From: Leuctra nigra
Lineage: Eukaryota > Arthropoda > Insecta > Plecoptera > Leuctridae
Direction of reading: 5' to 3'
DNA: 64,000 bases
NCBI GenBank assembly: GCA_934045905.1
Contig: OW203763.1
Coordinates: 35,849,017-35,913,016, forward strand
Position numbers and translations under genes: made by a program. The notes below the pieces were generated by a model. The model was given only the letters and a program-made list of their open reading frames with translations, was not told where the DNA came from and did no database searches. Of the stretch, positions 1 to 64,000 are shown one piece after another. The number at the start of each line of letters is the position of its first letter. Within the stretch, counting starts at the first letter, position 1.

Positions 1-655
1 AATGCATGTTTTCAATCTTGATGAACAAATACTTATTCTTGTCTGACAAAAAGTCGTCAAGGAAGTTTCAAGTCTGATCGAGTGAATCGAAAGCGAAGAA
101 CGCCCTAGGGACAGTTTGATGTCAAAGACTATTGTTATCAGATAAACACAATGTAATCACGATGAGAGGTTGTTGATAACATTGCTCTCTTTGCCATTCT
201 CCATGGATGTCGTCAAAATCAGTTTCTTCCCTCTTCAATGGTGATCGATATTCAATGCGAGATTTTCCTTTGACAATTAACGATTTTGAAAGAACCATAA
301 GCGAGTTTATTAATTATTTTTGTTCTAGTTTTTAAATTAAACGAAATAAATATGAGATTACTGTTTAGATAGTTTGAAGTATAGTGCCCATGATACAATG
401 GTACACTAATCAATGTACTAAGGGCTGGTATTGCCATAAAACTATAATTGATCTTTTAAAATATTTGATGAATATAAAATTATGAAATTGAAGAACGAAA
501 GTTTCACACACGTTAAGAGTCAAAATTCATAAAACGAACTAGCGTATAGTAAATGTTAAAATTGTAAATTATGAAAATATTTCAATCATCCAAAAAAAAT
601 CTTTCAAATTTTATTATTTCACGGCGTTTTACACTGTTCTTCCCCTCGATTACAG
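1..655. other. Intron, 3' part
   Basis: Non-coding, AT-rich sequence upstream of the first visible Dscam exon. It ends in a T-rich tract and the acceptor ACAG. I see no gene, repeat array or transposon terminus in it. Confidence 0.6.
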
Positions 656-923
656 ACGGCAAGTTCCACATGCTGCCAACCGGCGAGCTACTAATCGTCC
701 ATGTCGGTACTGCAGACACCTACCCTAACTACCGATGTCGTGTCGCACACCGACTGAGCGGCGAGACCCTCACTAGTTCCAATGTCGGTCGCGTCACTGT
801 CATAGAGCCAGGTGGCGACACCACCCCCCAGTTCGCTGAGCGATCGCTGAGCGTCGAGGCTCGCCGTGATGAACTCGCCATACTACCCTGCTTGGCCCAA
901 GGTCATCCGCCACCAGAATTCAG
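656..923 (+). CDS. Dscam2: Dscam exon: Ig2 C-half and Ig3 N-half
   Basis: Acceptor AG at 654-655, donor GT at 924-925; enters in phase 1, leaves in phase 2. It encodes the end of Ig2, with the F-strand segment [13 protein letters not shown] typical of Dscam, then the B-strand of Ig3 ([13 protein letters not shown]). The final codon AG|G joins the next exon to give FRW, supplying the Ig3 core tryptophan. Dscam1 splits Ig3 at the same point, where its exon 6 cluster lies. Here I see only one version of this half-domain. Confidence 0.92.
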
Positions 924-3900
924 GTATACCACCTCAACTCAGAGGGAGAAGGGCTGAAGTCCATTTCAATGGTGGTTCATCCTCTGGTTCATCTTATCAT
1001 TTTGCAATCGTGACATGAGTCATTGATTGACATCAGTCAACTAAGAGCTTGCTTGTATAAAGTGTTCAATGCATAAACGAGAAAATGGACTACCGCCCTT
1101 CTACCTCTAAGGTACAGATTTGCGATAATAAGCCAACTTTTTGGGTAAATTTTGTATATATGCATGTTTTGATAGTTTTTGAAAATGAATACTCTGATTG
1201 GTTGAAAAGTCGAAATGTTCCAATCAAGTTGAATATTTACAAAATACCGAATGTGTATCTTATTTTACATTTTTGTAGCATAATCGGTATAGAATGTAAT
1301 GAGTTCGACATTTTAAGGTATAGATCAACCACCTGCATCGACGATTTTACACAATTACACAATTTAAAGCCCACATGATTCTGATAAGATTTTATCATGT
1401 TTTGAATCTCATCTTCAAACTTCATCTTTCCCACTGCTGAAACTTACACTTGGCACAACTAAAATTGATCGTTCAATAAGTCTGATTGACTGAAAAAAGT
1501 TAGATCGCACCATCAGAAGTCAGTCCAAGCGATCTCCTTGTCTCACTCTAGTATGTGACCTCACATTTCGATGATAATAACGAGCTTTGATTGGTTGGGA
1601 CATGACCAGCAGTCTCAAAAGTTGTTCTTCGATCGATTTTTGATTTGCCGAGTGTACATTGTTCAATTATGTTCTAAAATTGGTTAGTAAACATTTCGAT
1701 TGCTAGAATGATGACCTTGACATCTACTGTCAAGCCTTAGCCATTTAGCTAAATTTTGAATACAATTTTAATTACCTGCTGTAAAACAGTAAAATATCTG
1801 TAATGATATTTATGTAAATAAATTGTTTTTATGCGGAGTTTGCTGGATGCTAATCTAATAAATGGCTGGACTCTTTGTTATAATTCTCTAATGCAGTTTA
1901 TCTCTCAGAAATTCAGAATCAACTTTAATTTGAGTGTAAAAGCAATGTTGTCGCGTGAAGTTTGTTTGCGATGTGGCGAGTTGAACCATGTTGAACTGTG
2001 GGAAGTGACAGAGAGCAACGAAAGCGCCTTGTGTACGTAACTTCAATGTTTGTTGATACATGTTCGCCATGTCACATCGGCATGCTTTCAGCTTTCAGTT
2101 TCATTAGATTCTCATGCACTCAAGAGCGCGCAAACACGGGCTCTTTTGATCATCGGATTTTTACGCTCACCACAGTTAGCGCTAATTATTCTGCCAACAC
2201 TATGATTACGCGAGCGAAGCGAGCGTTGGGACTCTTATGCCACTTTCAGCTTTTTTTGTTCTTAAGCCTGACTTACACGGTACAATTTCTTGAACAACTT
2301 GAACAAGTTCGTTCATTTCTTGAACGCACTTTTCATACAATTTTGTGTTTAAACGATGCAACTTCTTGTCACAGAACTTGAGCTCAACTTTTATATCATT
2401 TAGAACAGGGTCTAATTTCCATTCAAGAAATGTGACACAGAAGTGTGGCACAGAAGTGTGGCACAGAAGTGTGGCTGTAGGCGATTATAGGTGTTGTCAA
2501 TTTTCAGACTAATGTGTCGTTATCAATTTTACGGACATTTTATGCGCGTTTGGAAATATTATTGTCCAATTTCTGGGAGGAAATTTAAGATATTTTATCA
2601 AAATGGCTTTGGCGCAAATTTCATTTAGACTCTCTCCAACGTCTGTAGAGCAAAAACTTGCAAACGCATATCAATTCGCATGCAATACGAAGGCTCGCTT
2701 ATCAACGCGTTACACAGAGCGTTTTCCAAGTAGACAGAGCACTAATTACGTCTCCATGACATCCAGGTGGGAGGTCGACGGCAGCGCCCTCGCCGACGAC
2801 GACCGCCGCTACATCTCCGGCGCCCTCCTCATCATCCCCCGTGCTCGTTCCTCCGACTCCGGGCGGTACCAATGTGTCGCCTTCAACACCGCCGGCCGCG
2901 CCCTCCTGGACATCGCCCTCCTGGTGACGTCCCCTCTGTCCGCGCGCATCACGCCGACCCTGCTGACGGTGTCTCTGGGCCAGCCGGCGGCGTTCACGTG
3001 CACCATCGCCGGCCTCCCCGCCACGAACATCGCCTGGATGCGCAACGGACAGTCGCTGACGGTCAGACACGTCGGCATGGCGGGGGAGGTGTTGCGGCTA
3101 CAGTCGGTGACGCGCGACGACCAGGGGATGTATCAGTGTTTTGTCAAGAGTGAGAACGACATGGCGCAGGCGACGGCGGAGCTGCATCTTGGAGGTGAGA
3201 CGGGTGAGATGGTGGTCGGGATTTCTTCACTTTGAAATGTTTCCGTTCATAATCACGTGACGTAAGCAATCACGCGGTTCTTCAAAGTGTTTTTTATTTT
3301 GTCTTCACTCTAATGGAATTTTAAAACATCAGATATTAGCGCACATTTCAAGCTGGCTAGACTATAAACAACTCTATTTTCTTGTCTTCCATCTGCATTT
3401 CAAAACTAAGCATAGGTACAGTAGGTAACAATGAAAATTTTATAATATATAGAAGTATGGTGACCATCAGCCTTTATCTGCATATCAAAGATAGAAGCCG
3501 TCATCGTTTCACTGCAATGCAATTATTGTGGAAGTAATTTCAAGTAGAACGGTTACAAATAATATCGGTTCAACTGCACAAACTCTTTTCCTCATTCGAT
3601 ACTGATTCAATAGAAGATATACAGAGGCATCTCTGAAAAGATATGTCGCAGCAGTGAGATGTCTCGATGAACTTGTTTCCGCAGACACTCCGCCTCACAT
3701 GATCTACAGCTTCATCAAGCAGACGATCCAGCCTGGACCGACGATATCTCTCAAGTGTGTCGCAGGCGGCAATCCCCCGCCACACATCAAGTGGACGCTG
3801 GACGGATTCCCTCTGCCGCAGATAGACAGGTCAGTAACAGTCACTCTTGATACACTCAGTCAGTCACAGTCACTCTTGACACCTTCTCTCAGTCAGACAG

Positions 3901-6900
3901 TCACTCTTGATACACTCAGTCAGTCCCAGTCACTCTTGATACACTCAGTCAGTCCCAGTCACTCTTGATACACTCAGTCACAGTCACTCTTGACACCTTC
4001 TCTCAGTCAGACAGTCACTCTTGATACACTCAGTCAGTCCCAGTCACTCTTAATACACTCAGTCAGTCCCAGTCACTCTTGATACACTCAGTCAGTCCCA
4101 GTCACTCTTAATACACTCAGTCAGTCCCAGTCACTCTTAATACACTCAGTCAGTCCCAGTCACTCTTGATACACTCAGTCAGTCACAGTCACTCTTGATA
4201 CACTCAGTCAGTCACAGTCACTCTTGATACCTTCTCTCAGTCAGACAGTCACTCTTGATACACTCAGTCAGTCCCAGTCACTCTTGATACACTCAGTCAG
4301 TCACAGTCACTCTTGATACCTTCTCTCAGTCAGACAGTCACTCTTGATACACCAAGTCAGTCCCAGTCACTCTTGATACACTCAGTCAGTCACAGTCACT
4401 CTTGATACACTCAGTCAGTCACAGTCACTCTTGACACCTTCTCTCAGTCAGACAGTCACTCTTGATACACTCAGTCAGTCCCAGTCACTCTTGATACACT
4501 CAGTCAGTCCCAGTCACTCTTGATACACTCAGTCACAGTCACTCTTGACACCTTCTCTCAGTCAGACAGTCACTCTTGATACACTCAGTCAGTCCCAGTA
4601 CCTCTTGATACACTCAGTCAGACAGTCACTCTTAATACACTCAGTCAGTCCCAGTCACTCTTGATACACTCAGTCAGTCACAGTCACTCTTGATACCTTC
4701 TCTCAGTCAGACAGTCACTCTTGATACACCAAGTCAGTCCCAGTCACTCTTGATACACTCAGTCAGTCACAGTCACTCTTGATACACTCAGTCAGTCACA
4801 GTCACTCTTGACACCTTCTCTCAGTCAGACAGTCACTCTTGATACACTCAGTCAGTCCCAGTCACTCTTGATACACTCAGTCAGTCCCAGTCACTCTTGA
4901 TACACTCAGTCACAGTCACTCTTGACACCTTCTCTCAGTCAGACAGTCACTCTTGATACACTCAGTCAGTCCCAGTCACTCTTGATACACTCAGTCAGTC
5001 ACAGTCACTCTTGATACACTCAGTCAGTCCCAGTCACTCTTGATACACTCAGTCAGTCACAGTCACTCTTGATACACTCAGTCAGTCACAGTCACTCTTG
5101 ATACCTTCTCTCAGTCAGACAGTCACTCTTGATACACTCAGTCAGTCCCAGTCACTCTTGATACACTCAGTCAGTCACAGTCACTCTTGATACCTTCTCT
5201 CAGTCAGACAGTCACTCTTGATACACTCAGTCAGTCACAGTCACTCTTGATACCTTCTCTCAGTCAGACAGTCACTCTTGATACACTCAGTCAGTCCCAG
5301 TCACTCTTGATACACTCAGTCAGTCACAGTCACTCTTGATACCTTCTCTCAGTCAGACAGTCACTCTTGATACACTCAGTCAGTCCCAGTCACTCTTGAT
5401 ACACTCAGTCAGTCACAGTCACTCTTGATACACTCAGTCAGACACAGTCACTCTTGACACCTTCTCTCAGTCAGACAGTCACTCTTGATACACTCAGTCA
5501 GTCCCAGTCACTCTTGATACACTCAGTCAGTCCCAGTCACTCTTGATACACTCAGTCACAGTCACTCTTAACACCTTCTCTCAGTCAGACAGTCACTCTT
5601 GATACACTCAGTCAGTCCCAGTACCTCTTGATACACTCAGTCAGACAGTCACTCTTAATACACTCAGTCAGTCCCAGTCACTCTTGATACACTCAGTCAG
5701 TCACAGTCACTCTTGATACCTTCTCTCAGTCAGACAGTCACTCTTGATACACTCAGTCAGTCCCAGTCACTCTTGATACACTCAGTCAGTCACAGTCACT
5801 CTTGATACCTTCTCTCAGTCAGACAGTCACTCTTGATACACTCAGTCAGTCCCAGTCACTCTTGATACACTCAGTCAGTCACAGTCACTCTTGATACACT
5901 CAGTCAGACACAGTCACTCTTGACACCTTCTCTCAGTCAGACAGTCACTCTTGATACACTCAGTCAGTCCCAGTCACTCTTGATACACTCAGTCAGTCCC
6001 AGTCACTCTTGATACACTCAGTCACAGTCACTCTTGACACCTTCTCTCAGTCAGACAGTCACTCTTGATACACTCAGTCAGTCCCAGTACCTCTTGATAC
6101 ACTCAGTCAGACAGTCACTCTTAATACACTCAGTCAGTCCCAGTCACTCTTGATACACTCAGTCAGTCACAGTCACTCTTGATACCTTCTCTCAGTCAGA
6201 CAGTCTCTCTTGATACACTCAGTCAGTCCCAGTCACTCTTGATACACTTAGTCTGAGTCACTTTTGATACACTCAGTCAGTCCCAGTCACTCTTGATACA
6301 CTCAGTCAGTCCCAGTCACTCTTGATACACTCAGTCAGTCCCAGTCACTCTTGATACACTCAGTCAGAGTCACTCTTGATACACTCAGTCAGAGTCACTC
6401 TTGATACACTCAGTCACAGTCACTCTTGACACCTTCTCTCAGTCAGACAGTCACTCTTGATACACTCAGTCAGTCCCAGTCACTCTTGATACACTCAGTC
6501 AGAGTCACTCTTGATACACTCAGTCAGAGTCACTCTTGATACACTCAGTCAGAGTCACTCTTGATACACTCAGTCAGTCCAGGTCACTCTTGATACACTC
6601 AGTCAGAGTCACTCTTGATACACTCAGTCACAGTCCCTCTTGATACACTCAAGTCAGTCACAGTCACTCTTGATACACTCATAGTCAGTCAGATTCACTC
6701 TTGATACACTCAGTCAGTAAGTTACAGTCACTCTTGATACACTCAGTCAGTCCAGGTCACTCTTGATACACTCAGTCAGAGTCACTCTTGATACACTCAG
6801 TCACAGTCCCTCTTGATACACTCAAGTCAGTCACAGTCACTCTTGATACACTCAGTCAGTCAGTCACAGTCACTCTTGATACACTCATAGTCAGTCAGAT

Positions 6901-9900
6901 TCACTCTTGATACACTCAGTCAGTCAGTTACAGTCACTCTTGATACACTCAGTCAGTCAGTCACAGTCACTCTTGATACACTCATAGTCAGTCAGATTCA
7001 CTCTTGATACACTCAGTCAGTCAGTTACAGTCACTCTTGATATACTCAGTCAGTCAGTTACAGTCACTCTTGATACACTCAGTCAGTCCCAGTCTCTTGA
7101 TTCCATTGCTTGATTCAGATTCACTCAGTCACTTGCAAGATCTACAGTGGTCGTCCCCTTTCTCAGGGCCAAGTTGCTGATACACCACCCTCTTGACGAC
7201 TACCCTTTTAAACCTTCCCCAGACAGAGACCAGTTGTTGATACACCACCCTCTTGACGACTACCCTTTTAAACCTTCCCCAGACAGAGACCAGTTGCTGA
7301 TACACCACCCTCTTGACGACTACCCTTTTAAACCTTCCCCAGACAGAGACCAGTTGTTGATACACCACCCTCTTGACGACTACCCTTTTAAACCTTCCCC
7401 AGACAGAGACCAGTTGCTGATACACCACCCTCTTGACGACTACCCTGTTCAACATCCCCAGACAGAGGCAAGTTGCTGATACACCACCCTCTTGATGACT
7501 ACCCTGTTCAATATCCCCCAGACAGAGCCAAGTTGCTGATACACCACCCTCTTGACGACTACCCTGTTCAATATCCCCCAGACAGAGTCGTTGCTGATAA
7601 ACCACCCTCTTGACGACTTCCCTTTTCCACATCCCCAGACAGATCCCAGTTGCTGATACACCACCCTCTTGACGAATTCCCTTTTTAACCTTCCCCAGAC
7701 AGAGCCCAGTTGCTGGTACACCAACCTCTTGACGACTACCCTGTTTAACATCCCGAGACAGAGCCAAGTTGCTGATACACCACCCTCTTGATGACTACCC
7801 TGTTCAACATCCCCAGACAGAGCCCAGTTGCTGATACACCACCCTCTTGACGACTACCCTTTTGAACCCCTCCTGAGGCAAGTACGCCCCTCTCAGAGCC
7901 CACACCCTCTTGACGAGCACCCTATAACACCTTCTAACAGCCAACGAAGCATTCGGTGACAGCAACCATCTTCCACACCCTTGCAGATATTCAGCTAGGT
8001 TTAATTTCCACCCTCATGCAGCACAAACTTCTTGTTCCACATGATTTTTGCATGTCACTCTCTTAACGAGATCCTATTTCTCCCTTACCAAATTATACAC
8101 AAAAGACAAACAATTCACTAATGAGTTAATACGCACAGCGAGTCGAATCAATAAGGCGATGTATTCTAATGATGTTGCTCGTGTATTAGTGTGTGTATTT
8201 GTGTTGAAGGGTGCTGATCGGCCAGTACGTGCCTGTCTACGGTGACGTCATCAGCCATGTGAACATCACGAATGTCCGCGTGGAAGATGACGGCATGTAC
8301 GAGTGCATAGCGACCAACAGGGTGGGAGAGATCAGCCATAGAGCCATGATGTTGCTCGTGTATTATTGTGTGTGTATTTGTGTTGAAGGGTGCTGATCGG
8401 CCAGTACGTGCCTGTCTACGGTGACGTCATCAGCCATGTGAACATCACGAATGTCCGAGTGGAAGATGGCGGCATGTACGAGTGCATAGCGACCAACAGG
8501 GTGGGAGAGATCAGTCATAGAGCTGTGCTCAACGTATACGGTAGGTGCCTACACAGAAGATCATTTCTATTGATAAGTCATGTTCTAGTAAAATGCCGGT
8601 AGTATCGCACAGTTCAAAGCGGTTTTTCAATTTGACTTCACCCTATCAGAAATTTAAAAAATTAGATATTAGCAATTATTTGGCATTATTGAGTAATTTA
8701 AGCGTTAAAGGGTTGTTAATATCTGTTTTCTTAAAATTTTGTTAGTGTGAAGAAAAATTTCAAATAAACGCTTTTTAGAACCATGCAGTGCGTTTCCCAT
8801 TCGCTTACAGGCCTTTTGGTGAACTAAAAGTATTGTAATCTTACAATGAAATCGCTTTTTGTGTAATGCGTTGATGAGCGAGCACCAAATGTGCAACACC
8901 TTGAACCGAATTTACGTTGCATACAGGAAACATAAAAACAATCAATTTATAGTTAATGCGTTATTGTAGCAACTTTCATGCAGCATGTTAAAGGCTGCTA
9001 ACAGCAATCTAAAAACTTCGGATAAAAATAAAACTGCACCTAATTTAAGATTTTAGATTTTAGACACCAAAACATACCTACTTAAAATCTCAATAACTCT
9101 AGTACAGTCAAAACATATAAACAAAACACAACAGAGAAAACGCTTCAGAGTATCATCGCTCTCAACGCAAGCTTAATAATTCAACAGACTAATTTATTAT
9201 TCTTAAAATGAATTTAATAATAATTTTCAATTTTTAAATGAAAATACTGGTGAAAATACATACATTTACTTATATTAATAATACATTAATAATAAATAAT
9301 CTGTCCATTCTAGCATGTCATTTTGGTTTTACAATAATTGTCTTAGTTCTTACTATATCTAAGAAGTAAAATACAATGTAAAAACGCGTGAAAAAGCATC
9401 AAATTCAATGAAGTTACCCACACTATTTTTTTCAGAGCTGTGTGCCCCAGACCCGCTTTTCCTGGGGTCCCTCCCCCCCCCCCCCCCCCCCCCCCACCCC
9501 CGGCAATGCAATGGCCGAGTGATAAGTGCATTATCAACATCTGCATGTACTCGCACATAACAGATTTTTTGAATTTTCATCATCAAGTCACCGATCGACG
9601 AACTAAACTAAAAACTCATTATAAAAACCGTAATATCCAAATACACTCATTCATAAGAAATTTGCATAAGAAATAATTTCCCACACCTTTAAGATAGTAA
9701 TTAAAACTAACCAAAACATAATAATTGTATTGTACTTAGTAGATAAGTACGTATAGTCAACCTGATCGCTTCCGAGTTTGGTTTGAATTGGAGTGGATCG
9801 AGCGGGAATGCAGTATCTTATGGGAAAACATTATCCATTCATGTAATTGATTCCAGGCCCTCCACATGTTCGGTCCATGGGGGAGGTATCTGCCGTCGCT

Positions 9901-12900
9901 GGAGAGAATCTGCATGTATCTTGTCCTGTAGCTGGATATCCCATCGAGAGCATCAAGTGGTACAGAGGTAAGTTGCAAACTGCTAGCAACTATTCTCGCT
10001 ACTGGTGATCATATTGAGAAAGCTGAATGGTGGATACTAAGTCAAATGTGTCAAATATGTGGACTATTTTAGGAAATAATATAATGTTGATAATTGTCAT
10101 TGTTGGCCTGTTGGGCCATTTTGTTAGCACGATTCAGAATAGCTGTCATATCTGTGGTTTTGTTGATATGTTGATAATATTAATGGTTTTATGGCATTGT
10201 GGGCAGTGTTGTGACTTATCTAGATAAAATTATCTAGATAATTATCTAGATAATTATTTTTTATCTTTATCTTTATCTAGATAAATAATTTTCATGTTAT
10301 CTTTATCTTTATCTAGATAAAAAAAATCGTTATCTTTTGTTTTTATCTAGATAAAAAATATTTATCTATTTTAATTTTAAAATACCATGTAATGTAAATC
10401 CCCATAAAAAACACTCCGTGTAAAAATACCAGCTAAGTCTCTTCAACTATAAAAAAATAGAAGAAATCTAAAAATTCAGCACTGAAAAATAGTGATATCA
10501 AAAAATGGGCCAAGTCAAAACTTAATTTTAAAAACCAAAATATACTTGGCGCATCGTGTATATTATAGAAGTGCCAAAAATCATTGTGCCTAAATATATA
10601 TAATATACCTATAATGCCTTAAAAAGTGATGGCCAAGTATATTTTGGTTTTTAAAATTAAGTTTTGACTTGGCCCATTTTTTGATATCACTACTTTTCAG
10701 TGCTGAATTTTTAGATTTCTTCTATTTTTTTATAGTTGAAGAGACTTGGCTGGTATTTTTACACGGAGTGTTTTTTATGGGGATATCACTCCTTTTTTAG
10801 ATTATTCTCACAACGTGTAACACTTATCGGGGCAACAATGACTAAATTCTTTAAAAATAATAAGCAATCCGATTTGGTAACTAAGAAAAGTTGCGTTTGG
10901 TACTAAATAATGCTATTAATGATAGTACATGAAGTATAGCGAAAGCTTCGATCGAATCGGTTCAGCCGTTTTTGAGATATGGCATCTTTTCCGGTTTTCA
11001 AAATGGCGGCTGAAATAACTGCCACCTAGAATTTATTTATATAAATGATATGCATCATTATAAGCCTTCTAAATATGTAGTTATTCTAGTAAAAGATTAT
11101 GAAAGTCTGATTCTTCATTATTAACGTCATTTCCGGTTTCAGTTATAGTAGATTTCTACTTCAACTATTGATATTCCATATATATGACCGTTTGAATCAT
11201 TTGGCGCTGTTTCAATCCGATCGGTCTAGCCGTTTTTGAGATATGACGTCACTTCCGGTTTCAAAATGGCGGCTTCCGGTTGGTTTTATAAAAAGGCACC
11301 TCAGACGCCAAAAGTGCTTATGTGGTAAAAATTTCAGATCGATCGGCTCAGCCGTTTAGGCTGCGGTGGTGACAGCGGTGTTTGTTTCCTGACATCTGAA
11401 TCAAGCTCGAAATTAAGATATTTCGCAACAATGTGATATTTTTCAATTTTGAGATCCAGTAGGCCGAAAATGCTATGTTGTTGCTTACAGTAAAAGTGGT
11501 TGGTCTGCTCCTCAGTTTATATAGTCTTTTACGGTATGTTGAGTGACTGTGAGTGTACGGTACGACTTGGCTGGGTGGAGCGACTGCTCCACTAGATTAG
11601 AATTCATAATACCGGGTGGCGCAAAAAATAATCACCCTGATTGAGACGGTTTTATATCGAAACTATTTTAGATAGGATATTGACATTTGTACACATACCT
11701 AATAGAAAACATACCAAAATGTAATATGTGAAAGTTTCAAAAACATTACTATTGTAGGAAAAAAATTACAGCTGTTCAAATTTTGTTGCCAAAATATTGA
11801 TTATACGGAGCTCTAATAGCGCGCGTCCAGAAAACTTCCAATGGCCGGGATGCTGTTTCTCAAAACTACGTAAGATATCAAGCTGAAAATTTCAAATTAA
11901 ATTCAAAATAGATTAAGATCGATTGTGTAAAAATTTCAATCAATATCAATTTATGTAACGAAAGTTATTGTATCTTGAAGTTGAGTATGAAAACAGAATA
12001 GTGGGGGAAAAATCACTTTTATAACGTGTGTAAAATTTAGAAATAATCTACATTATTCTGATTTTACGCTCAACTTCAAGATCACATAACTTTCGTTCAA
12101 TTTATTTAAATTGATTGACATTTGTACACAATTGATCTTATATTTTCGATATATTTTGAAATTTTCAGCTAGATATCGTACGTAGTTTTGAAGAAACAGC
12201 GTCCCGGCCATTGGAAGTTTTCTGGACGCGAGCTATTTGAGCTCCGTATAATTAATTTTTTGACAACCAAAATTTGAACAGCTGTAACTTTTTTCCTACT
12301 ATAGAAATGTTTTTGAAACTTGCACATATTACATTTTGGTATGTTTTCTAATATGTGTACAAATTTCAGAATCCTATTTATAATAGTTTTGACTTCTCAA
12401 TCAGGGTGATTTTTTTTTGCGCAACCCGGTATATTAAGGAAAGAAGCTTAACTTAATATTATGTCTTACATTCTATTTACTTACTTAGGTACCTCATCGT
12501 TCCTACCAAAAATACTGTATCCTATCCGCCAATACTTTTCAAAACATTTGTTAGAAAATAATGTTATAATGAAATCTGCGATAGATAATGAGGCATATGC
12601 GACGTTTCCAAATTTACGCATTCGAAAATTAAAATTATAATCCCGTATAATAGAAATAGTCCCTTCCCTTTTAGTAAATTTTAATCACAGGCAGTAGGAA
12701 CATCAATAATCTGGTTAGATATGCCTATAAAGTAAATGTTTATAGATACCTTATTATAATACCTATGTAAAATGAAATTAGACGAGATTTTAGAAAATTA
12801 TCTTTTATCTTTTAATATTTATCTAGATATTTTTTTTTTATCTTTATCTATTATCTAGATAATTTTTTAAACAATTATCTATTATCTTATCTAGATAAAT

Positions 12901-15900
12901 TTTTGACAGTTATCTATTATCTTTATCTAGATAAAAATAAAATTATCTAGTCACAACACTGATTGTGGGCTTTGGAAAAATCTTTGAAATCCACCATATA
13001 ATAATAATATAATAATATATTATATATAATAACGATTTAATAATAGTACATCGAACAACGCTTATTTTTCACTTAAATCTGAGCTGTCGTCAAACGTGCC
13101 AACTAATGACTGCCAACAAAGCAAATACAGTTTTAAGCTAAAACAAAGTTCATGCAAACCATTAATAGTATAAATTGTTGGCTACTTAGTTACATTAATC
13201 ACATTTCTTAATTAAAAACTGAGATCTTATTGAGCGATGTAACTCCGGCTTGCGAAATGACTTGAACGAGTCCAGGTACAACCACGGGCATACAAATTGA
13301 CAGTGAACGGCGAAGTTGACACTCAAATTACCGTCAATATTTGTTGAATGGAGAAATAATTATTATGTATGATGTGGTTGGTTATTATAATCACACCCTC
13401 CAACCCCACATGCTCGCCATCTGCTTTTACCTCAGTGTTGTCTTGGATAATCAGTTTCGAGAAAGGACCTTGAATTTCGCACGTCTTTATGCATCCGCGG
13501 GTGTACCTGAGAGTATTGCTGAAGCTTCATATTGTTATTCCGCGGGTGTACCTGAGAGTATTGCTGAAGCTTCATATTGATATTCCGTGGGTGTACCTGA
13601 GAGCATTGCTGAAGCTTCATATTGTTATTCCGCGGGTGTACCTGAGAGTATTGCTGAAGCTTCATATTGTTATTCCGCGGGTGTACCTGAGAGTATTGCT
13701 GAAGCTTCATATTGTTATTCCGCGGGTGTACCTGAGAGTATTGCTGAAGCTTCATATTGTTATTCCGTGGGTGTACCTGAGAGCATTGCTGAAGCTTCAT
13801 ATTGTTATTCCGCGGGTGTACCTGAGAGTATTGCTGAAGCTTCATATTGTTATTCCGCGGGTGTACCTGAGAGTATTGCTGAAGCTTCATATTGTTATTC
13901 CGCGGGTGTACCTGAGAGTATTGCTGAAGCTTCATATTGTTATTCCGCGGGTGTACCTGAGAGTATTGCTGAAGCTTCATATTGTTATTCCGCGGGTGTA
14001 CCTGAGAGTATTGCTGAAGCTTCATGTTATTATTCCGTGGGTGTACCTGAGAGTATTGCTGAAGCTTCATATTATTATTCCGTGGGTGTACCTGAGAGCA
14101 TTGCTGAAGCTTCATATTGTTATTCCGCGGGTGTACCTGAGAGTATTGCTGAAGCTTCATATTGTTATTCCGCGGGTGTACCTGAGAGTATTGCTGAAGC
14201 TTCATATTGTTATTCCGCGGGTGTACCTGAGAGTATTGCTGAAGCTTCATATTGTTATTCCGCGTGTGTACCTGAGAGTATTGCTGAAGCTTCATATTAT
14301 TATTCCGCGGGTGTACCTGAGAGTATTGCTGAAGCTTCATATTGTTATTCCGCGTGTGTACCTGAGAGTATTGCTGAAGCTTCATATTGTTATTCCGCGG
14401 GTGTACCTGAGAGTATTGCTGAAGCTTCATATTATTATTCCGTGGGTGTACCTGAGAGTATTGCTGAAGCTTCATATTGTTATTACGCGGGTGTACCTGA
14501 GAGTATTGCTGAAGCTTCATATTGATATTCCGTGGGTGTACCTGAGAGCATTGCTGAAGCTTCATATTGTTATTCCGCGGGTGTACCTGAGAGTATTGCT
14601 GAAGCTTCATATTGTTATTCCGCGTGTGTACCTGAGAGTATTGCTGAAGCTTCATATTGTTATTCCGCGGGTGTACCTGAGAGTATTGCTGAAGCTTCAT
14701 ATTGTTATTCCGCGTGTGTACCTGAGAGTATTGCTGAAGCTTCATATTGTTATTCCGCGGGTGTACCTGAGAGCATTGCTGAAGCTTCATATTGTTATTC
14801 CGCGGGTGTACCTGAGAGTATTGCTGAAGCTTCATATTGTTATTCCGCGGGTGTACCTGAGAGCATTGCTGAAGCTTCATATTGTTATTCCGCGTGTGTA
14901 CCTGAGAGTATTGCTGAAGCTTCATATTGTTATTCCGCGGGTGTACCTGAGAGCATTGCTGAAGCTTCATATTGTTATTCCGCGTGTGTACCTGAGAGTA
15001 TTGCTGAAGCTTCATATTGTTATTCCGCGGGTGTACCTGAGAGTATTGTTGAAGCTTCATATTGTTATTCCGCGGGTGTACCTGAGAGTATTGTTGAAGC
15101 TTCATATTGTTATTCCGCGGGTGTACCTGAGAGTATTGTTGAAGCTTCATATTGTTATTCCGCGGGTGTACCTGAGAGTATTGTTGAAGCTTCATATTGT
15201 TATTCCGCGGGTGTACCTGAGAGTATTGTTGAAGCTTCATATTGTTATTCCGCGTGTGTACCTGAGAGTATTGTTGAAGCTTCATATTGTTATTCCGCGG
15301 GTGTACCTGAGAGTATTGCTGAAGCTTCATATTGTTATTCCGCGTGTGTACCTGAGAGTATTGCTGAAGCTTCATATTGTTATTCCGCGTGTGTACCTGA
15401 GAGTATTGCTGAAGCTTCATATTGTTATTCCGCGGGTGTACCTGAGAGTATTGCTGAAGCTTCATATTGTTATCCAGGTGATCGACTACTGCCAATAAAC
15501 CGGCGCCACATCGTGTTCCCCAACGGCTCCATGACTATCGAGAAAGTACAGTCAGCAGAGGACGGAGGTTCCTACACATGTGTGGCTTCCAATACTCTGG
15601 GTGTGACTGCCAGTGGATCGGCCAAGATCACAGTCATGGGTATGTATTGGACAATAGTCAATAGTTCAGAACCGGTCAGAAACGTTTAGTGTGTTATCAG
15701 TCTCTCGACGGCGCGGGTTGTGGAGGCATGTGTTGTAAATGTCACACCGTGCTTTGGATGGGACAAGCCGCCCCTTGGTATCTTTGAACATACATGCCGG
15801 TACCGTACCGGTTGACTTATATACACCATCACTGTGTGAGTTTGGATCCTTTGGGAACTCTATTCTAAGTCAGAGTTAGAAAAAGAAAAGTACACTGAAA

Positions 15901-18900
15901 TGTTGTGCCAAAAAGTATTTCGAGACAATCCTCGTGATTTTCATACTTCATGTAATTAGTTAAAATTAATGAATTGAAATGAATCTTTAAACCTCAAGCT
16001 AAGATGCTTAGTTTAAGATTTGTGTAGGTTTTTGCAATTTTGAGGAGCAAATTAGTTAATTAAATTAATTTCATAGCTCGAACCCACCCTTTATTACATA
16101 CTACTATTCTATTTATGAAATGAGACTCACTGACAGGAACAATTAGCTTTCAAGCATTCTGCAATGGTGAAGGTGATAATTTCTTTCTACGGGGTTGGAG
16201 CTTGCCAGTTGAAGTGGATGGTATTAGTACAGACAATAGCGTTGATACGTTTATCTTGAATGTATGAATGTTCTTCCTAATGTATCTCATCTTGATGTTC
16301 TAATTAAGGAAAGTGTTATATTACATATTTTCGAGCTTTTTTTCTAAAACCTATATAGAGAACATCTGTATTTTGATATTATGATTCATTGTCCAAATAC
16401 TGAACAAAAGTATACTAAATTAACCATACTTATGAATTTAAAATTACATCTTGAAAGAGACGTCACTAATGGGCCAAATGTGTACTAGAAGGTATATAAT
16501 GACCGGACAACTTGAATGCCACGAGACCCACTCCGTATCCTCCTCCTTTACAGTACCTATCAGTTTCAGGGACCAGAACTTGAGCTCTTTCTCTAGGTTC
16601 TTCCAAGTCTCTGCCCTTGAACTAACCACTGTAGGAGAGATCTTATGATGAAATGACTCTGTTGCAGTCCCACCAAAGATAACCCCATTTAGCTTCCGCG
16701 CCGACCTACACATGGGGGAGAGAGTCGGCGTCCAATGCGTTGTTAGCAAGGGCGATCCACCACTGACCGTGCACTGGCTGAAAGACGGCCAGCTTCTGAG
16801 CATCGTCAACGAGCCGAGTCTGATCGAGCGCAGTCTGGACGAGTTCACGAGTGTGCTGAGTATTGGCGCTCTGGCGCGGTCCCACGGCGGCAACTACACG
16901 TGTGTGGCGCAGAACGCGGCGGCGAGGGACGCACACTCGGCGAAGCTGGCAGTCAACGGTACGGTCGGGTTGGGACCACGTGGACATGGCGCGGTTGATG
17001 AACGCAAAGACTTGATGCGGGAAGGACGAGAGGCATACGTCTTTCACGCGTCTTTCAGTGGATAAGCACTATTTCCTGGACACTCACAAGAACCAAAGCT
17101 CGACAATACCTTGTAATAGCTCTTCATTCTCAAAATGTATTTTTGGCAAGCGTATGCCGTTATAAGGGGGTGCCGTCTCAGATCACCGTCCCAATGCACA
17201 ACACTTTCTCCAGCAGCCAAAAGGCACTGGATTCACAAAGAATAATTTGTCTCTTCGCATATATACAAAGTGCAATATTGTTTCTATTTAGGAGAGTAAA
17301 CCATCCATGCCCCTTTGGTAATGTTTTTTGCACCTGGAATCAAGGGAAATTGTGGTTATCGAATGTGCAATGTTCACAGTAGGTTTGTTTGTTGAGCAGT
17401 ACGCTCGAAGCTGAACAGAACCTGCTCGAAGCGCTCCAACCTTTTCCAGCCCTATTACTTAGTATAGGCCCTTGCCAGCGGACAAAATATGTTTGGAGCA
17501 ATCCGAGCAGACCAACAAACAGATCTACTACTGATTGTGACTTCACGATTTCTCCATTTCTCCACTGTGAATTATAAAGGAAGATATTGTACTTTGGGAC
17601 GGTTACAATAGGCAATACCCCCTGCCACGTCAGACGATGCTTCTTAGTCCTTGCAGTTGAATCATCAACCGTGTCCGTGTCCACCCGAACTGTGTCGTTG
17701 CTTGAGTGTCTTGTGTCCTCCTCTGTTTCAGTACCACCCGCCATAACACCATTCTCCTTCGGCGAGCTCTCCGCGGGCGAGCGCGTCCGGGTCACCTGCA
17801 GCGTGAAACGCGGTGATCCACCGTTGACGATCTCGTGGCGGCGTGATGATCGACCACTTCTTCCCACCCCCTCCTATACCCAGCATGATGACCTTGAGCT
17901 GAGCGTCCAGGAGGCGGAGGAGTACTCGAGTGTGCTCGCGATCCGTAGCGTTAACTCTAGACATAGCGGCAACTACACGTGTGTGGCGAGGAACCCGGCG
18001 AGGACGTCGACCCATACGGCTCAGCTGCTGGTTACGGGTAACGTGATACGAAGACTGGCGGGTGGGAGTAAATGGTCACTGGGAATCAGATTGTATCGGG
18101 ATCGCTCTGGTAGCGGTGGTTAGCTCTTCCAACATCTAACTCTCATGTGAAAGAATTCCAACATGTGATGATCAGCCAACGTCATTCTTATTGCATAGAT
18201 CTCTAGACCAATCAATACCTAATCATTAATCAATCAAGCATTCAAGATTGTGTAATGCAATGAAACTGAAGAGGAATGTGGATAGAGGCACATTTGACCC
18301 AAGCTTAGATTTGAAAGTTTAAATAACTACAATCTAGTGTGCTTTTTATCCAGAATGACCCTGCTACCAGAACGAATATTCTTTGATTGATTTATTCGTT
18401 CGTCCGGATCAGAAATATAATAAAATTTTATTTGAAGTATGTGCAAGGTTAGTATTTTGATCTGGTACTTTTTTCTCCACTCAGTGTCTGTTTCATGACA
18501 CCAGAGTGGAGAAATTATACTACATTATTATTATAATGAACTCGGATTCTAGAATCTCTACTTGATATTGGAATATACCAGGGCTGTATTCGCTGCCAAT
18601 GCCATTATCTTCCATGAAATCAGAGCTACTGCATTTGTTTTGTTCACAATCTAAAAAGTGACGTTTTAATTATACATCGGTCTTCTTACATTTAAGATTG
18701 AAACCTGCGTAAACAGATGGAAATTGAATTAAAATTTTCAAGTCGTGAAACACCGCGTAAATAGGTTGGACCTCATGACGAGGACCAAGAAGGATTCTAC
18801 GGTCTTTGAAAAACAAGTTCATATTTTCTTATATGTTCGAATTTAGTAAGCAAATGTGTTTTTTTCACTTCCCATTGCGACTAGGGCTTTTCTGTTTTGT

Positions 18901-21900
18901 AAATTGTTTACGAGGGGGGGGGGGGGGGGTGTCATAATAATTTTCCAGGACTTATCTAGAAAATCAGCCATGGAAAATTTCCTTATTTTAATTGTTTTCT
19001 TTCTCAGGACGAACGAATAAAGCTATCGATAATCGCTATTGAAATGAAAGTTGCGAAACAATCTGAAATAATCCGTGCTTTGTACTCAAATCCGCAAGTG
19101 TTCGTTGACACCTTCTCGAAGTCCTTCCCTTCCTCTCAGCGCTCGCATGCACTTACTCGTCTTCTTGTGTAGCTTTTGTAGCCCGGGAATGCCAGCTGTT
19201 CATGATTTCACATCACCGCCATGGATGACTTGCGGTTGATCATAAATCTTCACTAACTCTTCAAGTACTTCAGGTAAATTATGCTTTTCAGCATGGAAAC
19301 TGTTCGATGTCATTTTTACAGCTTTTGTAGATTTATGTGTGACTAATGTTGTGGATAATGATTGTTTGATTTAAATTGCAGCAGACAACAATTAATAAAA
19401 CATAATAATCTCTTTGTATTGCGTTGTTAAAAAACTTGAAGATACAAGACAAGCAACCAATTAAGCTTCCTATCTGTTTCCTTTGCACATCGAACACACA
19501 ATTCATGAACAATATCAAAACCATGATACATGAAGTATTTTTTTCTGCTTGAGTTAAAAACATATTTAAAAAAGCATTTCCTTGTTTTTTTTGTCGTGTG
19601 AAAGTGCTTTGCGTACAAGACTGCTATGATCTAGTTTCCATACACCTGCTTTGCGATATTGATTTTGATACAAGCAACTTACTAAATCATTGTCAGGAGT
19701 AACACTTCTTTTGCTTTCGAATCACGATCAATGTTCAATTCTGCTCCAGCTATAGCATGTCACTCCATCATAAGAAACCCATGACAACATAATGCTTACA
19801 CCTTTATTCGCAAATATAACACGATATCAAAGATACATCAACTGATTTCAAATAATAGCTCTAAAACGAAACTTTAAATAATCGAATTTAAGAAACCATT
19901 TGGGAAAATGTCTAATCATTCGGACTAATAATTCTTGATGCAATTCATCACTAATAAGAGAGGCCGTCCAGATGAAGATCAAATCTGATATTGTTTGGCA
20001 TTTCTATAGCGTTAAAAGACTTTTGGGCACAATAAAGCTATTATTCATAATGAATCATGCCTGCATGCAGATTATACTTTTTTGATTTTGTGTAAACTGT
20101 TTCTGCCACGAGATTTTTTTGCTATAAATTATAGTTTTTGTATCTATATCTGGACGGAGTTTCACATAAAGAACTTTTAACAAAATTAATGTCGATCTAC
20201 AAAATCCTATAACAAATTACTACAATATTTCACTCTTCTCGAAAATGAAATATTCGATCTTCATTTTGAAATCGTCGTGGCAATCAAATCAACCATTTGG
20301 TCTGTATCAGCTAACGTCCACGAAACAATGACTGAACTTCACGGATTTCATCTCTGCTACAATTAGTGTTTCGTTTTGTAATTTTAGTTCCACCGACGTG
20401 GTTAGTTGAGCCCCAAAACGCTGCCGCAAGACTTGGCCATCAAGCGGTGCTGGATTGCAAGGTGGAAGGATTCCCTCAACCGAGTATTGCTTGGAAAAAA
20501 GCATCAGGTACTCAATTGTAGATGTATAAATAGGAAAATAAAAAAATGAGTCGCTCTCTTGACTTCAATGTAGAATTATTAACGTTACTTTATGGTATAA
20601 GTTACCTTGAATTTATGAAAATGTGAAATTATAGGAAGTTTATTCGCAAATTTTCCGAGATAATTAAAGTTTAGTTATTGCAATTTGAATGCAATTTGAA
20701 CTCCATATTCAGTAGCATGTATGTGGAAGTCGTGGTTGAAGGTAACGGTATTAACAAATTTGATTGACTACTGGCCATGTTCCCTAACAATGAAAGCTTG
20801 TTATTATCATTGAAATGAGAGGTCACCTACTAGAGTGAGACAAGGAGATCGCTCTGACCGACATCTGATGGTGCGATCTAATATTTTTCAGTCAGTCAGA
20901 TTTATTGAGCGATTATTTTTAGTTGTGCCAGTCACCTCTATATGTCCTGATAAAAGCCAGCGATAAAACCAGTCTTGCAAATTACCCCTCTGTATACAAA
21001 TATCTTTATATTAGGCAACTTATACTATACGTCCGTGTACGACTGGTATTCGCGATAGGGGGTAAGTTTTATCAGGACATATAAAGGTGACTATACTGCT
21101 TCTTTTAAACCAAAGTTGATTGAAAGTCGAAGCGCTTGCTAATTCTTGTGTGACGTGCAGGTCATGATCCTGGACAGTATCAGGACTTGGTCGGACGCAT
21201 CAAGCAACAGCAGGCTGGCAGTAGTGTAGAGCTCCTGAGCAACGGATCACTCAGGATAGAGGCTGTGACTCAGGAGGACGAGGGGAGTTATCTCTGTGAG
21301 GCTGAGTGCTTGCTAATTCTTGTGTGACGTGCAGGTCATGATCCTGGACAGTATCAGGACTTGGTCGGACGCATCAAGCAACAGCAGGCTGGCAGTAGTG
21401 TTGAGCTCCTGAGCAACGGATCACTCAGGATAGAGGCTATGACTCAGGAGGACGAGGGGAGTTATCTCTGTGAGGCTGAGTGCTTGCTAATTCTTGTGTG
21501 ATGTGCAGGTTATGATCCTGGACAGTATCAGGACTTGGTCGGACGCATCAAGCAACAGCAGGCTGGCAGTAGTGTTGAGCTCCTGAGCAACGGATCACTC
21601 AGGATAGAGGCTGTGACTCAGGAGGACGAGGGGAGTTATCTCTGTGAGGCTGAGTGCTTGCTAATTCTTGTGTGATGTGCAGGTTATGATCCTGGACAGT
21701 ATCAGGACTTGGTCGGACGCATCAAGCAACAGCAGGCTGGCAGTAGTGTAGAGCTCCTGAGCAACGGATCACTCAGGATAGAGGCTGTGACTCAGGAGGA
21801 CGAGGCTCTGCGAGGCTGAGTGCTTGCTAATTCTTGTGTGACGTGCAGGTCACGATCCTGGACAGTATCAGGACTTGGTCGGACGCATCAAGCAACAGCA

Positions 21901-24900
21901 GGCTGGCAGTAGTGTAGAGCTCCTGAGCAACGGATCACTCAGGATAGAGGCTGTGACTCAGGAGGACGAGGCTCTGCGAGGCTGAGTGCTTGCTAATTCT
22001 TGTGTGACGTGCAGGTCACGATCCTGGACAGTATCAGGACTTGGTCGGACGCATCAAGCAACAGCAGGCTGGCAGTAGTGTAGAGCTCCTGAGCAACGGA
22101 TCACTCAGGATAGAGGCTGTGACTCAGGAGGACGAGGGGAGTTATCTCTGCGAGGCGAACAACGGGATCGGCGTCGGACTAAGTGCCGTGGTTCATCTCA
22201 ATGTGCATGGTAAGCAGTCATCTCTCTTGTTCTCAAATCATAGACGCTTTGATGTATAAAACCTTGGAAAAATCAACTTTTCCGTTTTGGACTACATGGT
22301 TTCGAAACTTTTACATTTGAGGGTTAAAACCAGGAATTATTGATTATTTTTTCAACGTTTTCTATTTGCTTACAATATTACTTCGTACCTTAGAAGCAGA
22401 ATGCCCGTAGTCTATTGTAATAACTGTTCTTGTGGAGAGCTAAAAACAGTAATTCTGCTTTCATCCAGTATTATTTTTAATAGCAAAACCAGTCAATGTG
22501 TAAGAGAATACTTAAATAGCTGTATTTGTTGGCATCAGTCTATTTGCAATTAATAGAAATGGCTTACATAATTTCAAAAGTATGCAAAGCAAAATCGAGA
22601 AAATGTACTACCGGCCTTCTGCTTCTGAGGTATAGAGCTGGTTTGAAAATATTATTTTATGATAGCTAAAAATGTAAGGTATTGAACTTTTAAAAACTTT
22701 GTTATGTTTATAAAAAAAAAAAAAACAGTTGGATATTGAACTTTTAACATTTTTATCACGTTTTGAAGAATAACCCCCATGATTTGAAAACATGAATTAA
22801 TGGTGTGATTTGTGTTGCAGCGCCCGTGTTCTTCAAAGTCCACAACAAGAAGGAGTACGTACGCCGCGGCAGCACTGCAATGCTGAAGTGTCAAGCCATG
22901 GGGAATCTGCCGATAGATCTCTACTGGCGTCGGGACGGCAACTTCGTGCAGCTGCAGGGCAGAGCCAGGCGAGTAGCTTTGTGATGCATCCCAAGTAGAA
23001 TCATTGTGATTATTCCTCCAGACACTTGTCGGGTGGCCTTGAACTTGAAGTGAAATTCCTCTTACACGTTATCATGTAATACGTTATTCACGTCAGTATC
23101 ACGGATTAACATCACGTTATTAATCCTATGTGGTTGGAGTTAGAGATGTTATTAAAAACTTCCTAAATATGCCACCAAACAAAGTCAAAGTGATATTGTT
23201 ATCTAATTTTTTTTTTTTATTGTAAACGTATTTGCAATGAAAAATAAACCAAAAATATTCGATATACGTATTTGAATAGTACAATTGGTGGCATAAATAG
23301 GATTAATTAAATGTCAGAATTCCCAAAATATGGGGGAAATAATATTTTATCCCTTAAAATGTGTTGTTTACACAATAATCAATTACAAATTAAAGAGACA
23401 TTCCTTAGCATGGAAAATATTATGGAGATTAAATAAAATCGTCTTCCATAATTAATAATTATACTAAGCGAGGGAGGGTAAGAAGAAAATGACAACCAAG
23501 TGACATGTTCTGCGAATCAAATGTGTATCAAATGTGTTGGTAGGTACACTGGCGGCATTAAGTTGTTTGTATTCTGCCTCTCTCTGCTCCATATAAAAAC
23601 ATGTTTATGATATGGGTCAGAGAGAGGCAGAGTGCAACGATCATATTGCCGCCACTGTACACATTATTCTGCAAGCTTTTAAGCAATACTATAGTCTATT
23701 ACAAGATAGTCATACCGGTTTTCAATACCAATTGAATTTCAAAATACTTTTATAGCTTTTATAGTAAACATTTCTTGATAACTCACTTCTAGAATTTTTC
23801 CTCCAACAAAAATCACCTCTCAGTTTTGGAACTAAGCACTCATCTCCATTAGTTGCCTTTCCCTCATAGTTCAATAAATAGTTCCCTGGGTTACTTGTAA
23901 ATATACGTATTTGTTGTGTTGACATTTAGAATGCAGTAAAAATTTCTTTCATTTTCCTTTGGGTAACCAGCATTATTATTAAAAAGGTCAACAACGTTTA
24001 AGCAAAGAAATACGTTGCTTGCATGATTTCATGTATTGAATGATTAGACAGTGAATGATGGAATGAGCACTAAATACCATTCGAATTGCAACCAAATGAA
24101 CCCTACGCTACTCTTCGGTGTGCTGGCATTGCTGTTGCAATAAAAGGACCGTGCACATCTCTTCATGTTTTCTTTCAATTCTCTATTCTTTCCATATATT
24201 CGTATATTGATATTTTGTATGAGCATACACTCAGAAATTTTAGTCGCCATTATCTATCTCTTCGTCCGATGTAAAAAAAAACATTCGAAATCCACATTGA
24301 AAAAATAAATCTTTGTAATCTTTTTTGGCAGTTGGATTATTCATCAGCCGGAATTGTCAGATTTTATGATTTGGGGAATGACATATGCATATGCATATAG
24401 GGGAATTCATATGCATTAACATTTCTACACAGATCAACTCGATTTAATATTCCATATGTGCAAAACATTACAATAGTCTACATTACTATTAACGTCCTAA
24501 CATTAATGATACCTACTTATTTTTTATAACATAATTCGACCAAGATAATAATTATGATCAAGAATAATATTATAAACTATTGAAGAATATATAATATTTG
24601 GTGTCTTAGACATAGTTATAGCTTCAGAATTGCTAAACGAAAGAAAGCAACAAAGCCACAAAATTGTATTGACGTTGCTAAGTTGAACAAGTAAATAAAA
24701 GGCAATTTATTCATGCAATCACAATAGCTATATAATTCTACTCATATGTCTACATTATTTTAATATGTGAAAAAGAATTGTACATTATATTTCATTATAT
24801 ATTATAATATATTAAATTATATTTAAAATATATATATAAAATATAGAATTTTAAATCGCACTTCTCTAGTGTTTGTCACTTCTAAAGATACCAGATATAA

Positions 24901-27468
24901 ACGTCAGACCCTGCTACATGCCTGGGCAATGATCAGGCCCCGCTACCTCCCTCTGTCTCTGGGGATGAAGTAGTCCGTGCCTGGGCCTGTAGCGGGGCCA
25001 AGGCCCCTGATTGTTTCTGTAACAAGAGCTGTAAACAAGGGCCTGTAAACAAGAGCTCCCTCAGTCCGTGCCTAAGCCTGTTCCTGGGCCTGTAGCAGGG
25101 CTTTTAGCGGGGCTTTTAGCGGGGCCTGTAGCGGGGCCAGTAGCGGGTCCCACGAATATTTCCGAGACCTTATCTTGGTCATGAGTGAGTGGTAGTCAAC
25201 AGCCTCCTCAGCCCGAGTCGTTGCCTGGGCCTGTAGCGGGGCCCGTAATTGTTTCCGAGACCTTATCTGGGTCATGAGTGAGTGGTAGTCAACAGCCTCC
25301 TCAGCCCGAGTCGTTGCCTGGGCCTGTAGCGGGGCCCTAGTCTGTACATGGTCCAGGTGTGCTCGGTGACGCAATGCCCGGGCCCAACAGTGTTCCTCAG
25401 CATTTTCCTTCTCCTCGTCCTGATCCTCTCCTCCTAATAGAAACAAAACATCACTTCCAAGTTCACGTCGTATTGTCATGACTAGACAAGTCTCGTATTG
25501 AGAAAACTGAACAATATACTGCCGAGTTACGCATAAGCAACGTATCGACCATCAATGAAAGTAGGCCTTTACCTGGGTTGCAAACCGCGTATGGACCAAA
25601 TTATCAATGTGCACATGTACATAGACTAATTACTTGGTCTTTGCACATGTGCAGAACGATACGCGGGTTCCAACCACGGATTGCAACATAATGTGTTGCA
25701 CTTCACTTGTATTTTCATGGTCGATACGTTTCTTAAGAGGGCTGAGAAGTGAGCGTGGCCTTGAAGAGTTCTTGAATAGTTTTTATCAATATCTTTTACC
25801 AATGTAATTGTTAACAAAATAGGGCTTTGTACGAGTATTCAGAACAGTTCAATGAAAATAATTTCATAGTTTGGAATAAGTTATTAGTTTTATTTTGTCC
25901 AACAGATGTTTAGTGCCATAATTTTACTAATTTTCGGGCACTAAACGTCTGTGGGACAAAGTAAATCTAATAAGCTATGGAATTATTTTCATTGAACTGT
26001 TCTGAATACTCGTACAAAGCCTTATTTTGTTAACAACTACATTGGTAAAAGATATTGATAAACATCGATTAAAAAACTCTTCGAGGTCAAACTCACTACC
26101 CAGAACACGGCAGTATACATTGACTCTTACCTGTGTTCCAATCAGTGTCATTTATCTCTGGAATGGGCATCAATACATTCCGCCATGATGTGACGATACT
26201 CGCCGGCGATCTGGTCCTGGTTGGCCGGTACTCAGTCGGTATCTTGCTGTACTCAGTCGGTATCTTGCTGTAGTCAGTCGGTATCTTGCGGTACTCAGTC
26301 GGTATCTTGCGGGACCTTGCCGGCATGCTGTACTCAGTCGGTATCTTGCTGTACTCAGTCGGTATCTTGCGGTACTCAGTCGGTATCTTGCGGTACTCAG
26401 TCGGTATCTTGCGGTACTCAGTCGGTATCTTGCTGTACTCAGTCGGTATCTTGCTGTACTCAGTCGGTATCTTGCTGTACTCAGTCGGTATCTTGCGGTA
26501 CTCAGTCGGTATCTTGCTGTACTCAGTCGGTATCTTGCTGTACTCAGTCGGTATCTTGCTGTAGTCAGTCGGTATCTTGCGGTACTCAGTCGGTATCTTG
26601 CGGGACCTTGCCGGCATGCTGTACTCAGTCGGTATCTTGCTGTACTCAGTCGGTATCTTGCGGTACTCAGTCGGTATCTTGCGGTACTCAGTCGGTATCT
26701 TGCGGTACTCAGTCGGTATCTTGCTGTACTCAGTCGGTATCTTGCGGTACTCAGTCGGTATCTTGCTGTACTCAGTCGGTATCTTGCTGTACTCAGTCGG
26801 TATCTTGCGGTACTCAGTCGGTATCTTGCTGTACTCAGTCGGTATCTTGCTGTACTCAGTCGGTATCTTGCTGTACTCAGTCGGTATCTTGCGGTACTCA
26901 GTCGGTATCTTGTGTACTCAGTCGGTATCTTGCTGTACTCAGTCGGTATCTTGCGGTACTCAGTCGGTATCTTGCTGTACTCAGTCGGTATCTTGCTGTA
27001 CTCAGTCGGTATCTCGCGGTACTCAGTCGGTATCTTGCGGTACTCAGTCGGTATCTTGCGATCTCTCTGTGCTTCTTGCCGACTGACTTGCGTGGGAGTA
27101 TCCTCGGGGAGAGACACAATCTCTTTCTCTTCTGACATCTGTACGTCTGAGTGCAGAGAGGAAAATAATCCGGGATCTGGATAAGACCTGGAATAAGTAA
27201 TCGACGTCGTCAGGAACACTTTTCCTACGTTCCCTGTTCGTCGGTTGTTGACGAATTTCTACTGCGACATTTTGAAGCCAACTAAATTCCATTCACTGTA
27301 TAAGAATGACGACCTTGAAATCTACTGTCAATTGATAGTTATTTAGCTTAATTTTGAATTAGGTTTGATAATTATTATGTTAATAAATTGTTTCCAGTAG
27401 GTTGCTGAATGACAATCAAATTGACTTTATGTTTCAAGGTCGGTCATTCTTACAGTGAATGGAATTTA

Positions 27469-27563
<95 letters not shown>

Positions 27564-30500
27564 CCCTAAAATCGCTCAAAAGAAACACTGTTCACTAACT
27601 GTATCACTAACTAACACTAACAATGGGATAGCTTATCGTCAACCTTTCATTTTACGGCGATTCGATAAAAAAATGTACTGAATAAATCTAAACATCACAT
27701 CATATTGTGTAATTTGATCACCCTTCTCCGCCATTAGCAGATAAATGTTCATGGTGTAATAAAAAATAAAGAGTGGAATATTGTGTGTGTCATTACGTAC
27801 CTTGTGATGCTGCACAATGTGTTCCTGCAATCTCTCTTGATCTAGTCGCCTACGTAGAGCAAATCCGACTGGCGTGGTGCTTGTGTAGTGGCAAGTAGTA
27901 AGGGTGGATAACCTGTCATGCGATTATTGTTGACATTCAACCGGTTTCAGAGCCAATGTGCAAGATAAATAGTTGCGAATCGATTTGTATTCCAAATATC
28001 AAAGTTTCAATTAGAGATGATCTATGATGTAACGTTATGCTGTAATAATATGCACATTTATGCATGTGCAATAATGTGCACTCGAAATTTTATGACCCGG
28101 ATTTTAGATGAGCTCTGCGATCGTATAACTTTACTCGAAAAACGATCGACAACTCGTATGAGAGAATTTGTTCCTAGGCGATCGACTATTACGTGTCAAT
28201 GTTATTCTCCCATAAGAGTTGTCGATCGACTGTTGACAAAAGTTACACGATCCTCGTGCAGCCCGGATTCGAGACTCTAAAAATCTTCCCAGACTATTTT
28301 GTAGTTTGTAGGAAGGTGCTTGGGAGATTCCTTGATTCGGCAATAACCGCCTCCTTCCCACCTATCTTTCACATCACAGACTATAGCTGTCGAGTTCAAT
28401 GAACTCGTGAATATCTTGAATGGTTAATTCACTCGTAATCAAGAAGGAAGGAAGGAAGGAAGAAGGAAGTGGATCATTCAAGATAGGAAGGGAGAAGGAA
28501 TAAACATAAGACTAAAGAGAGTGCCGGAGAGTGTCACGGAAATGATTAAGGAGCTGGGATGGAAGTCGTTAAAGGAAAGAAGAAGGGAAATGAGACTCTG
28601 CAATTTTTTCAGAGCGTACACAGGGCGTGTTGGTTGGGACGAAATTGCACATAGGATTAAGAAACCGAATTATCTGGGGCGGAAGGACCACGCGGAAAAA
28701 GTGAGACTAGTAGAATCAAGGAGAGATGTAGGGAAGTATTCATTTGTGAGAAGAACGATATGTGACTGGAATACATTGAGTGGGGATGTTATTACGCCGT
28801 TACCAGAGGCAGTACAGGAATTTAAAGTAAGACTAGTAAAGCACAAATCAAAATGAGTGACTTAAGGACATTAGAATAGTAAAGACTAGGACAACCATAG
28901 TTCCTTAAATAATATTCCTTTAAATTAATTAGATCTAGTTTTAGTTTTAATTTTAGTTTTAATTATATTATACCATAACATTGTTACTATGGTTATCTTG
29001 TCCTTTGTTGTATTCTTATATCTAATATTATTATTAACATTAATTTTAACTTATCTTAAAAATGTTACCACCTGTATGCCATACAATTTGTAACTAATAA
29101 ATCAATCAATCAGGATCAACTAAGTGAATGTCAACTAATTGACATTGACCTGTGAACGTTTAGAAAGACCTTAGTCGTGCATCAAGTACGTTTTACAGGA
29201 CGATTTTATAAACTTTTTAATGCAAGTTGGACACACATCAGAATGAAACTTATTCGTCGAGTTTGAGTACATCCAATAATCTTGATCACGAAACTCATAT
29301 AATTTTGAGACTTCGCCAATGATAAGCTGCAGTAGGTAGAGTGAGTGAGTCAACTCGATCAGTTTCCGATGATGATGATTGATAATATTCTTCGACATGT
29401 AAGACTATGACAATTATACCTATGTCAATGAAGGAATCGATTTTGATTTAAAAAAAACACACTTGATTGGATATATTAATTTAATTTGAAACAAAGTAGG
29501 TTATAATTTGTTTATTTACAATAATTAATAACACAGATAGCTCCAAGAATATCAATACAATACATCACAATTGATTGTGTATTATTGTTGGAATTTGTAT
29601 ATTTATTATATCTCGATGAACCTGCATAAGCCGTACTCTGCATATAACGAAAATAAATCATAATATCTTATTAACAGTAGGAACTATTTTTACTCACATG
29701 AATTTAGTCAATATGTTAATCAGTCGATGTGCTGATATTAAAACTCCATGGGTCACGGCAGAAAACTAGTAGATAACATTTTGTAAGTTTATCAATGAGT
29801 CAATCACATTGCGGGTTGCGCCAGTGTCACGAGCGTTACCGGCTCAGGTTCGCAGTTGCCTCTACGCACTTGGGTTGTAAGCCAGGTTCGCAGTTGCCTC
29901 TACGCACTTGGGTTGTAAGCCAGGTTCGCAGTTGCCTCTACGCACTTGGGTTGTAAGCCAGGTTCGCAGTTGCCTCTACGCACTCGGGTTGTAAGTCAGG
30001 TTCGCAGTTGCCTCTACGCACTCGGGTTGTAAGCCAGGTTCGCAGTTGCTTCTATACGCACTCGGGTTGCAAGCCAGGTTCGCAGTTGCCTCTACGCACT
30101 CGGGTTGCAAGCCAGGTTCGCAGTTGCCTCTACGCACTCGGGTTGCAAGCCAGGTTCGCAGTTGCTTCTATACGCACTTGTAAGACAGGTTCACAGTTGC
30201 TTCTATACGCACTTGTAAGCCAGGTTCACAGTTGCCTCTACGCACTCGGGTTGCAAGCCAGGCTCACACCCAGTACTCCGTGTTCTCTAGTCGTGGAGAT
30301 GTGTTGAGTGACAGATCAATCAGTTGTCTGGGTCTGGGTCTGGGGACATGATTCTCGCTCGACACCGGGGAATTGTTGTGAATACTTCGTTCTGGTGAGT
30401 TGACACATATATCCCTCTCCGAGTCAGATTCTGAGCCAACCTCCTGGATGACAGGGTTCTCAGATTCCTGGAACCTTGTTCGAGTTCGTGCAGAAGATTT

Positions 30501-33500
30501 GGGAGTGATGAATTGTACTTCAGCGGGGAGGGGCCTGATCCCTAATGGACTGTTGATCACTCCTTGACTTCTTAATGTGTTATTGTTTCTGTCTCCTCGC
30601 CCTCGGCCGTTTTCGGCCCAATTCGTGTGTCTTCGGGAATGACCATCTCTTCTATCTTGATCTCTGTTATACACATGTCTTTCGCTATGCTGATCACGGT
30701 TCGGTATACCTAGATTACGATCGGCATTTAACGTATTTCCACGCATACGTTCGGTACTATTCGGCTGTCTTCGGGTGCGGTCATAGTTGCTCGCGAATCC
30801 TCGGTTATTATCGGCATTCTCCGTGAATCTTCGTCCATATCCGTTATTGTTCTCATGTCCTCGACTTGGTTCGGTACTGTTCGTATTTATATTCAAATCC
30901 GATCTCTCACTTCGTCTTTCTCGCCAAAATACTTTCGTCAAAAGAACTCCCAACAACACACCGCTTGCTAGAAATAACAAAGAATATAATGTGACGTCAC
31001 ATGGTACACTACAGCGGCCATCTTGTTCTTCGACGCCATCTTGATCGTCGACAGCGAATGTCACCTGCTCTTGAAAACAATAACGATGTTGGTAAGACGC
31101 ACGCATTGCTGACACTGACAGTAAGCAAGTTCGATAGTTGGGGTTGTTTTTGTTGATGTTGTGTTTGTATTGACATTGTTTATTATCGGCTTTGGGTCTC
31201 GCAATCTAGCAGTTGTTTTGTTGTTAAATGGCCAGGAAAGTAAAAGATGGGTTTCATGTCTGAATTCAGTTAAGGAAAATGTGTACATATATGTAAGCAT
31301 AAGTAAGTAATGAGAAATATGTTGAAATGAGTAGAGTAGTACGTACAACACAAAAAGATAATATCCGATAGCTTAGAGCTATTATCAGTATCTATCATAA
31401 TAATTAATGAGTCGGTTGTACTCAAAGGTAAACATTGGAGAAAATATTTCCTAAATATCGTCATAACATATTTTGTATCATTCAAATCATGAAAAATTTG
31501 AGAAGTAATTAGGATAGCTATTTATTTAGTCGTGTCAAAGATGAATAAATATAGTGACATTTCAGCTTTGACACAAGTATTGGCAGAGATAATGTATTTA
31601 AAAGTAAGTGTGTAAGTTAATGTCTAAACACGACTCAAAGAAAGCTTTGTTAATTGTTTGTCACAGTATACGTTTCACAATTTTAATGGTTCAAACCAAA
31701 TATTTGTTCAAACGCTATAAAATATCTCCAATGTTTACTTTCGGCAGCGATCATACTTTCAGGTACAGCCGAATTCTTACATGTTTTGCTATCCCCAGGG
31801 CCGTATTATCCATAAGGCAATGTAGGCAGACTGCCTAGGGCCTACGAAGCTTTTGGGGCCTACAAAAGGCCCATTTTAATAAAAGCTCACTTCCATTAAA
31901 AAGTATTTTTCAATTATTTAATTAATTTCAATTCAAATATTTTAAAGAGTGTCTTAAAATTGTGTAAAAATCAGCCCCCCCCCCCCCCCCCAATTGTTTT
32001 CTTCAGCAAACCCTTTTCCTCTGAAGATCATTGATCGTATCAACCAACACGTATTATTCTACAAATTAACCACGGGAAAAGTAAAACATTTCGGACAGGG
32101 GCCTACGAAAAAAAGTAGAGCCTATGAACTACGAAGGTCCTAAGACGACGGCTGGGTAGTGAGTTTGACCTTGAAGAGTTTTTAATCGATTTTTATCAAT
32201 ATATTTTACCAATGTAATTGTTAACAAAATAAGGCTTTGTACGAGTATTCAGAACAGTTCAATGAAAATAATTCCAAAGCTTTTAATGGTTTATTAGATT
32301 TACTATGTCCTGCAGACGTTTAGTGCCCGAAAATTAATAAAATTATGGCACTAAACATCTGTTGGACAAAATACAACTAATAACTTATTCCAAACTATGA
32401 AATTATTTTCATTGAACTGTTCTGAATACTCGTTCAAAGCCCTATTTTGTTAACAATTACATTGGTAAAAGATATTGATAAAAATCGATGAAAAAACTCT
32501 TCAAGGCCACGCTCACTACTCCTGGCTATCCCCACCTCTGCAATGACGTATTTAACGGTTGTCATGTTTGTCTACAGTGTGAAGAACACGACGGTGAGCG
32601 AGGGCCTGGTGTCTTATAAGTGTGTTTGCGTGTTTGTTTAGTGTGAAGAACACGACGGTGAGCGAGGGCCTGGTGTCTTATAAGTGTGTTTGCGTGTTTG
32701 TTTAGTGTGAAGAACACGACGGTGAGCGAGGGCCTGGTGTCTTATAAGTGTGTTTGCGTGTTTGTCTACAGTGTGAAGAACACGACGGTGAGCGAGGGCC
32801 TGGTGTCTTATAAGTGTGTTTGCGTGTTTGTCTACAGTGTGAAGAACACGACGGTGAGCGAGGGCCTGGTGTCTTATAAGTGTGTTTGCGTGTTTGTCTA
32901 CAGTGTGAAGAACACGACGGTGAGCGAGGGCCTGGTGTCTTATAAGTGTGTTTGCGTGTTTGTCTACAGTGTGAAGAACACGACGGTGAGCGAGGGCCTG
33001 GTGTCTTATAAGTGTGTTTGCGTGTTTGTCTAGTGTGAAGAACACGACGGTGAGCGAGGGCCTGGTGTCTTATAAGTGTGTTTGCGTGTTTGTCTAGTGT
33101 GAAGAACACGACGGTGAGCGAGGGCCTGGTGTCTTATAAGTGTGTTTGCGTGTTTGTCTAGTGTGAAGAACACGACGGTGAGCGAGGGCCTGGTGTCGGA
33201 GCTCACACTGCGGGGGATTCGAACCGATGACGGTGGGATGTACACCTGCTTCGGTAGGAATGAATACGGACATGATCAGACGACCATGCAGCTACTTGTG
33301 CAAGGTACTGGAATCAGTCATCATATTAATTTTGTTAACAGTTTAATTCTCTCCCAGCGAGAATTCTCTCCTACACTTGGCAAAATCGGTCAAACCCCTC
33401 GTTTATTGGAGAATTCCTTCCATTGGTCAATCTTGGGCCTTCACTTCAGCGATGTCGGGTGGCCGGTCCTGACACATCACACTCTTTTTTTCCTCCTCCT

Positions 33501-36500
33501 CTACGTCTTCTGGCTGATGTCTCTCCACCTCTCTCTGTCCTCCCACAATCTTCCTGCAGTCACTGTTCCCCACTCCTCACCTCTTTTCTCTACATCCCAC
33601 TTCACCTGGTCTTCCCATTAGGAGAGAAACATACCATAGGGCGGAAACAGTGACGATTCCAGACATGTCTCAGGGGGGAGGGGGCTGTCCCCCCCCCCCC
33701 TCATGACATTCTTTCATTTCAAGAAAGAAGGACATGCCTTTGCCCTCCAGTAGCCAGGAATAATAATCATAATGTTTATTTTGCCATTCTGATAAAAATT
33801 GCAAATGAAGTTAAAATGATACTAGTTATACAATATAGTGCAAAGAAGTGAAGCTAATTGAGCTCATAAACCAGTTTTCCTGCCTTCATCCAATCATATT
33901 TTGTAAAGGATGCGTCATTATGCAAGAGAAAACTTCCAAAACTGTATTTGTTGACATCAGTCAAATGGCAATTGATAGGGCGTGATTCGTGCTTTTCAAA
34001 ATCGAGACAAGGCACTTCCGCCCTTCTACCTCTGAGATTCAGATTCTACAGACGTGTACACACGACATCATCATGTCATCTGATCGTACTGTATCATGAG
34101 AGATGGACCGGGTTGCTGGGAAATGACATTATTGATTCCAGCCACATTCATGGTTACGCGATTGACTTGACAAATTTCAATTAGTGCGAATAACAAATAA
34201 TTACAGGTTATAAGCAAACAATGGGGGAAGATGAGTAAATAATAATATTACTTTAGCTTCAACCAGAGTTCTTGTAGTTGGTGTACAGTGGCGGAAAAGA
34301 AAGATATAAGGAAGCACTTGTTCCCTATTTCATATTTAAGTAAATATAGGCCCCGCCCCCTCGACCGGTATCACTGAAAGTGTTGTTTTGGGGTTGGTGG
34401 TGGGTGTGGGTGTGGGGGGGGGGGGGGGGGGGGGTGAAATGGAGATTTACCTTGTATTTTTCCATCACTCTTATATCCGGAAAAAATATATTTTTTAGTT
34501 TAATTTCTATTCCTGAATAATGTGCTTCCTACGGTTTGGCTGTATGAGGGGGTAGGGGGCTAAATTAAACAGTTGAAAATTAAACATCAAAATAACGATT
34601 CAGTAGTCAAATATTATGCCAAGAATATTCCGAACAAAAGTTTTTCGATTGCTACTAACACAAATTTTATAAAACATGTTTTATTGTGTTAACACTCCAC
34701 TTTTGTTTTTCCATGATCGTAAATATATATAGAAGTTTCAAGTTTAGTTCTTCCGAGGGGGTCCGATGCCGTGGAGTCAAACCTTTGGGCTCTTCGTGAG
34801 TCATAAACCTACCATGGACAGGCGCCGGGGCTATTCTGGAATGCTACCGGTTCATAGCATTTCAATAGCTCTAACCTGCTCCGGGCTGCGAGAATTGAAT
34901 TGCAGTTAAGTTCGTAAATGGGGTTAAAAATTAACCAATGAGAAACGAGTGCAGTCGACCGCTATCATACTTAATTGAATGTAAAATGCTTCCACACCTC
35001 TAGGTCACTTATTTCGCTTTTGCTTAACTCTATTTCAATTATTTAAATATACATTATCTTCATGTAACATCAATTGAAAGAAAATTGAAAAAGAAGGCAA
35101 TGACATTTCATTATTCAAATTAAACAGCTGAGCAAAGACAATGACATTTCATAACAACTTTTCAGCTCAGCAAGATCGACGTCATGATTGCGAGTGACGT
35201 TTTACCACCCTTACTTCTTGGCTGAAAAATAACTCCATAAACGAACTTAACTGCAATTCAATTCTCGCCTCCGGGCTTCACCTCTCACGGCCCACTTCGA
35301 CCCCTTTTTTTATCTTTTTATTACCTCTTTATTGCCTATTTTACTAATAGTAGTGTAATGGTCTTTAATAGCGGGGTGACAGCGATGTCTCATTACATTT
35401 TTTCTTTTGTTAATCAAATGGAGGTCATGGAGAGGGGTCGACCACAATGGGTCTGGTCAGGGGGAGTCCAGCACTGGTGGGGACACCCAAACAGCAGTCA
35501 TAGTTTGATGCCAAGTGATTGTTAATAATAATGACCACGTGCTTAAAAATGTTTTGCGATAATATTGTAAATAATGTTCTAACACATTCTAACATTCAGT
35601 CAACATTCTAACGTCAATTAGGTAACATCATGATTGTACTCTCCAATCAATAAGCAATTATGTACCTCAGAGGTAGAAGGCCCGATGCCCACGTCAATGA
35701 TTCTTGAGTTGAGTTCATAAACCAGTAATGCTGCCTTCATCCAATCACATTTGTAAAGGTGACACCCGTCATTTTGTAAGAGAATACTTCAAGTCACTAT
35801 ATTTGTTGACTTCAGTCAAATGGCAATTGATAGAGCTTGATTACATCATTCTAAAAGTGGACAACGCAAAATCGAGTAAAGACTACCAGCCTTCTGTACC
35901 TCAGGGGCCAGATTCACAAAAAGTATTATCTCCTAATACGTACTATCGTTGGTATTATCTTTCATTTAACATGGTGTTTTTGGTATTAAATCAAAAGATA
36001 ATACGTATAAGAAGATAATACCTTTCGTGAATCCAGCCCCAGAGGTACAGACATTATGAGCTGAATTTTACATGAAGCAGTTATACAGTCTAATTCAATG
36101 TTACAAATATAACTACGTGCTGTGTGCTACGTGTAATCTCTTCCTAGCATTGGTCTTGTTTGATGACAGATGTGCCTGATATTCCTACCAATCTGCATGT
36201 ACTGAGTCGCAGCAGCCGTCGCCTGAGTGTTGCATGGACCCGCCCAGGAGATGGCAACAGTCCCATCACTCGGTATCTCGTCCGCTTCACACCAGCTCAA
36301 GGTTTTGTATTTTAATGTATATACATGTGTAAATTGACGGGTATGATAATACTTACGACTTGAATGTTTCGTTTTATTGACATGACATATACATTGTTTT
36401 TTAATTGCATCACTGTAATACTGAACATGTCCTTTGTTGAAATAAATAAATAAATAAATAAAAAATAAATACTCTCAATCACGTCTGATAAAACGTCTAC

Positions 36501-39500
36501 ATAACAATTGCTACTTGGTGTGATGTTCAACCCTTTGCTAAGGTGGCAACTCAACATGTCAACCTTCTCTTCAGGAAATAGAATTAAGTTATTTTTCAAA
36601 TGTGACTGAATGAATTTTACCTGGATAGTTTGATCCACATCAAGGAATTTTTTGGTGTCCCTTCTTAAAGTCATACCGCTTGTAAAATGGATAGCTAAGG
36701 TCGGTGGGGCATTATTTGACTACTACAATGGAGTTTTGACACCGTCATTGTACAAACACTGTCATTATAACAACACATCTATATCAATAAGTGAAGCATT
36801 ACAAATCGTAATTGTTGTGAGAACAAAACGCGAGTGTACATTTATATCTTATTCGAGCATGAACCCAATTGTAGTTCTAATGACGTACATGTTGTAGCTA
36901 TCTTGTACACGGTGCCAGTGCTCGCCGAGAACGTGGTCTGCATGGAGTACAAGGTGACATGTGTGTTGCAGGCTCATGGCTCGGCAGCATGAGAGGAACT
37001 TGCTGTAGACGCCATACAGACGAGTGCTGTACTGGAAAGCCTCCACCCAGCTATCTTGTACACGGTGCCAGTGCTCGCCGAGAACGTGGTCTGCATGGAG
37101 TACAAGGTGACATGTGTGTTGCAGGCTCATGGCTCGGCAGCATGAGTCAGGAACTTGCTGTAGACGCCACACAGACGAGTGCTGTACTGGAAAGCCTCCA
37201 CCCAGCTATCTTGTACACGGTGCCAGTGCTCGCCGAGAACGTGGTCTGCATGGAGTACAAGGTGGCATGTGTGTTGCAGGCTCATGGCTCGGCAGCATGA
37301 GTCAGGAACTTGCTGTAGACGCCACACAGACGAGTGCTGTACTGGAAAGCCTCCACCCAGCTATCTTGTACACGGTGCCAGTGCTCGCCGAGAACGTGGT
37401 CTGCATGGAGTACAAGGTGGCATGTGTGTTGCAGGCTCATGGCTCGGCAGCATGAGTCAGGAACTTGCTGTAGACGCCACACAGACGAGTGCTGTACTGG
37501 AAAGCCTCCACCCAGCTATCTTGTACACGGTGCCAGTGCTCGCCGAGAACGTGGTCTGCATGGAGTACAAGGTGGCATGTGTGTTGCAGGCTCATGGCTC
37601 GGCAGCATGAGTCAGGAACTTGCTGCAGACGCCATACAGACGAGTGCTGTACTGGAAAGCCTCCACCCAGCTATCTTGTACACGGTGCCAGTGCTCGCCG
37701 AGAACGTGGTCTGCATGGAGTACAAGGTGACATGTGTGTTGCAGGCTCATGGCTCGGCAGCATGAGTCAGGAACTTGCTGTAGACGCCATACAGACGAGT
37801 GCTGTACTGGAAAGCCTCCACCCAGCTATCTTGTACACGGTGCCAGTGCTCGCCGAGAACGTGGTCTGCATGGAGTACAAGGTGGCATGTGTGTTGCAGG
37901 CTCATGGCTCGGCAGCATGAGAGGAACTTGCTGTAGACGCCACACAGACGAGTGCTGTACTGGAAAGCCTCCACCCAGCTATCTTGTACACGGTGCCAGT
38001 GCTCGCCGAGAACGTGGTCTGCATGGAGTACAAGGTGACATGTGTGTTGCAGGCTCATGGCTCGGCAGCATGAGTCAGGAACTTGCTGTAGACGCCATAC
38101 AGACGAGTGCTGTACTGGAAAGCCTCCACCCAGCTATCTTGTACACGGTGCCAGTGCTCGCCGAGAACGTGGTCTGCATGGAGTTCAAGGTGGCATGTGT
38201 GTTGCAGGCTCATGGCTCGGCAGCATGAGTCAGGAACTTGCTGTAGACGCCACACAGACGAGTGCTGTACTGGAAAGCCTCCACCCAGCTATCTTGTACA
38301 CGGTGCCAGTGCTCGCCGAGAACGTGGTCTGCATGGAGTTCAAGGTGGCATGTGTGTTGCAGGCTCATGGCTCGGCAGCATGAGTCAGGAACTTGCTGTA
38401 GACGCCACACAGACGAGTGCTGTACTGGAAAGCCTCCACCCAGCTATCTTGTACACGGTGCCAGTGCTCGCCGAGAACGTGGTCTGCATGGAGTACAAGG
38501 TGGCATGTGTGTTGCAGGCTCATGGCTCGGCAGCATGAGTCAGGAACTTGCTGTAGACGCCACACAGACGAGTGCTGTACTGGAAAGCCTCCACCCAGCT
38601 ATCTTGTACACGGTGCCAGTGCTCGCCGAGAACGTGGTCTGCATGGAGTACAAGGTGGCATGTGTGTTGCAGGCTCATGGCTCGGCAGCATGAGTCAGGA
38701 ACTTGCTGTAGACGCCACACAGACGAGTGCTGTACTGGAAAGCCTCCACCCAGCTATCTTGTACACGGTGCAAGTGCTCGCCGAGAACGTGGTCGGGACG
38801 GGACTGTCGAGCAGGGAGCTGAAAGTACAGACTGAAGAAGAAGCGCCGTCAGCGCCTCCGCATCATGTTACTGTGGAGGCGATTAGCTCCACTCAACTCG
38901 CCTTGGCTTTTCAACCGCCGTCAGAGGATCAGTGGAATGGTCCGCTCTTAGGGCATTACGTCGGACGCAGGGAGTTGGGGTAATTGTTCGATACAATTAT
39001 AAGATTATTATTATTATTATTTATTAATTGAGGTTATAGCTCTTTGGTCATTTCCCACACTCCAGATGCCACCCCCTCCCTTCTATCTAAACAGTCATGA
39101 TCTTCCAACCCTCTTGCATCCATGACCATTTGGACATGACTGACCTGACATGGCGCTTCCACTTCTCTCTGTAGCTCGTCCTCCTACCTGGAGGGGTCTA
39201 CTAGTCCATCCTTTTCAGTCATCTCACCTCCCCCATCAGCTGCATTCGTCTTATTGCAATCCGTTTCGTTAATTTTATGATATCAGTTATACCAAGTCAA
39301 GATGTTATGACCATCTCTCATAGCCAATAGTGAAACAAATTATAAGACCCTTTCTGCTATTAGTTTGAAGTTAAAGATGAACGTGTCCATCTTATAATGC
39401 AAGGTACATATACAAAATTAAGAACGTTATTATTTATTTGTACTGTATGTAAATTAAATCATCTTCCTTACTGACTGCTAAAAAAACGTATTGAATTAAA

Positions 39501-42500
39501 CGTTTTATTTGCTGACGAACATTTACCAACCACGCACCCTGGTAGAGAAACCTTGAATTACTCGCCGTTGGTACCATTCATGGCTGCTAGATGGCGCTCT
39601 GTGTTCAATCGGGGAAAACGGCGAAGGAGACGGTGTTGGCGAGGAGTTCAGTAAAGTTATTGTACGCAGTTGACAGTTGTAATATACTAGTAACTTTGGT
39701 TATTGTTATTGCCCACTTCTTCGCAAACTTTTGGGTATCAAATATTATTATTGAAAGAACAATGTCTTAACCAGAGATTTGTTTTAACATAAATGAATAA
39801 CGCGAAGCACCCTCGTTGGTATAACACTATACTACATACATCCGTAAAAAGATGGTGTTTAATATTAAACGAATGATGAACTCCATCATATGATGGAGAG
39901 TTGTATTTCCTTCTACTGATGATGTGAAACGACGTGAATGTGTGTGCACGCAGCGACGCCGACGGCAAGCGACAGTACAACTTCAGCACGGTGCCTTGGC
40001 GCGACGGCGGTAAGATCGACGCCCGCCTCGACGATCTCAGCAAGTTCTGCAAGTACGGCCTCGTGGTGCAGGCGTTCAATGGGCGAGGACCGGGACCACT
40101 CTCACCGGAGATCGTCTCACAGACTCTGGAAGATGGTGAGAGAAGCGTGATTACCAGTTGAGATCTGTACGATGTCCATTTCAATAATTTGTCAGACATT
40201 CATTCATCCAATCAAGTTGTCAAATTGGAAGTTGGTCCATTAGGTCCATGGGGGGATGGTGTATTGTTAAAAAATATATTTGCTCTGCGATAATTTGAGG
40301 GTGAGGGGGGGCTGGGGGGAGGGCCCAACAAGCTTGGTTTGCTTGGGACCAGCAAACCATGGATTATGTACAAACCATGGTACATGGTTTGCATGGTTTG
40401 CTGTTAGAGTATACTTTAATATAGTCGACTGTATTTGTTGACATCAGTCAAATGGCAACTGATAGATCTTCAGGGGCGGATCAAGGGGCGATCCCCCCCC
40501 CCCCCCCCCACCACCAAGATTCCTCCTCCACCTTCTATAAAGATCAGCAAGTTTTTTCATTTCGTAATTTACAAAAATATCGCAATCATGGCTTGTTTAT
40601 TGGCAAGGATTATTCTGTGCTCTAAGAGTGCCTTAAAACTAAATGTTTTCTTCAATATTTCGGAAAAAATCGTCTTCGGCGGCTGAGAGCATGGGCGTCC
40701 ACAGGGGGGACTGGGGGCAAGGATGGCAATGTCAGGATATAGCATAACAATTTGGCGGTGTTAAAACGCTCTGTGGGGCTGGGTGGGGGGCTCCCCCCCC
40801 CATCCCCCGTAGCTTGTGGGACAATTGTTTTCCTTGCATTGCCCCCACCCCCTGGCAGAAAAACAGCGGACGCCCGTGGCTGGGGATACCCCTAGACCTC
40901 CTTTATATTTTCCAAAATCGCCCCCCCCCATGACAAGAGGCTAGATCCGCCCCTGTAGAGCTTGATTACATTATTCCAAAAGTGTGCAACGCAAAATCGA
41001 GAAAATGAACATTGGCCTTCTACCTCTGAGGTACAAAGATGTAAAGTGGAGTAAAGTAGGTTTGAAGGTAATATGGGCATATTTTCTAAGAAATGAAATG
41101 GCAAATAATTGAATTAATTTAAATTATTTAACTTAGATACTATTTGGAAATATACTAGATTCAATAGTATACGAATAGTCTAATGGTGAATTATAAATGA
41201 CAGAAGAGTTTGTGAATGGAAGTAGTCAAGGTACCTCTAAAGCTAGTTGATAAGGCTGTCTTAGACGCCTCTTCTAGCGCTTCTGTTTTCATGCTAACTG
41301 CTTTGTGACGTCAATATCAGATCGAATGGTTTGAGCAGCATTAAGATAGATAATTTGACTCGATAATCGTGTGGTCTCCTATCAGCTGATGACGACACAA
41401 ATCTGTTAGACAAGCATCAAATCAGAAACGCTTCAATCGACAATCTAGACCACTTACCAACCACTTTTATTGGCTCCTTGGGTGTTACCAAATACCATTG
41501 TAGTGATTTCTGTAGATCGCCTTGAGAATGGTAGAAAAGACTACATGGTCACTCCCCTGAAATATAGCACGTGGATTGCGCGCTATCCGAGTATAGTCAA
41601 CATTTTCCAAGTCACTGCCGTAATAATGTTGTGGATTTCTAGCAAATAATAACTAGCTTAACTAAAACTAGAAAGGTAACTAGTTAACTAAAATCAAGTG
41701 ATTTTAGAGATGATTCAGATCGTGTAAAGGGCTGTTATAAATTCATGACCTTGAAATGGAACATTTTGTCTAATGTACTTTCAGTTTCAGTCTAATGAGT
41801 AATTCTGAAGGGTTTAAATGCACAATCCACGCCACGAAGTGGAAGTATATAAAGATCAGGCATCGTGCTACATGGCCCCTGCAGTAGGACATTGTAACTA
41901 TCGCATCATGTCTGTTGCAGTCCCCACGGCAGCACCGCGAGACATCAGATGCAGCTCTGCCTCTGCCGACTCGCTACAAGTGAGCTGGCAACCTCCGTCA
42001 GAGCCATTCGTCCACGGCATCATCCAGGGCTACAAGCTCATGTTCGAGCCCATCATAAACAGTCCGCATATTGGTGGGTTCTGGTAACTGTCACAAATAA
42101 GGCAGCCAGCTAGTTAGAAATCATCGACTATTCTTAGGTTTATTGGGCAGTGAATATGGTAGAGGGATAGAGCAAGGTTGCTGGCAGTGGAGATGGATTT
42201 CCTAAGGAGTTGTGGGGTTTCAAGATTAGAGCATGTCTGAGGAATGAGAAGATAAGATGGATTGGAGTGAAAAGAACCGTGGTTGATTGTATATACACAA
42301 CGAGACTTGTGTGGTTTGGGCATGTTCAGCGCATGGGACCTCAGATGTGGCCGAAAAGATTAGAGGCTTGGATACCTCCGGCTCCTGGTAGAAGAAGACG
42401 AGGGCAGCCAGAGGAGGATTGGAAGAAACAGGTGCTGTTGGACATGTCAAGAAGAGAACTGGATGATGATGAGTGAATGGACAGAAATACAGTACTCCAT

Positions 42501-45500
42501 CTGGAGTGCGGAAAACGGCCGGTTAAGTCTGTAGACAACCCGTTATTTTATTTATTACGCTGGCAATGTTACTAATCCCATAACGCTGTCATAGGATAGG
42601 ACTTTATCTTGGCGTTAGGGATGTAGTCCTCGGTATTTTCTTCTAAGCCAAGCTCTATGTCTAAAAGGCTATTGACCTATTGCTTTCACTTATTTCGGCA
42701 TAGCAATGGCTCGCAAGATAGAGGGTTGAAACATTGCATAATGAATGTCTTCTTTCTCTGATCCTTGCAGTCACCGAATCTATCGAGAGCCAGACAAAGA
42801 TTACGATCGCATTGACGACTGTGCTGCATGGCCTCTTGAAGTTCACCAACTACAGCATCGAGCTACTGGCCTTCACCCGAGTAGGAGACGGCATCAAGTC
42901 GGCCAAAGCCTTCTGCAGGACGAAAGAAGACGGTCAGTAGCTCATAGTAGTCGATTCAACTTTATTGATGGATGTCCAAATTCGTGGCTGACCATTCAGA
43001 CCCAGCGTATCTATAATATGTATGAGACATGAAATTAACAAGATTATTAATTACTAAGTATTATGATTTTAATTTTAAACAATATAACTAGGTAATAAAT
43101 ACTTTGACACATACTAATAATAACATTACCTAGTTATATTACTAGATCTTACTAAACTAGGTAATCAAATGATAGCCAACACTCAATGAAAAGCTTTAAT
43201 AAATCAATCATTCTTATACAGAGTTATTATACAGATGGTTTTGGAGGATACTGATGGAATGCTTGAGGACTGATGGTACTATGGAGTCAGTGATATGAAG
43301 AAACACTTTAGAAAGTCCGTGAAGAAAGTTGAAATAGCGCCTCTTGCGCCAATCAACAGTCCAACAACTTCCCCATTTTCTCCCTTAATCTTGTATCGTC
43401 TGGCAAAATCTTCCACACACGGCTGGTAGGTATATCGTCTGTGCACTTGTGTTATTAGGACATATAACCTGTATTGCTCCAGGAATTATCATACTAATTT
43501 GAACCTTGAGTTGCAAAAGTTTCGTACACTGATTTCTGGAGACTGAGAAGAATCATACCTACAATCAAAAAGGCTGACATTTTGAATTTCGCGTATGTTG
43601 TTCTGCTGAAGCAAAACGAATTTGTAAGAGTTTGCAGGAATTACTGAACATTTACATACTCGTTTTAATGAATCGTTCTCAATGTGTGTAGTACCCGGGC
43701 CACCTGGAGGCATCAAGGCACTCCTCAAGAACACCGACACCGCCATCGTGTCCTGGCTGGCGCCGACCAACGCCAACGGCGTCATCCTCAAGTATGGCGT
43801 CTACGTGCGCATCGCCGAGGGTGGCCGACAGATTGACCTGCGCTCGATCCCGCATCAGTCGACGTCGCAACTCCACTACGAGCTGCCCGGGTTGAAGAGG
43901 AGGCTGCGCTACGAGTTCTCCGTCACGGCGTTCACCAAGATGGGGGAAGGACAGAGTTCACCGGTCACTGCGTTGACGCCGGGCTCTAAGGGTAAGCGAG
44001 AGCATTCGGAAGAGTTCATTGAATTCCTTACAGGTCTTTCTAGATCAAATTTTTTAACAAATTGTGTATTTCTTAAGCAATTGGTGATTGGTCATGCCAT
44101 ATTCTCAATGATGATTGTTGCAGATCACAACCTTTCTAATATGTTATTCTGTATGTATGTATTTTTTTTTTGTCTGGGGCTTAATGTCACACTTTTCTGC
44201 AGCGAGGCTAATGGCGACGGATGAATGATTATGATGATGATTGGGAGATGATGGTGAAGAGTAGGTAAGGATGGAAGGTGGGAAGGAGGCGGTCGTGGCC
44301 TATTAGTAGGGTACCTTCCCAACATTTGCCTGTCGACTGAGGGAAAACCACGAAAAAACCCCAGTCAGGAAGGACGGCCGCGGGAATCGAACCCAGGCCT
44401 CCGGAATACAAGTTCAGAGCGTTATCCACTCAGCCAACCTGTTCTGTTGTTCAATAAAACATACATGTATGTATGTATGTTTTATTGATCCGCTTTGTGG
44501 TACAATGCACGGTGGCAGAACATATAATATGATAATATTATCTCACATAATAACATGATATAACAATAATTATAATAGATGCATCTCGACATTAAAAATC
44601 TAGTAGGTATGTAGAAAAATGTTATGAATGAGATGAGTGATGTGTGATGAGTACAAACAATAATAGTATGGATGCAAGCTGCACCTTCTCAAGAAAATCA
44701 ATCTTAGTTGAGTTATGACATTAATTATTAATCATGATAGTACCTTACTCGAGATTAGATATCTAGTATGTAGAATAGTGATTAATGAGATGTGATGATG
44801 GTGTGATGCGTACATAGTATTATAGATGCATGCATCTTCTCAAGTAAATAGGTGAAGAGGTAGTAATATTAGGATGAAGGTGCCATGTTTCATTAGTGAG
44901 TACAGAGGTGAAAGATGACAGCAGGACAGTAATGGAGGTAGAAGGTTGAGGAAGACACGATTTAGGGAGACACGTCGATTAACTTGTTGAAGTCCACGAT
45001 GGTCAACACATCCTCCAAGTCCTTTGGAAGTTGATTCCACAATCCCACTGATCTGCCGAGGAGGGAGTATCTGCCCATGTCTGTCTTGTGCCTCGGGAGA
45101 TGGAGTTTCTTGTTGTAGACTTGACTAGCTGGTGAAGATCCTGCCATCCAGGCTGTCCGGAGACGGTCTTGAAGAGGTATCGAAGGCTGCATTTCTTGCG
45201 GCGGGATGCCAGCGATTCCCAGTGAAGGTCGTCAACGAGTCTTGAGACGCTGACGTGCGGTTGCTGTGTCGCCTTGTTCCATCTCCGATGGCAGTTCCAG
45301 ACGTACCTTGCCGCTTTTCTTTGGACCTTTTCGATGGAGTGTATTGCTGCCTTAGTGTGCGGGTCCCAGACACCAGAGCAGTATTCCAGCAGCGGTCTAA
45401 TTAGGCACTTGTATGCGTAGTCTCTTGTCTTGGGGAGGCTGCCTTTGATGTTACGCATAACAAAGTGAAGCATCTTTCTTGCTTTGGCTGTTAATTTGTT

Positions 45501-48500
45501 AATGTGAGGCGTCCAGTTCATGTCCGAAGACAGAGTAATTCCGAGGTATTTGCAGGATGAAGACTTTTCCACGTTTTGACCATTGATGTTATAACTAGTT
45601 GGTATTTGGCTCCGCTTTCTAGTAACTGACTACTGAAGATAAAATTAATTCAATATGTAAAATCTACTGATTGCTTAATCAGTGGATTTGAAAAGTGTGT
45701 CTTGGTGTACAAGAAAAAAAGCAAAATTTTCACGAATACAATAATTTAGTCCTGGTAATGGCAAACGTAACACCTCATATTTATTGGTGATTGTAGCTTA
45801 TTGTGCATATTGCATGATTTCATGAACTCATCCACTATAGAGCTATTTCTCACAAAAGTTACATTCAAGATATGTCTTGTGACTACTGCATCAAACTACA
45901 GGTATTATTGTATCAAACATCCCAGGATTAGAGCTCTTTTACATTTGCGTTCAAAAGATCACCTCTTAATATGTATCCCTCGTCCTGAGAATTGTTCTTC
46001 GCTTCCAGTGAACGCCGGCATCGTCTCATTCGGCGGTCTCCGCGTGGCCGTCTGGAAGAGCGACGTGCGCCTCCCTTGTCGCGCCGTCGGCCAGCCGGAG
46101 CCCGACCGCCACTGGCTGTGGGGCGGCGACCCAATCACTCACGGACCCCGCCTGGGCCAAGCCGCGGACGGCGCTCTTCTACTCTCGTCAGTACAGCGCA
46201 GCGATGAGGGACAGTACTCGTGTGTCGTCAAGAACGAACATGGAACCGATTCCATCATCTACAACCTCATGGTGCAAGTACCTCCGGGACAGCTGCTGTT
46301 ACTCGTCACCGGATTCACAAGGGACAGTATGAATCTACAGTGGAAGCTCGGTGACGATGGTGGAAGTCCGGTAGAGGGATTTGTTGTCAATTACAAACTG
46401 GAGCATGGTGAATGGGAAGAAGTGCCTGTGGAAGGACTGAGGTCCACGTTTGTCTTGGGTAACCTCCGGTGTGGTACCACTTACTTGGTGTTCGCGACCG
46501 CTTTCAACCGAGTGGGCAGCGGACCTCCCAGCGAGACATTGACTGTGAAGACCAGGGGCTCGATACCGCTGCTACCAGAACTCGATGATCTACTCGTCAT
46601 CAAATCTAGTGGCTTCGGACTGCAGCTAAACATTTGGCCCGATGGAGGATGTCCGATATTGTACTTCGTAGTGGAGTATGCTGGCCACAATTCTGAAGAC
46701 TGGGTTGTCGGTAAGTATATTTCACCAGAGGTGATTAATATGCGTAAACAGCTGCCTCTTATACTTCATAAGTGAACATCATTGGGAATTGTACAGCCAC
46801 TGCTAACCTTGTTAACTCATTATTTAGCAGATCGACACTATTCATAGTTGTAAATGGGACGAAATCGACTCCTATTGTGGTTACATCCGGTGTACCTCAA
46901 AGTTCGGAGCATGGGTCGAGTTCTTTTCGTCTTATTTGTCAATGATATTCCTGACATAATTTCAAACTGTATATAAAATATAGATATTACAGTATTTTTC
47001 TCTGCCAGCGTATTTGGCCACGCTTTACAAAATCGGTCAAAACCCCTCGTTTTGAGCATCCCTTCCATTATGATGCTAGATAGATTGGGAGATTGGGATT
47101 GCTAGATTGGGATGCGAGATACCTGCATTTTCCGTGACCGACTTTCCCCACTCCACCTTTCCACATTTTGGGAAGTACAAAACTGTGCAATAATACGCTT
47201 GCAGTGAAAACTAATATACATAAAATAAAATTAAATGGTAAATATGCACCCAAGAATGATATTGTACAATTTCACTGGCAAAGTAGTTCTTATTTATCAG
47301 TAACTATACTGTGTGATTGCTATTCCAGTGAACAACAACGTGGGCTCAGAGAAGGTGTTGGACATCATCGGACTGGATCCTGGCACCACGTACATGCTGC
47401 GAGTCACGCACGGCTCACAACGCCGCCGTGATACGGTGTGATTGCTATTCCAGTGAACAACAACGTGGGCTCGGAGAAGGTGTTGGACATCATCGGACTG
47501 GATCCTGGCACCACGTACATGCTGTGTATCACTGCTCACAACGCCGCCGTAATACGGTGTGATTGCTATTCCAGTGAACAACAACGTGGGCTCGGAGAAG
47601 GTGTTGGACATCATCGGACTGGATCCTGGCACCACGTACATGCTGCGAGTCACGGCTCACAACGCCGCCGTGATACGGTGTGATTGCTATTCCAGTGAAC
47701 AACAACGTGGGCTCGGAGAAGGTGTTGGACATCATCGGACTGGATCCTGGCACCTTGTACATGCTGCGAGTCACGGCTCACAACGCCGCCGTGATACGGT
47801 GTGATTGCTATTCCAGTGAACAACAACGTGGGCTCGGAGAAGGTGTTGGACATCATCGGACTGGATCCTGGCACCACGTACATGCTGCGAGTCACGCACG
47901 GCTCACAACGCCGCCGTGATACGGTGTGATTGCTATTCCAGTGAACAACAACGTGGGCTCGGAGAAGGTGTTGGACATCATCGGACTGGATCCTGGCACC
48001 ACGTACATGCTGTGTATCACTGCTCACAACGCCGCCGTGATACGGTGTGATTGCTATTCCAGTGAACAACAAAGTGGGCTCGGAGAAGGTGTTGGACATC
48101 ATCGGACTGGATCCTGGCACCACGTACATGCTGTGTATCACTGCTCACAACGCCGCCGTGATACGGTGTGATTGCTATTCCAGTGAACAACAACGTGGGC
48201 TCGGAGAAGGTGTTGGACATCATCGGACTGGATCCTGGCACCACGTACATGCTGCGTATCACTGCTCACAACGCCACCGTGATACGGTGTGATTGCTATT
48301 CCAGTGAACAACAACGTGGGCTCGGAGAAGGTGTTGGACATCATCGGACTGGATCCTGGCACCACGTACATGCTGCGTATCACTGCTCACAACGCCGCCG
48401 TGATACGGTGTGATTGCTATTCCAGTGAACAACAACGTGGGCTCGGAGAAGGTGTTGGACATCATCGGACTGGATCCTGGCACCACGTACATGCTGCGAG

Positions 48501-51500
48501 TCACGGCTCACAACGCCGCCGTGATACGGTGTGATTGCTATTCCAGTGAACAACAACGTGGGCTCGGAGAAGGTGTTGGACATCATCGGACTGGATCCTG
48601 GCACCACGTACATGCTGCGAGTCACGGCTCACAACGCCGCCGTGATACGGTGTGATTGCTATTCCAGTGAACAACAACATGGGCTCGGAGAAGGTGTTGG
48701 ACATCATCGGACTGGATCCTGGCACCACGTACATGCTGCGAGTCACGGCTCACAACGCCGCCGTGATACGGTGTGATTGCTATTCCAGTGAACAACAACG
48801 TGGGCTCGGAGAAGGTGTTGGACATCATCGGACTGGATCCTGGCACCACGTACATGCTGCGAGTCACGGCTCACAACGCCGCCGTGATACGGTGTGATTG
48901 CTATTCCAGTGAACAACAACGTGGGCTCGGAGAAGGTGTTGGACATCATCGGACTGGATCCTGGCACCACGTACATGCTGCGAGTCACGGCTCACAACGC
49001 CGCCGTGATACGGTGTGATTGCTATTCCAGTGAACAACAACGTGGGCTCGGAGAAGGTGTTGGACATCATCGGACTGGATCCTGGCACCACGTACATGCT
49101 GTGTATCACTGCTCACAACGCCGCCGTGATACGGTGTGATTGCTATTCCAGTGAACAACAACGTGGGCTCGGAGAAGGTGTTGGACATCATCGGACTGGA
49201 TCCTGGCACCACGTACATGCTGCGAGTCACGGCTCACAACGCCGCCGTGATACGGTGTGATTGCTATTCCAGTGAACAACAACGTGGGCTCGGAGAAGGT
49301 GTTGGACATCATCGGACTGGATCCTGGCACCACATACATGCTGCGTATCACTGCTCACAACGCCGCCGTGATACGGTGTGATTGCTATTCCAGTGAACAA
49401 CAACGTTGGCTCGGAGAAGGTGTTGGACATCATCGGACTGGATCCTGGCACCACGTACATGCTTCGTGTCACTGCTCACAACGCCGCTGGCTTCGTGGTC
49501 GCCAAGTATCGCGCCTCCACCCTGGACGTCCACGGCGCCACCGTCAGTCCCAGCGAGGTCGTCACGGTGGTCGACGAACAGACGCCGCTGTTCAAGGACA
49601 ACAAGATGGTGTTTGTAGCCGTGGCCGGTGTGGCGGTGCTCATAGTGCTCACAACACTCTGTCTCTGCGTCAAGAGAAGTAAGTACCAACTGGTTTAAGC
49701 AGTGATAAAAACATGAATACATTGGGGTGGTTGGGGGTTAGTGTGACGACCTCCCTCCGCCTGCTATCAGTCTCTCGACGGCGCAAGTTGTGGAGGCCTG
49801 TTATGTAGATGTCACACCGTCCTTCGGATGGGGCGTTAAACCGTTGGCCCCTTCGGTCGTCAGGAGTAGGCTACATGCCTGTACCAGGGTGGAACCAGGG
49901 GCTGGATTCACAAAAAGTATTATCTCCTAATACGTACTATCTTTTGTATTATCTTTCATTTAACATGGTGTTTTTGGTATTAAATCAAAAGATAGTACGT
50001 ATTAGGAGATAATACTTTTTGTGAATCTGGCCCCAGGGCTCCAGCCATGGTGATTAGAATTCGATATCATACTAAATTACTTACGAAACCACACTGGAAA
50101 ATATGATTAGTGAAATATGACTTAATGAATTGTGTTGAAAACGTGTTTAGTTGTAACATTATTAGTCAACCTAGTTATGAGTTCAAGAACATTTGGATAG
50201 GAACAATTCTATATCAGATAAGAAGAAGATGGGAGGAAGGGAAGAAGAGATGATATGAGATTACTAAGAGCCTCAATTTGACACTCATGGATTTATCATT
50301 ATCTGTAGAATTTGTAAGGTTAAATTTTCATCTTTATAACTTTGTGAACAAGTCTTTGACATTTAACTAGGCCCAACGGAATCTTAAATTTGTCTGTTTT
50401 GTATTTGTAATTTTCTCTATGTCACTATTTTCTCCTGAAGAAGATCACTGAAGTAGAAATATAGTTTTCTAATAATATAAAGATTTTGAACGGTTCAAAG
50501 TAGTGTATTAATTGTTATCAATTATCCAAACTTACTATCGTAAGAAGAAAAAATTATTTGTCCATACAAAGAACTGTCCCACATATGCCACCAATTGTAA
50601 TTTTTAATGTTGAGTATGTACATTCCACAAATTCTGTCCAGCCGGGTAGCTCAATTGGTAAAGTTCTCACCCAGTCCCTGGTTTGAGTCCCGTTTCAGGC
50701 GTATATTTCTCACGTCTCAACCTTTATATTATTCTGACTCCATAGGAAGTTTTCTTTAAACTCCCCTAACTGAACTTCTACATAATTTCGGGTTTTAAGC
50801 AACAAACACAACACTCCACCATTCCAGCAACATCCATACAAACACAGAACTTTCACACTACAAGAAATATAATTCTGGAGCATTCAAGATTCTTAACTAT
50901 ACATACAGAGATGTTTTCAACTTCCAAGTTGCGAATGGCCATTTGTTGAAAGTGCCAAGTTACAAACTTAATCTGCTTATTTCAACTGTTTTCCACTATA
51001 CAATTTTAACTGTTAATATAGTTCACTCGCGAATTTTTGGTTAGGCGATTCTGAACTTTGTGATTTTGACAATCTTCCGTGTGAATCGACCGTTAACGAT
51101 GTTCCCAATCTCTTATTTCAGAATCTCGTCCGAGTCGTCCGTCGCCAGAACTCAGCATCCAAGAGATGCCCGTGTCGTCCTCGGAAGACATGACCGCGAG
51201 AGAGCAGTTCTACGGGACTGGACGCAAGCTCGCCTCGTCGCCCTCGACCCTCGAGTGCATACCGGAGTACGGTGAGGACATCCGTCCCTATGCCACCTTC
51301 CACTTGCCGGAGGCGACCAAACTTCACACGTTTCATTGTGCGAACCTCGAGGACGAGTCGCCGGCGAGAAAGGTATTGCTTGGAGTTGAGACTTTACGGT
51401 CGGAGTCAACTAATGATAATTCCTGCTTAGCATGGTCAGGGATAGGCCGGCCCATGCTAAGCAGGTATCATCATTAGTTGACTCGGACTCTAGTCCGTTC

Positions 51501-52501
51501 AATCATTGAGATACGATTCTTTGTTTGGGATTTGCAAGTATGTCGTCTCTGAATGCTGACAAAGCACATCGCCTCTTTCTTTGGCATAGACCAAGGTTAC
51601 ATTCTTCATGCATCCGGCTGAGATTGACTTACATTTCACCAGATTGAAGGGAAACCTGACACAGTACAGCAATATTCTGCTGATCTGGTTGTATGTTACA
51701 TCTTTATATACATGATCTAATCAACAAAAGTAATAATATGTTCTTATAAAGTCAGAATTTGATGTAAAATTGCGGCCTTCATCATCGACAAAAGCATTCA
51801 GTGCTTCAGTAGCTATAGCAGTAACGCATCCCATAGAGCGGAGCGGATGTCAATGGTCCAATGATAACGTTCAGTAAAATCTGGTCGCAAAGCAGCTATT
51901 TTGATTATTTCCAGATGACAAGAGAATTATACACTAAGTAGGTACTTAGAACTGTCCTTCCTATTCAAGTCAAACAACAAAACATCTAATCTTTGCTTAT
52001 TGGTCACAGACTTCAAATGCAATCGAAGTAAAACAATATCGTACTACTGCCAAGTGTATACGAGAATGCTTGGGTACAGAGAAGCCATGGAGCAATTTTT
52101 GTCATCTTTGCCATGTTATAACCAATTCAAAACTGAAGAACCGTGTGCGTCCCGTTACCAAGCAGGCCTCTTTACGTTTTGTCCCATCTGTGTTTCAGTC
52201 GACGAAGAGCGACTACGGTCGAGTTCGGAAACCTTACCGAGGCACGGACGACAACGACGGCTACTGCTCGGAATCGGACACCGAACCCGGCACATCGAGT
52301 CGAACCGAGTCGTCCAACCAGTTCGACGACGGGTTGAACGACATCGGCGGCTACCACCCGACGTCGTCGCGCATGAAGATGCGTCGCACCAGGGAGTACC
52401 AGTGTCAGCGACCGGCGGATTGGAGTCCGCCAGAGGTCTCGCCCGGTAGAGATCGCCGACCGTTTCCCAACCGATACTGCCAAGCAAGGCTGCACAAGTG
52501 A
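656..52501 (+). CDS. Dscam2: Dscam2-like cell adhesion receptor, 5'-partial, 22 exons placed
   Basis: Span of a Dscam-family gene. Exons (listed separately) encode, in order, Ig2 (C-half), Ig3-Ig9, FN1-FN4, Ig10, FN5-FN6, a transmembrane helix and a cytoplasmic tail, which is the canonical Dscam order. Dscam proteins are homophilic surface receptors used in neurite self-recognition and wiring. All junctions agree in phase, and with one Ig7 exon the exon lengths total 4,940 nt: two bases of a split codon plus exactly 1,646 codons including the stop. The start codon, signal peptide, Ig1 and half of Ig2 are outside the window. Assignment to Dscam2 rests on the two tandem Ig7 exons, as in the exon 10A/10B pair of Drosophila Dscam2; Dscam1 has dozens. 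The family call is near certain; the paralogue call is an inference. Confidence 0.93.
924..2766. other. Intron with dispersed repeat fragments
   Basis: No coding sequence is supported. Several pieces recur elsewhere: about 1035-1115 is an end of a TIR MITE family also at 22386-22632 and 35661-36050; about 1455-1570 recurs inverted at 20815-20925; about 1707-1860 recurs at 27303-27415; 2696-2735 recurs at about 62293-62330. The short ORFs here (for example 1085-1378 and 2206-2451) lie in these repeats and look like chance frames. Confidence 0.6.
2767..3194 (+). CDS. Dscam2: Dscam exon: Ig3 C-half and Ig4
   Basis: Acceptor AG at 2765-2766, donor GT at 3195-3196; phase 2 in, phase 1 out. GC-rich compared with the flanking introns. 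The Ig3 C-half has the D-x-G-x-Y-x-C signature (SDSGRYQC). Ig4 follows complete, with the B-strand FTC, core tryptophan IAWMRNG and F-strand [14 protein letters not shown], ending in AELHLG. PLSARI between the domains matches the Dscam linker. The open frame extends upstream of 2767, but that part is intronic because only the acceptor at 2766 restores FRW with the previous exon. Confidence 0.93.
3195..3684. other. Intron
   Basis: Short intron between the Ig4 and Ig5 N-half exons. Nothing but AT-rich sequence and the acceptor TTTCCGCAG is seen. Confidence 0.6.
3685..3829 (+). CDS. Dscam2: Dscam exon: Ig5 N-half
   Basis: Acceptor AG at 3683-3684, donor GTCAGT at 3830; phase 1 in, phase 2 out. 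The split codon G|AC gives the D of [13 protein letters not shown]. The exon encodes the Ig5 A-C strands with [11 protein letters not shown] and the core tryptophan in [12 protein letters not shown], closely matching the Dscam Ig5 consensus. The downstream minisatellite begins directly at its donor. Confidence 0.92.
3836..7105. repeat. 29-bp minisatellite, intron of Ig5
   Basis: Roughly 3.3 kb of tandem units CACTCTTGATACACTCAGTC plus AGTCCCAGT (29 bp), with variants of 23-33 bp and interspersed CACCTTCTCTCAGTCAGACAGT units that form a longer, higher-order pattern. The array starts within about 10 bases of the donor of the Ig5 N-half exon. Towards 6200-7100 the units degrade to CAGTCAGAGTCACTCTTGA types. 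Non-coding. Confidence 0.95.
7165..7870. repeat. 60-bp minisatellite, intron of Ig5
   Basis: About 11-12 tandem copies of a 60-bp unit containing GATACACCACCCTCTTGACG, ACTACCCTTTTAAACC and CCCAGACAGAGACCAG. The first five copies are nearly identical and the later ones diverge. Because 60 is divisible by three, both strands show open frames (7129-7767 minus, 7147-7479 plus). These are periodicity artefacts, not genes. Confidence 0.93.
8210..8361 (+). pseudogene. Truncated tandem copy of the Ig5 C-half exon
   Basis: Copy of the following exon, offset by 179 bp, starting after the acceptor AAG at 8207-8209. It matches the true exon nearly base for base through the Cys-containing F strand and SHRA, then jumps at about 8347 into the intron sequence repeated before the next copy. 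It therefore has no donor. If its acceptor were used, the frame would run into a stop at about 8396. Probably a non-functional duplicate. Confidence 0.8.
8389..8540 (+). CDS. Dscam2: Dscam exon: Ig5 C-half
   Basis: Acceptor AAG ending at 8388, donor GTAGGT at 8541; phase 2 in, phase 1 out. AG|G from the previous exon gives R, then [19 protein letters not shown], the highly conserved Dscam Ig5 motif, and [15 protein letters not shown] with the F-strand cysteine. Chosen over the upstream copy because only this one has a donor and continues to the VLNVYG domain end. Confidence 0.92.
8541..9856. other. Intron with poly-C tract
   Basis: Mostly AT-rich. A run of about 25 C residues lies at 9471-9495, and it generates the proline- and glycine-rich chance ORFs around 9343-9676. 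No gene is supported. Confidence 0.6.
9857..9967 (+). CDS. Dscam2: Dscam exon: Ig6 N-half
   Basis: Acceptor CCAG ending at 9856, donor GTAAGT at 9968; phase 1 in and out. Encodes [19 protein letters not shown], then [18 protein letters not shown]. The segment [11 protein letters not shown] is a hallmark of Dscam Ig6. Only 111 nt, so too short to stand out as an ORF. Confidence 0.9.
10398..10784. mobile_element. Nested fold-back inverted repeat
   Basis: Two near-perfect arms of about 150 bp (about 10398-10545 and 10635-10784) face each other. The outer ends read CCCCATAAAAAACACTCCG and CGGAGTGTTTTTTATGGGG, and the loop is about 90 bp. It sits inside the hAT-type element, so it inserted later or was part of a composite. 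Non-coding. Confidence 0.85.
11612..12429. mobile_element. Nested MITE with TA flanks
   Basis: Inverted repeat with outer ends CCGGGTGGCGCAAAAAA and TTTTTTTGCGCAACCCGG, bordered by TA on both sides, as expected for Tc1/mariner-type insertion. The arms (about 300 bp each) are diverged but collinear, sharing CCAGAAAACTTCCAATGGCC and its complement. Nested within the hAT-type element at 10204-12961. No ORF. Confidence 0.8.
13494..15470. repeat. 45-bp minisatellite abutting the Ig6 C-half acceptor
   Basis: About 44 tandem copies of a 45-bp unit containing GGTGTACCTGAGAGTATTGC and TGAAGCTTCATATTGTTATT. Units differ mainly by CGCGG/CGTGG/CGCGT, a T/C in AGTATT/AGCATT and GCT/GTT. A block of GTT variants at 15040-15290 shows local homogenisation. 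The array runs to within 8 bases of the acceptor at 15477, so the last unit supplies the intron's 3' end. Its periodicity keeps frames open on both strands for up to 687 codons; this is not evidence of coding. Confidence 0.95.
15478..15639 (+). CDS. Dscam2: Dscam exon: Ig6 C-half
   Basis: Acceptor CCAG ending at 15477, donor GTATGT at 15640; phase 1 in and out. Encodes [18 protein letters not shown], then [18 protein letters not shown], matching the Dscam Ig6 LPIN-R---FPNG motif and F-strand cysteine. The upstream 45-bp array is in the same reading frame without stops, so the ORF looks far longer than the exon. The phase match with 9857-9967 fixes the start at 15478. Confidence 0.92.
15640..16667. 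other. Intron with retroelement fragment
   Basis: About 15690-15790 shares over 80 bp with 49763-49870, including ATCAGTCTCTCGACGGCG and GATGTCACACCGT-type sequence, so it is a dispersed repeat and probably a retroelement fragment. The rest is AT-rich. The acceptor CTCTGTTGCAG precedes the first Ig7 exon. Confidence 0.55.
16668..16958 (+). CDS. Dscam2: Dscam Ig7 alternative exon, proximal (10A position)
   Basis: Acceptor GTTGCAG ending at 16667, donor GTACGG at 16959; phase 1 in and out, 291 nt. Encodes a whole Ig7: [34 protein letters not shown], then [20 protein letters not shown]. Ig cysteines and tryptophan are all present. It is a paralogue of the exon at 17732-18037, with the same phase and placement. 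In Drosophila Dscam2 the corresponding exons are spliced mutually exclusively to give two isoforms with isoform-specific binding. Confidence 0.92.
16959..17731. other. Intron between the two Ig7 exons
   Basis: 773 bp. It contains an imperfect inverted repeat at about 17386-17525: GGTTTGTTTGTTGAGCAG on one side and GAGCAGACCAACAAAC on the other, with inner arms CTGCTCGAAGCGCTCCAA and TTTGGAGCAATCCGAGCAG. This may be a small MITE or a stem relevant to exon choice. The acceptor is a T/C-rich tract ending TTTCAG. Confidence 0.6.
17732..18037 (+). CDS. Dscam2: Dscam Ig7 alternative exon, distal (10B position)
   Basis: Acceptor TTTCAG ending at 17731, donor GTAACG at 18038; phase 1 in and out, 306 nt. 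Encodes [37 protein letters not shown], then [20 protein letters not shown]. It has the core Ig residues and clear similarity to the proximal Ig7 exon but a longer C-D region (five extra residues). Including both exons would keep frame but give a protein with a duplicated Ig7; exclusive use is the known behaviour in Drosophila Dscam2. Confidence 0.92.
18038..20387. other. Intron
   Basis: 2.35 kb, AT-rich, with a run of about 16 G residues at 18914-18929. I see no gene or recognisable transposon. The 3' end is a T-rich tract and ATTTTAG. Confidence 0.55.
20388..20507 (+). CDS. Dscam2: Dscam exon: Ig8 N-half
   Basis: Acceptor TTTTAG ending at 20387, donor GTACTC at 20508; phase 1 in and out. 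Encodes [19 protein letters not shown] and [20 protein letters not shown], matching Dscam Ig8 (PP-W--EP, C-A-GFP-P-V-WKKA). No plus-strand ORF of usual length marks it; it was found from its motifs. Confidence 0.9.
20508..21160. other. Intron with two repeat fragments
   Basis: About 20815-20925 is an inverted relative of 1455-1570 (shared GAGACAAGGAGATCGCT and GATGGTGCGATCTAA). About 20929-21101 is a fold-back MITE described separately. Confidence 0.6.
20929..21101. mobile_element. Fold-back MITE
   Basis: Inverted ends AGTCACCTCTATATGTCCTG with ATAAAA, and TTTTATCAGGACATATAAAG with GTGACT. A second, partly degraded copy with the same inner sequences (CTTACCCCCTATCGCGA and TTTGCAAGACTGGCTTTTAT) lies at about 62866-62975. 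Non-coding. Confidence 0.7.
21161..22014 (+). repeat. Tandem array of five truncated Ig8 C-half exons with acceptors
   Basis: Exon-like copies begin at 21161, 21335, 21509, 21683 and 21849 (spacing 174, 174, 174, 166, and 166 to the real exon). Each carries the end of the intron (TTGCTAATTCTTGTGTGAC then GTGCAG) and the exon up to SYLCEA, then re-enters intron sequence. None has the exon's donor. In-frame reading of copies 1-3 gives an early TGA after [10 protein letters not shown]. Copies 4 and 5 have an 8-bp deletion removing the YLC segment. They are probable duplication debris, though the acceptors look intact. Confidence 0.92.
22015..22209 (+). CDS. Dscam2: Dscam exon: Ig8 C-half
   Basis: Last and only complete unit of the array: acceptor GTGCAG ending at 22014, donor GTAAGC at 22210; phase 1 in and out, 195 nt. 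Encodes [40 protein letters not shown], then [19 protein letters not shown], which matches the Dscam motif LCEA-NGIG-GLSAV. The start is fixed by phase with 20507. Confidence 0.93.
22386..22632. mobile_element. TIR MITE (family with CCTYAGARGYAGAA ends)
   Basis: Left end ACCTTAGAAGCAGAATGCC, right end GGCCTTCTGCTTCTGAGGT; about 247 bp. Relatives: 33860-34040 (fragment), 35661-36050 (carrying a nested element), 40430-41035 (carrying a nested hAT) and an end at 1035-1115. All share CAAAATCGAGAAAATG and TTGACATCAGTCAAATGGCA-type interior sequence. No ORF. Confidence 0.75.
22821..22968 (+). CDS. Dscam2: Dscam exon: Ig9 N-half
   Basis: Acceptor GTTGCAG ending at 22820. Encodes [19 protein letters not shown] and [20 protein letters not shown], as in Dscam Ig9. 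No GT donor fits: the exon must leave in phase 2 to join [10 protein letters not shown]. The only site that does so is AG|GCGAGT at 22969, a GC donor with an otherwise good consensus. The GT two codons downstream (GA|GTAGCT, 22974) would shift the frame. Length 148 nt, phase 1 in, phase 2 out. Confidence 0.87.
22969..24899. other. Start of the Ig9 intron
   Basis: AT-rich. A small MITE at about 23543-23660 has ends TACACTGGCGGCA and TGCCGCCACTGTA and inner arms CTGCCTCTCTCTGC and GAGAGAGGCAG. Otherwise nothing is recognised. Confidence 0.5.
25072..25433 (-). CDS. Probable last exon of a nested minus-strand gene
   Basis: Minus-strand exon with a T-rich acceptor (TTTGTTTCTATTAG) just above 25433, ending in TAG at 25074-25072. 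The split codon G|GA joins it in phase to the exon at 26131-27187, giving [20 protein letters not shown]. It encodes [20 protein letters not shown], then a duplicated segment of about 37 residues ([21 protein letters not shown]), then LQAPLKA-type repeats. Family not recognised. The in-phase splice, low-complexity acidic start and internal duplication favour a real but fast-evolving protein. It is inside a Dscam intron, on the opposite strand. Confidence 0.55.
25742..26103. mobile_element. Fold-back MITE, copy A
   Basis: About 360 bp with ends CTGAGAAGTGAGCGTGGCC and GGTCAAACTCACTACCCAG; the two halves are near-complementary through GTTAACAAAATA and GAACAGTTCAATGAAAATAA. A second copy is at 32152-32520. 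The centre contains a GTGCC(C)-bearing hairpin. Non-coding. Confidence 0.85.
26131..27187 (-). CDS. Nested minus-strand exon with KIPTEYR/S heptad repeats (frameshifted)
   Basis: Minus strand, acceptor TTATTCCAG before 27187, donor GTAAGAG below 26131. It starts [20 protein letters not shown], then [20 protein letters not shown], runs into about 40 repeats of a 21-bp unit encoding KIPTEYR or KIPTEYS, and ends [20 protein letters not shown] before the donor. A single unit near 26911 is one base short, which shifts the reading from KIPTEY to RYRLSTA; the unique C-terminal flank follows the KIPTEY frame. So either the assembly dropped a base or this allele is broken. Two copies of a MPARSR-encoding variant unit mark an internal duplication. 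Product unknown. Confidence 0.55.
26228..27060. repeat. 21-bp coding minisatellite
   Basis: About 39 copies of GGTACTCAGTCGGTATCTTGC (plus strand shown; C/G change at GCTG/GCGG), interrupted twice by a GGGACCTTGCCGGCATGCTG variant about 292 bp apart, implying a segmental duplication of some 14 units. It lies inside the minus-strand exon described separately. The plus-strand ORFs over it are shadows. Confidence 0.93.
27470..27559. repeat. (CA)n microsatellite
   Basis: About 90 bp of uninterrupted AC dinucleotide. The flanks (27303-27415) belong to a dispersed repeat also seen at 1707-1860. Confidence 0.97.
28521..29113 (+). mobile_element. Non-LTR retrotransposon 3' end (reverse transcriptase C-terminus)
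   Basis: The ORF at 28521-28856 encodes the post-RT tail found in many arthropod non-LTR elements: [28 protein letters not shown], then [17 protein letters not shown]. It stops at 28856 and is followed by an AT-rich 3' UTR ending in TAATAAATCAATCAATCA, a typical short-repeat tail. It is 5'-truncated, as usual for such insertions, with a GGAA-rich run at 28441-28470 just upstream. A dead copy. Confidence 0.75.
29846..30262. repeat. 38-bp minisatellite
   Basis: About 11 tandem copies of a unit containing CAGGTTCGCAGTTGCCTCTA and CGCACTTGGGTTGTAAGC, with later units varying to CGGGTTGCAAGC and to shorter CACTTGTAAG(C/A). It lies directly beyond the stop codon of the minus-strand ORF at 30264-31115. 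Non-coding. Confidence 0.9.
30264..31115 (-). CDS. Minus-strand transmembrane ORF, nested in the Dscam intron
   Basis: 283 codons. Residues about 41-64 (from [12 protein letters not shown]) form a single hydrophobic helix followed by basic RERRSER, so a type I/III membrane protein with a long, Asn/Arg/Asp-rich cytoplasmic region is likely. The C-terminus EYWV resembles a class II PDZ ligand (hydrophobic-x-hydrophobic). An acceptor-like TTGTTTTCAAGAGCAG ends before 31064, so the first 17 residues may be intronic and upstream exons may exist. The family is not recognised. It may belong to the same nested gene as 25072-27187, but no donor in the right phase links them. Confidence 0.5.
   Translation of the reverse strand: MSAMRASYQHRYCFQEQVTFAVDDQDGVEEQDGRCSVPCDVTLYSLLFLASGVLLGVLLTKVFWRERRSERSDLNINTNSTEPSRGHENNNGYGRRFTENADNNRGFASNYDRTRRQPNSTERMRGNTLNADRNLGIPNRDQHSERHVYNRDQDRRDGHSRRHTNWAENGRGRGDRNNNTLRSQGVINSPLGIRPLPAEVQFITPKSSARTRTRFQESENPVIQEVGSESDSERDICVNSPERSIHNNSPVSSENHVPRPRPRQLIDLSLNTSPRLENTEYWV
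31796..32524. mobile_element. hAT-type element carrying a nested MITE
   Basis: Flanked by the 8-bp duplication GCTATCCC at 31788-31795 and 32525-32532. It starts CAGGGCCGTATTATCC and ends in CCTG. The right terminus is interrupted by fold-back MITE copy B (about 32152-32520), leaving ACGACGGC on one side and CCTG on the other. It contains a poly-C tract at 31975-31990 and paired GGGGCCTAC sequences. No transposase ORF. Confidence 0.75.
32152..32520. mobile_element. Fold-back MITE, copy B
   Basis: Ends CTGGGTAGTGAGTTTGACC and GGCCACGCTCACTACT; about 90 percent alike, by eye, to the reverse complement of copy A (25742-26103). Inserted within the right terminus of the hAT-type element at 31796-32524. 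Confidence 0.85.
32578..33161 (+). repeat. Tandem array of nine truncated Ig9 C-half exons with acceptors
   Basis: Nine units of 64 or 66 bp, starting at 32578 and then about every 64-66 bp to 33098, precede the intact exon. Each unit is an exon start (T then GTGAAGAACACGACGGTGAG, CGAGGGCCTGGTGTC) followed by TTATAAGTGTGTTTGCGTG and an acceptor, either TTGTCTACAG or TTGT(C/T)TAG. The 66-bp type stays open; the 64-bp type introduces an in-frame TAG. Only 36 bases of exon are duplicated in each unit. The donor is absent in all nine. Confidence 0.92.
33162..33304 (+). CDS. Dscam2: Dscam exon: Ig9 C-half
   Basis: Last unit of the array: acceptor TTGTCTAG ending at 33161, donor GTACTG at 33305; phase 2 in, phase 1 out. 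AG|T gives S, then [44 protein letters not shown]. The F-strand cysteine motif and closing LLVQ match Dscam Ig9. The acceptor is TAG with a modest pyrimidine tract, weaker than the TCTACAG of several upstream units. Confidence 0.92.
34888..35268. mobile_element. TIR element with 9-bp target duplication
   Basis: Ends GCGAGAATTGAATTGCAGTT and AACTGCAATTCAATTCTCGC, extending to about 28 bp of perfect inverted repeat. The flanks CTCCGGGCT at 34879-34887 and 35269-35277 are a perfect 9-bp duplication, which fits Mutator-like elements. 381 bp, no ORF, inserted into an older repeat also present at 61405-61770. Confidence 0.82.
35661..36050. mobile_element. TIR MITE with a nested palindromic MITE
   Basis: The outer element has ends TGTACCTCAGAGGTAGAAGG and CCTTCTGTACCTCAG...AGGTACA. 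Its right terminus is split by an inner element at about 35905-36040 whose arms read GGGGCCAGATTCACAAAAAG and GTGAATCCAGCCCC. A second copy of the inner element is at 49898-50034. Non-coding. Confidence 0.75.
36170..36301 (+). CDS. Dscam2: Dscam exon: FN1 N-half
   Basis: Acceptor GATGACAG ending at 36169, donor GTTTTG at 36302 (weak beyond GT); phase 1 in and out. Encodes [20 protein letters not shown], then [20 protein letters not shown]. The proline-rich start, core tryptophan and P-x-x-Y pattern are those of a fibronectin type III N-half. No long ORF marks it. Confidence 0.88.
36302..36895. other. Intron, 5' part
   Basis: AT-rich intron sequence with an (AAAT)n run at 36439-36470. No gene is seen. 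The acceptor-exon array begins at about 36896. Confidence 0.6.
36896..38672 (+). repeat. Tandem array of eleven truncated FN1/FN2 exons with acceptors
   Basis: 155-bp units. Exon-like starts after TGTGTGTTGCAG occur at 36972 and then about every 152-155 bp (37125, 37278, 37433, 37588, 37743, 37898, 38053, 38208, 38363, 38518). Each copy has the exon through VLAENVV, then switches to CTGCATGGAGTACAAGGTG and the intron end. Reading from any copy reaches a stop after QAHGSAA in the next unit. Copies differ by a few substitutions and a 2-3 bp deletion. No donor. Confidence 0.93.
38673..38979 (+). CDS. Dscam2: Dscam exon: FN1 C-half and FN2 N-half
   Basis: Final, complete unit of the array: acceptor TGTTGCAG ending at 38672, donor GTAATT at 38980; phase 1 in, phase 2 out, 307 nt. 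Encodes [40 protein letters not shown] (FN1 end), then [20 protein letters not shown] and [12 protein letters not shown] (FN2 start). The last matches the Dscam FN2 WNG-ILGYYVG motif. An in-frame stop lies just past the donor, so splicing there is required. Confidence 0.92.
38980..39953. other. Intron
   Basis: AT-rich intron between the two FN2 halves with a short TTA run near 39010. No gene or clear mobile element is recognised. Confidence 0.55.
39954..40135 (+). CDS. Dscam2: Dscam exon: FN2 C-half
   Basis: Acceptor GCACGCAG ending at 39953, donor GTGAGA at 40136; phase 2 in, phase 1 out. Encodes [20 protein letters not shown], then [20 protein letters not shown] and [15 protein letters not shown]-x-x-x-V-x-AFN-x-x-G-G-P-S is the FN3 F-G signature. 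GC-rich against AT-rich introns. Confidence 0.92.
40136..41920. other. Intron with nested mobile elements
   Basis: Carries a MITE of the CCTYAGARGYAGAA family (about 40430-41035) split by a hAT-type element, plus a sequence at 40215-40262 (AATTGGAAGTTGG, CCATGGGGGGATGG) inversely related to 60848-60888. 41040-41920 is AT-rich with nothing recognisable. Confidence 0.6.
40471..40955. mobile_element. hAT-type element inside a MITE, with a further inner inverted repeat
   Basis: Ends CAGGGGCGGATCAAGGGGCG and CTAGATCCGCCCCTG; flanks TAGATCTT (40463-40470) and TAGAGCTT (40956-40963) form an 8-bp duplication with one mismatch. Within it, CATGGGCGTCC (about 40691) and GGACGCCCGTG (about 40869-40879) bound another inverted-repeat unit rich in poly-C. 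No ORF of substance. Confidence 0.75.
41921..42073 (+). CDS. Dscam2: Dscam exon: FN3 N-half
   Basis: Acceptor TCTGTTGCAG ending at 41920, donor GTGGGT at 42074; phase 1 in and out. Encodes [20 protein letters not shown] and [20 protein letters not shown], the N-terminal strands of FN3 with the core W and the G-I-x-G-Y pattern. Confidence 0.91.
42120..42560 (+). mobile_element. Non-LTR retrotransposon RT C-terminal fragment
   Basis: The frame at 42210-42476 encodes [20 protein letters not shown], then [20 protein letters not shown], the RL-W-GHV-RM ... GRRRRGRP region that follows the reverse transcriptase in many arthropod LINE ORF2 proteins. Upstream sequence continues the homology in a different frame ([10 protein letters not shown]), so the copy is frameshifted and dead. 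Sits in the FN3 intron. Confidence 0.75.
42771..42932 (+). CDS. Dscam2: Dscam exon: FN3 C-half
   Basis: Acceptor ATCCTTGCAG ending at 42770, donor GTCAGT at 42933; phase 1 in and out. Encodes [40 protein letters not shown] and [29 protein letters not shown] matches the Dscam FN3 end (LKKYTNY---V-A-T-GGDG--S). Confidence 0.92.
42933..43691. other. Intron
   Basis: AT-rich intron with CTAGGTAAT repeats near 43088 and 43130-43165. No gene or mobile element is recognised. The acceptor is TGTGTGTAG. Confidence 0.55.
43692..43991 (+). CDS. Dscam2: Dscam exon: FN4 (complete domain)
   Basis: Acceptor TGTGTAG ending at 43691, donor GTAAGC at 43992; phase 1 in and out, exactly 300 nt. A single exon codes the whole FN4: [60 protein letters not shown]. 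The P-x-P start, core W, N-G-x-I-x-x-Y and Y-x-F-x-V-x-A patterns are intact. Markedly GC-rich. Confidence 0.93.
44296..44442 (-). mobile_element. tRNA-derived SINE fragment
   Basis: Read on the minus strand, it starts near TTGGCTGAGTGGATAACGC (A-box-like) and continues to GCCTGGGTTCGATTCCC (B-box-like), spaced as in a class II tRNA, then runs into non-tRNA sequence (TCCTTCCTGACTGGGG). An intact tRNA fold is not evident. A Pol III-derived retroposon. Confidence 0.6.
44960..45640 (-). mobile_element. Non-LTR retrotransposon reverse transcriptase fragment
   Basis: Minus strand. The frame at 45572-45003 encodes [55 protein letters not shown]: the RT thumb/C-terminal region of Jockey/CR1-type elements. 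The normal continuation ([16 protein letters not shown]) is in another frame at 45192-44962, so at least one frameshift has occurred. No RT catalytic core is present, so this is a truncated dead copy. Confidence 0.85.
46009..46710 (+). CDS. Dscam2: Dscam exon: Ig10, FN5 and FN6 N-half
   Basis: The longest exon, 702 nt: acceptor GCTTCCAG ending at 46008, donor GTAAGT at 46711; phase 1 in and out. It encodes Ig10 ([35 protein letters not shown]), FN5 ([52 protein letters not shown]) and the FN6 start ([20 protein letters not shown]). WKDGGCP---FVVE and LRCG--Y-V-A--FN--G are Dscam hallmarks. The open frame upstream to 45801 is intronic. Confidence 0.94.
46845..46985 (+). mobile_element. Non-LTR reverse transcriptase core remnant
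   Basis: Frame at about 46853-46900 reads [15 protein letters not shown], then a shifted frame reads [16 protein letters not shown]. Together these are the RT SGVPQGS...LF-LFVNDI block of non-LTR elements, with a frameshift at the GS position. A tiny relic in the FN6 intron. Confidence 0.65.
47329..49393 (+). repeat. Tandem array of seventeen truncated FN6/TM exons with acceptors
   Basis: 17 units of 121 bp (two of 125 bp) precede the intact exon. Starts: 47329, 47454, 47575, 47696, 47817, 47942, 48063, then every 121 bp to 49273. Each has the intron end (GTGTGATTGCTATTCCAG) and exon through TAHNAAV, then switches back into intron sequence. Unit types (CGAGTCACGGC, TGTATCACTGC, CGTATCACTGC, and a 4-bp insertion CGCACGGC in units 1 and 5) show higher-order structure. 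121 is not divisible by three, so reading on shifts frame and stops two units later. No donors. Confidence 0.95.
49394..49678 (+). CDS. Dscam2: Dscam exon: FN6 C-half and transmembrane helix
   Basis: 18th and only complete unit: acceptor CTATTCCAG ending at 49393, donor GTAAGT at 49679; phase 1 in and out. Encodes [20 protein letters not shown] and [20 protein letters not shown] (FN6 end; Y-LR-TAHN-AGF-VA-Y is conserved in Dscam), a linker, then a single hydrophobic helix at 49606-49671 ([20 protein letters not shown]) followed by KR, the stop-transfer signal. One membrane pass, N-terminus outside. Confidence 0.94.
49898..50034. mobile_element. Palindromic MITE
   Basis: Arms GGGGCTGGATTCACAAAAAG with TATTATCTCCTAATACGTAC, and GTACGTATTAGGAGATAATA with CTTTTTGTGAATCTGGCCCC; about 50-bp near-perfect inverted repeat with a short AT-rich loop. 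A second copy is nested at 35905-36040. Confidence 0.85.
50641..50840 (+). mobile_element. tRNA-derived SINE
   Basis: Head GCCGGGTAGCTCAATTGGTA has an A-box (TAGCTCAATTGG) and GGTTTGAGTCCC is a B-box, but the acceptor and anticodon stems do not close into a normal cloverleaf. The downstream body (TCCATAGGAAGTTTTC, CTCCCCTAACTGAACTTCTA) is non-tRNA. Limits are approximate. Confidence 0.55.
51122..51372 (+). CDS. Dscam2: Dscam exon: juxtamembrane cytoplasmic tail
   Basis: Acceptor TTATTTCAG ending at 51121, donor GTATTG at 51373; phase 1 in, phase 0 out. Encodes [56 protein letters not shown], then [24 protein letters not shown] is a motif I recognise from Dscam cytoplasmic tails. The serine- and proline-rich stretches are potential phosphorylation sites. 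Confidence 0.92.
51373..52198. other. Intron with near-perfect hairpin
   Basis: About 20 bases after the donor, 51395-51487 form an inverted repeat: GGAGTCAACTAATGAT and TTCCTGCTTAGCATGG on the left, CCATGCTAAGCAGGTAT and ATCATTAGTTGACTC on the right, with a 15-bp loop. The rest is AT-rich. The acceptor GTGTTTCAG ends at 52198. Confidence 0.7.
52199..52501 (+). CDS. Dscam2: Dscam last exon: C-terminal cytoplasmic tail and stop
   Basis: Acceptor GTGTTTCAG ending at 52198; phase 0 in; TGA at 52499-52501. Encodes [60 protein letters not shown] and ends [17 protein letters not shown] fits a Yxx-hydrophobic sorting motif. The tail is rich in Ser, Asp and Arg and lacks an obvious C-terminal PDZ ligand. 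About 185 cytoplasmic residues in total, shorter than the Dscam1 tail; an additional alternative tail exon cannot be excluded. Confidence 0.9.
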   Translation, partial: STKSDYGRVRKPYRGTDDNDGYCSESDTEPGTSSRTESSNQFDDGLNDIGGYHPTSSRMKMRRTREYQCQRPADWSPPEVSPGRDRRPFPNRYCQARLHK

Positions 52502-55300
52502 TTCCAAGGGAGCTTCAGTGATTGAAGTGATAATGTGGGGATCAAGATTGAGGGAAACAAAATTGAGTATTTTAACAAGTATTGCATTTTATTCCATAAT
52601 TGCGTCCCCAGTATTAAAGTGATATACGAGAAAAACCTGGACGAAACTGTTGATTGATCAGAATCACATAAAAATAACTTTGCAAAAAAACACATTGTTT
52701 AAAAAAATATAATGATGACGTTGATCATTTTCATCATTATATTTTTTCAGTTTCTTTGGGATATTTCATCCAGTGTAATTTTTATTTTCTTTTGATGTCT
52801 TCAGTTTCGATTCATTTATGTGGACAAATGTCTCAAAAAATGAATTAAATTTTACAGAAAAAGCTGTTAAAATGCATGTGCAAATAAGAATTTTTTCTTT
52901 TCTTCTCTTTTATTTTGATGATATGCTACATTTTGAAGGTTTTGTAGATAACTGCATAGTACTTGTTGCATCAATCTTGACTTCAAAATAAGAACAAACT
53001 TATGAGTCATAACGAAGAAAGGTTAATTTGACTGTATCCCAAGTGTAGAATGAAGAATATACATGCAGATGATTTTCCCATTAAGTCACTTTAATTCTGG
53101 GCGCGCTGAATAATATGTTGGTTTTATATTGAAATATAATTTAAATGTTAATAAGGTTAATAGTTCGAGTAGGATCGGGCATTTAATGACAAAAGACTGT
53201 TGATAGTATCGAAGATGATTTTTCTATAAATAATGTTGATTAGAGATATAAATAAAGCTCAAAATTGAAGTTTAAGAATTATTTGGGTTGGATTTGAATG
53301 TTATTGTGCATATAGAAGTGTTGAACTGATGAAGAATTGATCAAAATGCGACCAAGTTGGAGGAAATAATGAAGTGGACATTCGTTTTTATAAATACACA
53401 AAACATTGCGATATGATATATTGTAAGATTTTAATGTGATGACAGTGTTTTCATTTTATTAAAGTGATTATAAACTATAGGAGCGATCAAATACTGTAGT
53501 CCAAATGACTGAAAATATTTTTATAAATGTTAAAAAGATTTGAACTCAACAATTATTAAGTAATGCAAAATGTTGAAAGATGGGAGATGGATATTCCATA
53601 ATTCGTTTCATTAATTTGTTGGCGATTTCTTAATTATTCAGAGACATTTATTTTGACTGCTTCCAATGGAAATAATCATACACTCTACATTGTAAATGTA
53701 TCTATTCATTTTATTTACAATTCCAATGAGCCACATTTGCCAGACAATTCTGCTGAAGAATCAATTCATGAACAATTTTCGTCCCCATGTATTAATCAAA
53801 TCTACATCAAGTTATGCATCGTTGGAATTAAACTTAAAGTGAGTCTAACATCTATACATTTTTTCCTATCAAATGATACAATACTACATCCATAATAAGA
53901 ATATGACAGGCTGTATCAATATTATAATTTGTATCCAACAGTTGTACAGAATGTCTCTATTATGATACCGGTTATGAACAATGTATACAATGGACACATA
54001 CTTTTCAATTAAACTGTGTTGGCATTATTGTAATGACAATGTATTGATGTCACTTGGTGTTTACGTTATCTCCAAGATATTTATTTGGTGTTTCAACAAA
54101 ATGTTTGCAAATGTTTGTTAAGTGTTTGTCACAATTATACACTCCAGTATTTTGTTAATTGATAAAGATTAACAAGGGTTTTCTATAAAAAGAGAGAGTA
54201 TAATAATCAAATAACTACATACCACCGTTGATAAAAACGTTCATAGTGTATAAATAATAACCTGTGGTGTAGTATTAATATTTTTTATAGATGTTGTTTA
54301 TAAGTTATGTCACCATTCAGCACAGCGATAGAAAACTTGAGTCAACATTCGATCGACAATTCTGTTGGGAGAGCATCATTTACCGAGTAGTTGATCCACA
54401 ACTTGTTTATGTATCTTCTTAACGATTTGTATGATCGCTGTGCAATGTGAGATGGAATTTAATGTTTCGATGTTAAGTTTGTATACAGATATTGCTTAAA
54501 ACACTGTTTCAAGTTAATTCTATGATTGTTCATTATTATTGTAAGTACGTGTACTTACTACTTATAGTCTTATTGTAGCACAGCATGCATTTGGTGTGTC
54601 CATAGAAGTTGCAGTATATGTTCATAACCGGGAAATACAATTATAGACCAGCATCTCATTTGCTGGATATTTGAAGGTACAATTTTCTACATTTACACAA
54701 GTAGGTAAGTGAAATAAACGGTGTTGTATACTTTGTTTAAGATTCCATAACTAGAGATGAGATTGTATTTCAGAGTATTTTTTATTGTATATCGAACATA
54801 CACGCGCCATTAATCACATAATATTGACCTATCATTGCTTTCATCCAACCAATTGATTGATTCCATAAACATTTGAAATGTTTTGGGGGAATTGGTTAGG
54901 TACAAACTACCCTATTTGGAACCTGATTTTTATTACTATTTTGTTATTGAATTTATGAAAATGTGGTATGTTAAGAAAATGTTCTGGAAATACACATACC
55001 TATTGAGACTTGCCTATTATAGGTGTTGTGTTAATCTGTTGTGTTGTTTACGTTGGTTCTAGCTACATGCTTGAAACCCCACAATGAAACATGGAGTAAA
55101 TATGTTATATTAAACTGATGCTAGATGATATTTTGAAAAACATATTAATATCGTACATTGTATGAGTATGTACTATGTTTTGTTTGTGTTCTTTACAATT
55201 TATTGGCATCTGAACAAGATATATGTATTGATATTTAAAGTGCTGTGCTGGAAATAAAATATTACCCACATTTTCAGTTAAAGTTTTGATTATCATATAA
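52502..55300 (+). other. Probable Dscam 3' UTR and downstream sequence
   Basis: Very AT-rich, without transposon ends or ORFs, unlike the repeat-laden DNA after it. AATAAA signals at 53251-53256, 54713-54718 and 55253-55258 are candidate polyadenylation sites. Long 3' UTRs are common for neuronal adhesion genes. The real end cannot be set without transcripts. Confidence 0.45.
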
Positions 55301-55987
55301 ATATACCAACCATATTAATCCACTTTCCAACATCAGCAAACATTACTCAAGAGTACCCTACATACGCTTCACCATATATATTATATACATTAATTTTGGA
55401 ATCTCAATTATTCCATAGTTGAGTCTATATAGTCTAGTTTATTCCATATAGTCGATTTCAGACGATGTTAGCACGTTTCGCTTTGGTACTCTAATCTTCT
55501 CAATCGTGTAAAAACGACGTATCATTTCAGCCGGAATGCATCTTATAGAACAGTAATAAGTTACAGGTGTTGTGTTCGTGCGAATAGGGGTGGTGGGGAG
55601 GGTTTGTCATGTATTTGGAAGCCAGGAAGTGCAAACAGCAAACATAGTAATACTGAGAACAAATTCTCAATGCAGTCTTGTGTTAGTCTTCTCGTCAAAA
55701 GATAGTTGAACTGGAAATTGTTCTCAAAGTCATGCCATAACATCTTCATCCCGTTGATATTTGCTACCCAGCCGGAGAAGCATGGAGCGGATGTCTGGTT
55801 TTTATTCAAAACCTTCATGTTATAGTAAACAACACTTTAATTGTTTCTAAAATGCCCAATGCTTTTACTTTTGCCACTAATAGGTCGTAGAAACAGCTTT
55901 GTGTTGCCAATAACGTGGAGGAATTGATAATGTCAAATAATGCTGTCCATGACACTGATGAACTCGGATGTATGTGATGCATATGAA
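55300..55987. other. Intergenic
   Basis: AT-rich with no recognised gene. The minus-strand ORF at 55561-55818 shows no family features. Confidence 0.45.
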
Positions 55988-56488
55988 CAGTGTTGTGACT
56001 TATCTAGAACAAATTATCTAGATAATTATCTAGATAATTATTTTGTATCTTTTATCTTATCTAGATAATTAAATAATTGGTTATCTTTATCTTTATCTAG
56101 ATAAAAATATTGTTATCTATTGGCAATTATCTAGATAAAAAATATAAAATTAAAAATATATTTGTGTGTATGAATATGCACAAACCTCAAATGTCAGATG
56201 ATATGAAAAAGGAAAATCATCTTCATTTAATCACATTAGTTAGCTTGTTTTGACGGCCCAATTTTTAAAAAACTTGAGTTCCAAATTTAGGATTCGAAAA
56301 AAATTGCGGAACAGTAGTATTTGGTAAAAAAATTATCTATTATCTATTACAATTATCTAGATAATTATTTTTTATCTTTATCTAGATGATTTCTTGGAAA
56401 TTTATCTATTATCTTATCTAGATAAATTTTTGGACAGTTATCTTTATCTTTATCTAGATAAAAATAAAATTATCTAATCACAACACTG
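55988..56488. mobile_element. Non-autonomous hAT-type MITE, relative of 10204-12961
   Basis: Ends CAGTGTTGTGACTTATCTAG and ATTATCTAATCACAACACTG; perfect 8-bp duplication CATATGAA at 55980-55987 and 56489-56496. 501 bp. The termini and TTATCTAGATAA-rich subterminal zones match the 2.8-kb element at 10204-12961, so both were probably mobilised by the same transposase. No ORF. Confidence 0.9.
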
Positions 56489-56747
56489 CATATGAATGCA
56501 TACTGTCAAGAGGCTAAGAGCAACATGTGTAGAGATTCCTGTGGCAACCAAATGGCTAAAAATTTGAGCAACATAACAAACTCTCTTACTGGAGAAGGGA
56601 GGAAATTCCATATGCTTCTTTGTTAGCTTCGAAGCTAATCTTACTGAGCATTTCCAGCAGAATTCTACATCTCCTTGCTGAAAAAAATGGTTTCTAACTG
56701 ATTTTAGAAGATGTGGTGTATCGTAAAGGAAGAAAATTTCACTGTCT

Positions 56748-57660
56748 TCAAATTTGTATAGGTACAGGTCTTTCTATGGTTATACCCCATGATTTGCGCA
56801 TCTTCACATTGCTCGTACCCTGATCGCAAACTACTACTTTGGGAATAAACCCAGGCGATTTGACTATTTTGAAAACGTCAAGCAAGATTTCTTTCAGGGT
56901 ATCGGCAGAAGCAGCATCTCTTGTGAGAAAATAACCTAAGACTTGTTTGAAGTTTCTTTTAATGCCTCTTATCATAAACACTAGGGCTTCATTTGCAATC
57001 TCCATATTAGGGCTTTAACTATAGTAACTTTTTCCTCCTAGGCTCCTCTTGAGTTTGAAGATTTCGATTTCGATTTCTTACCGGTAGTCGCCCCAGCAAC
57101 TGCTCCTCAATTCCTTGTACCCTTGGAATAGGTCGGAGAGTGCATGGTAAGAAATGTGCTCCTTCATTCAGTGACATTTCATCTAGGACTATGGATACTA
57201 CTCTCTCGGACATTGGCATCGTTTCGCATTTCAATCGCAGCAATTTCAGTACATTTTCGCCGATGCCTAGAGAAAAGTCCAGTCAGGGAACTTACAGTTG
57301 GTAAGCAGAAATGTTTACGCAAGAAACGATATGCCTTCGGAGAACAGTAGTGAAGAGCAAGTGCTAACGATTTGTAATGGTCAGTGTAGATATCGACGAT
57401 CCAAATGCGATAAACTCCGTGTTGACATCAGAAGTTGATACAAAGGCATGCAGTAAATCACTTTCAGTACATGCACTGCTGTTAACTTCTTGTGCACATT
57501 CGAATATTCCTTCATCACATTCTTCGAAGTTTTTAGTTTCTTTATAATTGGAGACAGTTTTCTGAGCATTGTGAAGTTTATGCTTCAATGTTTTAATATG
57601 CAACTCTAGTTGCTGTCGAGAACGTTTGGGAAGATGTGCATCAGGAAAACGTGGATCAGG
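56748..57660 (-). pseudogene. P-element-like transposase remnant
   Basis: Minus-strand frames in collinear order: 57603-57364 (LKHKLHNAQKTVSNYKE), about 57350-57150 (CSPKAYRFLRKHFCLPTVSS), 57243-57019 (MSERVVSIVLDEMSLNEGAH) and 57005-56748 (ALVFMIRGIKRNFKQVLGYF, VVVCDQGTSN). YSPKAYRFLR---LP, DEM and CDQG--N are hallmarks of the P-element/THAP9 transposase family (the D residues belong to its RNase H-like fold). Frames are broken by shifts and stops, so it is dead. No THAP zinc finger or TIRs are seen. Confidence 0.8.
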
Positions 57661-57679
57661 AATATTTGGATCGGGAAGA

Positions 57680-57680
<1 letters not shown>

Positions 57681-57723
<43 letters not shown>
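57681..57723. repeat. (AAT)n microsatellite
   Basis: About 14 AAT repeats directly next to the P-element-like remnant. Confidence 0.95.
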
Positions 57724-57725
<2 letters not shown>

Positions 57726-59684
57726 CGTCTTTATTGTAAATGTGGCGAAGTTAAGCCAAGGCTTCTCTTACATCTCGCTCTCTTTGCATCACGTTAACAG
57801 CTGAAGGTTCACGGGTTCTTTTTCTAGGACTGGGTCTTCGAGCAGGATGCGGAACGTCTGCAAAGATTGTAGGAACAGCGCCCTTTACAAGCCTATAACA
57901 ATGATTGAATGATTAGGGACAAGCAATGATAGTGGCTATAGGGATTGCATGGTATAGGGCTCTAGTTCTAATAGTCATGCTATCAACAGTCCCCACTCAA
58001 GCAATATCAGTGTAGGACTAGCCAGCGAGAATGATTAATTCGTAATGATCACATTCCTTGACCGATGTAGTTGTACCTAATGATTAATGAATGAATGACC
58101 AATACAATTGTGATATTTATAACAATATGACAATTACTTCATTACTTTGTATAGCTGGAGGTTCACTGTAAGGTTCTTGTGCAGATTTTAGTTTACTTAT
58201 AATTGTATCTAAATTGTCTAAAAATATGGATGGATGATTTCGGATTGGAATTTGGACAAGGAGTTTTGATCACAGATGATTCTAACATAGGTACATAATC
58301 AAAGATGTAGAAATAGTTTCGTTTCAATTGATTTTTCATTTATTGTTGTTTTTCCCTGCTTGAAGCTGAGGTCGATTTACAATTGAATGATTAAAATATT
58401 TAGAAAATAAACTTTTCATTGAATTTAGTTGTTGAAAATGTACCTACTTTTAACTAGAGATCAGGGGTGGCATTCCTGTGCGTTTTTAGTCTGTTAGCTA
58501 TCGTATCGTAAATTTGGTTGACTCCAATGCTATGTTATGTCCATAACAACGATTGCTACTCTCTTAAAATTTCCGATAAGAGAGTGAAAATGCTTACAGG
58601 AATCACCCCCCCCCCCCCCCCCCCAGACTTTGACTATGTACAATGCTTCTAAGAATTCACAGAAGAATCGACTCAGCTCCTACAGTTAGCTAAATAAGTG
58701 CACTTATAAATAGTTGCAGATAAATAGTTGCACCTATGGTCGGGGACAGGCAAAGATGAACCCGCGCTAGGATGGGCCGGCCAATACCTGGCAATGCATC
58801 TTTGCCTGTCACCGATTCTACGAATTACGATAGCAAGACTCTCTTGATGATAGTGAAGTTATTAATGATTTTAATAATTGAATGAGTTATTCAAGAAAGG
58901 GCCCTACATAATGCTTTTGAATATTGAATTGAATTACTTGAGGATTCGCGTCAGTTTTTCAGTGCTCTGTTAAACCCAGTAGTTGGGCCGGTCTTTCAAT
59001 AGTCTGCTAAACCATTAGTTAAGTTTAAAACGGTCATTCGAGGATTGTCATTGGTTGTTGCCATGGCAATATAGTCCTAATTGACTGTTTAAAAGTTAGG
59101 GCATTGAAAAAAACTGGCCTAACTGGTAGAGATAGGTAGGTAATTCAAAGAATGCTAATTGAAGAGTGTTCATTTTTTTAAATTAAGTAGCGCATTGAAA
59201 ACCTAGCCTTTAATATAACATGCACAGCTATACTTACCCTTGACTATGAAGGTTAGGATTCCTAAATGAATGGGTTTCGAAATGGTCAGCGCAAATGAGA
59301 TTAGATTTGTAAAGCTGCTCTGGACCATATTTTTCCAGCACAACAACCAAACCCAAGCGTCGGGAGCAGTGGTCGAATAAGGGCGGGAGGGGGGATGGCA
59401 TCCCCTCCATGGGGAATATATTGATGGTTCCATCCCTCCCATGGCTAATTTGTCCACTTCACCATCCCCCCATGAAAGATTAAAAAACAGAACTAAGTAA
59501 TGTAATTTACTTCAAAATAATACAATTTTCAGAGAATGTGTCTATTTAGCTTCATAGACGCCATTCGTCGAGATGAAAATGGGCTTAAAATTACGTCAAA
59601 ATCGCGTAGAAAAGCACCAAATTAATTTCTGAAATTAAATTTTTTTCCGTAACTGTGCGCCTCGCACCAGCATGGGCCTAGGGG
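57724..59684. other. Intergenic, repeat-derived
   Basis: No gene is supported. Poly-C tract at 58608-58624. An inverted pair GGGACAGGCAAAGATG (58742-58757) and CATCTTTGCCTGTC (58797-58810) marks a small hairpin element. Confidence 0.5.
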
Positions 59685-60393
59685 TAAGGTGACCATACGT
59701 ACCGGTTTTACCGGTACAGTACCGTTTTTAATGCTCTTGTCCCGGTGTCCCGAGAACCTTTGCGAAACGGCTCATTTGTCCCGGTTTTGAAATTGCCGCT
59801 TAAAATGTCCCGCCCGGTAGTTCACTCTAACGGCGCTAGATGGAACTTTTGTCTACAGCGGTCACATCTAAGATGCGTAAAAGAAGATGCGCACGGATTT
59901 CGATTTCGTTGAAAGTTAAGATGGCGTGTGTTAAGTTGGTTTAGCCGGTTTGTGTTCCTGTCATTCATCTGTCTGTGATATTATTGTTACTTGTTAGAAC
60001 TTTTACTTATGGCTCCTCGGAGGAAGTGCAAATTTAACGAAGACTTAAAGAAAGAGTTTGTGTTTATGAAAAAGGTAAAAACTGATAATGACCACGAAAT
60101 AAAGTGCATGGTCTGCGAGACAATACTGTCAATAGCTCACGGCGGTAGGTCGGACATCAATGACCACATAAAAACTCCATCATCCAACCACAAGATCTAG
60201 ATTTTTTCACGTTAGTTTACCTACTTTCCTGAAAATAACTATACTTTTAAAGTGATTTTAAGCCATAATTGAGTGATGCATTTCAAAAAATTCGCTGCGC
60301 GGCATTTTTCTGGGGGGCAAGCCCCCCAGACCCCCCTTTGTATCACTCGGAAACTTTGTCCCGGTTTGACTCCTCTCGAATATGGTCACCTTA
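59685..60393. mobile_element. hAT-type element carrying a transposase N-terminal fragment
   Basis: Ends TAAGGTGACCATA and TATGGTCACCTTA; perfect 8-bp duplication CCTAGGGG at 59677-59684 and 60394-60401. 709 bp. Inside, on the plus strand, 60009-60200 encodes APRRKCKFNEDLKKEFVFMK, then IKCMVCETILSIAHGGRSDI and NDH. This C-x2-C ... H zinc-finger segment is the BED-like start of a known hAT-like transposase group. The rest of the transposase is missing, so it is an internally deleted derivative. Confidence 0.85.
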
Positions 60394-60401
60394 CCTAGGG
60401 G

Positions 60402-63269
60402 CCGTCCCCCATTGTTTAACAATACAATTGTGTAATATTTGTACAGTAGGGGGGAGGGTGATAGGGGAAGGGCTTGCCTCCCCCCCCACCTCCCCCAGAT
60501 GTCTGAAAAAATAAAATTTTGACTGTTTAAGTAAACTGTGCATTTTGTAAACAAAATGACCTCAAAACGTCTTAAAACTGATTTTATAGTGCCAAAAAAC
60601 TAAAAAACTGCCATGCGAGTAAGGGTTTTTGGCCTTGGGGCATGCCTTCCACACCTTATTGGAGTGAAAACTGTAAAAAAATGTAAAAAAACAAAATACA
60701 CATCAGAACGTCTCAAAATTGATTTCAGAGTGTCAAAATCCAAAAACCACCCTGCGGGGCAACGTGGCGGCCCGCCCCCACACCCTAACCTTAACGCGTG
60801 GCAAGTTTTGTTCCTTCACTTGCCCCCCTGGCAGAATTTTCTGCCAGTAGGTACACCATCCCCCCATGGACTGACTTCCAATTTGACCACTGGTCGGGAG
60901 GCAATGACCCACTTCTTACACCTGAAACAGTAATTTAATAGCGTCATATTCAAGATGCGAACTTCCATAATACTATGGCAAGAAAAGAGTGATGTCAACT
61001 TACAAGTCCTTCTCCTTGGGGAAACTAAACAGAGATCTTGAAGCTTTCTGTTCTTGCAGGAGTACGTACACCGCACATATCTTGCCCTCCTGGCAGCCCC
61101 CCATTTTAATTTACACTTACAATAAGTAATTTATTGTAATAGATACAGTAACAACCAAAAACACACTTAATTAGACAATAAAAGATGAAAATGTAACAAC
61201 AAAAACCACAATTTCGATGATGACAGCAAAATTCGATGACAGAATCAGCTGACAGCAGCTGTGATGCGAGCACAGCCTTCTCGACAGTCCCACAGAACTA
61301 GAAGTAGAACGAAGTGACTGTCTAGAAGGCTGTGGATGAGAGAAGCTCGCGATTTAGTCCTGTCTGCTACCGCTAGGCGCGCTAGGGCCAAGGGTTATAA
61401 TAATATGTTATTGTATGAGGGGTAGGGGGCTAAATTAAGCAGCTCAAAATTAATGATCAAAATAATGGATTCAGTAGTCAAATATTGTGACAATAATATT
61501 CTGAACAAAAGTTTTTCGATTGCTAGCAACACAAATTTTGTAAAATTGTTTCATTGTGTTTAACACTCCACAGTGGTTTTGTCATGATCGTAAATATATA
61601 TAGAAGTTTCAAAATGTATACTATCGAGGGGGTCCGCGGCAGTGGAGTCAAACCCTAGAACTTTTCGAAACTATTCCGGGGATGATTCACTTTACATGGG
61701 TCATTCTTAGGGTAGTTCGTCCTTCAACTCTCACTGCCAATTCGACCCTCTTTTTATCTTTTTGAGTGCGTGAGCGAGCGACTCCTCGTGGCCCTCATAT
61801 CTCTTACTGCATTTTTTTTCTTCGATTGCTTTGAAACTTTGTACATTTGCGGACCATCTCTAGGCGTTGCAGACCCTAATATTTTTGTAATCCTTTGGTT
61901 GGTTCAAATTCAATTAGAATTTGTCAAATCCAATTCCAATTCCAGTTCAAATCCAATTGGTAAACATTAAAAAAAAATCCGAATGGTCGAAAATCAAAAT
62001 GTTTTGATCAAGTTAAAATTTGGCATGGTGATCAAGACCAACATTATCTCATATTCTACACATTTTTAAACCAATCGGTCAAGTACTTATTTACAGACTT
62101 GTTGCCGTTTTTAGAGTATACAAGTGTTGTCAAAGAGATTTTTGGAAAAAGTAGGTAAGTCACGCCGCATGGATCTGTTATTCAGTTTGTCCAGAACCAG
62201 AGTGTATGGAAATGGAAAGCTGCAAAGATAATCGGATCATATCGTATCGATCGAGTATCGTGTTTGGCTGGAGGTTTTGCACGTATCTGTGCTCGCTCAT
62301 CAACGCATTACACTGAGCGTTTTCGAAGTTATTATCTTATTGTATAAGCCTATTATTGAACAGGCTCATGCTTCCAGACTTATAAATGCAAGTGCCCAGA
62401 GTCAATTGGATTCCTTCCATAGATTATTAGCACACGGTCTTGTGGTGTTGCGGACTGACATCCGCAAATATCTTTTTGAGGCAGCTTCTTTTGAGCATGA
62501 GACATGTAAATGGCGAGAGGCATTGATTGCATTTGAAACAGGCAGTGAATTCCAAGAAAACACAGCCCATCATAGAGGTGTCTGTCACAGTCTTATTGTT
62601 CCGCGCCATTGTCACTCTATACATTCATAGTTATGCTTATGGTTTGTGTATCTCAACCCCAATGCAATTTGGTTGATCAACTTGGTACCAAGTTTATTGA
62701 TCAAGTTGAAGTTGATCAAGCATCAAGTTGCTAGTGTGGATTGGGCTTTAGATGTAGTTACGTCAAGAGGTTTCTGCGACTTGATATTGTATTGATGAAT
62801 GAATGAAGTATAATAAGAAACTTTGATCATGATGGTTATTTCTTGATGATGAGAGGATGTATAGTCTCCTCTGAATGTCCTGATAAAACTTACCCCCTAT
62901 CGCGACTATCATTCTTAAATAGTAAATACACTACAGAGGGGTGATTTGCAAGACTGGCTTTTATCACAAAATATTATATCGGTGGCTGTATACATGCTTG
63001 CACATGCTGGAAGGTGTTATCGTGGTCAAGTTTCTCTCCTCTCTCAGATCATTACAATATGGTACCAATATCATAGGTCTTCACACTGTATCGTTAAATA
63101 AAAGAGAAACCCATCCACTTAACACAAGTTATATTGCATTCCATAATACATTCGGTTTTTCAAGCTTATTAGGTGCATGTAATTGTAAATGTTTCGGTAT
63201 CAAAAGAGATAATTAGTTACAAAGTAATGAGACCTTCAATATCAACAAAAAACATCAAATTAAAAAATG
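60402..63269. other. Intergenic, repeat-rich
   Basis: 60490-60800 holds degenerate direct repeats (CTCAAAACGTCTTAAAACTG and CGTCTCAAAATTGATTT). About 61405-61770 is a repeat also present, split, at 34541-35335. About 62293-62330 matches 2696-2735. About 62866-62975 is a degraded copy of the MITE at 20929-21101. ORFs here (for example 62277-62630) show no family features. Confidence 0.5.
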
Positions 63270-63348
63270 TGGCAGCGGTGAGATTCGAACCCACGCCCTT
63301 TCGGACTGGTGCCTAAAACCAGCGCCTTAACCGCTCGGCCACGCTACC
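63270..63348 (-). tRNA. tRNA-Leu (anticodon TAG)
   Basis: The minus strand reads GGTAGCGTGGCCGAGCGGTT at its 5' end. The acceptor stem GGTAGCG pairs with CGCTGCC (one G-T), discriminator A. Anticodon stem CTGGT/ACCAG with loop TTTAGGC gives anticodon TAG, reading CUA leucine codons. A short variable arm follows (CCGAAAGG), then T-arm GTGGGTTCGAATCTCAC. A run of six T residues follows the 3' end within a few bases, a Pol III terminator. No intron. All class II tRNA-Leu features are present, so likely functional. Confidence 0.93.
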
Positions 63349-64000
63349 TTGCAGACATTGCTACGTTTGAATACAATACGTCTCTGGTCTCATCTGTCCA
63401 GTTGGCGCCAAATATGAACATCCTTTCTTGGTTTAGTTAGTTTCATGGGTAATGTAGTACATACATACTGCCATTGTGATACCTACTTTTAGTTTCATTC
63501 CTTATTATTTTGTATAACACAGAAACATGTCAATTGGTTATTTATAAATCATAGATAAATAAGATCTCATCCAAAAGGATTTTGATACATGAGTTTCACG
63601 AAATAAGTGTACATTTTTTTTGTTATCAAGAATTTCAAAACCCCACATCTCTCAAAAAAAGGGAGATGAAAACAATGTTTGGAGTAATTGTTTTGGTCCT
63701 TCGCCCTTGTAGTTTTTACTGGCTCGTGCTTTAACTGATTGGAGAGAATAAGTACAGTTTTATTTCATAACACGTAATGCCCAGTATAGGAACATGACCA
63801 TCAACACACATAACTAACACGCAGACATGGGCAAAATACTCTGTTTCAATGTATTTGGAATACAAGATACTGATACTTTTAATTTGGGTATCTAAAATAC
63901 AAGATACAAGATACATTTTAGAGATGTATTTAAAATACAAGATACAAGATAGTATCTTTAGATACTTAAAAAAAGATACATTTAAAGATCCTTTTTTGAG
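63349..64000. other. Intergenic; repeat at the window edge
   Basis: 63820-64000 holds degenerate ATACAAGATAC repeats after GACATGGGCAAAATACT, resembling subterminal repeats of a transposon cut off by the window end. Nothing else is recognised. Confidence 0.45.

Follow-up and report, generated by a model that had tools for sequence, protein, structure and literature searches.

Tandem arrays across splice acceptors of a Dscam2-like gene in Leuctra nigra resemble the mirage minisatellites of amphioxus

Results

Five arrays straddle splice acceptors of one gene

The 64,000-nucleotide stretch of Leuctra nigra DNA analysed here (the window; assembly GCA_934045905.1, contig OW203763.1, positions 35,849,017 to 35,913,016 of the forward strand) contains a Dscam2-like gene in which several exons are preceded by serial copies of their own beginnings, raising the question of what these copies are and which of their acceptors serve the protein. 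An initial annotation had reported 1, 5, 9, 11 and 17 extra copies at five exons. We detected arrays with Tandem Repeats Finder (TRF) and anchored the copy counts on the acceptor by pattern search, which reproduced these numbers and gave 43 extra acceptors over the five arrays. All features lie on the forward strand, and the intact exons were delimited by the open chain and the alignment of relatives described below. The Ig5-C array (8169..8523; 179-bp unit, TRF 179 x 2.0) has 2 acceptor copies, whose first exon bases are 8210 and 8389, and the intact exon spans 8389..8540. The Ig8-C array (21134..22156; 174/166-bp unit, TRF 174 x 6.0) has 6 acceptor copies, from 21161 to 22015, the last belonging to the intact exon at 22015..22209, and the Ig9-C array (32565..33197; 64/66-bp unit, TRF 64 x 9.7) has 10, from 32578 to 33162, with the intact exon at 33162..33304. 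At FN1-C/FN2-N, an array at 36896..38794 (155/153-bp unit, TRF 155 x 12.3) holds 12 acceptor copies, from 36972 to 38673, and leads into the exon at 38673..38979; at FN6-C/TM, an array at 47306..49487 (121/125-bp unit, TRF 121 x 18.0) holds 18, from 47329 to 49394, and leads into the exon at 49394..49678. The acceptor spacings equal these unit lengths. Our search patterns contained the AG, and AG-less copies would escape them; no spacing reaches two units, however, and therefore no copy was skipped and the five arrays contain none without an AG.

In all five arrays the repeated unit crosses the intron–exon boundary, combining an intron end with an exon start as annotated, but the intron part, counted from where the TRF array begins up to its first acceptor, measures 13–41 bases (about 28–30 inside the Ig9-C array) rather than 25–50; the exon part measures about 36–147 bases. 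Five arrays with different units straddle the acceptors of five exons, in keeping with the view that one type of event occurred five times on differing sequences. Where an array has more than two copies, variants are common to blocks of copies, as in minisatellites. The contact between array and intact exon was also correctly described, but it needs no separate cause, because any tandem duplication that crosses an acceptor yields such a geometry. A single dispersed element was provisionally set aside as an explanation, the five arrays having no match among 27 other Ig-domain loci of the assembly (270 kb) at E 1e-10.

Two further arrays at exon edges of this gene had been overlooked. One, 45-bp x 44 (13494..15473), stops 4 bases short of the Ig6-C exon (15478-15639) and provides the sequence immediately upstream of its acceptor; the other, 29-bp x 113 (3830..7101), begins with the G of the GT at the Ig5-N donor (exon 3685-3829).

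The conserved protein runs through the proximal acceptors

Joined through the exon-proximal acceptors, the 19 exons of the gene formed a chain of 1461 codons with zero stops. Among the best 120 of 2451 relatives, those that are named are insect Dscam-type proteins; the highest-scoring of the 120 is katydid Dscam2 (52%), and two termite relatives among them reach 62 and 65%, with 100 and 93% of the query covered. The junctions at the Ig5-C, Ig8-C, Ig9-C and FN1-C/FN2-N arrays aligned in five of five relatives, and that at FN6-C/TM in four of five, one termite model being without that end; none of the five aligned relatives contained an extra array-derived peptide. An intact boundary is kept beside each array, and the open chain and the alignments show that the proximal copy of each arrayed exon is the one encoding the conserved protein. 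We infer that the proximal acceptors are used in splicing, because the protein is open and conserved through them.

Upstream acceptors ran into a stop in 42 of the 43 cases. The earlier statement that every one of them leads to an early stop fails only at the penultimate FN6 acceptor (49273), from which the frame is open up to the exon end, yet 121 bases out of frame. Complete alternative exons were rejected on the grounds that the copies are truncated and mostly lead to stops, and a coding tandem repeat was rejected on the grounds of the same stops.

Similar arrays occur in other Ig-domain loci

In the 27 other Ig-domain loci we found at least four acceptor-straddling, at least one donor-straddling and at least one donor-abutting arrays; these counts are lower bounds because, of 30 arrays listed in 26 loci, only 14 were read by eye, and the other 16, mostly short-period, may adjoin exons missed by tblastn. 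The arrays affect both exon edges and lie in several genes, L026, L027, L030 and L034 (4/27 loci), and such arrays were seen in none of the other 23, L001-L008 (26 kb) lying outside the scan. L026 carries an 80-bp acceptor array (TRF 43.1 copies, 38 fitting the exact pattern), in which the frame stays open from 13 of the 37 upstream acceptors; L027 carries a 50/55-bp array with 7 acceptor copies and a donor-straddling array with 4 copies; L030 carries a 99-101-bp acceptor array of 15 copies, with one spacing of 38; and L034 carries a 78/101-bp acceptor array of 6 copies and a donor-abutting 43-bp array. The L034 acceptor array adjoins an exon that tblastn missed. Other arrays read by eye were set aside: those of 129 bp in L009 and 90 bp in L026 are coding, in-frame and titin-like, that of 122 bp in L019 consists of whole small exons, and no exon edge was seen at those of 124 bp in L023, 118 and 34 bp in L034, and 86 and 48 bp in L027.

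Arrays are denser in the Dscam2-like gene, where they lie at 5 of the 19 acceptors; in the other loci the figure is 4 for 134 coding blocks (P = 0.0016). In this comparison the 134 are tblastn blocks rather than exons, tblastn had missed the exon beside one of the four arrays, reading by eye covered only 14 of the 30 arrays, and L030 was picked beside an earlier hit. The first reading is thus weakened: this gene stands apart in density, but not in kind, because other Ig-domain genes have such arrays, donor-side ones included.

Random placement and base composition

When the 13 arrays of the gene were dropped at random within it, 0.38 acceptor-straddling arrays were expected against the five seen, and five or more arose in 1 of 200,000 draws (5e-6; 3.7e-4 for either edge). 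With each array reduced to one unit, P was 5e-5 for acceptors and 0.0016 for either edge. Random placement does not explain the five acceptor arrays. GC content was 0.44-0.59 in the arrays (11 measured of the 13), 0.59 in exons and 0.37 in other intron DNA; the remaining two arrays have AT-rich units by eye. On the same reduced gene, GC-matched placement gave P = 0.0045 for acceptors and 0.072 for either edge (100,000 draws in both cases), a null that is partly circular because straddling units are GC-rich through the exon they hold. The initial proposal that acceptors are prone to duplication is therefore only partly needed: GC absorbs much of the enrichment, but the acceptor excess is left.

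Over this gene and the other loci, straddling arrays lie at acceptors in 9 cases and at donors in 1 (two-sided P = 0.02), a tally that includes the five window arrays supplied beforehand as acceptors and is 4:1 in the other loci alone; with abutting arrays added, it becomes 10 to 3 (P = 0.09). A symmetric origin predicts neither the 9:1 tally nor the acceptor excess under GC matching.

Discussion

We think it likely that the arrays are neutral splice-boundary minisatellites (‘mirages’), derived from GC-rich, mostly exonic DNA and surviving at exon edges. Their units would begin in GC-rich, largely exonic DNA; duplications within exons would be purged by selection, whereas edge-crossing ones would survive, because the complete exon keeps its own acceptor and donor and the upstream copies can be treated as intron. 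The spliceosome may choose the proximal acceptor through exon definition, that is, a full-length exon with a donor close behind, and use of an upstream acceptor would yield mostly stop-containing transcripts. Judged from the sequence, the upstream splice sites in the arrays are probably unused. The L026 array, with its open upstream readings, and the lean toward acceptors speak against the neutral-minisatellite view. We do not claim a genome-wide process, given that arrays of this kind were seen in only 4 of the 27 other loci.

Two of the alternatives give the acceptors a role of their own. They could be mutation hot spots, at which the branch point, the pyrimidine tract or transcription-associated structures promote tandem duplication; all five straddling arrays in the window and four of five elsewhere lie at acceptors, and the five acceptor arrays stay in excess despite GC matching. 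We regard this as rather unlikely, however, as donor-side arrays exist (in L027, in L034 and at 3830), GC alone absorbs most of the general edge association, and splicing logic could likewise skew survival toward acceptors. The copies might instead be selected decoys, competing with the proximal acceptor and diverting a regulated fraction of the transcripts into nonsense-mediated decay. The absence of AG-less copies inside the five arrays, the stops behind nearly all upstream acceptors and the CTACAG that ends some upstream Ig9-C copies, where the real exon has CTAG, are consistent with this idea. Against it, conservation is not consistently higher in the acceptor part than in the exon part: variability of the acceptor part is lower in Ig8-C and FN6-C but higher in Ig9-C and FN1-C, in a rough comparison of four arrays (two-copy Ig5-C left out) that used fixed-length windows, in which indels inflate some values. 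The tuning of splicing by decoys, as first suggested, thus gained no support, and we consider it improbable.

That the copies are used as alternative exons, or as nascent ones, and diversify the protein appears very unlikely. The earlier statement that copies keep an acceptor and lack a donor was right as to the acceptor but not for FN1-C/FN2-N, whose units hold a donor-like AAG/GTGACA or AAG/GTGGCA (AAG/GTGRCA), fitting 7 and 6 of the 9 positions of the donor consensus (hand count). This site and the read-through in L026 would favour such exons; by hand count, however, the site lies about 137 bases behind its acceptor, which is no multiple of 3, and only about 18 bases before the next acceptor, upstream use mostly gives stops, and the aligned relatives lack any extra peptide. 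An assembly artefact, with arrays wrongly collapsed or expanded, is hardly credible: tandem arrays are a common site of assembly error, a single assembly was used here, and one amphioxus globin structure was aberrantly assembled in a draft, according to the available extract of PMC3087553, but the variants in the copies, some private and some shared, form patterned blocks, and other exons, including some on other contigs, have like structures with different units. Array copy numbers may still be off in the assembly. A bolder reading, which we hold to be doubtful, is that of an insect lineage with genome-wide, ongoing amplification of exon edges, acceptors above all, in which essential genes carry dozens of competing near-identical 3' splice sites; the arrays would then be a natural experiment on acceptor choice and would also give rise to new exons and introns, some arrays (FN1-C, L026) already having donor-like sites or open frames.

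Up to 17 extra near-identical or identical acceptors precede one exon, and the protein requires only the last, so that the arrays are a natural test of acceptor choice by order (first AG, first transcribed) against exon definition. They extend to an insect a peculiarity described, in the literature we found, in amphioxus. Our results suggest that exon-edge minisatellites may arise as a side effect of exons being GC-rich and often duplicated in tandem, and that they may be a route to new introns.

Comparison with known systems

Dscam genes have mutually exclusive tandem exon arrays, and here too exon sequence is copied in tandem in a Dscam gene. The present copies differ in being truncated, without a donor except for the FN1-C donor-like site, and in mostly leading to stops; they are not full exons, each with its own acceptor and donor and an open frame. 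In Drosophila, novel introns were gained when exon sequence containing a proto-splice site was duplicated in tandem, with stops in 18 of 18 such introns, as far as the available extract of PMC2891723 reports. A tandem duplication is likewise rendered harmless by splicing there, whereas in L. nigra the unit contains an existing acceptor and no new intron position was seen, because the junctions align in relatives without a gap of that kind.

The closest counterpart is in amphioxus. Such arrays were reported outside amphioxus in none of the literature matches listed, which is not proof of their absence. The available extracts of PMC3087553 and PMC3902484 describe ‘mirage’ minisatellites as tandem duplications across an intron–exon boundary in the globins BflGb6 and BflGb9, give Adh, troponin C and PGBD5 as further cases, and state that many copies keep splice signals, that regular splicing is reportedly undisturbed and that either exon edge can be affected. 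In BflGb6, the 3' intron end and the 5' part of exon 2 are repeated in 150-160 bp units, with 6 and 3 units in two haplotypes (PMC3087553). As far as these extracts go, the L. nigra arrays differ in lying in an insect gene, in numbering five in one gene with up to 17 extra copies, and in being known from the DNA of one assembly; they agree in that the repeat crosses the intron–exon boundary, an intact boundary is kept beside it, variants are common to several copies as in a minisatellite, and, over several genes of the assembly, both exon edges are affected. By this analogy, the arrays appear to be another case of the mirage kind known from amphioxus.

Results

The window contains most of a Dscam2-like gene from an assembly of 144 contigs (536 Mb). 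Its model of 19 exons has AG at the acceptors and GT at every donor but one, a GC donor after 22968, where the end of the Ig9-N exon appears to read CAG|GCGAGT (22968-22970); the chain gives 1461 stop-free codons. The best 120 of 2451 relatives carry insect names, for example katydid, termite, leafhopper, dragonfly and mayfly Dscam2, and we accordingly regard the source as an insect. Over the first 518 residues, Drosophila Dscam was the best-matching solved structure. An Ig7 exon (16668-16958) and an adjoining second Ig7 exon (17732-18037) form an alternative pair, side by side, as in Drosophila Dscam2. Of two reverse-strand open frames, one (45003-45629) looks like the end of a LINE reverse transcriptase and the other (56748-57427) like a transposase of the P-element type.

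Tandem arrays whose unit crosses the acceptor were confirmed at Ig5-C (8169-8523), Ig8-C (21134-22156), Ig9-C (32565-33197), FN1-C/FN2-N (36896-38794) and FN6-C/TM (47306-49487), with 1, 5, 9, 11 and 17 extra copies, respectively; the exon labels are our own, and the counts of AG-bearing copies rest on copy spacings, the search patterns themselves containing AG. All five exons are second halves of intron-split domains. The initial annotation pointed out that each array directly abuts its intact exon; the geometry is correct but uninformative, because duplication across any acceptor yields upstream copies and one intact exon. Its claim that upstream acceptors lead to stops held for 42 of 43 readings, but not for the penultimate FN6-C acceptor, which is open although out of frame. 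Five relatives align across each proximal junction, except that the FN6 end is missing in one termite model. Together, these alignments and stops indicate, at the sequence level, that the productive acceptor must be the proximal one, which is probably also the one mostly used.

Two other arrays adjoin splice sites but contain no exon. A 29-bp x 113 array (3830-7101) has its first base at the Ig5-N donor GT, and those of its copies that were read lack the G preceding GT. A 45-bp x 44 array (13494-15473; 97% matches) stops 4 bases short of the Ig6-C exon; those of its copies that were read show CCGCGGGTG or CCGTGGGTG in place of the CCAGGTG of the true acceptor. GC-rich intronic minisatellites of 60 bp (7172-7868), 93 bp (25159-25337), 21 bp (26228-27059) and 38 bp (29845-30262) lie apart from the modelled exons.

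Random placement of the 13 arrays in the gene predicted 0.38 acceptor-straddling cases, and at least five occurred in 1 of 200,000 draws (either edge, P = 3.7e-4); with arrays reduced to one unit, the values were P = 5e-5 for acceptors and 0.0016 for either edge. GC content was 0.44-0.59 in 11 of the 13 arrays (the other two, which start at 10266 and 12838, look AT-rich), 0.59 in exons and 0.37 in the remaining intron. With GC-matched units, the values became P = 0.0045 (acceptors) and 0.072 (either edge). Thus, GC-rich exons largely account for the general edge association, provided that duplications wholly within exons get lost. The acceptor preference remains after GC matching, with two caveats: this procedure is in part circular, and the five arrays had been preselected for their acceptors.

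We also scanned 27 further loci (270 kb) of this assembly, picked from Ig- and fn3-domain hits, except that L030 was picked beside an earlier hit. Acceptor-straddling arrays were seen in four (L026, L027, L030 and L034), and none in the other 23 of the 27 scanned; these counts are rough lower bounds, with 14 of 30 arrays read by eye. The neighbouring loci L027 and L030 look like another Dscam gene. Upstream acceptors led to stops in 24/37 readings in L026, 6/6 in L027, 14/14 in L030 and 5/5 in L034. The L026 array (1650-5094, reverse strand) has about 43 copies of an 80-bp unit, and its exon has an I-set match within a 1325-codon open frame. On the donor side, one straddling (L027) and one abutting array (L034) were found. 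In L019, a 122-bp x 14.4 array (1886-3653), in a region that looks titin-like by eye, seems to repeat an entire small exon together with its acceptor and donor.

Including the window, 9 of the 10 straddling arrays were at acceptors (two-sided P = 0.02); with abutting arrays added, the tally was 10 at acceptors and 3 at donors (P = 0.09). The window gene was denser, with arrays at 5/19 acceptors versus 4/134 tblastn coding blocks elsewhere (P = 0.0016; the cut-off was E 1e-4 for the 26 loci that gave 128 blocks and E 1e-3 for L035, which gave 6), or versus 2/117 without L027, L028 and L030 (P = 0.0006), a rough comparison as blocks are not exons and the exon with the L034 array is not among the 134.

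Discussion

One of the two options in the initial annotation was that the arrays act as decoys; had they been retained for that role, the acceptor part would be expected to be best conserved. Relative to the exon part, it varied less in Ig8-C and FN6-C and more in Ig9-C and FN1-C, a rough comparison since fixed-length windows count indels as differences. Variants are common to copies in blocks, as in minisatellites, and the intact exon has 7 (Ig5-C), 1 (Ig8-C), 0 (Ig9-C), 1 (FN1-C) and 5 (FN6-C) private differences.

Amphioxus 'mirage' minisatellites are tandem duplications spanning an intron-exon boundary, as in the globin gene BflGb6 (PMC3087553); Adh, troponin C and PGBD5 are further reported cases (PMC3902484). 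The window arrays share with them every feature tested and are therefore probably mirage-type minisatellites, here in an insect and in unusual concentration in one gene.
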